From NCBI GenBank assembly GCA_009738435.1, contig CP046522.1, forward strand, positions 1,643,249-1,707,248: a stretch of 64,000 nt of DNA. The letters are read 5' to 3'. Positions 1 through 64,000 of this stretch are shown here, piece after piece. The stretch is from Clostridium bovifaecis. GTDB lineage: Bacteria > Bacillota > Clostridia > Clostridiales > Clostridiaceae. How positions within the stretch are numbered: position 1 is the first letter of the stretch; each line of letters opens with the position of its first letter. The notes under the pieces are model-generated. The model was not told the DNA's origin. It did not search any database and saw only the letters and a list, made by a program, of their open reading frames with translations. A program made the translations under genes and the position numbers.

Positions 1-378
1 TACATAGATAAAAGAGACAAAGAATTCATGAAACAAGGGGGAGGCGTATTCGGCTCCTTGTGGAATAGTGATTTAGAAGACAAAGACATAGAAGATGGAG
101 ATGTAATAACTCTTGGAAACCTTAATATTAAGTGCATATCAACTCCAGGACACACTCCGGGAGGAATGTGTTTTTTAGTAAATAATGTAGTATTTACAGG
201 AGATACTTTGTTCCACGGGTCTATTGGAAGAACAGATTTTCCAGGTGGTAACTATAAGGAGCTAATACATAACATCAAGACTAAACTTATGGTTCTGCAA
301 GATGATATTATCGTTCTCCCAGGCCATGAAAGCGAGAGCAATATCAAATTTGAAAGAGAACATAATCCGTTTCTTTAG
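1..378 (+). CDS. Metallo-beta-lactamase-fold hydrolase (glyoxalase II/YcbL-like), 5' end outside window
   Basis: The frame is open from base 1, so only the C-terminal 125 residues are present. An internal ATG at 28 is not the true start. Metal-binding motifs of the metallo-beta-lactamase fold are visible: STPGHTPGG (third-histidine region), FTGDTLF (bridging aspartate) and VLPGH (last histidine). The GSIGRTDFPGG stretch is typical of the small cytosolic glyoxalase II-like hydrolases found upstream of hemZ in clostridia. The likely role is thioester hydrolysis; the substrate cannot be told from sequence. It lies in the same orientation as hemZ with a 135-bp gap. A short perfect hairpin (389-407) follows the stop but has no T tract. 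Confidence 0.85.
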   Translation, partial: YIDKRDKEFMKQGGGVFGSLWNSDLEDKDIEDGDVITLGNLNIKCISTPGHTPGGMCFLVNNVVFTGDTLFHGSIGRTDFPGGNYKELIHNIKTKLMVLQDDIIVLPGHESESNIKFEREHNPFL

Positions 379-427
379 AAACGGAGTTAAAGCGCTTGAG
401 GCGCTTTGTTAGGGCACTTTCAATGTA

Positions 428-486
428 GTTAGAAGTTAGTAAGTGGAGAAAAGTTACAATTCATTTCTAACATCTAACTCCTAACC
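428..486. repeat. Heptamer-period inverted repeat, GTTAG family
   Basis: The left arm (428-439) is GTTAGAA followed by GTTAG. The right arm (467-486) is three degenerate copies of CTAACNT. The arms are reverse complements and would form a hairpin whose loop holds a GTGGAGA word of the sister repeat family. It fills the gap before hemZ. The same design recurs at 5686-5757, 12798-12913 and 26443-26522. I do not recognise a named family. Confidence 0.7.
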
Positions 487-513
487 TGATAAAAAGAGGT
501 GAAATGAAAGATT

Positions 514-1941
514 ATGATAAAAATAAAATTAAACGACGAAGCCTATAGGTATGATGTATATCATATGTTTAACCTTTTCTATAGCTTTGTAAACATTGAC
601 TTTGTAGAAGAAAATTACGACTATGAAGTTAATATAACTAAAAATCAACTTTTAATAAGCAGCAATGATAGTGATTTAAAAACCTTTAAAATAAATGATG
701 ATAGAAAGATTAGAGATCAGGTTAAAGAAGCTGTGTTTAAGTACTTAAAAGATAGGACTGGTAAAGAGCTCCCTTGGGGAATACTTATAGGCATAAGACC
801 TACAAAAATAGCATTGGATATGATGGAGCAGGGTTTAGAAGATGAAGAAATAATCCGAGCGTTTAAAGAAAAAGGTTTTGTAAGAGAAGATAAGGCAAGA
901 CTTTGCATAGATGTTGCAAAAGTTGAAAGAGAAATGGTGAACAAAGACACTAAAACTATAAGCATATATATAGGCATGCCATTTTGTCCTACAAGATGCT
1001 TGTACTGCTCCTTTGCCTCAAATCCAATAAAAAGCTGCAAAAATTTAGTTCACCCTTATCTTGAGGCATTAAGCTATGAAATTGAAGAAATGAAGAAATT
1101 TATCGAGAGTAAAGGGCTTAGTATAGAATGTGTTTACTTTGGAGGAGGAACTCCTACATCGATAAATGATGAAGAATTTCGAGATATTTTATATAAGGTT
1201 CATAATAGCTTCGTAGAGGGAAGAAATGTAAAAGAGTTTAATGTAGAATGCGGAAGGCCCGATAGTATTACAGAGGCTAAACTAAAGTCTATGAAAGATC
1301 TCAATGTAAATAGAATAAGCATTAATCCTCAGACTATGAACGATGATACGTTAAAATCTATTGGAAGGAACCATACTGTTCAAGATGTAATAGATAAATT
1401 CAATCTAGCAAGAAAATTAGGTTTTGAAAACATAAATATGGATATCATAGTTGGACTCCCAAATGAAGGTTTAGATCATATTGAGAATACATGCTTAGAG
1501 ATTCTAAGACTAAATCCAGATAGTTTGACGGTACATGGAATGTCGCTAAAGAGAGCCTCTATATTACATGAACAAATTTTTAATGATAAAGTAAAGATAA
1601 AGCAGCAAGATGAATTAAATGAAATGTATAGAAGGACTGCAGAACTAGCTGAAAGATTAGGTATGAAGCCTTACTATATGTACAGACAAAAAAATATGGT
1701 GGGAAATATGGAAAATGTAGGATATTGCAAACCTTATAAAGAAGGATTATACAATATAGAGATGATTGAAGATAAACAGACCATAATAGCACTGGGAGCA
1801 GATGCTGTTACAAAAGCTGTATTCTTAGAAAACAATAGGATAGAAAGGTTTGGAAACCTAAAAGATGTTAGAGAATACACCATTAGAATACAGGAGAAAG
1901 TAGAGGGTAAGATAAAATTTTTAGAAACTCTTTATGAGTAA
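514..1941 (+). CDS. hemZ: Coproporphyrinogen III dehydrogenase-like radical SAM protein HemZ
   Basis: This 475-residue radical SAM protein belongs to the HemN/HemZ family, which acts on coproporphyrinogen III without oxygen in haem synthesis. The [4Fe-4S]-binding CX3CX2C motif is CPTRCLYC at C158, C162 and C165. The glycine-rich SAM motif GGGTPT follows at about residues 210-215. The roughly 150-residue N-terminal extension before the radical SAM core is typical of clostridial HemZ rather than HemN. The start ATG follows AAAGAGGTGAAATG. It precedes hisS in the same direction, an arrangement common in clostridia. Exact activity is inferred from family; many HemN-like proteins are haem chaperones. 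Confidence 0.88.
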   Translation: MIKIKLNDEAYRYDVYHMFNLFYSFVNIDFVEENYDYEVNITKNQLLISSNDSDLKTFKINDDRKIRDQVKEAVFKYLKDRTGKELPWGILIGIRPTKIALDMMEQGLEDEEIIRAFKEKGFVREDKARLCIDVAKVEREMVNKDTKTISIYIGMPFCPTRCLYCSFASNPIKSCKNLVHPYLEALSYEIEEMKKFIESKGLSIECVYFGGGTPTSINDEEFRDILYKVHNSFVEGRNVKEFNVECGRPDSITEAKLKSMKDLNVNRISINPQTMNDDTLKSIGRNHTVQDVIDKFNLARKLGFENINMDIIVGLPNEGLDHIENTCLEILRLNPDSLTVHGMSLKRASILHEQIFNDKVKIKQQDELNEMYRRTAELAERLGMKPYYMYRQKNMVGNMENVGYCKPYKEGLYNIEMIEDKQTIIALGADAVTKAVFLENNRIERFGNLKDVREYTIRIQEKVEGKIKFLETLYE

Positions 1942-2034
1942 TAGTTTACAGTTCTGAATTTTGGTTTTATAATTTATACTTAGTGCACAATATTTGGGTT
2001 GGCACTATATAACCCTAAAAGGAGAGTGAAATAA

Positions 2035-3288
2035 ATGCCTATTCAAGCACCGAAGGGTACCAAGGATTTGCTTCCTATGGATTCATATAAATGGCAGTAT
2101 ATAGAAAAGAAGTTAAGAAGTATAGCAGACGTATATGCATGTAGAGAAATCAGAACTCCTATATTTGAGCATACAGAGCTTTTTGAAAGAGGTGTAGGAG
2201 AAACTACAGATGTAGTTCAAAAAGAGATGTACACATTTTTAGACAAAGGAAATAGAAGTGTTACACTAAAGCCAGAAGGGACAGCTCCTGCTGCACGAGC
2301 TTTTATTGAACATGGATTGTTTAATGAAGCTTTACCTATAAAAATGTACTATTTTACTCCTGTGTTTAGATATGAAAATGTTCAAAAGGGAAGGTTAAGA
2401 CAGCATCATCAATTTGGTATAGAGGTTTTTGGATCTACAGAAGCTTCTGTAGATGCTGAGGTTATAAACTTAGCAATGACAGCCTTTAAGAAGTTTGGCA
2501 TAAATAATTTAGAATTAAACATAAATAATATAGGATGTCCAACTTGCAGAAGCAAGTACAATCAAGCTTTAAAAGACTACTTTAGCGAAAAGCATGAGGA
2601 ACTTTGCGACACATGTAAGAGCAGATATGATAGAAACCCTATGAGAATCTTGGATTGCAAAAATAAAAGATGTAAAGAAATAGGAAAAGAAGCTCCAATA
2701 ATATTAGATTATGTTTGCGATGATTGTAAAGAACATTTTGAAAAGCTAAAAGCTTATCTAGAAGTTCTTGGCATTGCATACAAGGTTAATCCATATATAG
2801 TAAGAGGACTTGACTACTATACTAAAACAGTATTTGAAATAATCAATAATGATATAACTGTATGCGGTGGCGGAAGATATAATGGGCTTATTGAACAAAT
2901 AGGTGGAAAGCCAACACCAGCAGTAGGCTTTGGCATGGGATTGGAAAGACTTCTTCTAACCTTAGAAGAAAATAACATTGAAATTCCAAAGCCAAATCAT
3001 ATTGATATATTCGTTGGAGCCATGGGTGAAGCTGGAAGAATAGAAAGTTTTAAAATAGCTAATGCCTTAAGAGAAAAAGGAATAAAAGCAGATTGTGATC
3101 ATATGGATAAGTCGGTTAAGGCTCAAATGAAGTATGCTAATAAGGTAGCTTCAACTTACAGTATGATTGTAGGAGATACAGAAATAGCTGAGGGCAAAGC
3201 AAATCTTAAGAGGATGGAAGACGGAGAGCAAACTGAAGTAGCACTAAATGATTTAGATGGAATAGTTAATATAATCGCTAGTCGCTAG
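2035..3288 (+). CDS. hisS: Histidyl-tRNA synthetase
   Basis: This is a class II aminoacyl-tRNA synthetase of 417 residues, the usual length for bacterial HisRS. It charges tRNA-His in the cytoplasm. Class II motif 2 is visible as [17 protein letters not shown], and the histidine-specific motifs are [29 protein letters not shown] and [14 protein letters not shown]. Motif 3 is [10 protein letters not shown]. The C-terminal anticodon-binding domain occupies about residues 325-417. A cysteine-rich segment (CPTC, CDTC, CKNKRC) sits in the insertion domain, as in other Firmicute HisRS. The start has GGAGAGTGAAATA upstream. The 93-bp leader shows no T-box motif. Confidence 0.97.
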
Positions 3289-3510
3289 TCATTAGAAGAG
3301 TCGTCAGCGAGTTAAGTGTTAGATGTTAGAAAATTAGTGTAAGGTTTAAAATGGAGGCACTAAAGTGCTTAGTGGAGAAGTGGAGGCGCTAAAGCGCAAA
3401 GTGGAGAAAAGAAGAAGAGAAGATTGGCTTTTAAGTAAATTTTGGGTGAATTTCTCTACTATTCAACTTCTCTACTCAAAAATAGTGATTAGCGACTAGG
3501 AATTAGCAAT
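3284..3510. repeat. Compound nested inverted repeat between hisS and aspS
   Basis: This gap carries all three heptamer-type repeat families nested in one another. The outer left arm is CTAGTCGCTAGTCATTAG, matched on the right by GTGATTAGCGACTAGG near 3486-3501. Inside are GTTAGATGTTAG words, then an inner left arm AGTGGAGAAGTGGAG, matched on the right by CTCTACT and CTTCTCTACT words around 3459-3477. The first copy begins at the last hisS codons, so the repeat supplies the end of that reading frame. I see no other gene, promoter or T-box in the 300-bp gap. Confidence 0.6.
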
Positions 3511-3589
3511 TTTAAACTTTATACTTTAAACTAAGTAATCTAAAATTACGATGGTTACTGGTTACTAATAAGAATTGGAGGAAGAGAAA

Positions 3590-5371
3590 ATGGGAGAATC
3601 GTTGGGTGGACTTAAGAGAACCTTAATGTGTGGGGAATTTAGAGAAAGCCATATAGGACAAAAACATGTTGTTATGGGATGGGTACAAAGAAAGAGAAAT
3701 TTAGGAGGACTTGTTTTTATTGACCTTAGAGATAGAGAAGGTCTGCTTCAAGTCGTGTTTGGAGAAGAAATAAACAAGGATGCTTTTGAAAAAGCTGACC
3801 TAGTTAAATCAGAATATTGTATAGCTGTAGAAGGTGATCTAGTTAAAAGAGAATCTCCTAATGATAGTATGCCTACAGGAATGGTAGAGCTAAAGGGACA
3901 GAACATAAAAATATTATCTGAATCAGAAACTCCACCTATATACATAAAAGAAAACTTAGATACAGATGAAGCAATAAGGTTAAAATATAGATTTTTAGAT
4001 CTTAGAAGACCAGATATTCAAAGAGTATTTAAGATTAGACATAAAACTGCTAAAGTAGTAAGAGACTTTATGGACGAGAACGGATTTTTAGAAATAGAAA
4101 CTCCTATGCTTACTAAGAGCACACCGGAAGGCGCTAGAGATTATCTGGTTCCAAGTAGAAACTATCCGGGTATGTTTTATGCATTACCTCAATCACCACA
4201 ATTATTTAAACAGTTACTAATGGTATCAGGGTACGATAAGTATTTCCAAATAACAAAGTGCTTTAGAGATGAAGACTTAAGAGCTAACAGACAGCCAGAG
4301 TTCACTCAAATCGATATGGAACTTTCATTTGTAGATATGGAAGACATTATTGCTTTAAATGAAAAGTTAATTCAAAAAATATTTAAAGAAGTGACAAATG
4401 TAGAAGTTCAACTTCCTATACAAAGAATAGCTTATAAAGAAGCCATGGATAAATATGGTTCCGACAAGCCGGATTTAAGATTTGGCATGGAAATCAATGA
4501 TATCAGTGAGGTAGTTAAAAATGCTGAGTTTAAAGTATTTAAAGATGCTTTAGAAATAGGAGGAAGCGTAAGAGCTATAAAAGTACCTAATAGCGCTGAT
4601 ATGGGAAGAAAGCAAATAGATAAGCTTACTGAGTTTGTAAAGGCATATAAGGCGAAAGGGCTCGCATGGATATCATATAAAGAAGGGGAGATAAAATCTC
4701 CTATTTCAAAATTCCTAAAAGAAGAAGAAGTTAGTGGAATATTAAGTAAGTTAGATGCTGTCCCAGGGGATCTAATTTTAATAGTTGCAGACAAGGATAG
4801 CGTAGTATTACAGGCTCTTGGAGCATTAAGGCTAGAAATGGCTAAAAAGTTAGAAATCTTAAAGGACAATAAAGAATTTAAATTTGTATGGGTTACTGAA
4901 TTCCCATTAGTATCATATAACGAAGAAGAAGGAAGGTATCAAGCAGAACACCATCCATTTACAATGCCTATGGAAGAAGATATTCCATACTTAGAATCTG
5001 ATCCGGGAAAAGTAAGAGCAAAGGCTTACGATATAGTATTAAATGGAGAAGAGCTTGGCGGAGGAAGTATAAGAATACACGATACTAACCTTCAAGAAAA
5101 AATGTTTACTGTACTTGGATTTACAAAAGAAAGTGCATGGGAAAGATTTGGATTCTTATTAGATGCCTTTAGATTTGGGCCTCCTCCACACGGCGGATTA
5201 GCATATGGATTTGATAGAATGATTATGTTCTTATCAGGAACAGATAATATAAAGGATGTTATTGCTTTCCCTAAAAATCAAAATGCATATTGTCCTTTAA
5301 CAGAAGCTCCAAATGTGGTAGATAAGAATCAGCTGAATGAATTAGGCATAAACTTACAAGAAAATAATTAG
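3590..5371 (+). CDS. aspS: Aspartyl-tRNA synthetase
   Basis: This 593-residue class II synthetase has the bacterial AspRS layout: an N-terminal OB-fold anticodon-binding domain (about residues 10-110), the catalytic core, and the bacterial GAD insertion (about 280-420). Diagnostic stretches are KYRFLDLRRP, TPEGARDYLVPSR, FRDEDLRANRQPEFTQID and GGLAYGFDRMIM. The ATG at 3590 is chosen because GGAGGA lies 8 bases upstream; an in-frame TTG at 3575 would start before that site. It is followed directly by the 6S RNA gene. Whether it also charges tRNA-Asn (non-discriminating type) cannot be judged by eye. Confidence 0.96.
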   Translation: MGESLGGLKRTLMCGEFRESHIGQKHVVMGWVQRKRNLGGLVFIDLRDREGLLQVVFGEEINKDAFEKADLVKSEYCIAVEGDLVKRESPNDSMPTGMVELKGQNIKILSESETPPIYIKENLDTDEAIRLKYRFLDLRRPDIQRVFKIRHKTAKVVRDFMDENGFLEIETPMLTKSTPEGARDYLVPSRNYPGMFYALPQSPQLFKQLLMVSGYDKYFQITKCFRDEDLRANRQPEFTQIDMELSFVDMEDIIALNEKLIQKIFKEVTNVEVQLPIQRIAYKEAMDKYGSDKPDLRFGMEINDISEVVKNAEFKVFKDALEIGGSVRAIKVPNSADMGRKQIDKLTEFVKAYKAKGLAWISYKEGEIKSPISKFLKEEEVSGILSKLDAVPGDLILIVADKDSVVLQALGALRLEMAKKLEILKDNKEFKFVWVTEFPLVSYNEEEGRYQAEHHPFTMPMEEDIPYLESDPGKVRAKAYDIVLNGEELGGGSIRIHDTNLQEKMFTVLGFTKESAWERFGFLLDAFRFGPPPHGGLAYGFDRMIMFLSGTDNIKDVIAFPKNQNAYCPLTEAPNVVDKNQLNELGINLQENN

Positions 5372-5386
5372 CTCATTGGATAGAAC

Positions 5387-5417
5387 TTGTTATAATTTAA
5401 AGAAAATGTAGTATAAT
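5387..5417 (+). promoter_or_regulatory. Sigma-A-like promoter of the 6S RNA
   Basis: A perfect -10 hexamer TATAAT lies at 5412-5417, with a weak TTGTTA-like -35 at about 5387-5392. The predicted start is at about 5424, a few bases before the closing stem of the 6S RNA. Confidence 0.6.
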
Positions 5418-5424
5418 ATAATTG

Positions 5425-5615
5425 AAATAAAAATTCCTGCTATATTGGTAACGCAAGTATATATTGACCCAACACTTTTTAAAAAGGGAATCGAACTCTT
5501 TTTGTGGAATGAAACTTTAATATTAACTTTAAAGGACAAGATACAAAAAGGAGATACCCACCTGTTTGGGAACAGGTTCAACTATTACTTGTTTTACGGT
5601 ATCGCAGGATTTTTT
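5425..5615 (+). ncRNA. ssrS: 6S RNA (RNA polymerase-binding regulatory RNA)
   Basis: The gap after aspS has the size and architecture of a Firmicute 6S RNA (about 190 nt). The 5' end CCTGC (5436-5440) pairs with GCAGG (5604-5608) in a closing stem followed directly by a T tract, and partial pairing continues inward on both sides (TATATTGGTAACG against CGGTATC). A hairpin near the 3' side contains CACCTGTTTGGGAACAGG. In Bacillus subtilis the 6S-1 gene bsrA also lies directly downstream of aspS, so synteny supports the call. 6S RNA mimics an open promoter and sequesters housekeeping RNA polymerase. A 64-codon frame crossing the region is judged spurious. Confidence 0.85.
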
Positions 5616-5685
5616 GTTGAAATTGTAAAAGGAAAATGATATAATAATATTGTTTATTAAGTACGGGGTATAGGTATAAGAAATG

Positions 5686-5757
5686 CAGGTTAGAAGTTAA
5701 AGGCTAGAGGTTAGTAACAGTAATTTAAATTTCTAACTTTTATTAACTCTTAACCTG
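5686..5757. repeat. Heptamer-period inverted repeat, GTTAG family
   Basis: The outer arms are perfect: CAGGTTA at 5686 and TAACCTG ending at 5757. Inside, the left arm carries GTTAGAAGTTAA and GGTTAGTAA words, and the right arm TTCTAACTTTTATTAACTCTTAACC. The element would fold into one long hairpin just upstream of the CsoR-family gene, ending about 26 bases before its start codon. Confidence 0.7.
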
Positions 5758-5783
5758 TAGTTATAAAGGTAGGTATAATAGTT

Positions 5784-6056
5784 ATGGAAAATAAGAAGAG
5801 CAGTAAAAAAGATATACAAGTAAGACTAAGAAGAATAGAAGGCCAAGTAAAAGGAATAGAGAAGATGATGGAGAGCAATACTTGCTGTAAAGATGTACTA
5901 GTTCAGGTAGCGGCAGTTAGAGCGGCTATAAATAAAGTAGGGGCATTAATACTTCAGAATTATGCTAAGGAATGTATGATTGATGATGAAGATCACAGCG
6001 CTTACGAAGCTAAAATAGATGAACTAGTAGCTACTTTGACAATGTTTATGAAATAA
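5784..6056 (+). CDS. CsoR/FrmR-family transcriptional repressor
   Basis: This 90-residue all-helical DUF156 protein has the family's N-terminal DNA-contact helix (RLRRIEGQVKGIEKMM). Family members are tetrameric repressors whose DNA binding is released by Cu(I), Ni, formaldehyde or persulfide, according to ligands at fixed positions. Here the two cysteines with the standard spacing are C35 and C64, but the intervening position that is histidine in CsoR and RcnR is tyrosine 60 (asparagine 59 next to it). That argues against a classical Cu(I) site and is closer to the CstR persulfide-sensor pattern; this is inference. There is an extra cysteine at C34. No metal or sulfur transport gene is adjacent. 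Confidence 0.85.
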   Translation: MENKKSSKKDIQVRLRRIEGQVKGIEKMMESNTCCKDVLVQVAAVRAAINKVGALILQNYAKECMIDDEDHSAYEAKIDELVATLTMFMK

Positions 6057-6093
6057 AAAAGCACATAATGTTTGCGAACATTATGTGCTTTTT
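6055..6093. terminator. Bidirectional rho-independent terminator
   Basis: A perfect 12-bp stem GCACATAATGTT / AACATTATGTGC with loop TGCG is flanked by an A tract on the left and a T tract on the right. It can therefore stop transcription from the csoR-like gene and from the convergent exporter genes. Confidence 0.93.
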
Positions 6094-6512
6094 CTTAATG
6101 TAGTTATAACTTTAGTAGTTGAGGCCACTAAGACTGTAGCAACAGCAATTGCGCCAGCGCTAATTATGGTTTCAAGGCCTATGGATAGAGAAGCATTAAG
6201 ATTACCGCGAGTAATTTCGTACATAGTATAATACATGCCAGCTCCAGGAACTAAAGGTATTATAGCACAAATCATAAATATAGTAACTGGAGCCTTCAAG
6301 ACTCTTGCCATAATCTCTGAATAAACGCTTACTGAGATAGAAGCCATAAATAAAGCAAATACTTTTGAAAAAGAATAGTTAGTGAATAAAAGGTAGAAAA
6401 ACCATCCAAGTGCTCCGCCAAAGGAAGCAAAAATCAGATTCCGCCCTCTAATATTAAATAAAAAGCCAAACCCTAAGCTAGATAATAGAGCATATATTGA
6501 ATTTATAATCAT
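6081..6512 (-). CDS. Threonine/serine exporter family protein, small subunit (ThrE_2/YjjB type)
   Basis: This 143-residue integral membrane protein has about four to five hydrophobic segments and the PLVPGAGMYYTMYEI motif typical of the ThrE C-terminal half (DUF3815/YjjB). With the upstream gene it makes a split version of the ThrE exporter; related YjjP-YjjB pairs have been linked to dicarboxylate export in enterobacteria. The start is the ATG at 6512, preceded on the minus strand by GGAGGG 8 bases away. That ATG overlaps the stop of the upstream gene as ATGA, indicating translational coupling. A longer frame reaching 6542 would start inside the neighbour and lacks a ribosome site. The substrate is inferred only from family. 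Confidence 0.85.
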   Translation of the reverse strand: MIINSIYALLSSLGFGFLFNIRGRNLIFASFGGALGWFFYLLFTNYSFSKVFALFMASISVSVYSEIMARVLKAPVTIFMICAIIPLVPGAGMYYTMYEITRGNLNASLSIGLETIISAGAIAVATVLVASTTKVITTLRKST

Positions 6513-7285
6513 ATATTTGACCCTCCAAAATAAATCAACCAAAGCCTAATAATAATACCCGAGCCAACAGCAATAGCAATAGCTATAAAAATTGCTTCAA
6601 TAGCTCTTGATATGCCTGAAACCAGATCTCCAGCTATGGTGTCTCTGATAGCGTTAGTAATTATAAGCCCAGGAACTAGAAGCATTATAGACCCAATTAT
6701 AATTTTATCTACATTCTGACCAATTTTTAAATATACACTAATCAGTGCAATTAAAGAAGCAACAGCCCCACCAAGAGAATTTATGAAAAATTCATTTATG
6801 CCTATATTATTAAGTGCTATTGATAATAGCTTAATAACCATGCCTATTAATAATGATATAAAAAAGTCTCTAAAACTTCCACCAAAGACCAAGGTAAAGA
6901 AACCAGCACTTAAGGCAGAAGCTGCTATTAAAATTTTGTCACTATAGCCTGAAGAAGTATCAATTTCTTTTAATCTTTGTTCAACATAATCTAAGGAAAG
7001 AGATTTTTTGACTAAAGTCCTTGATAAATCGTTTACTTGTGAAATTTTCTCAAGATTTACAGTTCTACTGCTAATTCTTCTTACAAGAGAAAGAGTCTCA
7101 CCATTTTTGGCTGTTAATGAAATCATAATTCCTGTTGGAGTTACAAAACTATCTGCCTTTTTAACTTCAAATGCATAGCAAATTCTAAGTATAGTTTCTT
7201 CTACCCTATAGGTTTCACCACCATTTTGTAAGATTATTCTCCCAGCTTCTGCAGCTAAATGAATTATTCTGTCATTTTCCTTCAT
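6509..7285 (-). CDS. Threonine/serine exporter family protein, large subunit (ThrE_1/YjjP, DUF1212)
   Basis: This is the 258-residue partner of the small subunit. The soluble N-terminal domain (about residues 1-115) includes the DUF1212 signature GGETYRVEET and the TPTGI segment. It is followed by about five transmembrane helices with the LVPGLIITNAIRD motif. The two genes form a coupled minus-strand pair that converges on csoR. The start codon follows AAAGGACTAATAACTT on the minus strand. The hydrophobic arrangement matches the N-terminal half of single-chain ThrE exporters. Confidence 0.87.
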   Translation of the reverse strand: MKENDRIIHLAAEAGRIILQNGGETYRVEETILRICYAFEVKKADSFVTPTGIMISLTAKNGETLSLVRRISSRTVNLEKISQVNDLSRTLVKKSLSLDYVEQRLKEIDTSSGYSDKILIAASALSAGFFTLVFGGSFRDFFISLLIGMVIKLLSIALNNIGINEFFINSLGGAVASLIALISVYLKIGQNVDKIIIGSIMLLVPGLIITNAIRDTIAGDLVSGISRAIEAIFIAIAIAVGSGIIIRLWLIYFGGSNI

Positions 7286-7459
7286 AAGTTATTAGTCCTT
7301 TCTATGAAAATTACAAAGTTATTATATCATAATTTCTATAAGTTTTTTTATAAATATTGTTAAAGAAAATAGTTCTTATTTTGTTGAAATTGTGGTAATA
7401 AAACCTTATAATTTAATAAATAATACAAATAGAAATATTTTGCGATGCAATTTATTTCT

Positions 7460-7567
7460 AGTGGAGTAGTGGAGTCGCTAAAGCGCTGAGTGGAGAAGTG
7501 GAGAAATACTTTGTTATAAAGTTCTCCACTTCTCCATTCCTCCACTGCCTTTTAAGGCTTCTCCACT
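7460..7567. repeat. Heptamer-period inverted repeat, GTGGAG family, upstream of glyA
   Basis: The left arm starts AGTGGAGTAGTGGAG and continues to a second block AGTGGAGAAGTGGAGAA (7489-7505). That block pairs over 17 positions with TTCTCCACTTCTCCATT (7532-7548) with a single difference. A further right-hand block ends CTCCACT at 7567. Between the blocks GCTAAAGCGC words recur, as in the hisS-aspS gap. A second, independent perfect hairpin follows at 7568-7592. Confidence 0.72.
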
Positions 7568-7592
7568 AAGAATTTTGCTTCGCAAAATTCTT
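7568..7592. repeat. Perfect 11-bp hairpin just before the glyA ribosome site
   Basis: AAGAATTTTGC and GCAAAATTCTT are perfect reverse complements separated by TTC. The hairpin ends 13 bases before the AGGGAGG ribosome-binding sequence of glyA. There is no T tract, so it is unlikely to be a terminator. It could affect leader stability or mark a transposition scar. Confidence 0.6.
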
Positions 7593-7614
7593 AATATGTA
7601 AGGGAGGAAACAAA

Positions 7615-8850
7615 ATGAATTTCAATAACCTAAAGATAAGTGATAAAGATGTTTTTAACATTATACAAATGGAAAATAGCCGCCAAAACAACAATATTGA
7701 GCTTATTGCATCAGAAAACTTTACTAGCAAAGCAGTAATGGAAGCTATGGGATCAGGTCTTACAAATAAGTATGCTGAAGGATATCCAGATAAGAGATAT
7801 TATGGTGGCTGTGAAGAAGTAGATAAAGTAGAAAAATTAGCCATAGAAAGACTTAGAGAGTTGTTTGGTGCTGAATATGCTAATGTTCAACCTCATGCTG
7901 GATCTCAAGCTAATATGGCTGTGTATCTTTCAGTCTTAGATCCAGGGGATACAATACTAGGAATGAACCTAAGTCATGGTGGACATCTGACTCATGGAAG
8001 TCCTGTGAATTTTTCGGGAAAATTATTTAATTTTATATCTTATGGGGTGGATAAAGAAACAGAACTTATAGATTATGATGAGCTAAGAAGCCTGGCGCTA
8101 GAGCACAAGCCTAAAATGATAGTGGCTGGAGCAAGTGCTTATTCAAGGATAATTGATTTCGAGAGGATAAGATCTATATGTGATGAAATTGGTGCTTATT
8201 TTATGGTTGACATGGCACATATTGCAGGGCTAATAGCTGCTGGGTACCATCCTTCGCCGGTTCCTTATGCAGACTTTGTAACAACAACAACTCACAAAAC
8301 CCTAAGAGGTCCAAGGGGAGGCGCTATACTTTGTAAGGAAGAATATTCAAAGGCTGTAGATAAGGCTATTTTCCCAGGAATACAAGGCGGTCCTTTAATG
8401 CATGTAATTGCAGCTAAAGCAGTATGCTTTGGAGAAGCACTAAAAACAGAATATAAGGATTACATAAAACAAGTGGTAGTAAATGCAAAGGTATTGGAGG
8501 AAGAATTAAAAAAACATGACTTTAGAATAGTTTCAGGAGGAACTGACAATCACTTGCTTTTAATAGATTTAAATAACAAAAATATAACAGGTAAAGATGC
8601 AGAAAAACTTTTAGATAGTGTAGGTATTACTGTAAATAAAAATACTATTCCTTTTGAAACCAAGAGTCCTTTTATAACTAGCGGAATAAGAATAGGAACA
8701 CCAGCAGTAACCACTAGAGGATTTAAGGAAGAAGAAATGAAGGAAATTGCGTATTTAATAAATTATGTAATAGAGAATAGAGATAAAGATTTGAGTGAAA
8801 TAAAGCATAAAGTTAGAGAAATATGTAATAAGTATCCTCTGTATGAATAG
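7615..8850 (+). CDS. glyA: Serine hydroxymethyltransferase
   Basis: This 411-residue fold-type I PLP enzyme interconverts serine and glycine with tetrahydrofolate and feeds one-carbon metabolism. The PLP lysine is K228 in the [14 protein letters not shown] motif. Other hallmarks are [10 protein letters not shown], the tetrahydrofolate-region [13 protein letters not shown], and [13 protein letters not shown], which contains the cofactor aspartate. Length is normal. AGGGAGGAAACAAA precedes the ATG. It is a single-gene unit between the repeat cluster and the PFOR promoter. A weak hairpin at about 8907-8940 (AAATTCTATG / CATAGAATTT) may act as its terminator. Confidence 0.97.
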
Positions 8851-8964
8851 AGATAATAGTGGTATTTCAAAGGTAGGTTACTTTCATTTATAATATGAGT
8901 AAGAAATTCTATGGATTTCTTAGAAATTCATAGAATTTTAGTCTCTACATGGCATATAAAATGT

Positions 8965-8994
8965 TTGACAAGGAATGCAACAGATTAATATAAT
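8965..8994 (+). promoter_or_regulatory. Consensus sigma-A promoter for nifJ, with a 22-bp-spaced direct repeat
   Basis: A perfect TTGACA (8965-8970) and a perfect TATAAT (8989-8994) are separated by 18 bp, giving a leader of about 290 bases before nifJ. Overlapping the -10 is a direct repeat: AACAGATTAATATAATA at 8979 and AACAGATTGATACAATA at 9001, spaced two helical turns apart, which could be an operator. The rest of the 440-bp gap (8851-9291) shows no gene and no riboswitch that I recognise. Confidence 0.75.
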
Positions 8995-9276
8995 ATATGT
9001 AACAGATTGATACAATAATATTAACTGGCAGAAGCAATACTCTATATCACATAATGTAGGTTTGATTAATATTGCATAATACAAGTAAGCATATGGAAGA
9101 AATATATAAAGTGTTTTATAAATTTCAACTATGTGTTTAGTATTTTGTTTTAATATTAAATAATATATAAGCTTTCTTTTATAAGAAGAAGGCAGTAACC
9201 ACTAGCAAATTAACTTATTATGTTTAAAGGCATAAATTGTAGTTAGCTAAACATTATGAGTTAAAGATTATTATAG

Positions 9277-12797
<3,521 letters not shown>

Positions 12798-12798
<1 letters not shown>

Positions 12799-12913
12799 AA
12801 TAGCCAGTTAGGGAGGGAATGTTAGATAAAATAAGTTAGATGTTAGCATGATTTATCTAACTCCTAACCTACTAGCTAAGGAAATTTCTAATTTGTTATA
12901 AAGTTGGCTATTT
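12798..12913. repeat. Nested inverted repeat after nifJ, GTTAG family
   Basis: The outer arms AAATAGCC (12798-12805) and GGCTATTT (12906-12913) enclose an inner GTTAG-type element: GTTAGATAAA and AAGTTAGATGTTAG on the left against TTATCTAACTCCTAAC on the right. It starts at the nifJ stop codon and lies before the nifJ terminator, so it would be transcribed as a long hairpin in the 3' UTR. Confidence 0.65.
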
Positions 12914-12931
12914 AAAAGTTAAACATCGTAT

Positions 12932-12970
12932 AAAAAGAGTACTCACCCCAAAATGGGTGGTGCTCTTTTT
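12932..12970 (+). terminator. Rho-independent terminator of nifJ
   Basis: AAAAAGAG...CTCACCC pairs with GGGTGG...GCTCTTTTT with a small bulge, and a T tract follows. It lies about 135 bases past the nifJ stop, beyond the inverted repeat. Confidence 0.85.
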
Positions 12971-13182
12971 CGTTAAAAAGGTATTAGTATATAAAATTAT
13001 TATATTCATAAAATAGATATGGCAAGAGATTTCTTATACAATATTATTATATATTGGTATAATCTTTTTCTATTTATAAAAAAATGCAAAAAACACTTTT
13101 AATATTATAAAATAAAGGTTACAATAGAAATATTGTTATAATATTTATAAGATATAAAAAGTGTAACTATAGGAGGTATAAA

Positions 13183-13530
13183 ATGGATAACGAAAAATTA
13201 CATGACTGTGGATGTGAGGATGAAGGTTGCGGATGCGGCACAACAGAAGAAAGCTGTGGATGTGGATGTGGCTGTGACGACCATAATCATGAAGGTTTAA
13301 TTGTTGAATTAGAAGATGAAAATGGTAATGTAGTTCCATGTGAAGTGGTAGATGGCTTTGAATATAAAGACAACGAATATGCTCTAGTACAAAATCCAGA
13401 GGATGGTTCAGTATATTTATTTAAAGTTGTTGGAGAAGGCGAAGATGGAGAACTTGTTGTACCAGAAGATGAGGAATTCAACGAAGCTACAGCATACTAT
13501 GAAAGTTTACTAGAAAACGAAGAAGAATAG
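13183..13530 (+). CDS. DUF1292 family protein with cysteine-rich N-terminus
   Basis: This 115-residue acidic protein has a DUF1292 domain at about residues 38-115 (IVELEDENGNVVPCEVVDGFEYKDNEYALV), a family of unknown function common in Firmicutes. The N-terminal 37 residues are unusual: eight cysteines between C9 and C31, largely as CGC units, followed by DDHNH. This looks like a metal-binding segment, but no function is established. AGGAGGTATAAA precedes the ATG. The gene is flanked by its own promoter region (a TATAAT near 13136) and a terminator, so it is a monocistronic unit. Confidence 0.85.
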   Translation: MDNEKLHDCGCEDEGCGCGTTEESCGCGCGCDDHNHEGLIVELEDENGNVVPCEVVDGFEYKDNEYALVQNPEDGSVYLFKVVGEGEDGELVVPEDEEFNEATAYYESLLENEEE

Positions 13531-13534
13531 AAAT

Positions 13535-13566
13535 AAAAAAGTCGCTGCAATTGCATCGGCTTTTTT
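13535..13566 (+). terminator. Rho-independent terminator
   Basis: AAAAAAGTCGCTGCA pairs with TGCATCGGCTTTTTT with one mismatch and one G-U pair, and the descending arm ends in a run of six T. It closes the DUF1292 transcription unit. Confidence 0.9.
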
Positions 13567-13669
13567 GTTAAACATAAGCAGAGAACACAAATCTATGATT
13601 TGTAGTGAATCACTTACTCCTCTGACAACAGGAAGAGGAGTTTCATATATTATTTATAGGAGTGATATT

Positions 13670-14311
13670 TTGGAGAGGTTAGCTATATTTGATGTGGATT
13701 ACACTCTTACAAAACGTGAAACTTTAATAGAATTATATTTGTTCATGGTAAAAAAGAATCCTAAATTATTAATGCACATGCCAAAGATAATAATGTCTGG
13801 AATTCTATATGCGCTTAAGATATACGATGCTGGAAGGGCAAAGCGAACTTTTATCAGGTTTTTAGAAGGGATTCATGAAAAAAAAATGAAGTCTTTAGTA
13901 AAAGAGTTTTATGAAGAAAGGTTAAGTAAGATACTATATAAAGATGCCATAGATACCATGAAGGAATTAAAGGGAGAAGGATGTAAAGTCTATTTGATTT
14001 CTGCATCTCCAGAAGTATATCTAAATGAGTTATACAATATAAAAGAAGTTGATATGATAATAGGTACAAGGCTTAAAATTGAAGATGGGATATATAAAAG
14101 TACTTTTGAAGGGGAAAATAATAAGGGAGAAGAAAAAATCAGGAGGCTTAAAGAGGTTTTAAAAAAAGAGAACTTAGAAGTTGATTTTAAGAATTCCTAC
14201 ATGTTTTCGGACTCTCTTGCTGATCTTCCATTGTTTAAATTAGTAGGAAATGCCTACTTAATAAACTCTCGAAAAAAATATAATAATGTAAAGAATTTAA
14301 AATGGAGTTAA
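13670..14311 (+). CDS. HAD-IB family phosphatase
   Basis: This 213-residue haloacid dehalogenase-superfamily hydrolase is of subfamily IB (SerB-like). The nucleophile motif is FDVDYTLT at the extreme N-terminus, motif II is YLISASPEVY, and motif III is FSDSLADLPLF. A helical cap lies between motif I and motif II. I chose the TTG at 13670 because AGGAG sits 7 bases upstream and the HAD fold then starts at residue 2. A frame reaching 13565 would add 35 residues overlapping the previous terminator. The substrate is unknown; relatives include phosphoserine and lipid-phosphate phosphatases. It is followed 12 bases later by a class IV aminotransferase, probably in the same operon. Confidence 0.82.
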   Translation: MERLAIFDVDYTLTKRETLIELYLFMVKKNPKLLMHMPKIIMSGILYALKIYDAGRAKRTFIRFLEGIHEKKMKSLVKEFYEERLSKILYKDAIDTMKELKGEGCKVYLISASPEVYLNELYNIKEVDMIIGTRLKIEDGIYKSTFEGENNKGEEKIRRLKEVLKKENLEVDFKNSYMFSDSLADLPLFKLVGNAYLINSRKKYNNVKNLKWS

Positions 14312-14323
14312 AGAGGTATTGAT

Positions 14324-15145
14324 ATGAGTGAATGTTATAGTGAAAAGTTTATTTTCAATGAATATATAAAGGATAATTCAGAGTTTGATGAAAAAAACTT
14401 ATATATAGGAAAGTCGTTATATGAAGTTATAAGAATAGTAAAAGGAGTTCCTTTGTTTTTAGAGGATCATCTTAAGAGATTATACAAATCTGCAAAGGCT
14501 ACAGGGTTAGAGATATGGATGCAAAAAGAAGAGATACAAAAGAATATTAGAGAACTTTCTAAAGTAAATAATGTAGAAAATGGTAATGTGAAGATTGTTT
14601 TCAATTACAACGAGGACATAGAAACGTTTTTATGCTATTTTCTTAAAGCTAGTTACCCTTCAGAAGAAATGTATGATAAAGGCGTTAAAACCTCACTATA
14701 CCATGCAGAAAGACAAAATCCTACTGCCAAGGTAATAAATATTAGTCTTAGAGAAGCAACAAACAAAATAATAAAAGAAACAGGTGTATATGAAGTTATT
14801 TTAGTTAATAGAGATGGATATATAACAGAGGGCAGTAGATCTAATATATTTATGATAAAAGATTATAAGGTATATACTGCACCTATTCAAGAAGTACTTC
14901 CTGGCATAACAAGGGATTACATAATAAAAGCTTGCATAAATCTGGGATATGATGTTATAGAAGAGAGAATAAATTATAAGGATATAGAAAAGCTTCAAGG
15001 TTTGTTTATATCTGGTACCTCTCCAAAGGTACTTCCTATATCTAGGGTAGGAAACATTAATTTTGATTGTAAGAATAAAATTATTATGGAAATAATGAAC
15101 GAGTATGATAAAATTCTCGAAGAGTATATAAATAGGAACAGATAA
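14324..15145 (+). CDS. Class IV PLP-dependent aminotransferase (PabC/Dat/IlvE-like)
   Basis: This 273-residue fold-type IV PLP enzyme has the family features SLYEVIRIVKGVPLFLEDHLKRL near the N-terminus, the NPTAKVINISLR segment carrying the probable Schiff-base lysine, the EVILVNRDGYITEGSRSNIF signature, and LPGITRDYI. The length fits aminodeoxychorismate lyase, D-amino-acid aminotransferase and branched-chain aminotransferase alike, and these are hard to tell apart by eye. The short size and sequence style lean towards a 4-amino-4-deoxychorismate lyase, but no pabA/pabB neighbour supports that. It is probably co-transcribed with the HAD phosphatase. Confidence 0.8.
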   Translation: MSECYSEKFIFNEYIKDNSEFDEKNLYIGKSLYEVIRIVKGVPLFLEDHLKRLYKSAKATGLEIWMQKEEIQKNIRELSKVNNVENGNVKIVFNYNEDIETFLCYFLKASYPSEEMYDKGVKTSLYHAERQNPTAKVINISLREATNKIIKETGVYEVILVNRDGYITEGSRSNIFMIKDYKVYTAPIQEVLPGITRDYIIKACINLGYDVIEERINYKDIEKLQGLFISGTSPKVLPISRVGNINFDCKNKIIMEIMNEYDKILEEYINRNR

Positions 15146-15216
15146 AGATAAAAATGCGAACCAAAAATTCTAAATTGAATTTTTAGCTCGTATTTTATTT
15201 TTTGATTTATCTTTAT
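15142..15216 (+). terminator. Large two-tier terminator hairpin
   Basis: The outer arms ATAAAGATAAA (15142-15152) and TTTATCTTTAT (15206-15216) are perfect reverse complements. They enclose a long inner stem in which AAAATGCGAACCAAAAATTC pairs with GAATTTTTAGCTCGTATTTT with few wobbles, followed by a T-rich stretch. It separates the housekeeping genes from the motility region. Confidence 0.8.
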
Positions 15217-15254
15217 ATAATAAGCTTTTGAATATGAACTAAAAATTTTGATTA

Positions 15255-15282
15255 TAAAGTATAAACATAAAATGCCGATAAA
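15255..15282 (+). promoter_or_regulatory. Sigma-D (sigma-28) promoter of the fapA-che operon
   Basis: TAAA at 15255-15258, a 15-bp spacer, then gcCGATAAA at 15274-15282. This matches the Firmicute sigma-D consensus (TAAA, about 15 bp, GCCGATAT) almost perfectly. It is 70 bases upstream of fapA. Confidence 0.85.
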
Positions 15283-15351
15283 ATAACTAAAATAATTTAT
15301 CAAAATATGGTATACTTTTCTTAGGATAAAAAATATAGGGAGTTGATTTTT

Positions 15352-17273
15352 TTGATTAAAAAGGTATTTACATCAAAAACCTTAGAAGAATGTTTAAAAT
15401 TGGCAGCCTCCCAACTAAAGGTAAATAAAGAAAAGATAAAATATGAAGTAATAGAAGAGAAACATGGACTTTTCAAAAGAAAGGTTACTATTTCTGTCGA
15501 AGTAGAAGAGAAACTTAAAGAAAATAAAAATGGAAGTATAAAAGTACAAGATGGGAAAATCATAGTTAAAAATCCTAAAGAAGGTGGAAGAGAAGCTTAC
15601 ATAAAGCCATGTAATCAAATGAAAGTCTTGGTTGATGGAGTCGAAATCGAAAGTAAGAAAGAAGTGTTTGAAGATACTACTATTGAGCTAATATTTAATG
15701 AAAATACTGCCGAAAGAAGATTAAATATAAATATAAGTCCTGATAAAATGGGAGTGTACGTAAGCGTTCAGTATATTCCGCAAAATGTTTATACAATAAA
15801 GGACGCAGAAGAAAGCGCTGAATTGATTCCAGAGATAAAAATAAAAGAACAGATATTTCCTAAAACATATACTGTGGAAGAAATAAAGGAACAATTAAAT
15901 TTGAGTGGAGTTAAATTTGGCATACTGGAAGACGCTTTAAAAGACTTAACTGAATTGAAGGATGTAGACAACCTATTAATTGCAAAAGGAGAAGAAGCGG
16001 TTGATGGCATAGATGATCTAATGGACTTAGGATTTGACTTAGAGGATGATAAGAAACTAGTAGAGGATAAGAAAGGTAGGATAGATTATAAGAGCATAGG
16101 ACATGTTAAAACAGTAAAAAAAGGTGATGTCTTAGCCGTAAGAATAGAAGGACGAGAAGGAAAAGATGGGATAGATGTAAAAGGTGGTATAAAAAGGCAC
16201 AAAACAGCTAAAAGGATTATAACCGAAGCTGGAGAAGGCTGCGAACTTAAAGATGAAAATACTGTAATTGCCTCAAGAGAAGGGAAGCCTTCTATTAAAG
16301 GAAATATAGTTAGTGTGTATGAAATTCATAAAGTGGACAATGATGTAGATATCAAGACTGGCAATATCGATTTTGTAGGAGATGTTGTAGTTTATGGAAA
16401 TGTAAAAGAAGGAATGGAAGTAAAAGCTGGGCATGACCTTATTATAAATAAGAACGTGGAGCATGCAAAGCTATATTCAAGAGAGAATATGACGGTATTT
16501 GGGAATGTAATAAATTCAAATCTTAGTGCTGGTGGAGAAGATATAGCTAAGCTCAATAAATTAAAAATTTTAGATAGCTTAAACGCAGCTGTTTTAGAGT
16601 TAATTGGTACAGTTGATCATATAAAGAAATTCAATCTCTTAGGTAAAGCAGTTCAAGATGGAGAGATTATAAAAGTTCTTGTTGAAAATAAATTTAAATT
16701 TATAACACCCTTATGTGATGATTTTATAAAAAAGGTATCTATAGATGCCAATAATGAGGAGAAAAGGTTAGCTAGTGCATTAAGAGAAAGTTTAATAGGA
16801 CTTGCTCCTCTGCAAATTAAAGATGCTTCTGAGCTTAATATTTTAATAAAAAAATAGAAAAGGTTGTGCAATTAGTTAAAGGCTCTTTAGAAGTACCAGT
16901 AAATGCAAAGATAAGTTATTGTCAAGATTCAATTATAAGTAGTTCAGGGAATATAATAATTACTGGTAAAGGAGAGTACGTGTCCAAGATAACTGCCCAT
17001 GGAAGTGTAGAGTTTGAGACACCAGGAAGTTTAGCAAGAGGTGGAGTTATAAAGGCAAAAGATGAAATAAAGTGTAAGAAGGTAGGTAGCGAAGGCGGAG
17101 TATCGACTAAGCTTATTGTAGAGGAAAAAGGTCATATATGGGTAGATACTGCTTATCAAAATACCTGCTTTGTTATAGGAAAAAAGGAATACACCTTAGA
17201 AGTTGCAAGTCGAGATGTTCATGTGTTTTTAAATGATGAAGGAGAATTAATAGTAGATAAGTTTGTATTATAG
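15352..17273 (+). pseudogene. fapA: FapA (DUF342) flagellar assembly/polymer-associated protein, split by a frameshift
   Basis: Two adjacent frames make one FapA. The first (15352-16857) holds the Jag-N-like start and the DUF342 core with repeated beta-helix turns such as GDVVVYGNVKEGMEVKAGHDLIINKNVEHAKLY (split across its middle here by no stop). The second (to 17273) holds the rest of the beta helix. They meet at a run of seven A (16848-16854), where the zero frame reads ATA-AAA-AAA-TAG. A shift of -1 there, or one extra A, joins them without loss. This heptamer, A AAA AAA, is a canonical -1 slippage site directly before the stop. It may therefore be a mutation, a sequencing error, or recoding. 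The start is the TTG at 15352, 9 bases after GGGAG. Confidence 0.78.
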
Positions 17274-17286
17274 GAGGATGAGAAAA

Positions 17287-17675
17287 ATGAACGAAAAGGA
17301 TATTAAGGTACTAATATTTAGTATAAATGATCAGTATTATGCTACAGATATTATGGAAGTAGAAAGAATTCTAGGATATGAGGTTCCAACGAAACTACCT
17401 GATTCACCAGAATTTATAGAAGGTGTGATTAATTACGAAGGAAATATTTACCTATAATGAGTTTAGCAAAAAGGTTTAATATTCCATATAATAAAGCAAA
17501 GGAAGAGGCTAAAATTATTGTAGCAAAACAAGAAGGTAGTAAAATAGGTATAATTGTAGACGTTGTTTCAGAGGTTTGTGATGTAAAAGCAAGCAATATA
17601 GAGGAAGCTCCAGAAATAGTAGCAGGAATATCAAAACGCTATATAAAGGGTCTTATAAAGTTAAATAAAAAATAA
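17287..17675 (+). pseudogene. cheW: Chemotaxis adaptor CheW, split by a frameshift
   Basis: CheW couples receptors to CheA. The first frame (17287-17457) ends in FIEGVINYEGNIYL then stop. The second (to 17675) resumes with SLAKRFNIPY and carries the rest of the SH3-like fold, ending in RYIKGLIKLNKK. One extra T in the TTT at 17447-17449 restores the expected reading EGNILPIMSLAKRF. The ATG at 17287 is chosen because AGGAGG ends about 9 bases upstream. A second, intact cheW lies at 23133, so loss of this copy need not abolish chemotaxis. Confidence 0.8.
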
Positions 17676-17747
17676 TCATTTTTTTAAATCTGGCTACGGT
17701 TTTAACCCAAGAAGAAAAAGAATTTATTTTAAAGTAAGGTGTATTAT

Positions 17748-18236
17748 ATGAATAACGAAGAAATAAGAGTGGGGATCGCAGACCTTAATACTGCAGCTCC
17801 TCCTAGAAAATTAATAACTGTAGGGTTAGGTTCTTGCATTGGTATAGCTATTTACGATCCAAACAGTAAAATAGGAGGACTTGCCCATATAATGCTTCCT
17901 GATAGCACTCAGTTTAGCAATATAAGTAATCCTATGAAATTTGCCGATCTTGCTATTCCGATGCTCCTAGATAAAATGCAGAAACAAGGGGCTATAAAGA
18001 GAAATTTAAAAGCTAAAATTGCAGGAGGAGCCTCTATGTTTAACTTTTCAGATAAAAGTATGATCATGGATATTGGCAATAGAAACAGCATTTCGGTAAA
18101 AAAGGTTTTAAAAGAATTAGGAATTCCAGTTCTAAGTGAAGACACTGGAGGAAATAAAGGAAGAACCATGATTTTTGATACGGCAAATGGTGTTGTTCAG
18201 ATAAAAACTGTAGGCGTTGGAATAAAAGAAATATAA
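17748..18236 (+). CDS. cheD: Chemoreceptor glutamine deamidase CheD
   Basis: This 162-residue CheD has the catalytic motif VGLGSCIGIAIYD with the nucleophilic cysteine, then the histidine in GGLAHIMLPDS, as in characterised CheD enzymes. CheD deamidates receptor glutamines and, in the Bacillus-type pathway, works with CheC. The ATG at 17748 follows AAGGTG by 6 bases; an in-frame GTG at 17739 overlaps that ribosome site. It is the third gene of the che operon, with cheB 15 bases downstream. The interacting cheC at 22140 is frameshifted in this sequence. Confidence 0.93.
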   Translation: MNNEEIRVGIADLNTAAPPRKLITVGLGSCIGIAIYDPNSKIGGLAHIMLPDSTQFSNISNPMKFADLAIPMLLDKMQKQGAIKRNLKAKIAGGASMFNFSDKSMIMDIGNRNSISVKKVLKELGIPVLSEDTGGNKGRTMIFDTANGVVQIKTVGVGIKEI

Positions 18237-18251
18237 TGGAGTGATATTATC

Positions 18252-19313
18252 TTGAAAAGAATTAGAGTTATAGTTGTAGATGATTCAGCTTTAATGAGAA
18301 AAATTGTATCAGATATATTGAACTCTCAAGAGGATATTGAAGTTATAAACACAGCTAGAAATGGTGAAGATTTGCTCTTAAAATTGAGTAAGGATATACC
18401 AGATGTAATAACTTTAGATGTTGAGATGCCAAAGATGGATGGTATAACTACTTTAAAAGAGATGAAAATGAGAAATTGTGCTGTGCCTGTAATTATGTTA
18501 AGCAGCATATCCAAAACAGGAACCACACTTACCATGGAGTGTCTAGAAAATGGAGCCTTTGATTTTATAGCAAAACCATCAGGAGCCATATCTTTAGATA
18601 TAGAAAAGGTTGGAGAAGAATTAATAAGTAAAATAAGACTTGCTTATGAAAAAATAGGTCAAGAAGAGAAAAATTCCACTAAAGCTAAAATTGAAGTTCC
18701 CAAAAATAGATTAAGTCCTAAAATAGAGAAAAGAAATCAAAAGGTAAATGCAGTTGTAATAGGCGCATCTACAGGAGGACCTAAAGCTCTTCACAAGGTA
18801 ATAACTGAATTGCCCGAGATTTTAGAAGTTCCTGTGTTTGTGGTTCAGCATATGCCTGTAGGATTCACTAAAGCCTTTGCAGAGAGATTAAATTCTAATA
18901 GTAGAATAAAAGTGGTAGAGGCAACTCAAGGGGAAGCTATAGAAAAAAATGTAGTTTATATAGCACCGGGTGGCTTTCATATGGAAGTTGGAGCAGATAA
19001 AAAGATCCGATTAACTACAGACCCGCCTATATGGGGAGTTAGACCAGCAGTGGATAAGTTATTCATATCTGCAGCAAAGATTTATGGCTCTAATCTTTTA
19101 AGTGTTGTATTAACGGGAATGGGTAAGGATGGAGCTCAAGGCACTATAGAGGTGAAGGACAAAGGCGGAATCACAATATCAGAAGACAAATCTACTTGCA
19201 CTATATATGGCATGCCAAGAGCTGCCTTTGAAACAGGTAAGGTAGACGAAGTACTTCCTATCGATGAGATTGCACAAGCTATAGTTAGAAATACAAAGGG
19301 AGCTGGGAGGTAA
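18252..19313 (+). CDS. cheB: Protein-glutamate methylesterase CheB (response regulator)
   Basis: This 353-residue protein has an N-terminal receiver domain (residues 1-120; acidic pair VVDDS, phospho-acceptor D56 in TLDVEMPKMDG) and a C-terminal methylesterase domain (about 160-350). The esterase motifs are GASTGGPKAL with the catalytic serine near 173, VQHMPVGFT with the histidine, and LTGMGKDGAQG with the aspartate. It removes receptor methyl groups added by CheR for adaptation. The TTG start at 18252 has GGAGTGATATTATC upstream. cheR begins 3 bases after the stop. Confidence 0.96.
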   Translation: MKRIRVIVVDDSALMRKIVSDILNSQEDIEVINTARNGEDLLLKLSKDIPDVITLDVEMPKMDGITTLKEMKMRNCAVPVIMLSSISKTGTTLTMECLENGAFDFIAKPSGAISLDIEKVGEELISKIRLAYEKIGQEEKNSTKAKIEVPKNRLSPKIEKRNQKVNAVVIGASTGGPKALHKVITELPEILEVPVFVVQHMPVGFTKAFAERLNSNSRIKVVEATQGEAIEKNVVYIAPGGFHMEVGADKKIRLTTDPPIWGVRPAVDKLFISAAKIYGSNLLSVVLTGMGKDGAQGTIEVKDKGGITISEDKSTCTIYGMPRAAFETGKVDEVLPIDEIAQAIVRNTKGAGR

Positions 19314-19316
19314 CAT

Positions 19317-20084
19317 ATGGATTTAGAAGATTTTAAGAAATGGGTATTCAGAGAATTTAATATTGACTTATCAGCATATAAATCTAATCAGCTTCATAGA
19401 AGAATTTTAAGCCTAATGGCAAGGGTTGGAGTAAACTCTGTAGAAGAATATATAGCACTATTAAAGAAGGATCAAGGTCAAAGACAAAAGTTTTTAGATT
19501 TTATAACTATAAATGTAACAGAGTTTTTTAGGAATCCAGAAATTTTTGATGATTTAAAAAATAAAATAGAAAATGACCTAATATTAAGAGAAAAAAATTT
19601 AAAAATATGGAGCGCTGCATGTTCTATAGGAGCAGAACCATACTCTATTGCGATGATATTAGACAATTTAAAAGTAAAAGGGAATCACAGCATTTTGGCT
19701 ACAGATATTGATAGCAGTATTTTAGAGAGAGCAAAAAAAGGAGAATTTATATCAGGTGAAATAAAAAATGTAAAATCTAAGTATATACAAAAATATTTTG
19801 CAAAAGTAGATGATAAGTTTATCATTGACAGTAAAATAAAAAATATGGTTACATTTAAGAAACATGATTTAATATTAGATAATTATGATAAAGGTTTTGA
19901 TTTAATAGTATGTAGAAACGTGGTAATCTACTTCAATCAAGATGTTAAAAATGAAATTTATAAAAAATTTAGTGCTTCTTTAAAAAAGGGTGGTTTGTTA
20001 TTTGTAGGTGCTACAGAAAGCATATATAACTATAAGGAATATGGTTTTGAAAAGGCTTCTACGTTTATATACAAGAAACTATAA
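19317..20084 (+). CDS. cheR: Chemotaxis protein methyltransferase CheR
   Basis: This 255-residue SAM-dependent O-methyltransferase methylates receptor glutamates. It has the helical N-terminal CheR domain (about 1-75; DFKKWVFREFNIDLSAYKSNQLHRRI) and the Rossmann methyltransferase domain with IWSAACSIGAEPYSIAM and FDLIVCRNVVIYF. The C-terminal GLLFVGATES segment is typical. Length is normal. It sits between cheB and cheA with tight spacing. Confidence 0.96.
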   Translation: MDLEDFKKWVFREFNIDLSAYKSNQLHRRILSLMARVGVNSVEEYIALLKKDQGQRQKFLDFITINVTEFFRNPEIFDDLKNKIENDLILREKNLKIWSAACSIGAEPYSIAMILDNLKVKGNHSILATDIDSSILERAKKGEFISGEIKNVKSKYIQKYFAKVDDKFIIDSKIKNMVTFKKHDLILDNYDKGFDLIVCRNVVIYFNQDVKNEIYKKFSASLKKGGLLFVGATESIYNYKEYGFEKASTFIYKKL

Positions 20085-20096
20085 GGAGGGAAAAGT

Positions 20097-22127
20097 ATGG
20101 ATACTTCGCAATATCTATCAATGTTTCTTGAAGAATCAATTGATAATCTTCAAACCTTAAATGAATCATTATTACAATTAGAGCAGGAACCAGACAATAT
20201 AGATAAATTAAATGAAATCTTTAGAGTTGCGCATACAATTAAAGGAATGGCAGCTACTATGGGATTTAATGAGATGTCTGAACTTACTCATAAAATGGAA
20301 GATGTACTTTCTCAATTTAGAGAAGGCAAGCTAAAGGTAACACAGCAGGTGGTAACTGTTTTATTCAGATGCCTTGATACCTTGGAGCAGATGGTAAACA
20401 ATATATCAGAAGGGTTAGATGAAAGCACCCCTATAGATGAGATAATTTCAAGCTTAGAAGCTATTGTTCAAGGTAAAGAAGAAGAAAAAGAAGAGGCGGT
20501 TAGTATTAAGGAAAAGTTATCAGAAGAAAGTGAACTAGTGTCACAAATGAATGAATATGATATGAATGTCATAAAACAGGCATCAGATAAGGGATTTAGC
20601 GCTCATCAAATTAAAATAGTTTTAGATGAAAATACTCTCTTAAAATCAGCAAGAGCATTTTTGATATTTAAGAGTCTAGAGGAATTTGGAGAAATCATTA
20701 AATGCATACCTTCAGCTGATGATTTGGAAAATGAAAACTTTGATTTTGAAATAGAAATGATTTATCTAACCCATAAGACTAAAGAAGAAATCAAAGAAAT
20801 TTTAATAAATATTTCTGAAGTAGCAGAAGTACAAGTTACAGATGTAGAAATTTCTAAAGATTTATTGAAAAATCAGATAGAAAGTAAGCCCGAAGAAGTT
20901 AAAATAGAAAAGATAGATAAGGTGGAAAGCACAATTTCTAAAAATAACATTAAGCCAAAAGAGGCAGATAAGGATGTAGATGTTAAAAAGCAGAAAAAAG
21001 TTCACCAATCTGTAAGAGTTGATTTAGAAAGATTGGACAAGTTTATGAATATGGTTTCAGAGCTTGTTATTCATAGAACAAGATTGGAACAAATAAGTAC
21101 AAACTATAGATTAACAGAATTAAATGAGACATTAGAGCAAGTAGCAAGAACTACTTCTGATTTGCAAGACCTTGTTATGAAAATAAGAATGCTGCCACTT
21201 GAAACAGTTTTCAATAGATTTCCAAGAATGGTAAGAGATTTATCTGTAGAATTAGATAAAGATATCGATTTTATAATTAAGGGACAAGATACAGAATTAG
21301 ATAGAACAGTTATAGATGAAATAGGAGAACCTTTAATTCATTTAATAAGAAATGCAGCAGACCACGGCATTGAGAATCGAGAAGAAAGAATTGCAAAAGG
21401 AAAGAATCCTACAGGAACTATTAAGCTTATAGCTTATCAAGAAGGAACAAAAGCTATCATTAAAGTAGAAGATGATGGTGCTGGTATAAATGTTGAGAAA
21501 GTTCGTGCTAAAGCTCATAAAATAGGAATAAATACTGATGGTATGAGTGAAAGTGATATTAAGAACTTAATTTTTGCTCAAGGCTTCAGTACTAATGAAG
21601 TAGTTACAGATATATCTGGCAGAGGCGTTGGCATGGATGTAGTTAAAACTAAGATAAGCTCGCTTGGCGGCACAGTAGATGTTATAAGTGAAGAAGGAAA
21701 AGGATCAACATTTATTATAAAGCTTCCTTTAACTCTTCAAATTATTCAGGCTTTATTGGTTAAAGTGGGAGAAGAAACTATGGCTATATCTTTAGGATAT
21801 ATAGATAGGGTTATAGATTATAATGAAAATAAAGTAATGAAAACTGACAATAAGGAAGTTATAATATATAATGAAAATGTTATCCCGCTAATAAGGGTAT
21901 ATGAAAAACTAGAACTTCCAAAATCAAATAGCACAAAAAATTATATTGTAATTGTCAAGGTAGGAGAAAAAACAGTAGGACTTTTAGTTGATGGATTATT
22001 AGGACAGCAAGAAACAGTAATTAAACCTTTAGGTAAAACACTTAAGAGTTTAAAAGAATATATAGGTGCAACAATCTATGGAGATGGGCTTGTAACTTTA
22101 ATATTGGATGTTGCGGCTCTAATATAA
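20097..22127 (+). CDS. cheA: Chemotaxis histidine kinase CheA
   Basis: This 676-residue kinase has the five-domain order of CheA. The P1 Hpt domain has H46 in FRVAHTIKGMAATMG. The P2 CheY-binding domain lies at about 155-270. The P3 dimerisation helices begin near SVRVDLERLDKFMNMVSELV. The P4 ATPase carries IRNAADHGIE (N box), VEDDGAGI (G1) and DISGRGVGMDVVK (G2). The P5 CheW-like domain is C-terminal. It autophosphorylates in response to receptors and passes phosphate to CheY and CheB. AGGAGGGAAAAGT precedes the ATG. Uninterrupted despite frameshifts in the flanking cheW and cheC. Confidence 0.97.
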   Translation: MDTSQYLSMFLEESIDNLQTLNESLLQLEQEPDNIDKLNEIFRVAHTIKGMAATMGFNEMSELTHKMEDVLSQFREGKLKVTQQVVTVLFRCLDTLEQMVNNISEGLDESTPIDEIISSLEAIVQGKEEEKEEAVSIKEKLSEESELVSQMNEYDMNVIKQASDKGFSAHQIKIVLDENTLLKSARAFLIFKSLEEFGEIIKCIPSADDLENENFDFEIEMIYLTHKTKEEIKEILINISEVAEVQVTDVEISKDLLKNQIESKPEEVKIEKIDKVESTISKNNIKPKEADKDVDVKKQKKVHQSVRVDLERLDKFMNMVSELVIHRTRLEQISTNYRLTELNETLEQVARTTSDLQDLVMKIRMLPLETVFNRFPRMVRDLSVELDKDIDFIIKGQDTELDRTVIDEIGEPLIHLIRNAADHGIENREERIAKGKNPTGTIKLIAYQEGTKAIIKVEDDGAGINVEKVRAKAHKIGINTDGMSESDIKNLIFAQGFSTNEVVTDISGRGVGMDVVKTKISSLGGTVDVISEEGKGSTFIIKLPLTLQIIQALLVKVGEETMAISLGYIDRVIDYNENKVMKTDNKEVIIYNENVIPLIRVYEKLELPKSNSTKNYIVIVKVGEKTVGLLVDGLLGQQETVIKPLGKTLKSLKEYIGATIYGDGLVTLILDVAALI

Positions 22128-22139
22128 GGAGGAGTTTAT

Positions 22140-22741
22140 ATGGGTTACCTAGATATGACACCTATGCAGCTAGATGCACTAAGGGAAGTTGGGAATATTG
22201 GAGCTGGTAACGCAGCAACTGCTATGTCTCAGTTGTTAAACAAAAAATTGACATGACAGTGCCTGCAGTTAATATTGTACCCTTTGATGAAGTTTTTTCT
22301 GGAGAAGGGGCAGAAAGAGTTGTTATAGGTATCATTGTAAGAGTGCTTGGTGATACACCAGGTAATATACTATTTGTCCTTGAAAAAGATACAGCAGATG
22401 AAATTATAAAAGCTTTAATAGGAGAAGAGTCAGAACAAATGACGGAGATGGGAAGCTCTGTCCTCTGCGAAATTGGGAATATAATAGCTTCTTCATATAT
22501 GAATTCTATTGCTAAATTTACTAACTTAGTCATAACTCCTTCAGTGCCTGCTGTAAGTTATGATATGTTAGGAGCTATATTATCTACTACTTTTATTGAA
22601 TCAGGACAATTTGATGAACAGGTTCTTGATTTGGAAACTAGATTTTTGCAAAACAAACACGAAGAAATCAGTGGACATTTTTATTACATTCCAATGCCTG
22701 GCTCATTGGAGAAAATACTAAATACATTGGGAGTAAATTAA
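22140..22741 (+). pseudogene. cheC: CheY-P phosphatase CheC, split by a frameshift
   Basis: CheC dephosphorylates CheY-P and binds CheD. The first frame starts at ATG 22140 after AAGGAGGAGTTTAT and reads REVGNIGAGNAATAMSQLLNKK, then hits TGA at 22254. The second frame continues from TVPAVNIVPFDEV. One extra A in the six-A run (22242-22247) joins them as NKKIDMTVP. The joined protein has the exact CheC motif E16-x2-N19-x22-P42, and a second copy in CEIGNIIASSYMNSIAK, which supports the reconstruction. Expected length is about 200 residues. Confidence 0.82.
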
Positions 22742-22757
22742 TGGAGGTTATAAACAC

Positions 22758-23117
22758 ATGGCTAAAGTATTAATTGTTGATGATGCTGCTTTTATGAGAA
22801 TGATGATAAAGGATATATTAGAGAAAAACGGATACCAAATAGTTGGAGAAGCTAGTAATGGTATTAAAGCCGTAGAACTATACAAATCAGAAAGACCAGA
22901 TGTAGTTACAATGGATATAACTATGCCAGATATGGATGGGATAGAAGCAGTTAAGGCCATAAAGGCTTTTGACCCTGCTGCTAAAATTATTATGTGTAGT
23001 GCTATGGGACAACAAACAATGGTAATGGATGCTATAAGATCGGGAGCAAGGGATTTTATAGTAAAGCCTTTCCAAGCAGAGAGGGTACTTGAAGCTATTA
23101 GAAAAGCTGTAGGCTAA
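22758..23117 (+). CDS. cheY: Chemotaxis response regulator CheY
   Basis: This 119-residue single-domain receiver has the acidic pocket D8-D9 (LIVDDAAF), the phospho-acceptor D53 in TMDITMPDMDG, the conserved threonine/serine region MCSAMGQ and the lysine in IVKPF. CheY-P carries the signal from CheA to the switch proteins FliM and FliY encoded 440 bases downstream. AGGTTATAAACAC precedes the ATG. The gene is intact. Confidence 0.95.
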   Translation: MAKVLIVDDAAFMRMMIKDILEKNGYQIVGEASNGIKAVELYKSERPDVVTMDITMPDMDGIEAVKAIKAFDPAAKIIMCSAMGQQTMVMDAIRSGARDFIVKPFQAERVLEAIRKAVG

Positions 23118-23132
23118 TAGGAGGAATAAAAT

Positions 23133-23534
23133 ATGCAAGTTGTTATATTTAAACTTGGAGATGAGCAATTCGCAGTTGAAACCTCCAAGGTTCAGGGAAT
23201 AAATGATATGATGGAGATAACAAAGGTTCCAAAGGCTCAAAATCATATAAAAGGGCTAATAAATTTAAGAGGAAATGTGATTTCACTTTTAGATATAAAT
23301 TTATTGTTAAGTATTCCTAAAAGGCAAGATGAGGGTCAGAGCAATATAATTATTCTAAAGATGGAAGATGAGCAAGTAGGAATAACAGTAGATCAAGTAG
23401 ATGAAGTTTTAGAAATAGAAGAAAATATTATAGAAAAAATTGAGGATTACAGAAAGGCCTATATAAAAGGTGTAATTAATTTTAAAGATAGGGTAGTAAC
23501 CCTTATAGATATAGATAAACTGTTTCTAAATTAG
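23133..23534 (+). CDS. cheW: Chemotaxis adaptor CheW (second, intact copy)
   Basis: This 133-residue CheW domain protein is full length. Typical elements are KLGDEQFAVETSKVQGI, HIKGLINLRGNVISLLDINL, VGITVDQVDEVLEI and YIKGVINFKDRVVTLIDI. It scaffolds receptors and CheA. AGGAGGAATAAAAT precedes the ATG. It lies between cheY and fliM in the same operon and would supply CheW function in place of the split copy at 17287. Confidence 0.95.
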   Translation: MQVVIFKLGDEQFAVETSKVQGINDMMEITKVPKAQNHIKGLINLRGNVISLLDINLLLSIPKRQDEGQSNIIILKMEDEQVGITVDQVDEVLEIEENIIEKIEDYRKAYIKGVINFKDRVVTLIDIDKLFLN

Positions 23535-23554
23535 TATAGAAATGAGGGACAAAC

Positions 23555-24550
23555 ATGGCAGACGTTCTAACGCAAGGTGAAATAGATGCCCTTTTATCTG
23601 CCTTGGACTCTGGTGAACTGAATCCTGAGGAACTGGAAAAGGAAGAAGAAAAACAAAAGGTCAAGCCCTATGATTTTAGAAGTCCTCAGAAGTTTTCAAA
23701 GGATCATATAAGAACATTGGAACTGATTCATGATAACTTTGCTAGAATAATTTCCAATTATCTAACGGCGCAAGTTAGAACTAATGTTAAAATTAAGATA
23801 GAAACTGTTCAGCAGATAACTTATGAAGAGTTCATTCATTCAGTACCAAATCCCACAATATTGACCATATTTAAGATGCCACCTCTAAGCGGCTCTATAT
23901 TATTTGAAACAAACCCTCAGTTTGTTTATCAAATTATAGACGTACTGCTTGGAGGTCCTGGTGTGGGTCAATATAAGATGAGAGAATTTACTGATATAGA
24001 TAAAAATATCATAAGGCAAGTGAACAAGGGTCTAATTTCTAACCTTAAGTTAGCATGGGAAGATGTACTTGAAGTTGAACCAGAAATAGAAGGCTTGGAA
24101 ACAAATCCAGCGTTAAATCAAACTTTGGCTCCTAGTGAGCCAGTTGCATTAATTACCTTTTCAGCAGAAATGGGCGGGAATAATACGTTTATTAACATTT
24201 GTATTCCTTATCTGAGCATAGAAAAGGTTTTAGACAAGCTTGTAGTTCAATACTGGTTTAGAGAAAGCGATACAGAAATTTTAGAGGAATCTAAACAAAG
24301 ACTTAGAAAGAGAATGGATGTTATTGAATTGCCTGTTACGGCCATACTAGGGAGTACTAATATTACAGTTGGCGATTTCTTAAGCCTCTCTATAGGGGAT
24401 GTAGTTACTTTAGACTGTAAAACTACTGACCCTGTTAAGGTGGTAGTTGGAGATGAACCATATCTATGGGCTAAGCCAGGTAATATAAAGAAAAATAGAG
24501 GCATTCAGATACTAGATATTATTGATAAGGATGTGGAAAACTATGAGTAG
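23555..24550 (+). CDS. fliM: Flagellar motor switch protein FliM
   Basis: This 331-residue protein has the N-terminal CheY-P-binding peptide LTQGEIDALLSAL, a middle CheC-like domain (about 45-230; DFRSPQKFSKDHIRTLELIHDNF) and a C-terminal SpoA domain (about 255-330; VTAILGSTNITVGDFLSLSIGDVVTLD). FliM forms part of the C-ring that reverses rotation on CheY-P binding. Its last codons overlap the start of fliY, indicating coupling. Confidence 0.96.
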   Translation: MADVLTQGEIDALLSALDSGELNPEELEKEEEKQKVKPYDFRSPQKFSKDHIRTLELIHDNFARIISNYLTAQVRTNVKIKIETVQQITYEEFIHSVPNPTILTIFKMPPLSGSILFETNPQFVYQIIDVLLGGPGVGQYKMREFTDIDKNIIRQVNKGLISNLKLAWEDVLEVEPEIEGLETNPALNQTLAPSEPVALITFSAEMGGNNTFINICIPYLSIEKVLDKLVVQYWFRESDTEILEESKQRLRKRMDVIELPVTAILGSTNITVGDFLSLSIGDVVTLDCKTTDPVKVVVGDEPYLWAKPGNIKKNRGIQILDIIDKDVENYE

Positions 24551-25745
24551 CGATAATGGATTCCTTTCTCAGGATGAAATAGATGCTCTGCTAAATGGGG
24601 GCGGAAGTTATCCATCGGATAATTCATCTTCTGGAGATTCCACTCCAGAAAATGTACCAGAAATCAAGCAAGAACCTAGTAAACACAGCTCTATTTCAGA
24701 TATAGAAATAGATTTATTAGGGGAAATAGGGAATATATCTATGGGTTCAGCATCAACTGCCCTCTCTACTATATTAAATAATCCGGTTAATATAACCACA
24801 CCCGAAGTAACTGTTACTAGCCTAAGGGAACTAAGAGAAACTTTTGCAGTTCCTAATATAGCTCTAGAAGTAAAGTTTACAAGTGGTATTGTGGGTGGAA
24901 ACCTGCTTGTAATGAAAATTCCAGATGCAGCGGTAATTGCAAATTTAATGATGGGTGGAAATGGTATAGTAGAATCTAGCTCAGAGCTTACAGAAATTGA
25001 AGAGAGCGCTGTTTCAGAAGCAATGAACCAAATGATAGGTTCCGCAGCTACTTCCATGGCAACTATGTTTGCAAGAGAAGTAAATATATCGCCACCTGTT
25101 TCTAAAATATGGGCTGATGCTAATACTATGCCATTATCAGAAAGCATAGGTGATGATGAGGAGATAATTAAGGTTTCTTTTAGGCTTACTATTGGGGAGT
25201 TGGTTGATAGCAACATCATGCAGATTCTTCCGATACAAACAGCTAAAAAGATTGTATCAATTATGATGGGACAAGAAGATGAGGAAAAGCCAGCTGCGGA
25301 GCAGCAAGCGGCATCGCCTCAAATACAATACCAACCACAACCTCAACCAGAGCCACAACAAGTTGTAGAGCCGAAACCAGCAGAGACTTATTATCAGCCT
25401 CAATATACTATGCCTCAGCAGCCTGTAAATATTCAGCAGGCAAATTTCCAACCACTTCAAGAGGTAGCTGTAAATGCAGCGCCTAAAAATATTGATTTAA
25501 TATTAGATGTACCTCTTGAGATTTCGGTGGTCCTTGGAAAAACTAAAAAAACTATAAAAGAAGTTTTAGCACTTGGCACAGGTTCTCTTATAGAGCTTGA
25601 TAAGCTTGCAGAAGAACCAGTAGAGATATATGTTAATGGCAAAAAAGTTGCTTATGGGGAAGTAGTTGTTGTTGATGAAAACTTCGGTGTTAGAATTGTA
25701 AATATAGTAAGCAATGAAGAAAGATTAAAATCTCTTAAAGGATAA
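24543..25745 (+). CDS. fliY: Flagellar motor switch phosphatase FliY
   Basis: This 400-residue protein combines an N-terminal CheY-binding-like peptide (FLSQDEIDALLNGG), a CheC-type phosphatase domain (LLGEIGNISMGSASTALS and SAVSEAMNQMIGSAATSMA), a proline/glutamine-rich linker (about 245-310) and a C-terminal FliN/SpoA domain (ISVVLGKTKKTIKEVLALGTGSLIELD). That is the Firmicute FliY layout: switch component and CheY-P phosphatase. I take the ATG at 24543, which overlaps the fliM stop; a frame reaching 24522 lies wholly inside fliM. Because cheC is broken here, FliY may be the main CheY-P phosphatase. Confidence 0.94.
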   Translation: MSSDNGFLSQDEIDALLNGGGSYPSDNSSSGDSTPENVPEIKQEPSKHSSISDIEIDLLGEIGNISMGSASTALSTILNNPVNITTPEVTVTSLRELRETFAVPNIALEVKFTSGIVGGNLLVMKIPDAAVIANLMMGGNGIVESSSELTEIEESAVSEAMNQMIGSAATSMATMFAREVNISPPVSKIWADANTMPLSESIGDDEEIIKVSFRLTIGELVDSNIMQILPIQTAKKIVSIMMGQEDEEKPAAEQQAASPQIQYQPQPQPEPQQVVEPKPAETYYQPQYTMPQQPVNIQQANFQPLQEVAVNAAPKNIDLILDVPLEISVVLGKTKKTIKEVLALGTGSLIELDKLAEEPVEIYVNGKKVAYGEVVVVDENFGVRIVNIVSNEERLKSLKG

Positions 25746-25832
25746 AAAGAGCAGTGGAGCTCCCAAAAGCAGTCGAGGAAGTTTAGATAGTTTAGAAATT
25801 TAGAAGTTTAATTTTCAATTATTATTTAGATG

Positions 25833-25888
25833 AAAATAAAGCATATAACCTTAATACAAAAGTATCTGAGGTTGTATGCTTTATTTTT
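25833..25888 (+). terminator. Terminator of the fapA-che-fliM-fliY operon
   Basis: AAAATAAAGCATATAACCTT (25833 onward) pairs with AGGTTGTATGCTTTATTTT with only wobble differences, around a 15-base loop, and T-rich sequence follows. The gap 25746-26110 otherwise shows only a degenerate GTGGAG word near 25753 and no gene. Confidence 0.9.
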
Positions 25889-26110
25889 ATGCGGAAAATA
25901 AAGCAGGGATACTTTGAAAATATGAATTTTTGTTCATAGAAAATTTCAATTGTGTTTATTTATTTGCATATGTTCTTAAAGTGCATACATTTGTCTACTT
26001 TAGTGGAATAAAGAAATTGCAAGGTTTTATATAAAATTTTAATGTGGTCAAATTATAAATTAAACATGAATTAATTCTTGCATTTTCATTGATTTTTTAT
26101 AGTTTTAGTA

Positions 26111-26138
26111 TAAACTTATATAAGTGCAATTCGATAAT
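26111..26138 (+). promoter_or_regulatory. Sigma-D promoter upstream of flgM
   Basis: TAAA at 26111-26114, 15-bp spacer, then ttCGATAAT to 26138. The TAAA-to-CGAT spacing is the same 17 bases as in the fapA promoter. It would make flgM part of the regulon it controls. Confidence 0.8.
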
Positions 26139-26177
26139 AAAGTTAGATAAATAAGAATGGAATTGAGGAGAGAAAAA

Positions 26178-26453
26178 ATGAAAGTTACGGGAACGTCAGT
26201 AAATAAAGTCATAAGTATGTATGAAATAAATAAAAAGCAAGTTGGAAAGACAAAAGAGGTAACAAAAAATGATACTTTGGAAATATCTAAGCTTGGGAAA
26301 ACCTTAAGTTCATTTGCCGAAGGTGGAATAACTTCAATGTCTCCTGAAAAACTTGAGAAGATAAGAAATGAAATTTCAAATGGGACATATAAGGTAAACC
26401 CTAGGCTCATTGCAGAGAAGATGATGGAAGCTATGAAAGGGCAAGTTAGATAG
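26178..26453 (+). CDS. flgM: Anti-sigma-28 factor FlgM
   Basis: This 91-residue protein has the FlgM layout: a disordered N-terminal half and a helical C-terminal sigma-binding part (SPEKLEKIRNEISNGTYKVNPRLIAEKMM). FlgM holds sigma-D inactive until the hook is complete. The ATG at 26178 follows GAGGAGAG at normal spacing; an in-frame ATG at 26157 lacks a ribosome site. The last four codons (GQVR, stop) lie inside the next inverted repeat, so the repeat provides the C-terminus. Confidence 0.92.
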   Translation: MKVTGTSVNKVISMYEINKKQVGKTKEVTKNDTLEISKLGKTLSSFAEGGITSMSPEKLEKIRNEISNGTYKVNPRLIAEKMMEAMKGQVR

Positions 26454-26522
26454 TTAGAAGTTAGGGAAAACAAGTTAGAAAGTACAACTAAGTCTAACCA
26501 TTAACTATCTAACTACTAACTT
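26443..26522. repeat. Heptamer-period inverted repeat overlapping the 3' end of flgM
   Basis: The left arm AAGTTAGATAGTTAGAAGTTAG matches the right arm ending CTAACTACTAACTT, with additional CTAACC and TTAACTATCTAAC words between. The left arm codes for the last residues of FlgM and the right arm ends 22 bases before flgN. This places the element within an operon. Confidence 0.7.
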
Positions 26523-26543
26523 GAATTAACGGAGGTGATATTG

Positions 26544-26981
26544 ATGTACAATAGCCAAATAAAATTACAGCTAAATGAATTGATGACGTTACAGCTGCAA
26601 GCCTTAGGGACTTTGCTCCAATTATTAGAAGAGCAGCATTTATATATAGTAAAAAACGATGTATTTAGCATGGAAGCGGTGGTAGGAAAAATACAAAGCT
26701 GCAATCAACAAGTAGCAGCTATGGAAATTAAGAGAAGGGAAATTACAAAAGGTTTGTTGGAAGATAAAACTTTTAGTAAATTAATTGAAGAATTGGACGA
26801 TAAAGAATTGGAAAAGAACTTTACAAATATTAGAAAGATGTTGGAAGAAGTAAGAATTCAAAAGGATACAAATGAAGTTTTAATAAAGCAGGGCCTTAGC
26901 TTTACTAACAGGATGCTGATGATATTAAATCCAGATAGACAAGCAAAGACTTATAATGGGTACGGGAAAATTACAAGGTGA
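26544..26981 (+). CDS. flgN: FlgN-type flagellar export chaperone
   Basis: This 145-residue, largely helical protein starts at ATG 26544 after GGAGGTGATATTG; an earlier in-frame GTG lies inside that ribosome site. The size, coiled-coil character (LQLNELMTLQLQALGTLLQLLEEQHL) and position between flgM and flgK are those of FlgN, which escorts the hook-filament junction proteins FlgK and FlgL to the export apparatus. The C-terminal LMILNPDRQAKTYNGYGKI resembles other Firmicute FlgN tails. Confidence 0.85.
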   Translation: MYNSQIKLQLNELMTLQLQALGTLLQLLEEQHLYIVKNDVFSMEAVVGKIQSCNQQVAAMEIKRREITKGLLEDKTFSKLIEELDDKELEKNFTNIRKMLEEVRIQKDTNEVLIKQGLSFTNRMLMILNPDRQAKTYNGYGKITR

Positions 26982-26985
26982 AACA

Positions 26986-27132
26986 AGTCACTAGTCGCTA
27001 ATCTCTAGTCTATTGGGGGTAGCAGTTAGGCATTAGTAATTAGTGATTTAAAATTAGTATAGTGTTATTTATAGATATAAATTAGTTAATTTAGCGATTA
27101 AAAAATAGTGATTAGGGACTAGTGGTTAGAGA
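26986..27132. repeat. Heptamer-period inverted repeat, CTAGTC family, between flgN and flgK
   Basis: The left arm is built of CTARTCN heptamers (AGTCACTAGTCGCTAATCTC). The right arm carries GCGATTAAAAAATAGTGATTAG and GGACTAGTGGTTAGAGA. Additional GTTAGG and TTAGTGATT words lie between. The 224-bp gap shows no gene. Confidence 0.62.
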
Positions 27133-27205
27133 TTTCATAAGCAATTATTAAGGAATGATATCTGCCAGAGGTATATGACTAAATATTAGGAAAGAGGTGT
27201 AATGA

Positions 27206-29157
27206 GTGTCAGGTTTATTTGCAACCTTTAATGTAGGAAAAAGAGGACTATTTGCCCAGCAAAGAGCCATAGACGTTACTTCACATAATATAGCTAATGC
27301 GAATACAGAAGGATATTCAAGACAAAGAGCTATAATGGAGACTACGAGACCTTTTGGTATGCCTTCTATGAACAATCAAGTAGGGCCAGGACAAATTGGG
27401 ACAGGGGTAGATGTAGCATCTATCCAAAGAGTTAGAGATAGTTTTATGGATTTTCAAGTTAGAAGAGAGACAAGTACTCTCGGCCAATATGAAGCTAGAG
27501 ATAAATTTATAAGTGAAATAGAAAGTATATTTAATGAGCCTTCTGACACAGGATTATCTACACTCATCGGGAAGTTTTTTGATTCTTGGGAGCAGTTATC
27601 AAAGCAGGCAGAAACCTCAAACGCAAGAACGGTTGTGGCGCAGCAGTCAGCAGCATTAGCTGATGCATTAAATCATACTTATAATCAACTTACAGAGGTA
27701 AAAAAGAATGCACAAGATTCAATAAAACAATCTGTTTTTGATGCTAATGCAATGCTTAACAGAATAGATAAGTTAAATCAGCAAATTATAAGTGTTAAAG
27801 TATCAGGTATGGAACCTAATGATTTAATGGACCAAAGAGATTTACTTTTGGATGAATTGAGTCAAAAGTTTAATATAACTGTAGAAGATGATAAGTTTTA
27901 CTCCATAAATTTAAAGCCAGATTACACACTTACCCCAGAACAAAGTGGAAGAGAAATACAGAATCCTCTGCTTGTTAGAAAAAATCCAAATGATGATGTG
28001 AGAAGGTTTTCTTATGTTAAAAGTATAAAGCCGGAAGAGCCAACAGTAGAAGGCCAAGCCGGAACATATACGATTACATATCTAAAAAATGGAGATAAGG
28101 ATAAGGAAGCTACTTTTAAAGTGCAAATAGGAAGTAGTGAAGAATATAAGAGATTAGAACAATGCAGAGTCATATGGTCACAAAGCAATAAGAATAATGA
28201 TTCAAAAGATGGATTGGCTATTGATGTAAATGGCGGAGAAATATCCGAGGGAGAAGTAGTAAACTTTAAAGATTTAGCTCTTTTCGAACTAGCAAGTGAT
28301 AACAATAGAGGAGAGTTTAAAGGCTTTATGTCAGTTCAAAAGGATGTAGATCAGTATATAGATCAGCTTAATAAGCTTGCAAAGGCGTTAGCTTTTTCAG
28401 TTAATGCTATTCATAGTGGTGTTACTGATGCTGCAGCGGGCAATGGAAATGTAGATAAGGATTACATGCCTTTCTTTGTAAATTCTGAGATAGCTAATGG
28501 GTTATACGTACTTAAAGATTCTAAGCACATACTTTATGATGGAGTTACATATACTGATCCGGATGCTTCAAGTGACGTAAAATATGCTTTAGAAAAAGTA
28601 TTAAATTCTGAAGTTGAAATAACAGCAGGAAACATATCGATAAATAAACAAATTTTAGATGATGTAATGCAAATAAAGACGAGAGTAAATGATGATAGTT
28701 ATGGACTTGCATCAGAGAATGAAGAAGATGGTGAAAAGGATGGTAAAAGAGCTTTAGCTATTGCTTCCCTTCGTAATACCTTACTTCAAATTCAGAACAT
28801 TGATATTACTTCTACTAGCAGAAAAACATTTATGGATATGATGGGAGGATTACAAGCAGATAGTGACCTTGGTCTTGAGACTATAAAAAGTGACATTAAA
28901 GGTATGAAAATTGACAGCTACTTTAAAGACACGATTGACAAACTTGGTATACATGGACAAGAAGCGCAAAGAATCGTAAAAATCAAGGAGTTCTTCTTCA
29001 AGGCTTCCAAGAAAGAAGAGATTCTATTTCAGGAGTATCTCTAGATGAGGAAATGGCCAACCTAATTCAATTTCAACATGCTTATCAAGCTAACAGCAAA
29101 ATTATAGCTACCGTAGATGAACTTTTGGATGTTGTAGTTAATGGACTTAAGAGATAA
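27206..29157 (+). pseudogene. flgK: Hook-associated protein 1 (FlgK), split by a frameshift near the C-terminus
   Basis: The first frame (27206-29044) has the FlgK N-terminus (FATFNVGKRGLFAQQRAID, HNIANANTEGYSRQ) and nearly the whole protein. It leaves frame at a five-A run (28978-28982): the remaining 45 residues in the neighbouring frame read SISGVSLDEEMANLIQF and NSKIIATVDELLDVVVNGL, the expected FlgK C-terminal D0 helix. One extra A restores the junction VKNQGVLLQGFQERRD. FlgK and FlgL join hook and filament, and the C-terminal helix is essential for this, so the written frame would not give a working protein. The start is GTG at 27206 after AGAGGTG. Confidence 0.83.
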
Positions 29158-29159
29158 AA

Positions 29160-29244
29160 AAATCCCTAATCCCTAATCCCTAAAATCTTTAAAAAAACAG
29201 TTAAAGAATAGAGACTAGTGGTTAGAGATTAAAAAATAGGGTTT
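29160..29244. repeat. Heptamer-period inverted repeat between flgK and flgL
   Basis: The left arm is three tandem copies of the heptamer CTAATCC-like unit (AATCCCTAATCCCTAATCCC) and the right arm carries GACTAGTGGTTAGAGATT and ATAGGGTT. Pairing of TAATCCCTAAAATCTTTAA with TTAAAGAATA and AATAGGGTT is partial. The unit again has a seven-base period. Confidence 0.6.
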
Positions 29245-29296
29245 AAACCACAACACTATAAAAAGCATTATAACCAATGGAAAAGGAGGTAAAAAA

Positions 29297-30646
29297 GTGC
29301 GTGTTACAAATAAAATGTTATCAAATAGTTTCTTGACTGACATGAGAAGTAATCTTGAAAACATGAGAAAGCTTCAACAACAGATGACTTCAGGTAAAGA
29401 AATTAGAAGGCCATCAGATGATCCTTTTAAGGTTGCTCGTGCTATGCAGCTTCATACGGATATTAGTACAAATAAGCAATACAATGAAAATATAAGCGAT
29501 ACTATAAACTGGCTAGACACGACAGATACTGCACTAGGCCAAATAGGAGATGTTCTTCAAAGGGTTAGAGAACTTTTAGTATCAGCGGGTAATGCAGGGT
29601 ATAGTGACAGCGAAAGACGTGCTATAAAAAATGAAATAAATGAAAAAGTAGGTGAAGTGTCACAGATACTTAATACTAATTTTGATGGATCTTATATATT
29701 TGGGGGCACTCGAGGAACTACAAAACCAGTAGATACCTTAGGTGGAACTGGGCTAGAATCAGCAGAATCAGGAGTTATAGATTTATCAGCTATAACAACA
29801 AGTGGTAAACTAAGTTCTGATATACAAATTAAGTTAGGTTTTGACGTTAATGAGAAAACTATTACTATTCCTGCTAATACTGAAGTCAATAGTCTTAGTG
29901 ATTTAGCTAATAAGATAAATGATAAAATAAATGAAGCTTCAGAATCATGGTTACAAGGAAAGATAAAGGCTATGCCAGACATAGCGAATAAAACTATAAA
30001 ATTTGTTAATATTAATGACGATTCTAGCGTAACAAATAATATATTCAAGGTAACGTCTGCTTCTCTAGGCATGGATACAGCAGTAGATGCAAAATATGAT
30101 CCAAGCAATGTTTCAAATACTAGGCTAATTTATTATAAAAAAGCTGGTGGAGAGATTGTTGATGGCAATGAATATAATCAAATAGGCAGCAAACTTAAAG
30201 TGCAAATCTCTCAAGGAGTTGTTATGGATTATAATGTAACTGCAACGGAAGTACTGCAATTTAAAAATGAAAAAGGTGAAGATTTAGACTTAAGAGAAAT
30301 ATTTTCATCTATTATAAATCACCTTGATGGAAAAGATTTAAGTGGTACAGTAGTTGATAAGGATTCAGTGCAAAAACTTGTGGGAGAGGATTTACAAAAT
30401 ATCACTGACACTATAAATAATTTGCTAAAAATTCGTTCTGAAGTTGGAGCAAAACAAAATAGAATGGATAGTGCCAAAGAGAAAAATGTAGATGCAACTT
30501 TTAATATGACAGAAATATTATCTAAAACAGAAGATATAGATATAACAGAAAAAACTATGGAGTATGCTACAATGCAAACGGTATACATTGCGGCACTTCA
30601 AACAAGTGCAAAAGTATTGCAGCCGTCATTGATGGACTACCTATAA
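29297..30646 (+). CDS. flgL: Hook-associated protein 3 (FlgL)
   Basis: This 449-residue flagellin-like junction protein has the typical N-terminal helix (VTNKMLSNSFLTDMRSNLENMRKLQQQMTSGKEI, given as two parts around M-S-N-S), the RPSDDPFKVARAM motif, and a C-terminal helix ending in YIAALQTSAKVLQPSLMDYL. The extended middle domain (about 150-350) explains the length above the usual 300-or-so residues. The start is GTG at 29297 after AAAAGGAGGTAAAAAA. FlgL sits between FlgK and the filament. The reading frame is intact. Confidence 0.92.
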   Translation: MRVTNKMLSNSFLTDMRSNLENMRKLQQQMTSGKEIRRPSDDPFKVARAMQLHTDISTNKQYNENISDTINWLDTTDTALGQIGDVLQRVRELLVSAGNAGYSDSERRAIKNEINEKVGEVSQILNTNFDGSYIFGGTRGTTKPVDTLGGTGLESAESGVIDLSAITTSGKLSSDIQIKLGFDVNEKTITIPANTEVNSLSDLANKINDKINEASESWLQGKIKAMPDIANKTIKFVNINDDSSVTNNIFKVTSASLGMDTAVDAKYDPSNVSNTRLIYYKKAGGEIVDGNEYNQIGSKLKVQISQGVVMDYNVTATEVLQFKNEKGEDLDLREIFSSIINHLDGKDLSGTVVDKDSVQKLVGEDLQNITDTINNLLKIRSEVGAKQNRMDSAKEKNVDATFNMTEILSKTEDIDITEKTMEYATMQTVYIAALQTSAKVLQPSLMDYL

Positions 30647-30661
30647 TAACAATTAAAACAT

Positions 30662-30724
30662 AATCACTAGTCACTAATTGCTAATCTCTAAAATTCTTTC
30701 TAGCGACTAGAGATTAGTGACTAG
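30662..30724. repeat. Heptamer-period inverted repeat between flgL and fliW
   Basis: The left arm AATCACTAGTCACTAATTGC is followed by TAATCTCTAAAA; the right arm CTAGCGACTAGAGATTAGTG ends GACTAG. Arms pair across a short TTCTTT loop. It ends 7 bases before the fliW ribosome site, so a hairpin here could touch fliW translation. Confidence 0.68.
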
Positions 30725-30742
30725 AATAACGGGGTGATAAGT

Positions 30743-31174
30743 TTGAAGCTAGAAACAAAATATCATGGAATTCGTGAGTATAAAGAAAGTGATATTATAA
30801 TATTAAAAAAAGGAATGCCAGGGTTTGAGAATTTAAACAAGTTTATAATGTTTCCTGTAGAAGAAAATGAGTGTTTTAGTATATTACATTCCATAGAGGA
30901 TAGCGCTGTTGGATTTATAGTTACTTCTCCTTTTGCTGTTATAAGTGATTATGAATTTAAGCTTAATGATGAACTAATCGAAAGATTAAAAATAGAAAAA
31001 TCAGAGGACATTCTAGTAATGAATACAGTTACTCTTAGCTCTAAAGTTGAGAACATAACCACGAATTTACGTGCTCCAATTATCATAAATATAAAAGAAA
31101 AATTAGGGGAACAAATAATATTGAATAATGAGAAATATTTAGTAAAACATCCATTATTCAAGGAGGAAGTTTAA
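30743..31174 (+). CDS. fliW: Flagellar assembly factor FliW
   Basis: This 143-residue FliW-fold protein has [17 protein letters not shown] near the N-terminus, [14 protein letters not shown], and the C-terminal NLRAPIIIN. FliW binds cytoplasmic flagellin and, when released, antagonises CsrA so that flagellin is made only when it can be exported. I choose TTG at 30743, preceded by GGGGTG at about 9 bases. The stop overlaps the start of csrA (TAATG), indicating strict coupling, as in Bacillus. Confidence 0.93.
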
Positions 31175-31392
31175 TGCTAGTTATTAAAAGAAAGCAGGGA
31201 GAATCACTGCTTATAGGTGAGGATATAGAAATAACTATAATCAGTGCAGAAAATGGTTCTGTAAAAATAGCAATAGATGCCCCTAAAAATATAACTATTT
31301 TAAGAAAAGAGCTATATAAAGAAATTGGAGAAGAAAATAAAAGTGCTGCTAATTTAGATACATCAATATTAAAATCACTTAAAAAGAAGTAA
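31174..31392 (+). CDS. csrA: Carbon storage regulator CsrA
   Basis: This 72-residue RNA-binding protein has [20 protein letters not shown] and [22 protein letters not shown], the two RNA-contact strands of CsrA. It represses translation by binding GGA motifs in leader hairpins and at ribosome sites. AAGGAGGAAGTTTA precedes the ATG. It is coupled to fliW. Fitting GGA-loop hairpins are present in both flagellin leaders (35778 and 36742). Confidence 0.96.
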
Positions 31393-31461
31393 AACTAAGA
31401 TATACACATTAATATAAAATTAATAGTAAGGTTTAATTACATTCTCAAAGGAGTGGTAAGA

Positions 31462-31857
31462 ATGGGTGTTAATGTATTGAGTCAGGGAAGACAAATAAAT
31501 GCAAGCACAATATCAAGTAATTCAAATACCTTAAACAATAATGAAAATCAACAAGTAAAGCTACCTGTTGCTGAAAATGAAAAGTCTTCAAATGAAATGG
31601 AACATGGAAGAGAAAGATATAAAAATGCAAGTGAAGACGATATAAAAAAGGCAGTAAATAAACTAAATAAATTTCTACAAGGAGAAGCAACTCATGTAGA
31701 ATACGAAAGACATGATAAACTTAAAAATGAATTTGTAATAAGAATAGTTGATAACAATACTAGAGAAGTGGTTAAAGAAATACCCCCGAAAAAAATATTA
31801 GATATGGTTGCAGAAATGTGCAAACTTGCAGGAATTATAGTTGATGAAAAGGCCTAA
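31462..31857 (+). CDS. flaG: FlaG family protein
   Basis: This 131-residue protein has a low-complexity N-terminus (SNSNTLNNNENQ) and the C-terminal FlaG domain (about 55-131), with AVNKLNKFLQGEATHVEYE and VVKEIPPKKILDMVAEM. FlaG modulates filament length in some bacteria; its mechanism is unclear. The ATG at 31462 is chosen over an in-frame GTG at 31453 because AAAGGAGTGG lies just upstream. Adjacent to csrA and fliS-fliD, the usual neighbourhood. Confidence 0.9.
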   Translation: MGVNVLSQGRQINASTISSNSNTLNNNENQQVKLPVAENEKSSNEMEHGRERYKNASEDDIKKAVNKLNKFLQGEATHVEYERHDKLKNEFVIRIVDNNTREVVKEIPPKKILDMVAEMCKLAGIIVDEKA

Positions 31858-31864
31858 CCAAAAA

Positions 31865-31940
31865 CAATCACTAGTTGCTAATCACTAATCTCTAGAATAA
31901 TTCGTAGTGACTAGTGACTAGTGACTAGTGATTAGCGATT
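31865..31940. repeat. Heptamer-period inverted repeat between flaG and the small basic gene
   Basis: The right arm contains three consecutive exact GACTAGT heptamers followed by GATTAGC and GATT, the clearest display of the seven-base period in the window. The left arm AATCACTAGTTGC, TAATCACTAATCTCTAGA is its degenerate complement. A short AATAATTCG loop separates them. Confidence 0.75.
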
Positions 31941-31959
31941 AAGAGTGGGGGTGTTTCTT

Positions 31960-32244
31960 ATGGAGTATAGACTTAACAAAATAGACACTGAACTTCGACA
32001 AATAGTAAATGATTCTATAAAAGAAGGAAAGGTTCATGGAAATAAGGAGCTGGCAAGAGTTAATAAGGATAGAGAAGATAAAAAAGGGCAACAGTCTAAC
32101 AAAAACTTTAAAAAGGAATTAGCTAAGTACAAAGTAAAGAAAAAGATATCAGTAGACGCAATTAAAGTGAAAAATATAGATGTAGAAGCATCTAAAGAAG
32201 GAATAAATCTAACTCAAGGAAGATTTTTGGATACGAAAAGATAA
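31960..32244 (+). CDS. Small basic protein of unknown function in the flagellar operon
   Basis: This 94-residue, lysine-rich protein is not one I can name. The N-terminal part (YRLNKIDTELRQIVNDSIK) looks helical, the middle is highly charged (NKDREDKKGQQSNKNFKKE), and there is no signal peptide or membrane segment. The ATG at 31960 follows a GGGGGTG ribosome site that an in-frame GTG at 31945 would destroy. Its place between flaG and fliS, same strand, suggests a flagellar-associated or regulatory role, but that is only context. A real gene is likely because of the ribosome site and the compact fit between repeat and promoter. Confidence 0.6.
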   Translation: MEYRLNKIDTELRQIVNDSIKEGKVHGNKELARVNKDREDKKGQQSNKNFKKELAKYKVKKKISVDAIKVKNIDVEASKEGINLTQGRFLDTKR

Positions 32245-32343
32245 GGGAGCATGCAGCATAATATCTGCATGCTAAAAATATGTTTTCTAAACTTCTCAAG
32301 AGTATAAACTATGCTATGCACCTTAAACTTTCTTTTATATTTA

Positions 32344-32371
32344 TAAAGTTTTTCCAAGTAATAACGATAAA
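32344..32371 (+). promoter_or_regulatory. Sigma-D promoter upstream of fliS-fliD
   Basis: TAAA at 32344-32347, 15-bp spacer, then aaCGATAAA to 32371, with the same 17-base TAAA-to-CGAT distance as the other sigma-D sites here. It is 43 bases upstream of fliS and lies inside the spurious N-terminal extension of that frame. Confidence 0.75.
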
Positions 32372-32414
32372 AATTGTAATAAATAATAACCTAAGCAATG
32401 GGAGGTTTCTTAAG

Positions 32415-32801
32415 ATGTACGCAAATAATGCTTACAATGCTTATAAAAATAATAGTGTCAATTATGCTTCAAAAGAGCAGTTGTTATTAATGCTTTTAGA
32501 TGGGGCTATTAAATTTTCTAAGATAGGTAGACAAGCTATTTTAGATAAAGATATTCAAAAATCACATACAAACATAGTAAGAACTCAAGATATATTTTAT
32601 GAATTAATGGCAACTCTTGATGTTAAGCAAGCTGGTGAATGGGGACAGCAGTTATTTAGCATATATGAATTCATAGTAAGAAGACTTGGAGATGGAAATA
32701 TAAAAAAAAGTGTTGAAATAATGGATGAGATTATCCCTCTGATTGAAGAGATAAGGGATGTGTGGTATGAAGCTTATAAGATATCAAAAGGTGGAAAGTA
32801 A
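32415..32801 (+). CDS. fliS: Flagellin export chaperone FliS
   Basis: This 128-residue helical protein has YNAYKNNSVNYASKEQLLLMLLDGAIKF (broken here at N-S), the FliS signature in which a YxxN-type N-terminus is followed by the LLLMLYDG-like motif, then ELMATLDV and a helical bundle. FliS binds the C-terminus of flagellin and prevents early polymerisation. The frame is open back to 32280, but the true start is ATG 32415, with GGAGG at 32401-32405. The extra upstream codons contain the sigma-D promoter. Confidence 0.94.
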   Translation: MYANNAYNAYKNNSVNYASKEQLLLMLLDGAIKFSKIGRQAILDKDIQKSHTNIVRTQDIFYELMATLDVKQAGEWGQQLFSIYEFIVRRLGDGNIKKSVEIMDEIIPLIEEIRDVWYEAYKISKGGK

Positions 32802-32824
32802 ATTGATATAAGAGGTGAAAATTT

Positions 32825-35377
32825 ATGAGCAGTGTAACGGGTAATAGCCTTAGAATTACGGGGATGGCAACTGGACTTGACACGGATAGCATGATAAAAC
32901 AGCTTATGCAAGTTGAGCAGATAAAAGTGGATAGAGTTAATCAACAAAAGCAGTTGCTACAATGGCAGCAAGAAGCATATAGAAATATTATTAATGGTAT
33001 TTTAGACTTTAAAAATAAATATTTTGATGTTTTATCTTCAAATTCTATTTTCTCAAGCACAAACTTTTCAGCATCTAGTGTACAAAATATATTAGGAACA
33101 TCAGCAGTAGTGACACCTGGAACAGATGCAAAAACAGGAGATTATAAAGTTAATGTACAGCAGTTGGCTAGTAAGGCTATGTATACAGGTAGTGCAAATT
33201 TTAATGTTGCAACATCAAGTAAATCCGTCTATGGAATTAAAATTGATGATAACAATAAAAACTTAAAAGTAGGCAGTGAAACAATTACAATTGACACTGG
33301 AAGATATAATTCTCTATCTGAGCTAGCCACAAATATAAATACTAAATTAAGTGATACTAAACAAGCAGTAGTAAAGAATGAGAAAGTTTATTTTGTTAAT
33401 AAAACAAATATAGTAAATAATGATAGTGATCTATCAGTGGATAATAATGAAATATCTGTTGAATATGGTGGCAATATATACAAGCTTCAGATTGATGCAG
33501 GAAAATATAACCCCTTTGAGTTAGCTGATAAGATAAATTCTAAGATTCAGAGTGCTTTAGCAGATGGAAGTGGAAACAAGTTTAGTGTAGATAATCCGAA
33601 TAAAAAGCTTGTTTATAATGAAAACAACAATTCTTTTGAAATTCAAGACCAAAATGGAGCTAAAGTTGGAACTAATCCTGTAATAAATTATAAATTAAAT
33701 GGTGAAACAGTTACAGACAATCAATCGTATTCTGGAGTATTTTCAGATATAGGAGCAGTAAGTATTGATTACTCTGTAAACACATTTAGTGGTAACAATA
33801 GTAATCCTACAACAGCAACTACAGGTAGCAATATACTAGCATACGATGAAAAAATTATTAAAGATTTTAATGATACTTTTGCTGTTCAAGTAAATGGTAA
33901 TGAAGCTGTAAAAATTACTATAGCTCCAGTTACTATAGATCCAATGGACCTTGAAAATAATGCATTAAAGAACTCAATAAATAATGCGTTACAGGCAAAT
34001 GGTCTTTATGATGGTGCAGGAAGTGGAGATTTATTTGTAGATAAAATTGTAGATGGAAAGTTAGTGTTTAAATCTACAACGGGAAATCAAATAAGAATAA
34101 AATCTGATAATGACCCAGCGTCAGGAAGTGCTTTATCTCTACTTGGAGTAACTGAAAATTATGAATTAACACAAAGTACATCTCAAAAAATGTCTGATCT
34201 TATAAATACATCTGTGAGCTTTAAAATAAATAATGTAGATTTTAACTATGATTTTTCGTCTAATGGAGCAGATAAAGATAAGACTATTTCAGAAGTTTTG
34301 AAAGATATATCAAGTAAAGCTAATGTTGATGTACAATACAGTTCATTAAGTAAGGTATTTACAATGACATCAAAAAAAGAAGGAGCTAATGAGCAAATAA
34401 CTGCAAGTGATGTTAGCGGATCATTTATAGGAACTATATTTGGAGAAGGTGATGGCACAATAGCAGCAGGAGAAGTCGCAGGAAAGGACGCTATTGTTAA
34501 AATAACAGAACCAGGTACTGCTGAACAAACAGTATACAAATCTTCTAATAGCTTTACGATAGATGGAGTTGTTTATAAACTTCAATCAGAAAATGCTGTT
34601 GGAGAATATACTACATTTACAGTATCAGGGGATGTAGATAAAGCCTTTGATAAAATTAAAACCTTTATTGATGATTACAATAATTTAATAACGGGAATAA
34701 ATGCGAAACTATCAGAAAAGAAGCAATATGACTATAAGCCTTTAACAGAGGCTGAAAAGGAAGAAATGTCAGAATCTCAAATAGAAAAATGGGAAGGAAA
34801 AGCACAAGAGGGATTGTTACGTAACGATTCTGTTCTTCAGACTATGCTAAGTAGGCTTAGAAGTGCCTTTTATGATAAAGTGTCACAAGCTGGAACAAAC
34901 CTGTGGGAAGTTGGTCTTGGAACATCAAGTGATATAAGTGAAAAAGGGGTAATTAAGATAGATGAAACAAAATTAAAAAAAGCATTAAAAGATGACCCTA
35001 ATAAAGTCATGGATTTATTTGTTGCAAAATCTGATAAAGATTATGTGTTTGGTGGCAAGAATGCTGACAGGTATAATGAAGAGGGAATATTTAGAAGACT
35101 TGACGATATAATTCAAGACTATACAAGCAATTCTATTAGTCCAAGTGGGCATAGAGGAATACTTGTTGAGAAGGCTGGAGTTAAAGGAAGAATTACTGAA
35201 TTTCAAAACCTCTTAAGTGAGCAAATTAAACAAAAGAGTGAAATGATAAATAAATTAACAGAACAGCTAATCACTAAAGAGAATAATTATTATACTCAAT
35301 TTTCAAAGTTAGAAACTATTATGAATCAATATAACGCTCAGTCATCTTGGTTAACGCAACAGCTAGGACAAGGTTAA
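32825..35377 (+). CDS. fliD: Flagellar filament cap protein FliD
   Basis: This 850-residue FliD (HAP2) caps the growing filament and promotes flagellin folding. The N-terminal FliD_N domain is visible in SLRITGMATGLDTDSMIKQL and MQVEQIKVDRVNQQKQLL. A flagellin hook-IN type segment and a large variable middle follow. The C-terminal FliD_C domain (about 600-845) ends in MNQYNAQSSWLTQQLGQG. At 850 residues it is markedly longer than the usual 450-650, because of the expanded exposed middle domains (about 130-560). AGAGGTGAAAATTT precedes the ATG. Intact frame. Confidence 0.94.
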   Translation: MSSVTGNSLRITGMATGLDTDSMIKQLMQVEQIKVDRVNQQKQLLQWQQEAYRNIINGILDFKNKYFDVLSSNSIFSSTNFSASSVQNILGTSAVVTPGTDAKTGDYKVNVQQLASKAMYTGSANFNVATSSKSVYGIKIDDNNKNLKVGSETITIDTGRYNSLSELATNINTKLSDTKQAVVKNEKVYFVNKTNIVNNDSDLSVDNNEISVEYGGNIYKLQIDAGKYNPFELADKINSKIQSALADGSGNKFSVDNPNKKLVYNENNNSFEIQDQNGAKVGTNPVINYKLNGETVTDNQSYSGVFSDIGAVSIDYSVNTFSGNNSNPTTATTGSNILAYDEKIIKDFNDTFAVQVNGNEAVKITIAPVTIDPMDLENNALKNSINNALQANGLYDGAGSGDLFVDKIVDGKLVFKSTTGNQIRIKSDNDPASGSALSLLGVTENYELTQSTSQKMSDLINTSVSFKINNVDFNYDFSSNGADKDKTISEVLKDISSKANVDVQYSSLSKVFTMTSKKEGANEQITASDVSGSFIGTIFGEGDGTIAAGEVAGKDAIVKITEPGTAEQTVYKSSNSFTIDGVVYKLQSENAVGEYTTFTVSGDVDKAFDKIKTFIDDYNNLITGINAKLSEKKQYDYKPLTEAEKEEMSESQIEKWEGKAQEGLLRNDSVLQTMLSRLRSAFYDKVSQAGTNLWEVGLGTSSDISEKGVIKIDETKLKKALKDDPNKVMDLFVAKSDKDYVFGGKNADRYNEEGIFRRLDDIIQDYTSNSISPSGHRGILVEKAGVKGRITEFQNLLSEQIKQKSEMINKLTEQLITKENNYYTQFSKLETIMNQYNAQSSWLTQQLGQG

Positions 35378-35384
35378 TAAAATT

Positions 35385-35722
35385 ATGGATCTAAAAAATT
35401 TGATTTCCCAATATAAAGATATAACTATTAATATTATTTCAAGTTTAGAAAAATAGAGTATGATAATGTTGAGAAATTGTTAAATAAAAGACAAGAAATA
35501 ATTAATGAATTAGCTTCTTTAAGTTACTCAAGTGAAGAATTTAAAGAAGTAGTTAGAGATATTAATTTGTTAGAATTAAATAAAAAGGCTGTAAACTTAA
35601 TTAGTAAGAATAGATTAGAGTTAAGAAATAAGATGAATTCTATAGCTAAAGGAAAAGCTGCTAGAAAAAGTTATGATAGTAATTTTTATGAGAGTATAAA
35701 AAAATTTTCTAAAAAAGTGTAA
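35385..35722 (+). pseudogene. fliT: FliT-like flagellar chaperone, split by a frameshift
   Basis: The first frame from ATG 35385 reads MDLKNLISQYKDITINIISS, LEK, then TAG at 35454. The second frame, in the same register as the 35477-35722 segment, reads IEYDNVEKLLNKRQEIINEL and onward. One extra A in the five-A run before the stop joins them as SLEKIEYDNVEKLL. The result is about 112 residues, helical, with the YDNVEKLLNKRQEII pattern seen in short Firmicute FliT-like chaperones downstream of fliD. Identification rests on position and helical character, so the gene name is tentative. The stop TAA is also the -35 region of the flagellin promoter. Confidence 0.65.
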
Positions 35723-35748
35723 AGCATGAAAGCTCACTAACGATTAAT
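35720..35748 (+). promoter_or_regulatory. Sigma-D promoter of the first flagellin gene
   Basis: TAAA at 35720-35723 (sharing the fliT stop codon), 15-bp spacer, then aaCGATTAAT to 35748. The predicted leader is about 65 bases and includes the CsrA-type hairpin. Confidence 0.75.
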
Positions 35749-35777
35749 ATTAGTGTAAGATAAAAAAATAAAATATT

Positions 35778-35810
35778 AGGCAAGGATGTCTAAATTAAAA
35801 TTCAAGGAGG
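35778..35810 (+). promoter_or_regulatory. Probable CsrA-binding leader of flagellin 1: GGA-loop hairpin plus ribosome site
   Basis: AGGC (35778-35781) pairs with GTCT (35788-35791) around the loop AAGGAT, presenting GGA. A second GGA site is the ribosome-binding sequence AAGGAGG (35804-35810). A hairpin GGA plus a ribosome-site GGA is the arrangement by which CsrA represses hag in Bacillus subtilis. The binding is inference. Confidence 0.6.
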
Positions 35811-35818
35811 AATAAAAA

Positions 35819-36646
35819 ATGATAATTAATCACAATCTTAATGCTATGAACGCCCATAGACAAATGGGAAATAATATCAATGCAGCAGGAAAATCAATGG
35901 AGAAATTAAGCTCAGGTTTAAGAATAAACAGAGCTGGAGATGACGCAGCTGGACTAGCTATCTCTGAAAAAATGAGAGGACAAATAAGAGGATTAGATCA
36001 AGGCTCAAGAAATGCTCAAGATGCCATATCTCTTATTCAAACAGCAGAAGGTGCATTAAATGAAACTCACTCAATTCTTCAAAGAATGAGAGAGCTTGCA
36101 GTTCAATCTGGAACAGATACTAATACTACAGTTGATAGAGCTGCTCTACAAAAAGAATTCCAACAATTACAAACAGAAATAACAAGAATAGGAAAGCAAA
36201 CAGAATTTAATACTAAGAAACTAATAGCTACTGGGGTAACACTTGAATTCCAAGTAGGAGCAAATCAAACGCAAGTTATTGCAATATCAATTAATGATAT
36301 GACTGCAAGTGGTACTACATTAGCAGTTGCAAGTGGAAATGCTCGAATTGATGGTACATCAATTACTAATGCTCAAGCAGCGATAACTACTGTAGAAACA
36401 GCAATAACAGCTGTTTCAACTGAGAGAGCTAACTTAGGTTCAGTGCAAAATAGACTAGAACATACTATAAACAATTTAAGTACAGCAAGCGAAAACCTAC
36501 AAGCTTCTGAGTCAAGAATAAGAGATGTAGATATGGCAAAAGAAATGATGAGTTTTTCTAAGAATAATATACTTCAGCAAGCTGCTCAAGCTATGCTTGC
36601 TCAAGCAAACCAATCACCACAAGGAGTTCTTCAACTATTAAGATAA
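35819..36646 (+). CDS. hag: Flagellin 1
   Basis: This 275-residue filament protein has the conserved D0/D1 N-terminus (MIINHNLNAMNAHRQMGNNI, KLSSGLRINRAGDDAAGLAI, SLIQTAEGALNETHSILQRM) and C-terminus (ESRIRDVDMAKEMM, NNILQQAAQAMLAQANQSPQ, GVLQLLR), with a short variable middle (about 140-195). The short length means small or absent D2/D3 domains. AAGGAGGAATAAAAA precedes the ATG. The first 400 bases are almost identical to the second flagellin gene. Surface threonines and serines in the middle (TASGTTLAVASGNARIDGTS) are candidate glycosylation sites for the Maf proteins encoded downstream. Confidence 0.97.
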   Translation: MIINHNLNAMNAHRQMGNNINAAGKSMEKLSSGLRINRAGDDAAGLAISEKMRGQIRGLDQGSRNAQDAISLIQTAEGALNETHSILQRMRELAVQSGTDTNTTVDRAALQKEFQQLQTEITRIGKQTEFNTKKLIATGVTLEFQVGANQTQVIAISINDMTASGTTLAVASGNARIDGTSITNAQAAITTVETAITAVSTERANLGSVQNRLEHTINNLSTASENLQASESRIRDVDMAKEMMSFSKNNILQQAAQAMLAQANQSPQGVLQLLR

Positions 36647-36741
36647 TTAGAAAGCTAATTTCAGGTGATTTTTAAGATTACTTGAATAAGTTACAATTTT
36701 AAATTCATGTAGAAATTAATCTTATATAATAAATAATGTCA

Positions 36742-36771
36742 AGGCAAGGAAGCCTACAAAAATCAAGGAGG
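36742..36771 (+). promoter_or_regulatory. Probable CsrA-binding leader of flagellin 2
   Basis: AGGC (36742-36745) and GCCT (36752-36755) form a perfect 4-bp stem closing the loop AAGGAA, which presents GGA. The ribosome site AAGGAGG at 36765-36771 provides the second GGA. The element is homologous to the flagellin 1 leader and the stem is better paired here. No sigma-D promoter is visible in the 133-bp gap; a TATAAT at 36725-36730 lacks a clear -35. Confidence 0.6.
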
Positions 36772-36779
36772 AATAAAAA

Positions 36780-37604
36780 ATGATAATTAATCACAATCTT
36801 AATGCTATGAACGCTCATAGACAAATGGGAAATAATATCAATGCAGCAGGAAAATCAATGGAGAAATTAAGCTCAGGTTTAAGAATAAACAGAGCTGGAG
36901 ATGACGCAGCTGGACTAGCTATCTCTGAAAAAATGAGAGGACAAATAAGAGGATTAGATCAAGGCTCAAGAAATGCTCAAGATGCCATATCTCTTATTCA
37001 AACAGCAGAAGGTGCATTAAATGAAACTCACTCAATTCTTCAAAGAATGAGAGAACTTGCAGTACAATCCGGAACAGATACTAATACTACAGTTGATAGA
37101 GCTGCTCTTCAAAAGGAATTCCAACAATTACAAACAGAGATAACAAGAATAGGAGATCAAACAGAATTTAACACTAAAAAGTTAATAGGTTCTGGTGGAG
37201 CGAGTTTAAAATTTCAAGTTGGTGCAAACCAATCACAAGTTATATCATTAGAAATAAATGATATGAGACTAACATCATTATCAATTGCTACAGCTGATGT
37301 TAAAATTGATGGTACTTCAATAACTAATGCTCAAGCTGCGATTACAGCAGTTAATGATGCAATAACAGCTGTTTCAACTGAGAGAGCTAACTTAGGTTCA
37401 GTTCAAAACAGATTAGAGCATACTATAAATAACTTAAATACATCAAGCGAAAACTTACAAGCTTCAGAGTCAAGAATAAGAGATGTAGATATGGCAAAAG
37501 AAATGATGAGTTTCTCAAAGAACAATATACTTCAACAAGCCGCTCAAGCTATGCTTGCTCAAGCAAATCAAGCACCTCAAGGAGTACTTCAATTATTAAG
37601 ATAG
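36780..37604 (+). CDS. Flagellin 2
   Basis: This 274-residue paralogue of flagellin 1 has the same N- and C-terminal D0/D1 segments and differs mainly in residues about 140-190 (for example LKFQVGANQSQVISLEINDM and RLTSLSIATADVKIDGTS). The near-identity of the first 400 bases implies a recent tandem duplication or ongoing gene conversion, with divergence confined to the surface-exposed middle. Followed directly by a terminator. It may be transcribed by read-through from flagellin 1. Confidence 0.96.
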   Translation: MIINHNLNAMNAHRQMGNNINAAGKSMEKLSSGLRINRAGDDAAGLAISEKMRGQIRGLDQGSRNAQDAISLIQTAEGALNETHSILQRMRELAVQSGTDTNTTVDRAALQKEFQQLQTEITRIGDQTEFNTKKLIGSGGASLKFQVGANQSQVISLEINDMRLTSLSIATADVKIDGTSITNAQAAITAVNDAITAVSTERANLGSVQNRLEHTINNLNTSSENLQASESRIRDVDMAKEMMSFSKNNILQQAAQAMLAQANQAPQGVLQLLR

Positions 37605-37611
37605 TAATTAT

Positions 37612-37641
37612 AAAAAGGCCAGAGAAAACTGGTCTTTTTTT
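37612..37641 (+). terminator. Rho-independent terminator after flagellin 2
   Basis: AAAAAGGCCAG pairs with CTGGTCTTTTTTT around the loop AGAAAA, with one G-U pair. Confidence 0.93.
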
Positions 37642-37674
37642 ATACCATTAATGACCTATTAAACTGGATTATTA

Positions 37675-37702
37675 TCAAGTGTCTTATTTTTTATACGATA
37701 AT
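37675..37702 (+). promoter_or_regulatory. Sigma-D-like promoter upstream of maf1
   Basis: TCAA at 37675-37678, 15-bp spacer, then taCGATAAT to 37702. The -35 deviates by one base from TAAA, but the spacing equals that of the other sites. Confidence 0.6.
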
Positions 37703-37745
37703 AAAAATACGTTATTGTATGAATATAAATTTAGGAGTGATTTTC

Positions 37746-39621
37746 ATGGTTAATAACAATGTAGAAATTTTAAATAGAATAGGATACGGTAAAGAACAGA
37801 TTGACGGAAAAACTTTTAAGTTAGAGTTTAGTAGAGATAATATGAAAACATTTCAATATAAATGTAATGATAGTAAAGAAATATACATAAATAGTATATA
37901 CAATACTCATAAAGAAATAGATAACTTGTTAAAAGACATAGATTTTGATAAGGATAACTTATTTATAGTTTATGGAATAGGAATGGGATATCACATAAAA
38001 GAAATATATAATAGAATGACTAAGTTTAGTTATATTCTAGTAATTGAAAAAGACAAAGATATCTTATCAACATATATGGAGCATAATGATTTTTCGGAAC
38101 TTATAAATCCTAATATTTTATTTTTCTTTGGTAGTGAAGAAGAGATTATAGAAAACATACATACTAATATAACGAGAATAAACATTATGGGGGCTGCTGT
38201 AAACAGCGTAAGTATAATACCTTCTGCCTATAAACAAATTTATGGGATGAGATATATATAATTTAAATAAAGAGATAATTGAAATAATAAAACATGCTTT
38301 TTTTCTAATAGGAAATGATGTCCAGGACACTATTGATGGAGTTGAAAATTATGTTAAGAATATTAAGGAGTTACTAAAAAGCCCTAGTTTAGATTGTGTC
38401 AAGGATAAATATAAAAATAGGCCAGCAGTTATTGTTAGTGCAGGTCCTTCGTTAGATAAAAATATACATTTACTAAAAGAAGCAGAAGGGAAAGCTGTAA
38501 TATTAGCTACTGATGCGGTGTTAGGTACTCTAAAAAGACATAATATTATACCAGATGCTGTCTTTACGGTCGAAAGAATATGGAAAACCTACGAGGCCTT
38601 CTATAAAAATAAGGAATTTGATGAAAGAATAGTTTTTGTAGGACCAGCAGTTATAAGGAGTGAAATATTAACAGTTTTGAAGAAAAATAAAAAGTTGCTG
38701 TTTTTAAAACATGGGGAAGGTCCTAGCATGTGGATTGGTAAAAATATAATGAAAGAAGATAAATACTTAACAACAGGTGCTTCTTGTGCACACACAGCTC
38801 TTTCATTTTCTAAATATATAGGAGCTGATCCTATAATATTTATAGGGCAAGATTTAGCATACACTAAAGAAGGAATAACACATGGAAAAGATGTAGAGAT
38901 AAAACAAAAAACTGAATTGAAAAATAATAGACTTTGGGTAGATGGGGTAAATGGTGAAAAGCTTCCTACTAATTTGGCACTGAAAAATTTTCTTATTTGG
39001 TTCGAAAAAGTAATTGCTAAAGATAAAAGTGGAAGAGAATATATAGATTGTACTGAAGGGGGAGCATATAAAAAAGGTACAATAATAATGAAACTACAAG
39101 AGGCAATTAATAGCTATTGCACTGAAGGCATAACAAGATTAAGTGAATTAATTCCTGAAAAAGACAAGCTAGATGAAAGATATATTAATTCAGTTATAGA
39201 ATTAAGAAATTTAAAAAAAGATATTAATAAATTGATGAAAAAAGCTAAGAAACATAATAGAAAGCTAGATAGATTTCTAAAGAAAGGAAATTTTAATGCT
39301 GAAGGGCTAAATTCAGATTATATTGACAAAGGTCTGAAACTCGCCAAATCAAACTTTATAGTAGAACATGCTATATTCAATAATCCTTTATTTGTTGGAT
39401 TATTTCAGCCAGTTATAACATCAGCTGTTGTAGAGGTGAGAAAACTTAGCTTTAATATAACTCCAGAGATAATAGAGAAAAATATGAAAATACAGATGAG
39501 AATGAATAAGAATATTATGTTAGGGTGTAAAAAAATGATCACTTTAATTTCAGAACTAGTAAATAAAATTATTAAAGATGAAGATTATATAAGTTTATTA
39601 AAAAATAACGGAGGTAAATAA
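37746..39621 (+). pseudogene. Maf-type motility accessory factor (DUF115/MptE-like flagellin glycosylation protein), split by a frameshift
   Basis: Maf proteins transfer nonulosonic acids such as pseudaminic acid to flagellin. The first frame starts at ATG 37746 (AGGAGTG upstream) and has the N-terminal domain with IVYGIGMGYHIKEI. It stops at 38259. The frame that continues is open from the same point: NKEIIEIIKHAFFLIG leads into the DUF115 core PAVIVSAGPSLDKNI, then IIFIGQDLAYTKEGITHGKD and a helical C-terminus. One TA unit added to the TATATATA tract at 38253-38260 gives MRYIYNLNKEII; removal of one base also works. Together about 625 residues, normal for Maf. A second, intact Maf homologue lies at 42847. 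Confidence 0.78.
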
Positions 39622-39960
39622 ATGAATAATAAAATAGAGATATTAAATACTGCTCAGGAATATATTAACTCTTTAAAAGGAGGTATAATACAAACGGTTA
39701 ATTATTACCAGAATGGGGAGGAAAGTAAGGCTTCAGATTTTATTATTAAGATATGTGATGGAATTGAATGGTTAGCGAAAGCTTTAACATTGACACATGA
39801 TGTAATTAATTCAGAAGAAGATCTAAACCAACTAAATAGAAAGCTTGAGGAAATAGTAGAAGCTTTTGAAAATGAAGATTATATATTAATAAGTGATTTA
39901 TTAGAGTATGAGATTATGTCTATCTTAGATGAAATCCAAGCTAATATAAAACAAATATAG
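39622..39960 (+). CDS. Small helical protein of unknown function in the glycosylation island
   Basis: This 112-residue, acidic and predicted all-helical protein has no signal peptide or membrane segment and I do not recognise its family. Its ATG comes immediately after the stop of maf1 (39621) and follows GGAGGTAAATA, so it is translated as part of the same operon. The next gene is a glycosyltransferase. Conserved-looking features are GGIIQTVNYYQNGEESKASD and ICDGIEWLAKAL. A role as a partner of the flagellin glycosylation enzymes is a guess from position. Confidence 0.7.
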   Translation: MNNKIEILNTAQEYINSLKGGIIQTVNYYQNGEESKASDFIIKICDGIEWLAKALTLTHDVINSEEDLNQLNRKLEEIVEAFENEDYILISDLLEYEIMSILDEIQANIKQI

Positions 39961-39995
39961 AGCAATTAGATTTGTTACTTGAAGGAATGGTAGTA

Positions 39996-41583
39996 ATGGA
40001 AAAAAATATTATCTTAGAGAAAGCAAAAGATGAAAATTGGACATGTAAAGTAAATGTTAACGGCAAATGGAAATATATACTCTAAGTATAATCCTATAAA
40101 AATAATAGAAAATATTTCTAAAAGTTATAATTATATAATTCTTGGTATAGGGTTAGGATATGAGCTTAAGCAAGTTATTGAAAATACAGAGGGCATAGTT
40201 TACGTCATTGATAGAGATAAAACCTATTATAATTTAATAATTGAGTTAAAACATTTAACTGAAATTATAAATAACCCTAGAGTTAAGTTTTTATTTGGAG
40301 ATGAATATAAAAATATTGATTTAAAAGAAATTAATAGTTACAAAATATTTAATAATGAAAATTTAACTCAGATAGACGTTACTTATTTTTTTAAAGTTAT
40401 TAAGTTTTTTAGTATAAAGAAAAGTAGCAAACATAAAATCAGCTTTTACGAACATATAACCATTGCAGATGATTGTATTGAAGCATTAAAAAATATAGGA
40501 TATGAAGTAGTAAAAATGAAGTTTTCAACTAAGGATAAAATGATTGAAAATGTAATGCAAGAGTGTCCTGACTATATCTTTACAATTAATTTAAGTGAAA
40601 AAGTCTCAGAAATTAGTAATATACTATCAATACCTTATATAGCATGGGTTGTGGATGTACCTGCGTATTCCTTGTATAGTGATTTGTTAGAGAGAAAAAA
40701 TATACTTGCTTTTACTTGTGATAGCAGCATGGCTAGAGAACTTAAGGATAAAGGATTTAAAAATATTCATTATATGCCTGTTGCTGTGAATACTAATAGG
40801 TTAGATAATATAAAGCTTGAATCAGATGATTTACAAAAATATTGTTGCGATGTAAGTTTTTTAGGTACAACAGGCATAGAAAATGAGTTTAATAAGTATA
40901 TGAGTAATTTATTAAGTAAAGAAACCATTGAAAAAATTGATGAAATTTTTTATAAACAATTATTAAATCAAAGTCAGTTCATAATAAAAGACATGATTGA
41001 TAATGAATTAATTGATAGAATTCAACTAGAAACGGGATATAAAATAGCTTCTGAAACATATCTTTCTAAAAAGGCAAAGCTTGCTTTTCTGCTTGGCAGA
41101 AAATTAAATGAAATTCAAAGAATAAATATGGTTAAAAAGTTGTCAGAAATATATAATTTTTATGTTTATGGAGATGAAAACTGGAGTGAAATAGATTCTA
41201 AATACATTCAGTATAGAGGTTATGCTGAGCACTTTGTGGAGATGCCAAAAGTATTTAAGTGTTCGAAAGTTAATATAAATTATACAAGAATTTATGTTGA
41301 AGCAGGATTACCTATGAGAGTTTTTGATATCTTAGGAAGCAAAGGTTTTTTAGCAACTAATTACAAAGAAGATGTCTCTAAATATTTTGTTGATGGAAAA
41401 GATTTGGTGGTATACAGAGATGCTAAAGATTTAGTAGAAATCATCAATTATTATCTAAATAATGAAAAAGAAAGACAAACAATAATTCTAAATGGTTATG
41501 ATAAAGTCAAGAAATATCATACTTATGAAAAAAGGCTAAAAGAAATGATGAATATTTCTAACAGTTATTTTAAATTAGAATAA
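39996..41583 (+). pseudogene. CgeB-like glycosyltransferase (DUF3880 plus GT family 1-type C-terminus), split by a frameshift
   Basis: A short first frame from ATG 39996 reads MEKNIILEKAKDENWTCKVN and stops at 40083. The long frame continues with SKYNPIKIIENISK, IILGIGLGYELKQVI (same domain as the Maf N-terminus), then a DUF3880 segment (PYIAWVVDVPAYSLYSDLL, FTCDSSMARELKDKGF, YMPVAVNTNRL) and a transferase tail (MRVFDILGSKGFLATNYKED). Adding one TA to the TATATA tract (40073-40078) joins them as KWKYIYSKYNP. The long frame alone has an ATG at 40054 but lacks a ribosome site. The enzyme probably extends the flagellar glycan; donor and acceptor are unknown. Confidence 0.72.
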
Positions 41584-41599
41584 AGTTATTTAAAAATTT

Positions 41600-41630
41600 G
41601 CTTAGAATATTTTTTATTCTAAGCTTTTTT
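41600..41630 (+). terminator. Rho-independent terminator
   Basis: GCTTAGAATA and TATTCTAAGC form a perfect 10-bp stem around a short T loop, followed by six T. It ends the maf1-glycosyltransferase transcription unit. A weak sigma-D-like TAAG/CGATAAA pair (41620-41646) overlaps it. Confidence 0.93.
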
Positions 41631-41715
41631 ATTTTTTTACGATAAATAATATAAAGTATATTATTACAAAAAAGTCAATGAAAATCTTAATTATTTAGAA
41701 AGAAGTGAAATAAAT

Positions 41716-41796
41716 ATGTATTTTAAACATTTAACGGCGGAAGTAAGTGAATAAGCCGAGATAGGAGAAGGAATCTTTGATTATAATTAATGAAGA
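41716..41796 (+). pseudogene. N-terminal remnant of a hexapeptide-repeat acyltransferase (WbpD/PglD type)
   Basis: From ATG 41716, after AGAAGTGAAATAAAT, the frame reads MYFKHLTAEVSE, a TAA, then AEIGEGIFDYN and another stop. The spacing and wording match the start of bacterial left-handed beta-helix sugar N-acetyltransferases (typically AEVS-D/E-K-AEIGEGT...). The first stop sits where lysine (AAA) is expected, a single-base change, and nothing of the remaining protein follows. It precedes a Gfo/Idh/MocA oxidoreductase, the usual partner of WbpD-type enzymes in diacetamido-sugar pathways. Confidence 0.5.
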
Positions 41797-41832
41797 GATA
41801 TCAGAAAGTATTTTATTAGAGGGGGTGTAAGT

Positions 41833-42819
41833 TTGAATAAAGTTAGGCTCGGAATTATAGGAATAGGTAGAATTGGAATAAATCATGCTAGAATAGCTAC
41901 AACATTAGACAATATAGATTTAGTAGGTTATTGTGATATAATTAAAGAAAAGGCAAATTATGCAGGAAGTAAATATGGAGTTAAGGTCTACTATGATTAC
42001 AAAGAGATGGTAGATTGTGTTGATGCAGTAATTGTATGTGTTCAAACAGAGATTCATTATGAAATAGCTCGATTTTTTATAGAGAATAGAAAGCATGTTC
42101 TAATTGAAAAGCCAATAACAATAAATGTTATTGAAGCAGAAAACTTAATTGAACTTGCACAGAAAAAAGAAATAGTTTTATCTTGTGGTCATGTGGAGAG
42201 ATTTAATTCAGCAGTAATAGCTCTTAACGATATTATTAATATCAATAATATTATATCGATAAGTGTTAAAAGAATGAGTCCAATGGATTATAGAGTTAAA
42301 GATATAGATGTAGTTTCAGATTTAATGATACATGATATAGATATAATATTAAGTTTAATGAAGCCGTATAAGGTTATTAATGTTATGGCTATGAAAAGCA
42401 TAGTTAAGTCCGATTCTAAAGAAAGAAATCATGCAGATTATTGTGTGGCTCAGTTAGAATTTGAAAATGGAGCTATAGCAGATTTAACTGCTAGTAGAGT
42501 CACAGAAAAAAAGATAAGAAAACTATATATAAATGAATTAGATAGATTTATAGAAGTAAATTATTTAGATAAAGGCTTGACTACGTATAAGAATTTTACA
42601 GCTATGTTAGGGGAAAGTTCGATTTGTAATAAGGATACAAAATATCAAGAAGAGTCACTTATTCAAAAAATTTTTACTAATAGTAGAGATTCGCTATATG
42701 AAGAACAGAAAAATTTTATAAATGCTATATTAGGACTAGATAAATTGAAAGTAACTGGAAAGGATGCTGTAGAGGCTTTAAAAATAGTTAAAAGAATACA
42801 AGAAAAGATTTATGCTTAG
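41833..42819 (+). CDS. Gfo/Idh/MocA family NAD-dependent sugar oxidoreductase (WbpB-like)
   Basis: This 328-residue protein has the N-terminal Rossmann fold (RLGIIGIGRIGINHARIA), the EKP motif (HVLIEKPITIN) and the C-terminal alpha/beta domain with SCGHVERFNSAV and SDLMIHDIDIILSLM. The style is that of UDP-N-acetylhexosaminuronate or related nucleotide-sugar 3-dehydrogenases. These act together with an aminotransferase and an acetyltransferase; here only a dead acetyltransferase fragment lies upstream, so the pathway is incomplete in this window. Start TTG at 41833 after GAGGGGGTGTAAG. Its substrate is not determinable by eye. Confidence 0.82.
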   Translation: MNKVRLGIIGIGRIGINHARIATTLDNIDLVGYCDIIKEKANYAGSKYGVKVYYDYKEMVDCVDAVIVCVQTEIHYEIARFFIENRKHVLIEKPITINVIEAENLIELAQKKEIVLSCGHVERFNSAVIALNDIININNIISISVKRMSPMDYRVKDIDVVSDLMIHDIDIILSLMKPYKVINVMAMKSIVKSDSKERNHADYCVAQLEFENGAIADLTASRVTEKKIRKLYINELDRFIEVNYLDKGLTTYKNFTAMLGESSICNKDTKYQEESLIQKIFTNSRDSLYEEQKNFINAILGLDKLKVTGKDAVEALKIVKRIQEKIYA

Positions 42820-42846
42820 TATATAGAAAATATGGAGGAAACGTTT

Positions 42847-44073
42847 ATGGAAAGAAGTATTGAGGTTTTGCAAACTAAGGAAGAAAATTATACATTAGCT
42901 ATTAATAATGTTCTTTTGCATAGCAAATATTATCCTTTTAAAGAAGTCGAAATATTTGTAGAGAATAATTTAGATAAAATTAAAGATAAAAAATTTATTC
43001 TAATTTATGGAATTGGGCTAGGATACCACTTGAAAAAAATAATGAAGATAATAGCTAACGATTGTAAGGTTTTTGCTTTTGATGCAGATATAGAAATAAT
43101 TAAGAAAAGTGAAGAGTTAGGTATGCTAGATGAGCTAAAAAAGGATAAAAGAATAAAGTTATTCTACAAGTATAATAAAGAATTTTTTAGAGAATTATCT
43201 GAAAAAATGACTTTAGTAAAAGATATTATAATATATAAGCCTTCACTAAGAATTTTGCCATCAAAATATAAGGAATTGAAGAATCTATTAAATTCCTATG
43301 AGTTATCTAAAATAGCTATAGAAAGATTCGGGGATATAGCAAAGGATAATTACTATGCTAATATAAATGAACAAAGTGAAAGTATTAAGGATTTCTTAAA
43401 TATAATGAATTTTAGTGATAGACCAATTGTAATAGTTTCAGGAGGTCCTTCTTTAGAATATGATTTATTAAACTTAAAAAAATATAGAAATAAGGTATAT
43501 ATTTTTGCCTTGGGTAGAACAATTGATATTTTAATGAAGAATAATATACTACCGGATATAATTACAATAATTGATCCACAAAATATAGTATATGAACAAA
43601 TGAAGGACTATTTAGAACTAGACATACCTTTATGTTTTTTAAGTACAGCATGTAGTGTGGCAGTAAAAAACTATAAGGGACCTAAGTACATATTTTTTAA
43701 TGATTTCGACGAAAAAAATAAGGATAAAATTATTATTAATACTGGAAAATCAGTAGCAGTAGCTGCATTAGATATAGCAGTAAAATCTGGTTCAAAACAA
43801 ATTATTTTCGTAGGACAAGATTTAGCATATTTAAATAATAAGTTCCATGCTGGCGATAGGGTAGAAGAAAAAGTTAGTTCAATATCAAAGGGAATAAAAA
43901 AAGTAGAAGGTGTGGATGGTAATATGCTAGATACTACTATGGGACTTTTAGAATTTAAAAGGAATATTGAAAATATAATAAGTAATAATTCGGATATAGA
44001 GTTTATTAATTGTAGTAAAGGTGCAAGGATAGAAGGAACTTTAGAAAAAGATTTTGAGGTGTTGTTCGACTAA
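42847..44073 (+). CDS. Maf/DUF115 (MptE-like) flagellin glycosylation protein, intact copy
   Basis: This 408-residue protein has an N-terminal domain with LIYGIGLGYHLKKIM and the DUF115 core PIVIVSGGPSLEYDL, LDIPLCFLSTACSVAV and QIIFVGQDLAYLNNKFHAGD, ending with VEGVDGNMLDTTMGLLEFKR. It lacks the long helical C-terminus of maf1. ATG 42847 is chosen because an earlier in-frame ATG (42832) overlaps the GGAGGA ribosome site. Motility accessory factors of this family attach pseudaminic or legionaminic acid to flagellin serines and threonines; the sugar pathway is encoded at 51.8-56.5 kb. Intact frame. Confidence 0.85.
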   Translation: MERSIEVLQTKEENYTLAINNVLLHSKYYPFKEVEIFVENNLDKIKDKKFILIYGIGLGYHLKKIMKIIANDCKVFAFDADIEIIKKSEELGMLDELKKDKRIKLFYKYNKEFFRELSEKMTLVKDIIIYKPSLRILPSKYKELKNLLNSYELSKIAIERFGDIAKDNYYANINEQSESIKDFLNIMNFSDRPIVIVSGGPSLEYDLLNLKKYRNKVYIFALGRTIDILMKNNILPDIITIIDPQNIVYEQMKDYLELDIPLCFLSTACSVAVKNYKGPKYIFFNDFDEKNKDKIIINTGKSVAVAALDIAVKSGSKQIIFVGQDLAYLNNKFHAGDRVEEKVSSISKGIKKVEGVDGNMLDTTMGLLEFKRNIENIISNNSDIEFINCSKGARIEGTLEKDFEVLFD

Positions 44074-44388
44074 TATCTTACGAAAATTATTACACATATA
44101 GACTAAGTAAGTCATCAATACAAGCATTAGAAGTTATTAAAACAAGGTACTTGAGGACGGAATGGATTATTTATTGTACGTTTTCCTCGTACATTCAATT
44201 AAGCCTAGTTTAAATTGAAATGTAAAATATTTACACAAAGTTTAATGTATTGTGATTGTTTGTTTATATCTAATATGATGGAATTTTAGTATAGATGTGT
44301 GAATTTATGGTTTAATCTAAGTAGTAAGTTAGATTTATGCTATATTTAAAATATTATATATATATAGCTTATTAATTAAATATTTTAA

Positions 44389-44415
44389 TTGATAAACTTG
44401 TAATGAAAATATGAT
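44389..44415 (+). promoter_or_regulatory. Probable sigma-A promoter of the riboswitch-controlled transcript
   Basis: TTGATA at 44389-44394 and TATGAT at 44410-44415 are separated by 15 bp, shorter than ideal. The position just upstream of the riboswitch aptamer fits. The preceding 44074-44388 stretch is AT-rich and shows no gene. Confidence 0.45.
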
Positions 44416-44416
44416 A

Positions 44417-44515
44417 AGTGAAAAGGGCAAATTACGGGAAGCTGTGAGACGCAAAGCCAAGGGTCTGAACCACAACGATTGAGATTTTTGTAGATGGTAG
44501 CCGGTTGCCACAGAA
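44417..44515 (+). ncRNA. Cyclic di-GMP-I riboswitch (GEMM-I)
   Basis: The aptamer consensus is clear: GGGCAAA (44424-44430), a hairpin with a GAAG loop, then GACGCAAAGCCA (44448-44459) and GGGTCTGAACC, a variable stem, and GGTAGCCGGTTGCCA (44497-44511). These match the conserved G-rich strand, the GACGCAAAGCC core and the GGUAGCxGGUUxCC receptor of known GEMM-I aptamers such as Vc2. It lies upstream of a large secreted Ig-repeat protein, a classic target for c-di-GMP control of adhesion. A clear terminator is not visible directly after the aptamer, so the mode (ON or OFF) is undecided. Confidence 0.9.
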
Positions 44516-44599
44516 AATCATAGTTGTATTATCTATGGTCTATCTAGAGCGTATTTCTTTATAATCGTCCTTTTTCGCAAAAGAAAGGTAGGGTGTATT

Positions 44600-44647
44600 A
44601 TGAAAAAAGTTTTGGATTTGAGCAATCATTACAACATATCTTTATAA
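44600..44647 (+). CDS. Possible 15-residue leader peptide in the riboswitch leader
   Basis: ATG at 44600 follows AAGAAAGGTAGGGTGTATT and opens a 15-codon frame, MKKVLDLSNHYNISL, then TAA. It lies between the riboswitch and the surface protein gene. A ribosome site and position hint at a leader peptide, but length alone gives it no statistical support. The remainder of 44530-44946 contains an 8-bp perfect hairpin (TGTTTTGC / GCAAAACA, 44899-44925) just before the ribosome site of the next gene and nothing else I recognise. Confidence 0.25.
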   Translation: MKKVLDLSNHYNISL

Positions 44648-44946
44648 ATCTACTATCGGAAACACAGTAACTTTATGTTGATTTTCCAATGATATAAGTA
44701 CTATATTTCAGAAGATACTATGTAAAATGTCAATGGTTTAGTATTTTTTAGCAAGTATTTAGTTGAGTTAATTAATATCCTGTTTAATGAGTAAGGGTTA
44801 TACTAAACAGTTACAAAATGATTATGACAAAAGGATAAGAGTATAGAGACGTGAGCCTAAAGTAATGTTCTACGACAGTTGTCTTAAGGAATATCTAATG
44901 TTTTGCTATTTTTCGATGCAAAACAATCGGAAAGAAGGGAAAATTT

Positions 44947-47900
44947 ATGTATAATAAGAAAAAGTTATTTAATAGATTATTGATACAGTTAATGGTACTT
45001 GCATTAATATTTACTCCATCAATTGCTTTAGCAATTGATGTTATTATTATTGATCCAACACCGGATACAACTCCTCCTGTGTTAACAAGTTTAAGCATAT
45101 CCTCAGATCAAGCATCACCAGGAAATCCTGTTAAAGTTACTGTAGAAGTTAGTGATGAATTATCGGGAGTGAACAGTGTTTATATATGTTATAGAAAACC
45201 TAGTGGGAATAGTACAGGAACCTTTCTTTATTTAAATCAGACTACCCAAAAATATGAAGGAACTATTAATATCGGTAATTATGATGAAGCGGGTGAATGG
45301 GTATTAAGTTATCTAACTTTAACTGATAAAAAGGATAACAGTGGGTATGTATATGATGTCAATAGCACTTATTCAGGGCAAAAATTTGATTTTTCGCCTT
45401 ATAAGTTTACCGTTTCAGGAGTTTCAATTCCACCAATAACACCAGAGCCAACTGATAAGATTCCTCCTGTTCTAAATAGTATTACTATAAGTACTTCTCA
45501 AGTTAGTGGTCCTGACACAGTAAAGCTGATAGCAGATGTCAGCGACGATGACACCGGAGTATATAGCGTTTCGGCAAATTATTCAAAACTAAGTGGCAGA
45601 TTTTATTCTTTAAGTTTATATTTTAATAGTAGTACTGGTAAATATGAAGGAAATATTACAATTGATCAATATGATGAAATAGGAGATTGGAAGCTTAATT
45701 CTATATATTTAAAGGATAGGGCTGGAAACTACAAGTATATATATGATTCTACTCTCAATCCAAGTAGTTCAGAAAAGCAAGATTTTAGCAATTGTAAAAT
45801 TTATGTAAAAGGTATAACTCCAGATTCAATTGCTCCATTACTTAAGGATCTTAGTATAAATTTGTTTCAAAGTACTAACAACACTGCCACAATTAAACTT
45901 ACTGCAACAATTAGTGATGATTTGTCTGGTGTAAGTACAAGCTATGTATATGGTATTTATGCAAAACCTAGTGGCAAAACTATGACCGTAAGATTTAATT
46001 TGAATGGAACTACAGGGAAATATGAATCATCTATCCCTATTGATAGATATGATGAACTTGGCGAATGGAAATTGCTTTATATACATGCCGAGGACAAAAA
46101 AGGTAATTCTAGAACAATTAATGGTAGCCTGATCGAAACATGGCAAAATACATCAACTGAATGGAATTTTAGGCCATATTATTTCAATGTAATGGGAGTT
46201 ATTGTAGTACCTCCTGCTGTTCCATCGAGTGTTGAGTTATCTCCTAAAGCTATTACCATGAACCCTGGGGAAACTCAGCCGTTAAAAGTAAAATTGAACA
46301 TGTCGGATGGTACATCAAAAGACGTTACGGTGATTTCAAGTGGAACAGAATACACTAGCTCTAGTGAGGAGATTAGCATAGATGCAAATGGACAAGTTAC
46401 TGTAAGTCCAAATGCAAAACCTGGAACAATTACTATAGGAGTACGTAATAGAAATTTGTATGATGATTGTAAAATAACTATTCCAGGTGCTGAAAAAGAA
46501 AGTTATATTATTGTTAATCCTTTAAGTGTCACTCTTTCTCCTGGACAAAATACAAAGCTTAATATTGTGGCAAAACTAGTAAATGATACGACAAATAATG
46601 TAATTACAAATGATGTAACTGATGATGTAGAAACAACTTATACAAGTGATAATACCTCTCTAGTTAATGTAACGAATAAAGGAGTAATTTCTATTCCTGC
46701 AGAGGCTAAATCGGGTTCTACTAAAATTTTAATAAATTATAAGGGGATAACAGCTGAAACTACGGTTACAGTTACAGGACCACCGACTATTAAAGCTATT
46801 TCTATGACACCTGCAATAGCAGATATTAACTTTGGAAGACGGTTCCAATTGAGTGTGTGGGCAACAATGTCGGATGGCACCACAAAAGATGTGACTAATG
46901 GTTCAACTGGCACAACTTATACAACATCAGATTCCAAAAGAGCAACAGTAGATGCAGATGGATTAGTCAGTATTGGTGAGGAAGCGATTAGTGGAAAAGT
47001 AACGATAAAAGCAATTAACAATAACCAAATAGCGCAATCAGTAATTACAATAAACGGTATTCCAGTGTTGACAGGTATTCAAGTTATCCCTGATACATTA
47101 ACAATGAAACCAGGGGCTAGTGAAAATCTTAAAGTTATGGGAGTATATTCTGATGGAAGTACAAAGGATATAACAAATAGTAGTAATGGGACAAGATATA
47201 CAAGTGGATATGGTTCAAGGGCAACAGTAAATGCTGATGGATTAGTAACAATACCAGCAAATGCAACAGAGGGCGGCGTAGCCATTACAGTACAGAGCAA
47301 TGGATTTACAGCGAAGGCAGTGCTTACAGTACAAAAGGATCAATCAAATGTAATAAAAAGTATAGCAGTAACGCCTGTAAGCGCAACACTAAAGGCAGGA
47401 GAAACAGAGCAGCTAACCGTAATAGCAACCATGGGGGATGGAAGTACAAAAGATATAACAAATAGTAGCAATGGGACAAGATATACAAGTGGATATGGTT
47501 CAAGGGCAACAGTAAATGCTGATGGATTAGTAACAATACCAGCAAATGCAACAGAGGGCGGCGTAGCCATTACAGTACAGAGCAATGGATTTACAGCGAA
47601 GGCAGTGCTTACAGTACAAAAGGATCAATCAAATGTAATAAAAAGTATAGCAGTAACGCCTGTAAGCGCAACACTAAAGGCAGGAGAAACAGAGCAGCTA
47701 ACCGTAATAGCAACCATGGGGGATGGAAGTACAAAAGATATAACAAATAGTAGCAATGGGACAAGATATACAAGTGGATATGGTTCAAGGGCAACAGTAA
47801 ATGCTGATGGATTAGTAACAATACCAGCAAATGCAACAGAGGGCGGCGTAGCCATTACAGTACAGAGCAATGGATTTACAGCGAAGGCAGTGCTTACAGT

Positions 47901-49050
47901 ACAAAAGGATCAATCAAATGTAATAAAAAGTATAGCAGTAACGCCTGTAAGCGCAACACTAAAGGCAGGAGAAACAGAGCAGCTAACCGTAATAGCAACC
48001 ATGGGGGATGGAAGTACAAAAGATATAACAAATAGTAGCAATGGGACAAGATATACAAGTGGATATGGTTCAAGGGCAACAGTAAATGCTGATGGATTAG
48101 TAACAATACCAGCAAATGCAACAGAGGGCGGCGTAGCCATTACAGTACAGAGCAATGGATTTACAGCGAAGGCAGTGCTTACAGTACAAAAGGATCAATC
48201 AAATGTAATAAAAAGTATAGCAGTAACGCCTGTAAGCGCAACACTAAAGGCAGGAGAAACAGAGCAGCTAACCGTAATAGCAACCATGGGGGATGGAAGT
48301 ACAAAAGATATAACAAATAGTAGCAATGGGACAAGATATACAAGTGGATATGGTTCAAGGGCAACAGTAAATGCTGATGGATTAGTAACAATACCAGCAA
48401 ATGCAACAGAGGGCGGCGTAGCCATTACAGTACAGAGCAATGGATTTACAGCGAAGGCAGTGCTTACAGTACAAAAGGATCAATCAAATGTAATAAAAAG
48501 TATAGCAGTAACGCCTGTAAGCGCAACACTAAAGGCAGGAGAAACAGAGCAGCTAACCGTAATAGCAACCATGGGGGATGGAAGTACAAAAGATATAACA
48601 AATAGTAGCAATGGGACAAGATATACAAGTGGATATGGTTCAAGGGCAACAGTAAATGCTGATGGATTAGTAACAATACCAGCAAATGCAACAGAGGGCG
48701 GCGTAGCCATTACAGTACAGAGCAATGGATTTACAGCGAAGGCAGTGCTTACAGTACAAAAGGATCAATCAAATGTAATAAAAAGTATAGCAGTAACGCC
48801 TGTAAGCGCAACACTAAAGGCAGGAGAAACAGAGCAGCTAACCGTAATAGCAACCATGGGGGATGGAAGTGCAAAAGATATAACAAATAGTAGCAATGGG
48901 ACAAGATATACAAGTGGATATGGTTCAAGGGCAACAGTAAATGCTGATGGATTAGTAACAATACCAGCAAATGCAACAGAGGGTAGTGTAATCATTACAA
49001 TACAGTATTTGGGGTATACTATTAGATGTCCAATTACTATAGCAAATTAA
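44947..49050 (+). CDS. Large secreted surface protein with Ig-like and tandem BIG_2-type repeats
   Basis: This 1367-residue protein has a signal peptide (basic NKKKLFNR, hydrophobic LMVLALIFTPSIALA) and is therefore exported. Three related beta-sandwich modules of about 125 residues follow (starting TPPVLTSLSIS, PPVLNSITIS, APLLKDLSIN). Then come several divergent BIG_2-like domains (pattern: xxLKAGETxQLTVxATxxDGSTKDVT), and from residue 797 six copies of a nearly identical 95-residue repeat. No LPXTG motif, cell-wall-binding domain or transmembrane anchor is visible at the C-terminus (RCPITIAN), so attachment is unclear. BIG_2 repeats are common in adhesins. Control by the upstream c-di-GMP riboswitch is expected. 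An IS66 element begins 42 bases after the stop. Confidence 0.85.
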   Translation: MYNKKKLFNRLLIQLMVLALIFTPSIALAIDVIIIDPTPDTTPPVLTSLSISSDQASPGNPVKVTVEVSDELSGVNSVYICYRKPSGNSTGTFLYLNQTTQKYEGTINIGNYDEAGEWVLSYLTLTDKKDNSGYVYDVNSTYSGQKFDFSPYKFTVSGVSIPPITPEPTDKIPPVLNSITISTSQVSGPDTVKLIADVSDDDTGVYSVSANYSKLSGRFYSLSLYFNSSTGKYEGNITIDQYDEIGDWKLNSIYLKDRAGNYKYIYDSTLNPSSSEKQDFSNCKIYVKGITPDSIAPLLKDLSINLFQSTNNTATIKLTATISDDLSGVSTSYVYGIYAKPSGKTMTVRFNLNGTTGKYESSIPIDRYDELGEWKLLYIHAEDKKGNSRTINGSLIETWQNTSTEWNFRPYYFNVMGVIVVPPAVPSSVELSPKAITMNPGETQPLKVKLNMSDGTSKDVTVISSGTEYTSSSEEISIDANGQVTVSPNAKPGTITIGVRNRNLYDDCKITIPGAEKESYIIVNPLSVTLSPGQNTKLNIVAKLVNDTTNNVITNDVTDDVETTYTSDNTSLVNVTNKGVISIPAEAKSGSTKILINYKGITAETTVTVTGPPTIKAISMTPAIADINFGRRFQLSVWATMSDGTTKDVTNGSTGTTYTTSDSKRATVDADGLVSIGEEAISGKVTIKAINNNQIAQSVITINGIPVLTGIQVIPDTLTMKPGASENLKVMGVYSDGSTKDITNSSNGTRYTSGYGSRATVNADGLVTIPANATEGGVAITVQSNGFTAKAVLTVQKDQSNVIKSIAVTPVSATLKAGETEQLTVIATMGDGSTKDITNSSNGTRYTSGYGSRATVNADGLVTIPANATEGGVAITVQSNGFTAKAVLTVQKDQSNVIKSIAVTPVSATLKAGETEQLTVIATMGDGSTKDITNSSNGTRYTSGYGSRATVNADGLVTIPANATEGGVAITVQSNGFTAKAVLTVQKDQSNVIKSIAVTPVSATLKAGETEQLTVIATMGDGSTKDITNSSNGTRYTSGYGSRATVNADGLVTIPANATEGGVAITVQSNGFTAKAVLTVQKDQSNVIKSIAVTPVSATLKAGETEQLTVIATMGDGSTKDITNSSNGTRYTSGYGSRATVNADGLVTIPANATEGGVAITVQSNGFTAKAVLTVQKDQSNVIKSIAVTPVSATLKAGETEQLTVIATMGDGSTKDITNSSNGTRYTSGYGSRATVNADGLVTIPANATEGGVAITVQSNGFTAKAVLTVQKDQSNVIKSIAVTPVSATLKAGETEQLTVIATMGDGSAKDITNSSNGTRYTSGYGSRATVNADGLVTIPANATEGSVIITIQYLGYTIRCPITIAN
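47152..48985 (+). repeat. 285-bp in-frame tandem repeats
   Basis: Units begin at 47335, 47620, 47905, 48190, 48475 and 48760, exactly 285 bp (95 codons) apart, and look identical at DNA level apart from one base change in the last (GCA for ACA near 48871) and its diverged end after 48982. A partial copy precedes them from 47152. Identity at third codon positions shows recent expansion or homogenisation, so copy number is likely to vary between cells or be misassembled. Confidence 0.97.
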
Positions 49051-49177
49051 ATTTATTTAGAATTAGAATATCTAATTACCTAAGTTTTGTACGTAAGCGT
49101 AAAAAATTAAGTACCTAGATAGCATGACTTTTCATTGATAAACTTATTTCATAAGATTATTATTGGGAGGATAAATT

Positions 49178-49501
49178 ATGTCTACGAAATTAGATAATGC
49201 AACCTGGGAGGAATATGTTAATAAGTTTGATGCATGTAAAGGTGAATTAACTGTGAAAGATTTTTGTATAGAAAACAAGCTTTCCAAAGGCCAATTTTAT
49301 TATCATAAAAGAAGGTTAGAGAAAGGAAGTTCCTCAACAGTTTTTCATTCCATTTCATTAACTAAGCAAGATAATATAGAAGAGAATATTGCTGCTTCAA
49401 AAGAAGTGAAAATTACCGTAGGTAATGCCAATATAACTATTCCTGTTAGCGAAGCTACCTTAATTACATCAATAGTTAGGGAGCTAGCCAACAGATGCTA
49501 A
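49178..49501 (+). CDS. tnpA: IS66 family accessory protein TnpA
   Basis: This 107-residue IS66 OrfA protein has an N-terminal helix-turn-helix-like region (WEEYVNKFDACKGELTVKDF, CIENKLSKGQFYYHKRRLEK) and a less conserved C-terminal part. GGGAGGATAAATT precedes the ATG. Its end overlaps the tnpB start by 7 bases, as usual in IS66 elements. It is needed with TnpB and TnpC for transposition. Confidence 0.9.
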   Translation: MSTKLDNATWEEYVNKFDACKGELTVKDFCIENKLSKGQFYYHKRRLEKGSSSTVFHSISLTKQDNIEENIAASKEVKITVGNANITIPVSEATLITSIVRELANRC

Positions 49502-49845
49502 ATATAGATAAGGTAGAAAAAGTCTACCTTGCCTGCGGCTACACGGATTTGAGAAAAAGTATTGATGGATTAGTTATGATAGTGGAGAATCAATTTAAGC
49601 TAGATCCTTTTGATAAAGCACTATTTGTTTTTTGTAACAAACAAATGGATAAGTTAAAAATACTTCATTTTGATGAAGGATTTTGGTTATATTATCATCG
49701 TTTAGAAGCTAATCGCTTCAAATGGCCTGCTACTACGGAAGAAGCTTTAAAGGTAAATATTGAAGAATTACGTTGGCTTTTAAAAGGCTACGAAGTAAGA
49801 ACAAAGTCTAAGTTTAAACCTATAAAACAAAGTAATTGTTTTTAA
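49495..49845 (+). CDS. tnpB: IS66 family accessory protein TnpB
   Basis: This 116-residue TnpB has the highly conserved IS66 OrfB signature: VYLACGYTDLRKSIDGL, LFVFCNKQMDKLKILHFDEG and FWLYYHRLEANRFKWP. The normal length and complete motifs indicate an intact gene. It is translationally coupled to tnpA. Not to be confused with the RNA-guided TnpB of IS605 elements. Two hairpins lie after the stop (CCCTTG...CAAGGG and TTTGATAT...ATATCAAA, 49861-49920), before tnpC. Confidence 0.95.
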   Translation: MLNIDKVEKVYLACGYTDLRKSIDGLVMIVENQFKLDPFDKALFVFCNKQMDKLKILHFDEGFWLYYHRLEANRFKWPATTEEALKVNIEELRWLLKGYEVRTKSKFKPIKQSNCF

Positions 49846-49934
49846 AATATATTAGCAAAACCCTTGGAAGTCCTTTATTTTCAAGGGTTTATTTGATATA
49901 ATTAATATATCAAATAAATGCTGAAGAGGTAATT

Positions 49935-51557
49935 ATGGATCACGAAATTTTAACAAATGAACTTGATGAAAAAACAAAGTCATTAATTGAAAAAGTTGAA
50001 AAGATGGAAAATGAAATTAATGAAAAAGATGAAGAAATACGAAAGCTCAAAAATGAATTAGAGTTCTTAAAAGGTGTTATATCAGGTAAAAATAGAAAGA
50101 TATTTGGGGTATCTAGTGAACAAGTAGATGCAAACCAATTATCTCTTTTTAACGAGGCTGAAAAATTTAGTGATTCAAAAGTGGAAGAACCTACTTTAGA
50201 GGAAATTACATATAAAAGGGCTAAAAAAAGTAATTACACAGGCAAAAAAGATAATCTAGCAAACTTAGAAAGAGTTGTTATTGAGCATAAATTAGAAGGT
50301 GATGATCTTAACTGCAAAGAATGCGGTGAAGAATTAGTTGAAATTGGAGTTAAATCTAAAAAAGAAATAATAAGATATGTTCCAGCTAAACTTATAGTTG
50401 AAGAACATGTGATTTACAGCTACGCTTGTAAATCTTGCGAAAAAGAAACAGGCGAAAGTAATATAATTTCAGCAGAAGCTCCACAAACTATTTTTTATAA
50501 TAGTATGGCTTCTAATGAATTAGTTGCTCATACTCTTGTGCTTAAATATCAACATGCTATGCCGCTTTATAGGCAGGAAACTTACTTTGATATGATGGGA
50601 GCTACTCTTTCAAGGCAAACTCTATGTAACTGGACTATGTCCGCGGCGGAAGCCTTAGAGCCAATATACAAACATATGAAAAAGGAATTACTTAATAGGA
50701 AATATATTAATGCTGATGAAACTACTCTGAAAGTAATTAATGATAATGGCAAGGATTCTAAATCTAAAAAGTATATGTGGTTATATATGAGTAACATCAA
50801 TTCAAAGCCAGTAATTTTGTACGATTATCAAAGCACTAGATCAAGCTCATGCCCTAAAAATTTCTTAGGAGATTTCAAAGGATTTCTCCAAACGGATGGT
50901 TATAATGGGTATAACTCCGTTAGCAACGCTACGCGTGTATATTGTTTAGCCCATATAAGAAGATACTTCCACAATATAATAGTTGGCTTAAATGAAGAAG
51001 CCCTAAAAAGTTCTAGAGGAGTAATAGGGTTTAATTATTGTGAGCAAATTTATAAACTTGAAAAAGAGCTTAGAGAAGCTTATTCAAGTGATGAAAATTA
51101 TTATGATATCAGATTTAAAGTAAGAGCTGAGAAACTAGCTCCGCTTATAGATAACTTTATTGACTATGTTGAAAGAGAAATCAAATATGCTCTTCCAAGA
51201 AGTCCTTTAGGTAAGGCACTTGATTATGCTAAAAAGCATTTACCAGGATTAAAAAATGTGCTATTAGATGGTTCTTTAGAAGTGGACAATAATGCTGCTG
51301 AAAGAGCAATTAAACCTTTTGTTATAGGTCGTAAGAACTTCCTTTTCGCCAATACTGCTAAAGGCGCAGCCTCAAGTGCTAATATTTATAGCATTGTTGA
51401 AACCGCCAAGGCTAATAAACTTGTTGTGGAAAGGTACTTAGTTCATCTATTTAATAATCTATTAAAAATAGATATATCTAATAGCGAAAGCTTAGAGGAT
51501 CTTATGCCTTGGTCTAATAAGATTCCTGAAAATATGAAAATTAAAGATAGGAAATAA
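49935..51557 (+). CDS. tnpC: IS66 family DDE transposase TnpC
   Basis: This 540-residue IS66 transposase has an N-terminal coiled coil (about 10-50), the IS66 zinc-binding segment (NCKECGEELVEIGVK, CKSCEKE), and the DDE core with YINADETTLKV, FLQTDGYNGYN and the C-terminal VDNNAAERAIKPFVIGRKNF. No frameshift or internal stop is present, so the element is potentially active. AGAGGTAATT precedes the ATG. Confidence 0.95.
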   Translation: MDHEILTNELDEKTKSLIEKVEKMENEINEKDEEIRKLKNELEFLKGVISGKNRKIFGVSSEQVDANQLSLFNEAEKFSDSKVEEPTLEEITYKRAKKSNYTGKKDNLANLERVVIEHKLEGDDLNCKECGEELVEIGVKSKKEIIRYVPAKLIVEEHVIYSYACKSCEKETGESNIISAEAPQTIFYNSMASNELVAHTLVLKYQHAMPLYRQETYFDMMGATLSRQTLCNWTMSAAEALEPIYKHMKKELLNRKYINADETTLKVINDNGKDSKSKKYMWLYMSNINSKPVILYDYQSTRSSSCPKNFLGDFKGFLQTDGYNGYNSVSNATRVYCLAHIRRYFHNIIVGLNEEALKSSRGVIGFNYCEQIYKLEKELREAYSSDENYYDIRFKVRAEKLAPLIDNFIDYVEREIKYALPRSPLGKALDYAKKHLPGLKNVLLDGSLEVDNNAAERAIKPFVIGRKNFLFANTAKGAASSANIYSIVETAKANKLVVERYLVHLFNNLLKIDISNSESLEDLMPWSNKIPENMKIKDRK

Positions 51558-51828
51558 ATTAATCCTAGTAAAGCACATTTTTGCCTTACTAGGATATTTT
51601 AATGCTATTTTTCAAATTATTAAAGATACTAAAATTTTGACGCTTACAAAAGTATATAAATTATTTACAAATTTAATCGAATACTATAGTATCAGAATAT
51701 GAAAAGGAAAATAAGAAAAGTAGCGAAACTTTGTAACGATGTTTTAAAGATATTACTTAAGCTAGTAATTAAATAATACTTATTGTATAAGTTACAAAAA
51801 AATTTAATGATTACGAGGAGAATTTAAT

Positions 51829-52887
51829 ATGTTAAATAATAAAACAATACTAGTAACTGGAGGGACAGGTTCTTTTGGTAAAAAATTTACAGAAATGGTT
51901 TTAAATCAATACAACCCTAAAAAAATAATAATTTATTCAAGGGATGAATTTAAGCAAGATGTAATGAAGAAAGAGTTTTCAATAAAATACTTAGATAAGG
52001 TAGGAAAGCTAAGATTTTTTATTGGTGATGTAAGAGATAAAGATAGATTGTATAGGGCTTTTGACGGCGTAGATTATGTAGTACATGCTGCTGCCATGAA
52101 GCAGGTACCAGCATGCGAGTATAATCCATTTGAGGCTATTTTAACTAATATACATGGTGCTAAGAATATTGTTGATGCAGCTATAGATAGAGGAGTAAAA
52201 AAGGTAGTTGCTTTATCTACTGATAAGGCAGTTAACCCAATAAACTTGTATGGTGGTACTAAATTAGTATCGGATAAGTTATTTATTGCAGCAAATGCTT
52301 ACAGTGCAGATAAAGGAACTATTTTCTCGGTAGTTAGATACGGAAATGTTGCAGGCAGCAGAGGGTCAGTTATACCATTTTTTAAAGATTTGATTGATAA
52401 TAATATAAAAGAACTTCCTATAACTGATTTTGAAATGACTAGATTCTGGATAACCTTAGAACAAGGTGTAGAATTAGTCTTTAAGGCTTTAGGAGAATCA
52501 AGGGGTGGAGAAACCTATATATCTAAAATACCATCCTTCAAAATAACAGATTTAGCTAAAGCTATGATAGATAATGTTGAGATGAAAGAAATTGGAATCA
52601 GAGAAGGTGAGAAGCTTCATGAGGTTATGGTAACTAGTGATGATTCAAGAACCACTTATGAATATGAAAAGCATTATATAGTATATCCAAACTTTGAATG
52701 GTGGAATTTTGATAAGCATTTTACTGCTGGTGGAAAGTTAATTAAAAGAGGCTTTGAATATAATTCTGGAAATAATACAGAATGGCTTACAATTGATGAT
52801 TTGAGGAGAGAAATGTTTAAATTAGGTTTATATGACGCATATAGAGTTAATGGAATAGATTTTGCTGAAGTTGCTATTACTAAATAA
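51829..52887 (+). CDS. pseB: UDP-N-acetylglucosamine 4,6-dehydratase (inverting) PseB
   Basis: This 352-residue extended SDR enzyme has the NAD-binding ILVTGGTGSFGKKFTE motif, YSRDEFKQ, the PseB/FlaA1-type HAAAMKQVPACEYNP sequence (methionine-lysine in the active site) and the ALSTDKAVNPINLYGGTK segment. The C-terminal FEYNSGNNTEWLTIDDLR tail is characteristic of PseB. It makes UDP-2-acetamido-2,6-dideoxy-beta-L-arabino-hexos-4-ulose, the first step to pseudaminic acid. GAGGAGAATTTAAT precedes the ATG. Downstream, the expected pseC is missing except for a short fragment. Confidence 0.95.
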   Translation: MLNNKTILVTGGTGSFGKKFTEMVLNQYNPKKIIIYSRDEFKQDVMKKEFSIKYLDKVGKLRFFIGDVRDKDRLYRAFDGVDYVVHAAAMKQVPACEYNPFEAILTNIHGAKNIVDAAIDRGVKKVVALSTDKAVNPINLYGGTKLVSDKLFIAANAYSADKGTIFSVVRYGNVAGSRGSVIPFFKDLIDNNIKELPITDFEMTRFWITLEQGVELVFKALGESRGGETYISKIPSFKITDLAKAMIDNVEMKEIGIREGEKLHEVMVTSDDSRTTYEYEKHYIVYPNFEWWNFDKHFTAGGKLIKRGFEYNSGNNTEWLTIDDLRREMFKLGLYDAYRVNGIDFAEVAITK

Positions 52888-52985
52888 GAAAGATAAATTA
52901 TAAAAGAATTAGTGTTAAAAGGTAGAAAACTTGTAAGAAAAGATTTAGATCATGCTTTAGGAAGTGAAGATAAAGTTAAATAAAA

Positions 52986-53036
52986 ATGAGTAGTGAAGAT
53001 ATTAATGATGTTACCGAAGCATTGAAAAAATTATAA
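52986..53036 (+). pseudogene. Remnant of the C-terminus of a DegT/PseC-type aminotransferase
   Basis: Between pseB and pseF, where pseC is normally encoded, only a 16-codon frame remains: MSSEDINDVTEALKKL then stop. That matches the usual end of DegT/DnrJ/EryC1 aminotransferases (S-x-E-D-x-x-x-V-x-E-A-L-K-K). The 100 bases before it (52888-52985) contain further coding-like but broken sequence (ELVLKGRKLVRKDLDHALG). The rest of the enzyme is gone. The match is short, so this is a hypothesis supported by synteny. Confidence 0.4.
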
Positions 53037-53058
53037 ATTATAAAAGGTAGTGATTAAT

Positions 53059-53800
53059 GTGAAGGTAGTTTGTATTGTACAAGCTAGAGTGGGATCAACT
53101 AGACTTCCAGGGAAAGTGCTAAAAAAGATTTGCGGAAAAACAGTATTAGAACACGATATTGATAGATTAAGAAGAGTAAAAAATAGATAAAATTGTAATA
53201 GCAACTACAATTTTAGAAAAAGATGATGCTATAGTAGAAGAAGCAAAAAGACTTGGAATAACCTATTATAGAGGTTCGGAAGAAGATGTGCTTTCTAGAT
53301 ACTATTATGCTGCGAAAGAAAATAATGCAGATGTAGTAGTGAGAGTTACAAGCGATTGTCCTTTAATAGATAGTGAAGTTAGTGAAAATATAATACAATA
53401 TTATTTAGATAATAGAGAATTATATGATTATGTAAGTAATACAATTGAAAGAACTTATCCAAGAGGATTAGATACAGAAATTTTTAGCTTTAAAGCACTT
53501 GAAAAGGCTTTTTTTGAAGCTAAAAGTGACAGAGATAGAGAACATGTTACCCCTTATATATGGGACAATCCTAAAACTTATAAATTATTTCATTATAAGA
53601 ATAGTAAGGATTATTCTCAATATAGATGGACTTTAGACACAGACGAAGACTTTAATTTAATATCTGTAATTTATAATCATTTGTATTTAAATAGCGGAAA
53701 CAAATTCAATATGGAAGATGTTTTAGATTTATATAAAAAATACCCTAAATTAGGAGAGATTAATAAGGATGTTAAGCAAAAAGAGGTAGGTAGAAAATAG
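53059..53800 (+). pseudogene. pseF: Cytidylyltransferase PseF/SpsF-like (CMP-sugar activation), split by a frameshift
   Basis: The first frame from GTG 53059 (AAAAGGTAGTG upstream) reads VVCIVQARVGSTRLPGKVL, the nucleotide-binding motif of the family, then runs into TAA at 53188. The downstream frame reads IVIATTILEKDDA, the active-site segment VVRVTSDCPLIDSEV, and TYPRGLDTEIFSFKALEKAF. Adding TA at AAAAAATAGAT (53179-53188) gives RRVKNIDKIVIATT; removing one A gives a slightly shorter join. The full protein is about 247 residues. In the pseudaminic acid pathway PseF makes CMP-Pse. The remaining downstream frame alone lacks the CTP-binding motif. Confidence 0.78.
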
Positions 53801-53802
53801 AC

Positions 53803-54405
53803 ATGAAAATACTTTTTTTAACTAACAATAGAATATCACATGGTCTATATAATTGGCTTAGAGAGAAAGGTGAGGATGTACTTATTTTTGAAGAAAAGCT
53901 TGAATTGGACAAAGTTAAGGAAATCAATCCTGATTTTATTATAAGCTATAATTATAGATATATAGTTAAAAAGGATATTATCCATTTTATGAATAATAGA
54001 ATTATAAATTTACATATATCATTATTGCCATGGAACAGAGGTGCCCACCCTAATGTTTGGGCATTCTTAGAAGAAACACCTAAAGGAGTTACAATACATG
54101 TTTTAGATGAAGGACTAGATACTGGAGATATTTTGTACCAAAAGCAGGTATATTTTGATGAACACGAGGAAACGTTAGCTTCCTCTTACGAAAAACTGCA
54201 TAGTGAAATACAAAAACTATTTACTGAAAACTGGGAAAATATTAAGGATTGGAATATAAGTCCTATATCACAGCCCCAAAATGGAACTAAGCATTTTGCT
54301 AAAGAATTTGAAAATGTAAGCGAAAAGTTAGGGCTAAATAACGATTGGAACATAAATATTATAAAACTTAAGAATAAATATAAGAAATATAAGACTATAA
54401 ATTGA
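53803..54405 (+). CDS. Formyltransferase-like enzyme (amino-sugar N-formyltransferase)
   Basis: This 200-residue protein has the formyltransferase catalytic triad region: NLHISLLPWNRGAHPNVWA (asparagine and histidine of the N-x-H-x-SLLP motif) and the aspartate in HVLDEGLDTGDIL. It is shorter than methionyl-tRNA formyltransferase and lacks its C-terminal tRNA-binding domain, as expected for sugar N-formyltransferases using N10-formyl-tetrahydrofolate. It occupies the place of the acetyltransferase PseH in the pse cluster, starting right after pseF. I infer that it formylates the 4-amino group of the altrosamine intermediate, giving a 7-N-formyl pseudaminic acid. Confidence 0.8.
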   Translation: MKILFLTNNRISHGLYNWLREKGEDVLIFEEKLELDKVKEINPDFIISYNYRYIVKKDIIHFMNNRIINLHISLLPWNRGAHPNVWAFLEETPKGVTIHVLDEGLDTGDILYQKQVYFDEHEETLASSYEKLHSEIQKLFTENWENIKDWNISPISQPQNGTKHFAKEFENVSEKLGLNNDWNINIIKLKNKYKKYKTIN

Positions 54406-54418
54406 GGAGTAGAAAATA

Positions 54419-55474
54419 GTGAGAAATAAATTTATTATAGAAGGTCGAGTAATAGATAATGATAGTCCAGTATTTGTTATAGCTGAAATTTCAGCAAATC
54501 ATAATGGAAGCTTTGAAAATGCAGTTAAAATTATAAAAGAAGCTAAAAAGGCAGGCGCAGATGCTATAAAGCTTCAAACTTATACAGCAAATACGATAAC
54601 CTTAGATTGCAATAACGAATATTTTCAAATTAAGCAAGGTACAATTTGGGACGGCACAACTTTGCATAAGCTATACCAAAAGGCATACACGCCTTGGGAA
54701 TGGCAACCTAAATTAAAAAAGGTTGCAGAAGAGGAGGGATTGGTTTGTTTTTCGTCTCCTTTTGATAAGACATCTGTAGATTTTCTAGAGAAAATGAATA
54801 TTCAAGCGTATAAAATAGCTTCTTTTGAAATTACAGACATACCTCTTATAGAATATGTAGCATCTAAAGGTAAGCCTATAATAATCTCCACTGGAATAGC
54901 TACTTTAGCTGATATTGAGGAAGCCATTAATGCTTGTAAAAGGATGGGGAATAATCAAGTAATTCTGCTTAAGTGCACAAGTTCATATCCAGCACCTATG
55001 GAGGAAGTAAATTTAAATACTATACCAAACATGAGGGAAACTTTTGAAACTTTAGTAGGGTTATCTGATCATACTTTAGGGCAAGAAGTTGCTATAGCCT
55101 CTGTAGCCTTAGGTGCTAAGGTGATAGAGAAACATTTTATATTAGACAGATCAGAAGGTGGTCCGGACTCAGCTTTTTCTATGGAACCGGAAGAATTTAA
55201 AAATATGGTTAATTCTATAAGAAATGTAGAGAAAGCGCTAGGAACGGTTAAATATGATTTAAGCGAAAAGACAAAAAAAAGTAGACGGTTGTTTTCTCGT
55301 TCATTATTTATAATAAAAGAAGTAAAAAAGGGAGAAATATTCACTGAGGGTAACGTTAAATCTATAAGACCGGGCTTAGGCATGCATACTAGATATTATA
55401 ATGATATTTTAGGGAAAAAGGCAAAAGTAGACATAGAAGAGGGAACACCATTAACGTGGGATTTAGTAGAATAA
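54419..55474 (+). CDS. pseI: Pseudaminic acid synthase
   Basis: This 351-residue NeuB-family synthase condenses a 6-deoxy-altrose-type sugar with phosphoenolpyruvate. The TIM barrel (about 15-270) has FVIAEISANHNGSFENAVK, KLQTYTANTITLDC, and the PseI-like LHKLYQKAYTPWEWQP, while IIISTGIATLADIEEAI and ITDIPLIEYVASKGKP follow. The C-terminal SAF/antifreeze domain includes RPGLGMHTRYYNDILGKKA. The IWDGTTLHKLYQKAYTPWEW pattern favours PseI over sialic or legionaminic acid synthases. The start is GTG at 54419, after GAGGAGTAGAAAATA. Intact. Confidence 0.93.
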   Translation: MRNKFIIEGRVIDNDSPVFVIAEISANHNGSFENAVKIIKEAKKAGADAIKLQTYTANTITLDCNNEYFQIKQGTIWDGTTLHKLYQKAYTPWEWQPKLKKVAEEEGLVCFSSPFDKTSVDFLEKMNIQAYKIASFEITDIPLIEYVASKGKPIIISTGIATLADIEEAINACKRMGNNQVILLKCTSSYPAPMEEVNLNTIPNMRETFETLVGLSDHTLGQEVAIASVALGAKVIEKHFILDRSEGGPDSAFSMEPEEFKNMVNSIRNVEKALGTVKYDLSEKTKKSRRLFSRSLFIIKEVKKGEIFTEGNVKSIRPGLGMHTRYYNDILGKKAKVDIEEGTPLTWDLVE

Positions 55475-55493
55475 TTTTAAAGGATGAAAACTT

Positions 55494-56524
55494 ATGAAGA
55501 TAGCAATAAGAGCAGATGGCGGAAGTAAAATAGGAATGGGGCATATAATGAGGACGTTAGTTTTAGCTAAAGAATTAGCTAAAACTAACGAGGTTTTTTA
55601 TATTTGTAGAGTAGATAAACCATTAACAGGAAAATATAGTCCAGGTATTAAGAAAATTAAATTAGAGGGGTTTAATGTAATAGGTGTTGATGAAGATAGT
55701 ATTATAGAAGAATTAAAAAGAGTAACTGCAGACTGTTTGATAACAGATAGTTATGATGTTGATGAATATTACTTTAATGAAACAAAACAGTTATTTAATA
55801 AGACTGGATATATAGATGATATGAATATGTACTACTTTAATGTTGATTTCCTAATAAATCAAAACATTAATGCTAAGGATTTAGTTTATAGAGTTAATAA
55901 GAATACAAAGTTACTTTTAGGAACTGATTATATAATGCTAAGAGAAGAATTTAGGCATGCTTTAAAAAAAATATTAAGGAAGAGGTAAAAGACATACTAA
56001 TTACTTTAGGTGGAGCAGATCCTTTTAATGTAACAGAGTTAATTTTAAATTATATTCATGGATTAAAATATACATATCATGTGGTAGTAGGACCTTCTTT
56101 TGGGAGTGTCAATACATTAAAGATTTTTGAAGCAGAAAATGAAAATATAAAATTATACTTTAATGCTAATATGATTGAACTTATGGAAAGATGTGATATT
56201 GCTATATCTGCATGTGGTAGTACATTGTATGAATTGTCAGCATGTGGAGTACCTACACTAGGAATAGTTATGGCTGATAATCAATTAGGGATAAATAATA
56301 GCATGAAAAAAAATAATCTTATTTTAGATTTAGGATGGTATGATAATTTAAATAGAAAAAAGTTTATTAAAAGATTTAATTTGTTGTTAAAGAATAAGAC
56401 ACTTAGAGAGAATATGTCTCAAGCTCAGCAAAGTTTTATAAATAAAAATGGTGCATTAAAATTAGCAAATAGAATTAATGAACTAATAAAATCACGATAC
56501 AGACATTCTTATTTTACAAGTTGA
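55494..56524 (+). pseudogene. pseG: UDP-sugar hydrolase PseG, split by a frameshift
   Basis: PseG removes UDP from UDP-2,4-diacylamido-trideoxy-altropyranose. The first frame (55494-55988) has IRADGGSKIGMGHIMRTLVL and ADCLITDSYDVDEYYF. The second has DILITLGGADPFNVTELI, the donor-site ISACGSTLYELSACGVPTLG and a C-terminal helix. They meet at an eight-A run (55964-55971), where the zero frame is TTA-AAA-AAA-ATA; one extra A joins them as ALKKNIKEEVKDILITLGG. Total about 343 residues, normal for PseG. The zero-frame context is again A AAA AAA, a -1 slippage heptamer, but the stop is 15 bases downstream. Confidence 0.8.
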
Positions 56525-56775
56525 AATAAGCTTAGTAATTCTGATTAGTGAGTATTAAGGGAGTATAAAATTTAATCAATTGTTTACAACTAAAAAGAAG
56601 CAGAGAGTTTCCTTGGTTGTTTTGGCATAATTTAATAGTACATAGAAATGGTTTAAAACATCATTAAATATAGTATAGATAATGTCATGAAATATATAAT
56701 ATAAGTAGATTGGAAAATAAGATAAAAATAATTTATGAGGAGTTTCTGAAATAGCTAAAAATCGGAGGCAATATT

Positions 56776-57261
56776 ATGAAGAAAATAGTTTTAGCAGGCG
56801 GATGCTTTTGGGGAGTAGAAGCCTATTTTAATACAATAAAAGGAGTCACTTCCACTAAGGTTGGATATGCTAATGGAAACATTCAAAACCCAACCTACGA
56901 AGAAGTATGTAAAAATACTACTGGCTTTGCAGAGGCATGCTACATAGAGTATGACGAGAAGGTTGTAAGCTTAGACAAGATACTTGATGCATACTGGAAA
57001 GTAGTTGACCCAACAATAAAAGATAGACAGGGACATGATATTGGAGCACAATATAGAACAGGAGTTTATTACTTAGATGAAGAAGATTTAAAAATAGTAC
57101 TAGAATCAAAAGAAAGAGAACAAGAAAAATATACTGAATCTATTGTAACAGAAATAGAACCTTTGAAAAACTTTTATGATGCTGAAGAGTATCATCAAAA
57201 ATATTTAGACAAAAATCCAAACGGATACTGCCATATTCCAAGAGAGCTGTTAAAAAAGTAA
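56776..57261 (+). CDS. msrA: Peptide methionine sulfoxide reductase MsrA
   Basis: This 161-residue MsrA repairs methionine-S-sulfoxide. The catalytic motif GGCFWG carries C10, followed by [39 protein letters not shown] and [13 protein letters not shown]. Cysteines other than C10 include C45, C55 and the near-terminal C153 in [11 protein letters not shown], a possible resolving residue. ATCGGAGGCAATATT precedes the ATG. It is a single gene between the pse cluster and a flagellin-like gene. The 251-bp gap before it (56525-56775) shows no clear gene. Confidence 0.95.
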
Positions 57262-57302
57262 GAGAGTGTATGACACACTCCCTTAAGGCTATTGATAGTT
57301 TT

Positions 57303-57380
57303 TTATTCAATGGGAGCCATCATAAATCTATTTTTTAACTCTAAGTTTCCAATTTTAATAGATATAAAAAGTTTAGACAT
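57303..57380 (-). pseudogene. N-terminal remnant of an NADH:flavin oxidoreductase (old yellow enzyme family)
   Basis: On the minus strand, a ribosome site GGAGGTAGAAATT precedes an ATG at 57380 and the frame reads MSKLFISIKIGNLELKNR, FMMAPIE, then stop. That is the characteristic start of OYE/2-enoate-reductase-type enzymes (LFxPIKIGNLELKNRxVMAPM). The gene ends after 25 codons and no continuation is found before msrA, so the remainder was lost. A well-kept ribosome site suggests recent decay. Confidence 0.6.
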
Positions 57381-57495
57381 AATTTCTACCTCCGTAAATA
57401 CGGATTTCATCATACTAATTATGCCTATTATGGAATTGGATATTCTAATGCTTTCTACTTATATAGGTTAAGAGCTAAAATTAAAAAACATAACA

Positions 57496-57523
57496 TAAAG
57501 AAAAGTTTTTAATATCCGATAAT
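57496..57523 (+). promoter_or_regulatory. Sigma-D promoter upstream of the flagellin-like gene
   Basis: TAAA at 57496-57499, 15-bp spacer, then tcCGATAAT to 57523, the best match in the window to the sigma-D -10. The start codon of the flagellin-like gene is 34 bases downstream. Confidence 0.85.
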
Positions 57524-57556
57524 AATAAGGATTATTATGATTACGGAGTTGATAAT

Positions 57557-58456
57557 ATGAGATTAATGCATAACTTAGAGTCTTTAAATATATATAGAGA
57601 ACATACCAAGGTAATATCAAGGCAAAGTGAGGCTTCAAATAGAATATCTTCAGGTTATAAAATCAACAGTGCTAAAGAAAATCCCAACGCTATTGCCAAT
57701 AGTGAAAAGATGAGGATTCAAATAAGAGGGCTTCAAATGGCTCAGAGAAACACCCAAGATGGAGTGAGCATGCTTCAAACTGCTGATGGAGCACTAGATA
57801 ACGTTACTTCTATGCTTCAGAGGATAAGAGAACTTACTGTTCAGTCTGGTGGTGCTACTACTAAGGCAGACAGAGAAACTATACAACAGGAAATAAGCCA
57901 AATGATTAAAGGAATCGATGATATTATAAAAAATACAGAATTTAACGGGGTTAGCTTATTGAATGCAGAAAAAAATCTATCAGGTGTATATAATAATGAC
58001 AGCCCATCGAAAACATTAAAAATGTCTGTCGGAGCCAATGTAGGAGAGACTGTTGATATTCCTTTGTTCAATCTAAACTCTAACAATATTGGAGTTACTA
58101 ATCCAAATGGAGATATTATAAATGGAGAGACTTTGTCAAATGTCGATATAACGGATTCGGCTAAATTGGGGGGGGCTCTTAAAATAATAGATGCAGCATT
58201 AAATGCGGTTATATTAGCACGAAGTAAGTATGGTGCTCTAGAAAACAGGTTTGAGAGTACGTATAATAAAATAGGTGAAATTCATGATACTATAGTTGGT
58301 GCGGAGAGTAATATAAGAGATGCAGATATAGCAGAAGAAATGATGAATTATACAAGAGATAATCTATTAATAGATGCAGGTCACGCTATGATGGTTCAAA
58401 CTAATAAAATGCCACAAGAAATTCTTAGAATTTTAGAAAATGTTAGATCAAGATAA
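57557..58456 (+). CDS. Flagellin-like protein (third flagellin homologue)
   Basis: This 299-residue protein has flagellin D0/D1 ends: SRQSEASNRISSGYKINSAK and QTADGALDNVTSMLQRIREL at the N-terminus, ESNIRDADIAEEMMNYTRDN at the C-terminus. It differs clearly from flagellins 1 and 2: the start is MRLMHNLESLNIYREH, the RAGDDAAG motif is replaced by AKENPNAIANSEKM, and the end is QEILRILENVRSR rather than GVLQLLR. It may be a minor filament or junction flagellin. A perfect sigma-D promoter is upstream and a terminator downstream, so it is expressed as a single late gene. No CsrA-type hairpin is seen in its leader. Confidence 0.93.
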   Translation: MRLMHNLESLNIYREHTKVISRQSEASNRISSGYKINSAKENPNAIANSEKMRIQIRGLQMAQRNTQDGVSMLQTADGALDNVTSMLQRIRELTVQSGGATTKADRETIQQEISQMIKGIDDIIKNTEFNGVSLLNAEKNLSGVYNNDSPSKTLKMSVGANVGETVDIPLFNLNSNNIGVTNPNGDIINGETLSNVDITDSAKLGGALKIIDAALNAVILARSKYGALENRFESTYNKIGEIHDTIVGAESNIRDADIAEEMMNYTRDNLLIDAGHAMMVQTNKMPQEILRILENVRSR

Positions 58457-58475
58457 AAATTAATAAAGAAGGGAT

Positions 58476-58503
58476 AAAGTATCTGTAAAACAGGTACTTT
58501 TTT
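58476..58503 (+). terminator. Rho-independent terminator after the flagellin-like gene
   Basis: AAAGTATCTG and CAGGTACTTT pair with one G-U around loop TAAAA, followed by a run of T. Confidence 0.92.
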
Positions 58504-58593
58504 ATATGGATTACATTACAAAAAATAAATATATATGCCGTACTTAAAATTTCTATTGTATTTTTGCTATAATTTATAATGGTTAGCAAGACG

Positions 58594-58622
58594 TTAACTT
58601 AAGATTCATGATATGGTACAAT
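58594..58622 (+). promoter_or_regulatory. Sigma-A-like promoter
   Basis: TTAACT (58594-58599), 17-bp spacer, TACAAT (58617-58622), 36 bases upstream of the GTG start of the next gene. Confidence 0.5.
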
Positions 58623-58657
58623 ATGTATAGCGAATTTAATATGGGGGGGCAAGGCTA

Positions 58658-58987
58658 GTGATAGAGAAAAAAATCGAAGTATCTTTAAAAAATATGCACA
58701 GCTTAATTAATCAACTCATAAGAATAAAATCATTATGTTATGATGACAGTATAATCGATGGTATTGAGAAAATTTTAGAATTTATAAACACAGATATTTT
58801 AAGCAATGAGGATATAAAAGAAAGGTTGTTAAATCAAATACATAGTAAAATGCTTGACATGAAAGCAACAAATGAAGAAATTGATGCAAGTTTATATATA
58901 TATCAGGAATTAAAAAATGATAGAATAACTATAAATCAAGCTATGGATAGATTTAGTTTGATTTTAAAAAGTATTGAATTTATGTAA
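58658..58987 (+). CDS. Small helical protein of unknown function
   Basis: This 109-residue protein has no signal peptide or membrane helix and I do not recognise it. Predicted helices are dense (NMHSLINQLIRIKSLCYDDS and RLLNQIHSKMLDMKATNEEI). The start is GTG at 58658 after GGGGGGCAAGG, with a plausible promoter at 58594 and a strong terminator at 59010, so it is a well-defined single-gene unit. It lies between a flagellin-like gene and the flgB operon, which hints at a motility-related role only by position. Confidence 0.7.
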   Translation: MIEKKIEVSLKNMHSLINQLIRIKSLCYDDSIIDGIEKILEFINTDILSNEDIKERLLNQIHSKMLDMKATNEEIDASLYIYQELKNDRITINQAMDRFSLILKSIEFM

Positions 58988-59009
58988 CATAATTTTGATT
59001 TTATTATGA

Positions 59010-59072
59010 GCTATGTTTTAAATTTTGGATCTCACTATAACGAGATTCAAGATTTAGAACATAGCTTTTTTT
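59010..59072 (+). terminator. Long perfect-stem terminator
   Basis: A 24-base arm (59010-59033) pairs with 59042-59065 throughout, using three G-U pairs, around an 8-base loop, and is followed by seven T. Both arms begin or end with GCTATG/CATAGC. The 59073-59540 gap after it is very AT-rich and has two TATAAT-like -10 sequences (near 59355 and at about 59490) that could drive flgB, but no gene. Confidence 0.93.
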
Positions 59073-59540
59073 ACTTTATAATAATCGACAAAATATGGAG
59101 TTAATAAGACGTTGAAAAAAATAAAGGTTAATAATTAAATCAATAAATGAGTATTTACTACATATTACAATTATAAATTTATCTATCTACATAAAATCTT
59201 ATATTGTTATATTAATATCTCATGATTTAGAATATTTTGAAAATAATTAATAGATTTTAGGTTAATTAAATAGAGATAAAATTGGATTTTAATTTTATTT
59301 TTAATTTTATATAAAAATTACATTAAAGTTCTTTTAAATAAGGAAAAAATAGTATATAATAAATGTAAATAAAGTATTAAGTTTAATAACTTATTATTAA
59401 AAAAGTAAATGCACCCCCTTAAAAAAGAGAGGTAAAAGTAAAAACTTAATGAATAAGTTAATATAATATGCAATTTTTTAGAAAATGTTGTATAATATGT
59501 GTTGAAATATAACATAAAAGGAAGTTTAGGAGATGGTAGG

Positions 59541-59945
59541 ATGAATATAGGCAATATGTCAGAAAGTGAAAAAACTTATAGCTTAATAAAAAAGTCTCTT
59601 GATGCCTCGGTTAATAGAGGACAAGTAATAGCTAATAATATAGCAAATGTAAATACAAAGGGATATAAAAGACATTATGTAACCTTTGAAGAATCCTTAG
59701 AACAAAGTAAAAAAAATTTAGGTCTTGATATTACAAATAAAAATCACATTACTCATAGTGAAAAATATGGTGAAATTGATATCAAACGTGATGAATCAAC
59801 TGGAATGAGAATGGATGGAAATAATGTTGATATAGATAATGAAATGACTAATTTGGCAGCTAATACTTTGAAATATAATGCGTTAATTACAGAATTAAAC
59901 TCTAGATTATCACTTAAAAGATACATTGTAAATGGAGGAAAGTAA
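59541..59945 (+). CDS. flgB: Flagellar basal-body rod protein FlgB
   Basis: This 134-residue rod protein has the family signature [20 protein letters not shown] near the N-terminus and the C-terminal [20 protein letters not shown] motif. FlgB forms the proximal rod with FlgC and FliE. ATG 59541 follows AGGAGATGGTAGG; an in-frame upstream ATG at 59499 has no ribosome site. It opens the early basal-body operon flgB-flgC-fliE-fliF-fliG-fliH. Confidence 0.94.
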
Positions 59946-59946
59946 T

Positions 59947-60378
59947 ATGAGTGCTTTTAATTCTATTAGAATAAGCTCAAGTGGTCTTTCAGCTGAAAGG
60001 CTTAGAATGGACACTATAGCTTCTAATATTGCTAATGTTTCTACAACAAGAGGAGAAAATGGACAACCTTATAAAAGAAAAATAGCAGTTTTTCAGGAGA
60101 ACTTAACCCAAGAATTGAATAAAAATACAAATACATATGATAGTAAATTAAACGGAGTAAAAGCTGTGGGAATTGTAGAAGACAATTCTGAATTAAGAAG
60201 GGTATATGATCCTTCACACCCAGATGCGGATAATGAAGGATATGTTTTAATGCCTAATGTGAACATTTTAAATGAGATGGCAGATATGATAGCAGCTACT
60301 CGTGCTTATGAAGCAAATGTAACTGCTATTAATTCGGGGAAAAGTATGTTTATGAAAGCTTTAGAAATAGGTAGATAG
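59947..60378 (+). CDS. flgC: Flagellar basal-body rod protein FlgC
   Basis: This 143-residue rod protein has [40 protein letters not shown] and the C-terminal [20 protein letters not shown] motif. The ATG at 59947 comes one base after the flgB stop, with GGAGGAAAGTAAT upstream. Normal length. Confidence 0.95.
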
Positions 60379-60388
60379 GGGAATGTAT

Positions 60389-60700
60389 ATGAAGATTAAT
60401 GATTTTATACCGAATACTCAAATTTATTCGAAATTTAATTCTATAGAAGATAAAAAGGAAACTATAAATGAAAATGGAAATGTGAGCTTTGGAGAAACAT
60501 TAAAAAATAAATTAGAAGAAGTAAACGAAAAGCAATTAGAGGCAGAAAAAACCACAGAACAATTTATCAAAGGTGATAATGTAGATATACACGAAGTTAT
60601 GGTGAAAACGGAAGAAGCTAAACTTTCTCTCCAACTTGCAGTACAAGTCAGAAATAAATTATTGGAGGCATACCAAGAAATTAACAGAATGCAGGTATAG
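60389..60700 (+). CDS. fliE: Flagellar hook-basal body complex protein FliE
   Basis: This 103-residue protein connects the MS ring to the rod. The C-terminal half carries the family motif KGDNVDIHEVMVKTEEAKLS and LQLAVQVRNKLLEAYQEINR, ending in MQV, as in other FliE. I use ATG 60389 rather than 60383, which lies only 2 bases after the GGGGAA ribosome site. Confidence 0.93.
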   Translation: MKINDFIPNTQIYSKFNSIEDKKETINENGNVSFGETLKNKLEEVNEKQLEAEKTTEQFIKGDNVDIHEVMVKTEEAKLSLQLAVQVRNKLLEAYQEINRMQV

Positions 60701-60717
60701 TTAGGAGTGCTAAATAA

Positions 60718-62283
60718 ATGGGCAGAATTAAGGATAATTTAAATAAACTTGTTGGCAAATTTAAGAGTTTAAGCAGAGGTAAAAAGATAGCATTTAGTAT
60801 CCTTTCTATAGGTTTGATTTCAGCTGTTATATACATAATTGTATTTTTAAATACAACTAAATATGGTGTTTTGTATAGTGATATGGATCCCAATGATGCA
60901 CAAATGGTGCTTGCAAAGTTAAATGAGAAGAAGATTCAGTATGCGGTAGATAATAATACAATAAAGGTTCCAGAAGAAAATGTTTCAGAACTTAGACTTG
61001 AGCTGGCGCCACAACTTACTGAGGGGAGTAAGGGATATGAGCTTTTAGAGGACAGCAGTGCTTTTGGAATGACCGATAAGGAAAGAAATCTAAAGTATAA
61101 GATGGCTATTGAAGGAGAACTTGCTAAAACTATTAAATCTCTTCCAGAAGTTAAGCAAGCTACTGTGTTTATAGTTATGCAGGAGGATAGTAATTTTTTT
61201 AAAGAGCCAGAACCTTCACAAGCTTCTGTAAGACTTGAATTTCAGCCGGGAAAAAACATAACAAAGGATCAAATTCAAGCGATAGTTTCTCTATTAACTG
61301 GAAGCGTAAAGAACTTAAAAAAAGAAGATGTAAAGGTTATTGGTGTAATTAACGGTAAAACTTCTGATTTAAGTGATGGTTTATTTAACAATGAAAACAA
61401 TGACATCGGCTCTGCCACAGATAAGCAGCAGCAATATGAGAAGAATTTAGAAAAAGAGTATGAAAAGAAAATACTTACACTTTTATCACCTAAGTATGGA
61501 GAAGGTGTTAAAGCTACTGTGGATGTAGATGCAGATTTTGATGCATCTGAGAAGACTTCAACTGTATATGATCCTAAAAATGTTGTAAGAAGTGAAGAAA
61601 CTGAAAAAGATACAAGTAGTACAACTGGTGGTAACAATAGTTCTGGACCTGTAGATAATAATATGTCTAATACATATACAGATGCAAATGGGAATACTGT
61701 ACAGTCTAACCATGAAAAAGCAACTAAAAATTATGAAGTAGGAAAAGTAGAGCATAAGGTTATCTCTGCACCAGGAAAGGTAAAAAAGGTCGCAGCCTCT
61801 GTAACTGTTGATGATGAGAATTTAAGCGAAGAGGAAAGAGCTAAAATAAATAGCTTGGTTTCAGCTGCTATATCTTATGATCAAACAAGGGGAGATATTA
61901 TAAGTATTGAGGGAATGAAGTTTAATAATGGTGCTGAGGCAAGTGCTCAAGAAGAGGCTGAAAAACTAGCTTCAGAAGAAGCTAATAAAAAAGCACTTAT
62001 GTATAAATATATTGGAGCTGGAGTGGGAGCAGTAGTATTGCTTCTAATAATATTGATATCTTTAAGAAAGTTGAAAAAAGCAAAGATAAAAGAAGAAGAG
62101 GTAGAAGGTATTGATATGCTCATAGATGATAATATTACTCCAAAGGAGGCTCTTCCACCAATTAATTTTGAAACTGAAAATGAAAAAACCCATATAGAAA
62201 AAGAAATCAAAAAGTATGCAACTGAAAAACCAGAGCAGGTTGTAGAAATTATCAAGGCATGGATGGCAGAGGATGAGAGGTGA
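60718..62283 (+). CDS. fliF: Flagellar MS-ring protein FliF
   Basis: This 521-residue membrane protein forms the MS ring. A first transmembrane helix (about 24-44, IAFSILSIGLISAVIYIIVF) is followed by the periplasm-equivalent ring-building domains (VLYSDMDPNDAQMVLAKLNE, RLELAPQLTEGSKGYELL, SVRLEFQPGKNITKDQI). A second helix lies near 425-447 (YIGAGVGAVVLLLIILISL), and the cytoplasmic C-terminal tail binds FliG (VEIIKAWMAED). AGGAGTGCTAAATAA precedes the ATG. Its stop overlaps the fliG frame. Confidence 0.95.
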   Translation: MGRIKDNLNKLVGKFKSLSRGKKIAFSILSIGLISAVIYIIVFLNTTKYGVLYSDMDPNDAQMVLAKLNEKKIQYAVDNNTIKVPEENVSELRLELAPQLTEGSKGYELLEDSSAFGMTDKERNLKYKMAIEGELAKTIKSLPEVKQATVFIVMQEDSNFFKEPEPSQASVRLEFQPGKNITKDQIQAIVSLLTGSVKNLKKEDVKVIGVINGKTSDLSDGLFNNENNDIGSATDKQQQYEKNLEKEYEKKILTLLSPKYGEGVKATVDVDADFDASEKTSTVYDPKNVVRSEETEKDTSSTTGGNNSSGPVDNNMSNTYTDANGNTVQSNHEKATKNYEVGKVEHKVISAPGKVKKVAASVTVDDENLSEEERAKINSLVSAAISYDQTRGDIISIEGMKFNNGAEASAQEEAEKLASEEANKKALMYKYIGAGVGAVVLLLIILISLRKLKKAKIKEEEVEGIDMLIDDNITPKEALPPINFETENEKTHIEKEIKKYATEKPEQVVEIIKAWMAEDER

Positions 62284-62291
62284 TGACAGGA

Positions 62292-63305
62292 ATGGCAAAG
62301 GAAAATAAACTAACAGGTGTACAAAAAGCGGCCATTCTATTTATAACTCTAGGACCAGAAGTGGCTTCAGCTATTGTAAAAAGGATGTCAGATTCGGAAA
62401 TACAGAAAATAACCTACGAAATAGCTAATACTACGGCAGTAAAACAGGAGCAAAGATCCGAGATACTGCAGGAATTCGTGGAAATGAATAAAGCAAAGGA
62501 TTATATATTAGAAGGTGGATTTGAATATGCTAGAAATCTTCTAGGCAAGGCTCTTGGAAGTCAAAGGGCAAGGGAAATTTTAGAAAAGGTAACTGAAGCT
62601 ACCCAGCAATACAGGCCTTTTGCCATTGCAAGAAAGGCAGATGCTCACCAGCTTTTAAATGTAATATCTAATGAACATCCTCAGACTATTGCACTGATAC
62701 TATGCTATTTGCAGCCAGATAAGGCGGCACAGATTATTGCTGAATTGCCTGAAGATGTACAGACAGAAGTAGCTTTTAGAATAGCTTCTATGGATAATAC
62801 CTCTCCTATGGTTATAAAAGAAATAGAAAAGGTATTAAATAGTAAATTATCTTCTGTAGTTAGAACAGATATGACAACTTTAGGCGGAGTAGACACTCTT
62901 GTTGACATATTAAATCAAGTTGATAGAACCACTGAGAAAAATATTACAGAAGGCTTGGAAAGAGAAGATCCAGACTTGGCAGAAAAAATCAAACAATCTA
63001 TGTTTGTATTCGAGGACATTATTACTTTGGACGACGTTTCAATACAGAGAGTTTTAAGAGAAATAGAATCAAAAGATCTTGCTCTTGCATTAAAAGGATG
63101 TTCAGAAGAAGTTGCCAATGCTATATTCAAAAATCAATCTAAGAGAGCTGCAGCTTCATTGAAAGAGGATATAGAATTCTTAGGACCTGTAAGACTTATG
63201 GATGTTGAAAAAGCTCAACAGAAGATTGTTAGCATCATAAGAAGGCTTGAAGATGCAGGAGAAATAATCCTATCAAGAGGTGGAGAAGATGCTATCATCG
63301 TATAA
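62292..63305 (+). CDS. fliG: Flagellar motor switch protein FliG
   Basis: This 337-residue C-ring protein couples FliF to the stator. The N-terminal domain has LTGVQKAAILFITLGPEVAS, the middle domain carries the EHPQ motif (SNEHPQTIALILCYL), and the C-terminal torque helix includes FVFEDIITLDDVSIQRVLRE. I choose ATG 62292: GAGGTGAT lies about 8 bases upstream and the protein then starts MAKENKLTGVQ, like other Firmicute FliG. In-frame GTG 62280 and ATG 62283 overlap that ribosome site. Confidence 0.95.
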   Translation: MAKENKLTGVQKAAILFITLGPEVASAIVKRMSDSEIQKITYEIANTTAVKQEQRSEILQEFVEMNKAKDYILEGGFEYARNLLGKALGSQRAREILEKVTEATQQYRPFAIARKADAHQLLNVISNEHPQTIALILCYLQPDKAAQIIAELPEDVQTEVAFRIASMDNTSPMVIKEIEKVLNSKLSSVVRTDMTTLGGVDTLVDILNQVDRTTEKNITEGLEREDPDLAEKIKQSMFVFEDIITLDDVSIQRVLREIESKDLALALKGCSEEVANAIFKNQSKRAAASLKEDIEFLGPVRLMDVEKAQQKIVSIIRRLEDAGEIILSRGGEDAIIV

Positions 63306-64000
63306 AGTCATAAAAAATAATAGTGTTGTAGAAGAAGGTAAAAAAGAGATAAATACAGAATATGCTGCCGAAAAAAATAAGGAATTAGGAGAAAAAAATG
63401 CTAAAGATTTCATAGAAAGCTATGAAGTCTTAGCAAGAACCATGCTAGAAAATGCAAGAAGGCAAAGTGATAAAATTTTAGCTGCCGCCTATAGTGAAGC
63501 TCAAGATATTGAGCAAGAGGCATATAAAAAGGGATATGAAGAAGGAAAGAAGGCAGGCTATGAAGCCGGAATTGCTAAAGCAAATGAATACTATGAAGAA
63601 ATGAAAAATAGAGCAAAATATGAAGCTGAAACTCTAGGGAAAAATGCTGAGGCGCTTTTATATGGCGCAAAACAGGAATATTTAAGATATATGGAAGAAA
63701 AGCAGGGAGAAGCAAAAAAACTGATTTTATATATTAGAAAGCATTTTAAAGAAGGAAGTTGATTGCAAAGAAGGAATAAGCAGTATGATTTTGGATGCTA
63801 TAGAAATAGCGCAAAAGTCTAAAACCCTAATAGTAAAGTGTAATAACAGCTATATAGAAGATATAAAATCCAAGTTAGAAGCATGGAAAAATCGAAGTGT
63901 TTTTAGAGGAGAGATCTTCGTAGTAACAGATGATAATCTAGAAGAAGGAACTGCAGAAATTCAAAGAGAAAATGGCAAAGTTATAGTAAGTGTTTCAGAA
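63289..64000 (+). pseudogene. fliH: Flagellar assembly protein FliH, split by a frameshift and cut by the window end
   Basis: FliH regulates the export ATPase FliI. ATG 63289 overlaps the end of fliG. The first frame has the long N-terminal coiled coil (SYEVLARTMLENARRQSDKI, KKGYEEGKKAGYEAGIAKAN with GxxxG-like pattern) and stops at 63760. The conserved C-terminal domain continues in the next frame to the window end: SSMILDAIEIAQKSKTLIVK, SNNSYIEDI-like NSYIEDIKSKLEAWKNRSVF and EIQRENGKVIVSVSE. Adding one TA to the TATATA tract (63728-63733) gives LILYILESILKKEV, the expected junction. The true 3' end is outside the window. Confidence 0.8.

What the first reader, a model, noticed from the sequence alone, without database searches (positions are those of the whole stretch)
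15352..64000. Ten motility/glycosylation genes are each split by one small indel, while no complete housekeeping gene is
Seen in sequence: fapA, cheW (first copy), cheC, flgK, fliT, maf1, the CgeB-like transferase, pseF, pseG and fliH each need one small indel to become full length, and in each case the joined protein reads as expected for the family (cheC regains the exact E-x2-N-x22-P motif). The eleven complete genes between 514 and 15145, about 13 kb, have none. All ten events are net losses consistent with one repeat unit missing from a short A/T or TA tract. Three explanations: undercalled tracts in a long-read or pyrosequencing assembly; a motility regulon decaying in a non-motile or mismatch-repair-deficient strain; or reversible switching. 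The skew is suggestive, but a chance distribution of assembly errors is not excluded.
Basis: partly seen in the sequence, partly recalled or inferred. Interest (0 to 1): 0.75.

Follow-up and report, generated by a model that had tools for sequence, protein, structure and literature searches.

The report
Genome-wide indels, not motility decay
Several flagellar and sugar-coating genes are split in this Clostridium genome record, but so are 17 of 281 genes tested elsewhere in it, and intact, otherwise identical copies of two of its split genes exist in other sequence records, so the splits are most likely sequencing errors rather than a motility system being lost or switched.

Summary
The split genes are there, but they are not special to motility. 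With one detector and one filter, frame breaks were found in 4 of 34 testable genes of window 15250-64000, 0 of 12 in 1-15250, and 17 of 281 in 59 further 20-kb stretches of the same genome, against 1 of 153 in two relatives. Broken genes elsewhere include smc, RNase III, clpP and a cysteine desulfurase. The flagellar genes just beyond the window break at the genome average (1 of 15); motility versus rest is not significant (4/48 vs 16/262, P = 0.53). 19 of 27 break zones hold an A/T run or TA tract of 6 or more (3.8 expected). mutL is also split in this record, which would suggest a mutator, but MutL and FlgK that match it at every residue outside the break and the start codon are whole on other contigs. 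Most likely: residual indel errors in a long-read assembly. Against it: about 57 kb of core genes carry no break (P = 0.02, set chosen after seeing), and no close whole copy of maf was found, so a real mutator strain is not excluded.

The parts
1..15250. Block of 12 testable genes, each in one frame (a HisS-type synthetase; other names such as AspS and GlyA are recalled)
   Evidence: 0 breaks in 12 genes, 12.8 kb
15343..16857 (+). fapA, first piece (Jag_N, FapA_N, start of FapA domain)
16866..17273 (+). fapA, second piece in another frame (FapA domain continues)
17263..17457 (+). cheW first copy, first piece (CheW 2-49 of 138)
17457..17675 (+). cheW first copy, second piece (CheW 53-121 of 138); a third short piece follows in another frame to 17734
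22140..22244 (+). cheC, first piece (35 residues, 91% to a relative)
22247..22741 (+). cheC, second piece in another frame
27206..29044 (+). flgK, first piece; a whole copy, identical over the matched residues apart from the start codon, is on another contig (P0121)
28978..29154 (+). flgK, second piece in another frame (59 of 59 residues as in P0121)
35477..35722 (+). fliT-like gene lacking its start in this frame
37719..38261 (+). maf glycosyltransferase, first piece (Maf_flag10_N)
38251..39621 (+). maf glycosyltransferase, second piece in another frame; best whole relative in the listing is 72% identical
40054..41583 (+). CgeB-like glycosyltransferase; upstream open frame 39945-40085 without homology support
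53044..53190 (+). pseF, first open frame (resemblance read by eye)
53180..53800 (+). pseF, second piece (CTP_transf_3 from profile position 76)
55494..55988 (+). pseG, first open frame (no Pfam match)
55955..56524 (+). pseG, second piece (Glyco_tran_28_C)
63280..63762 (+). fliH-like gene, first piece (name from position and a weak HrpE/FliH match)
63725..64000 (+). fliH-like gene, second piece in another frame, runs off the window

Best explanation
The split genes are most likely residual insertion/deletion errors of a long-read genome assembly: frame breaks occur in many parts of this genome record, in housekeeping as well as motility genes, and cluster beside short A/T and TA tracts. In such assemblies the consensus caller would drop a base or a TA pair in low-complexity A/T sequence, and short-read polishing would have been absent or incomplete (inferred; no reads were available). 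The excess seen in this window would then be chance plus selection of the window by a reader who noticed it. Shown: breaks across the genome sample, their tract context, the low rate in two relatives, and whole, otherwise identical MutL and FlgK in other records. Inferred: that the sequencing, not biology, made them.
For: Breaks in 17 of 281 genes outside the window, in 15 of the 54 stretches with a testable gene, against 1 of 153 genes in relatives G006 and G005 by the same detector (Fisher P = 0.005). The intact relatives name the broken genes: clpP, smc, RNase III, cysteine desulfurase, carbamate kinase, HydE, FlhF, a DnaD-domain protein and a triple-tyrosine-motif protein above the family cut-off; SpoVD/PBP-type, NuoF family, ornithine carbamoyltransferase (reference itself a fragment of a broken G006 gene), EtfB, YtvI-like, an ABC transporter and a histidine kinase below it; one of no family. 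Conserved genes are hit too: 4 of 93 in the most conserved third, 8 of 94 and 5 of 94 in the others. 19 of 27 break zones hold an A/T run or a TA tract of 6 or more, 3.8 expected. Long A/T runs are thinned: runs of 8 or more per run of 7 are 0.19 here, 0.29 in G006, 0.28 in G005, 0.22 in named relatives, though this genome is also a little less AT-rich. MutL (616 aa, contig of 11,473 bases) and FlgK (650 aa, contig of 13,043 bases) are whole elsewhere and differ from this record only at the break and in how the start codon is read. Completeness is 94.9 against 98-100 in its genus. Published nanopore-only assemblies carried 151-5298 pseudogenes against 12-136 in the true genomes (PMC8011154, passages); deletion errors sat mainly at homopolymers, most often A and T (PMC12007338, passages).
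Against: 32 core translation, transcription, replication and secretion loci, picked by eye, hold no break in about 57 kb, where 3.8 are expected (P = 0.02; set chosen after seeing). Three small-subunit rRNA copies are identical. 8 of 27 break zones hold neither tract, and runs of exactly 8 show 0 breaks in 27 tracts. No close whole copy of maf is in the listing, and the best hit is this record's own 455-aa piece. The shortage of long TA tracts is weak. The sequencing platform of this record is not known to me.
Confidence: 0.8

Rival explanations
1. The breaks are real: the sequenced culture would be a mismatch-repair-deficient mutator, with mutL off, that has accumulated slippage frameshifts through its genome except in essential genes.
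For: mutL is split inside its N-terminal ATPase region in this record, at an uninterrupted run of 14 A, the longest A/T run in 1.24 Mb of sample; breaks sit at mono- and dinucleotide tracts; about 57 kb of core genes are spared.
Against: An otherwise identical MutL is whole on another contig, and there its lysine stretch is not a pure run, so the long run here looks like a collapsed low-complexity stretch, not a slipped contingency tract. smc, RNase III and clpP are broken. TA tracts of 6 break about as often as A/T runs of 7 (5 of 311 vs 3 of 158), which by recall is not the spectrum of MutL loss. MutS is whole.
Confidence: 0.12
2. Reversible phase variation of surface and motility genes at short tracts.
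For: maf, pseF and pseG are surface-glycan genes, and surface structures including flagella are the usual targets of phase variation (PMC3711429, passages); no close whole maf was found.
Against: Tracts are short (longest A/T run 2-7, longest TA alternation 2-9 in 22 break zones) and the same kind of break hits smc, clpP and other cytoplasmic genes. FlgK is whole elsewhere.
Confidence: 0.05
3. Decay of the motility regulon in a non-motile strain.
For: At least six genes of one flagellar region are split.
Against: Motility genes do not exceed the rest (4 of 48 vs 16 of 262, P = 0.53). 14 of 15 testable genes next door are whole, among them FliI, FlgD, FlgE-type, MotA-type, FliP, FliQ, FliR-FlhB and FlhA; only FlhF is broken. 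In the window the pieces of the four broken genes keep 60-93% identity to relatives on either side of the break.
Confidence: 0.03

Closest known systems
Residual indel errors of nanopore- or PacBio-only bacterial assemblies (Homopolish, PMC8011154; Kastor, PMC12007338; passages read)
   Same: Many single small indels at homopolymers and low-complexity A/T sequence, false pseudogenes, reduced completeness score
   Different: TA alternations are as prominent here as homopolymers; platform and reads unknown
Mismatch-repair mutators (mutL or mutS loss; from general knowledge)
   Same: Tract-associated frameshifts across the genome; mutL itself split in the record
   Different: Whole, otherwise identical MutL exists in another record; housekeeping genes hit; MutS whole
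Phase-variable contingency loci by slipped-strand mispairing (PMC3711429, passages read)
   Same: Small indels in repeats, surface-glycan genes among the hit
   Different: Short tracts, and cytoplasmic housekeeping genes hit alike

Membership tests
Long-read assembly indel errors | Breaks spread over the whole genome regardless of function | tested here: met
   17 of 281 genes outside the window, in 15 of the 54 sampled stretches that hold a testable gene (59 sampled)
Long-read assembly indel errors | Breaks concentrated in homopolymers or low-complexity tracts | tested here: met
   19 of 27 against 3.8 expected
Long-read assembly indel errors | Essential genes hit as often as others | tested here: inconclusive
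   2 clearly broken of 53 family-search loci vs 17 of 281, P = 0.75 (FlhF is in both sets); but 0 in 32 core loci of about 57 kb, P = 0.02 (lengths compared by eye; one search list cut off)
Long-read assembly indel errors | Accurate reads of the same strain show the intact frame | not testable with these tools
   No reads held; a surrogate, whole MutL and FlgK otherwise identical to this record, is met for 2 of 3 genes looked up; not for maf
Mismatch-repair mutator | Loss of mutS or mutL in the organism | tested here: inconclusive
   MutS whole; mutL split in the record but whole in an otherwise identical record
Phase-variable contingency loci | Long hypermutable tract confined to surface or regulatory genes | tested here: not met
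   Tracts short, cytoplasmic genes hit alike
Motility-regulon decay | Break density in motility genes above the genome | tested here: not met
   4 of 48 vs 16 of 262, P = 0.53; by kilobase P = 0.15

The most novel reading that the evidence does not exclude
The record is correct and shows a living Clostridium mutator caught with mutL switched off, with roughly 6% of its genes frame-broken at A/T and TA tracts while core translation and transcription genes are kept clean by selection.
Probability: 0.1. Interest if true: 0.55.

Novelty: not a real feature. Interest (0 to 1): 0.15.

Why it matters
If the artefact reading is right, pseudogene calls, motility predictions and completeness scores drawn from this record are unreliable, and gene-loss claims from similar AT-rich long-read genomes need a genome-wide control of this kind. 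If the mutator reading were right, it would be a rare natural snapshot of mismatch-repair loss in an anaerobe.

Tried and rejected
Motility decay, phase variation and a mutL mutator were each tested and set aside as told above. The run of 14 A in mutL first looked like a contingency tract; the whole copy showed that its counterpart is not a pure run. A shortage of long TA tracts as a sign of undercalling was sought and is weak. Near-identical copies inside the sample were compared without a clear answer. Naming the organism was tried by paper search and failed; only the genus and one relative are placed: G006 has the contig length listed for Clostridium sp. MB40-C1. Rows dropped: between six of 23 outside breaks were removed by rule, five in spurious frames over rRNA genes (regions of 45% G+C or more; rRNA confirmed) and one resting on a piece under 25 residues. 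fliT was left out of the tract test (no second piece). The one control break, in G006, is ornithine carbamoyltransferase.

Full report
What was checked. The window is G000:C1:1643249-1707248 of a 3,727,984-base single contig. Among named genome contigs the nearest by CheA are Clostridium ganghwense and C. aestuarii.

The breaks. Proteins predicted in relatives (G006, G005 and other loci) were compared with the window and 59 further 20-kb stretches of the same genome (1.244 Mb in all). A break is one reference protein matching two collinear pieces in different frames, each of 25 residues or more and E 1e-4 or better. In the window fapA, cheW (two frame changes), cheC and flgK are found this way; maf and fliH by direct comparison. 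pseF, pseG and fliT are supported in part, the CgeB-like gene weakly.

Genome-wide control. Outside the window 17 of 281 genes are broken (0.67 per 10 kb), in window 15250-64000 4 of 34 (5 breaks), in window 1-15250 0 of 12, in G006 1 of 90 and in G005 0 of 63. Window region against outside: P = 0.26; outside against relatives: P = 0.005. With G006 and G005 references alone, motility genes (window plus the flagellar continuation in L128) give 4 of 48 against 16 of 262, P = 0.53, by kilobase P = 0.15; the continuation alone gives 1 of 15, FlhF. Ten of the 15 references for the continuation were scanned: nine are flagellar (FliI, FlgD, a TIGR02530 flagellar protein, FlgE-type, MotA-type, FliP, FliQ, FliR-FlhB, FlhA; FlgD, FlgE-type and MotA-type below the single-protein cut-offs) and one is a MinD-type ATPase.

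What is broken elsewhere. Intact relatives name the broken genes: clpP, smc, RNase III, cysteine desulfurase, carbamate kinase, HydE, FlhF, a DnaD-domain and a triple-tyrosine-motif protein above the family cut-offs; SpoVD/PBP-type, NuoF family, ornithine carbamoyltransferase, EtfB, YtvI-like, an ABC transporter and a histidine kinase below them; one without family. Family searches over the genus gave 53 loci in this genome by my count; two are clearly short (FlhF; a helicase remnant at 1225102-1225427) and two uncertain (a 588-aa GTPase at 2240116, a 1004-aa helicase at 852434); the list was cut off. A core subset of 32 loci, about 57 kb, has none (P = 0.02). This is the main point against the artefact reading.

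Context. Of 27 break zones, 9 hold an A/T run of 6 or more (2.3 expected) and 12 a TA tract of 6 or more (1.7 expected); 19 hold either (3.8 expected). A/T runs thin out with length faster than in relatives.

mutL. It had no reference in the detector and is not among the 281. The MutL C-terminal region sits in an open frame of 564 aa, against 598-664 in the 29 other genomes. The N-terminal piece (HATPase match) and the 564-aa frame overlap at a run of 14 A. This looked like the cause of a mutator. But a 616-aa MutL on another contig equals both pieces outside one residue of the break zone and the start codon, and a 650-aa FlgK on a further contig equals both flgK pieces apart from the start codon. 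The sources of these two records are not shown. For maf no such copy is in the listing.

Reading. Genome-wide, tract-bound small indels, hits in housekeeping genes, lowered completeness and whole otherwise identical copies fit the known error pattern of long-read assemblies: Homopolish reports 151-5298 pseudogenes in nanopore assemblies polished by Racon-Medaka against 12-136 in the true genomes (PMC8011154, passages), and Kastor reports pseudogenes falling from 23.3 to 5.6% after correction (PMC12007338, passages). The nearly perfect 285-base tandem array at 47152-49005 also suggests that long reads were used (inference). I put 0.8 on error, 0.12 on a real mutator, 0.05 on switching and 0.03 on motility decay.

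Noticed in passing
window 47152-49005 within ORF 44947-49050: A 1367-aa protein with a signal-like start (by eye) carries 6.5 copies of a 285-base unit (95 residues) at 99% match; no NCBIfam match.
   Followed up: partly
window 44416-44512: c-di-GMP-I riboswitch aptamer (Rfam RF01051) upstream of the repeat protein, which suggests c-di-GMP control of a surface protein inside the flagellar region.
   Followed up: no
window 5431-5614: 6S RNA (Rfam RF00013).
   Followed up: no
window 49178-51557: IS66-type element between the repeat protein and pseB; the transposase frame covers nearly the whole family model.
   Followed up: partly
window 51829-56524: Pseudaminic-acid genes pseB, pseF, a formyltransferase-like gene, pseI and pseG stand in a row; the gap between pseB and pseF leaves no room for a PseC aminotransferase gene, and none was searched for elsewhere.
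   Followed up: no
L130:14448 (genome about 1816448), L132:17056, L134:5744, L110:599: A/T runs of 12-14 occur four times in 1.24 Mb of this genome and none exceeds 10 in 1.6 Mb of G006 and G005; the one in mutL looks collapsed, the others were not resolved.
   Followed up: partly
G000:C1:1225102-1225427: Helicase remnant with several stops, perhaps a true pseudogene.
   Followed up: no
L141:2239-14065: Near-identical duplicated segments (97-98%) with many small gaps between copies; content not examined, could be rRNA.
   Followed up: no
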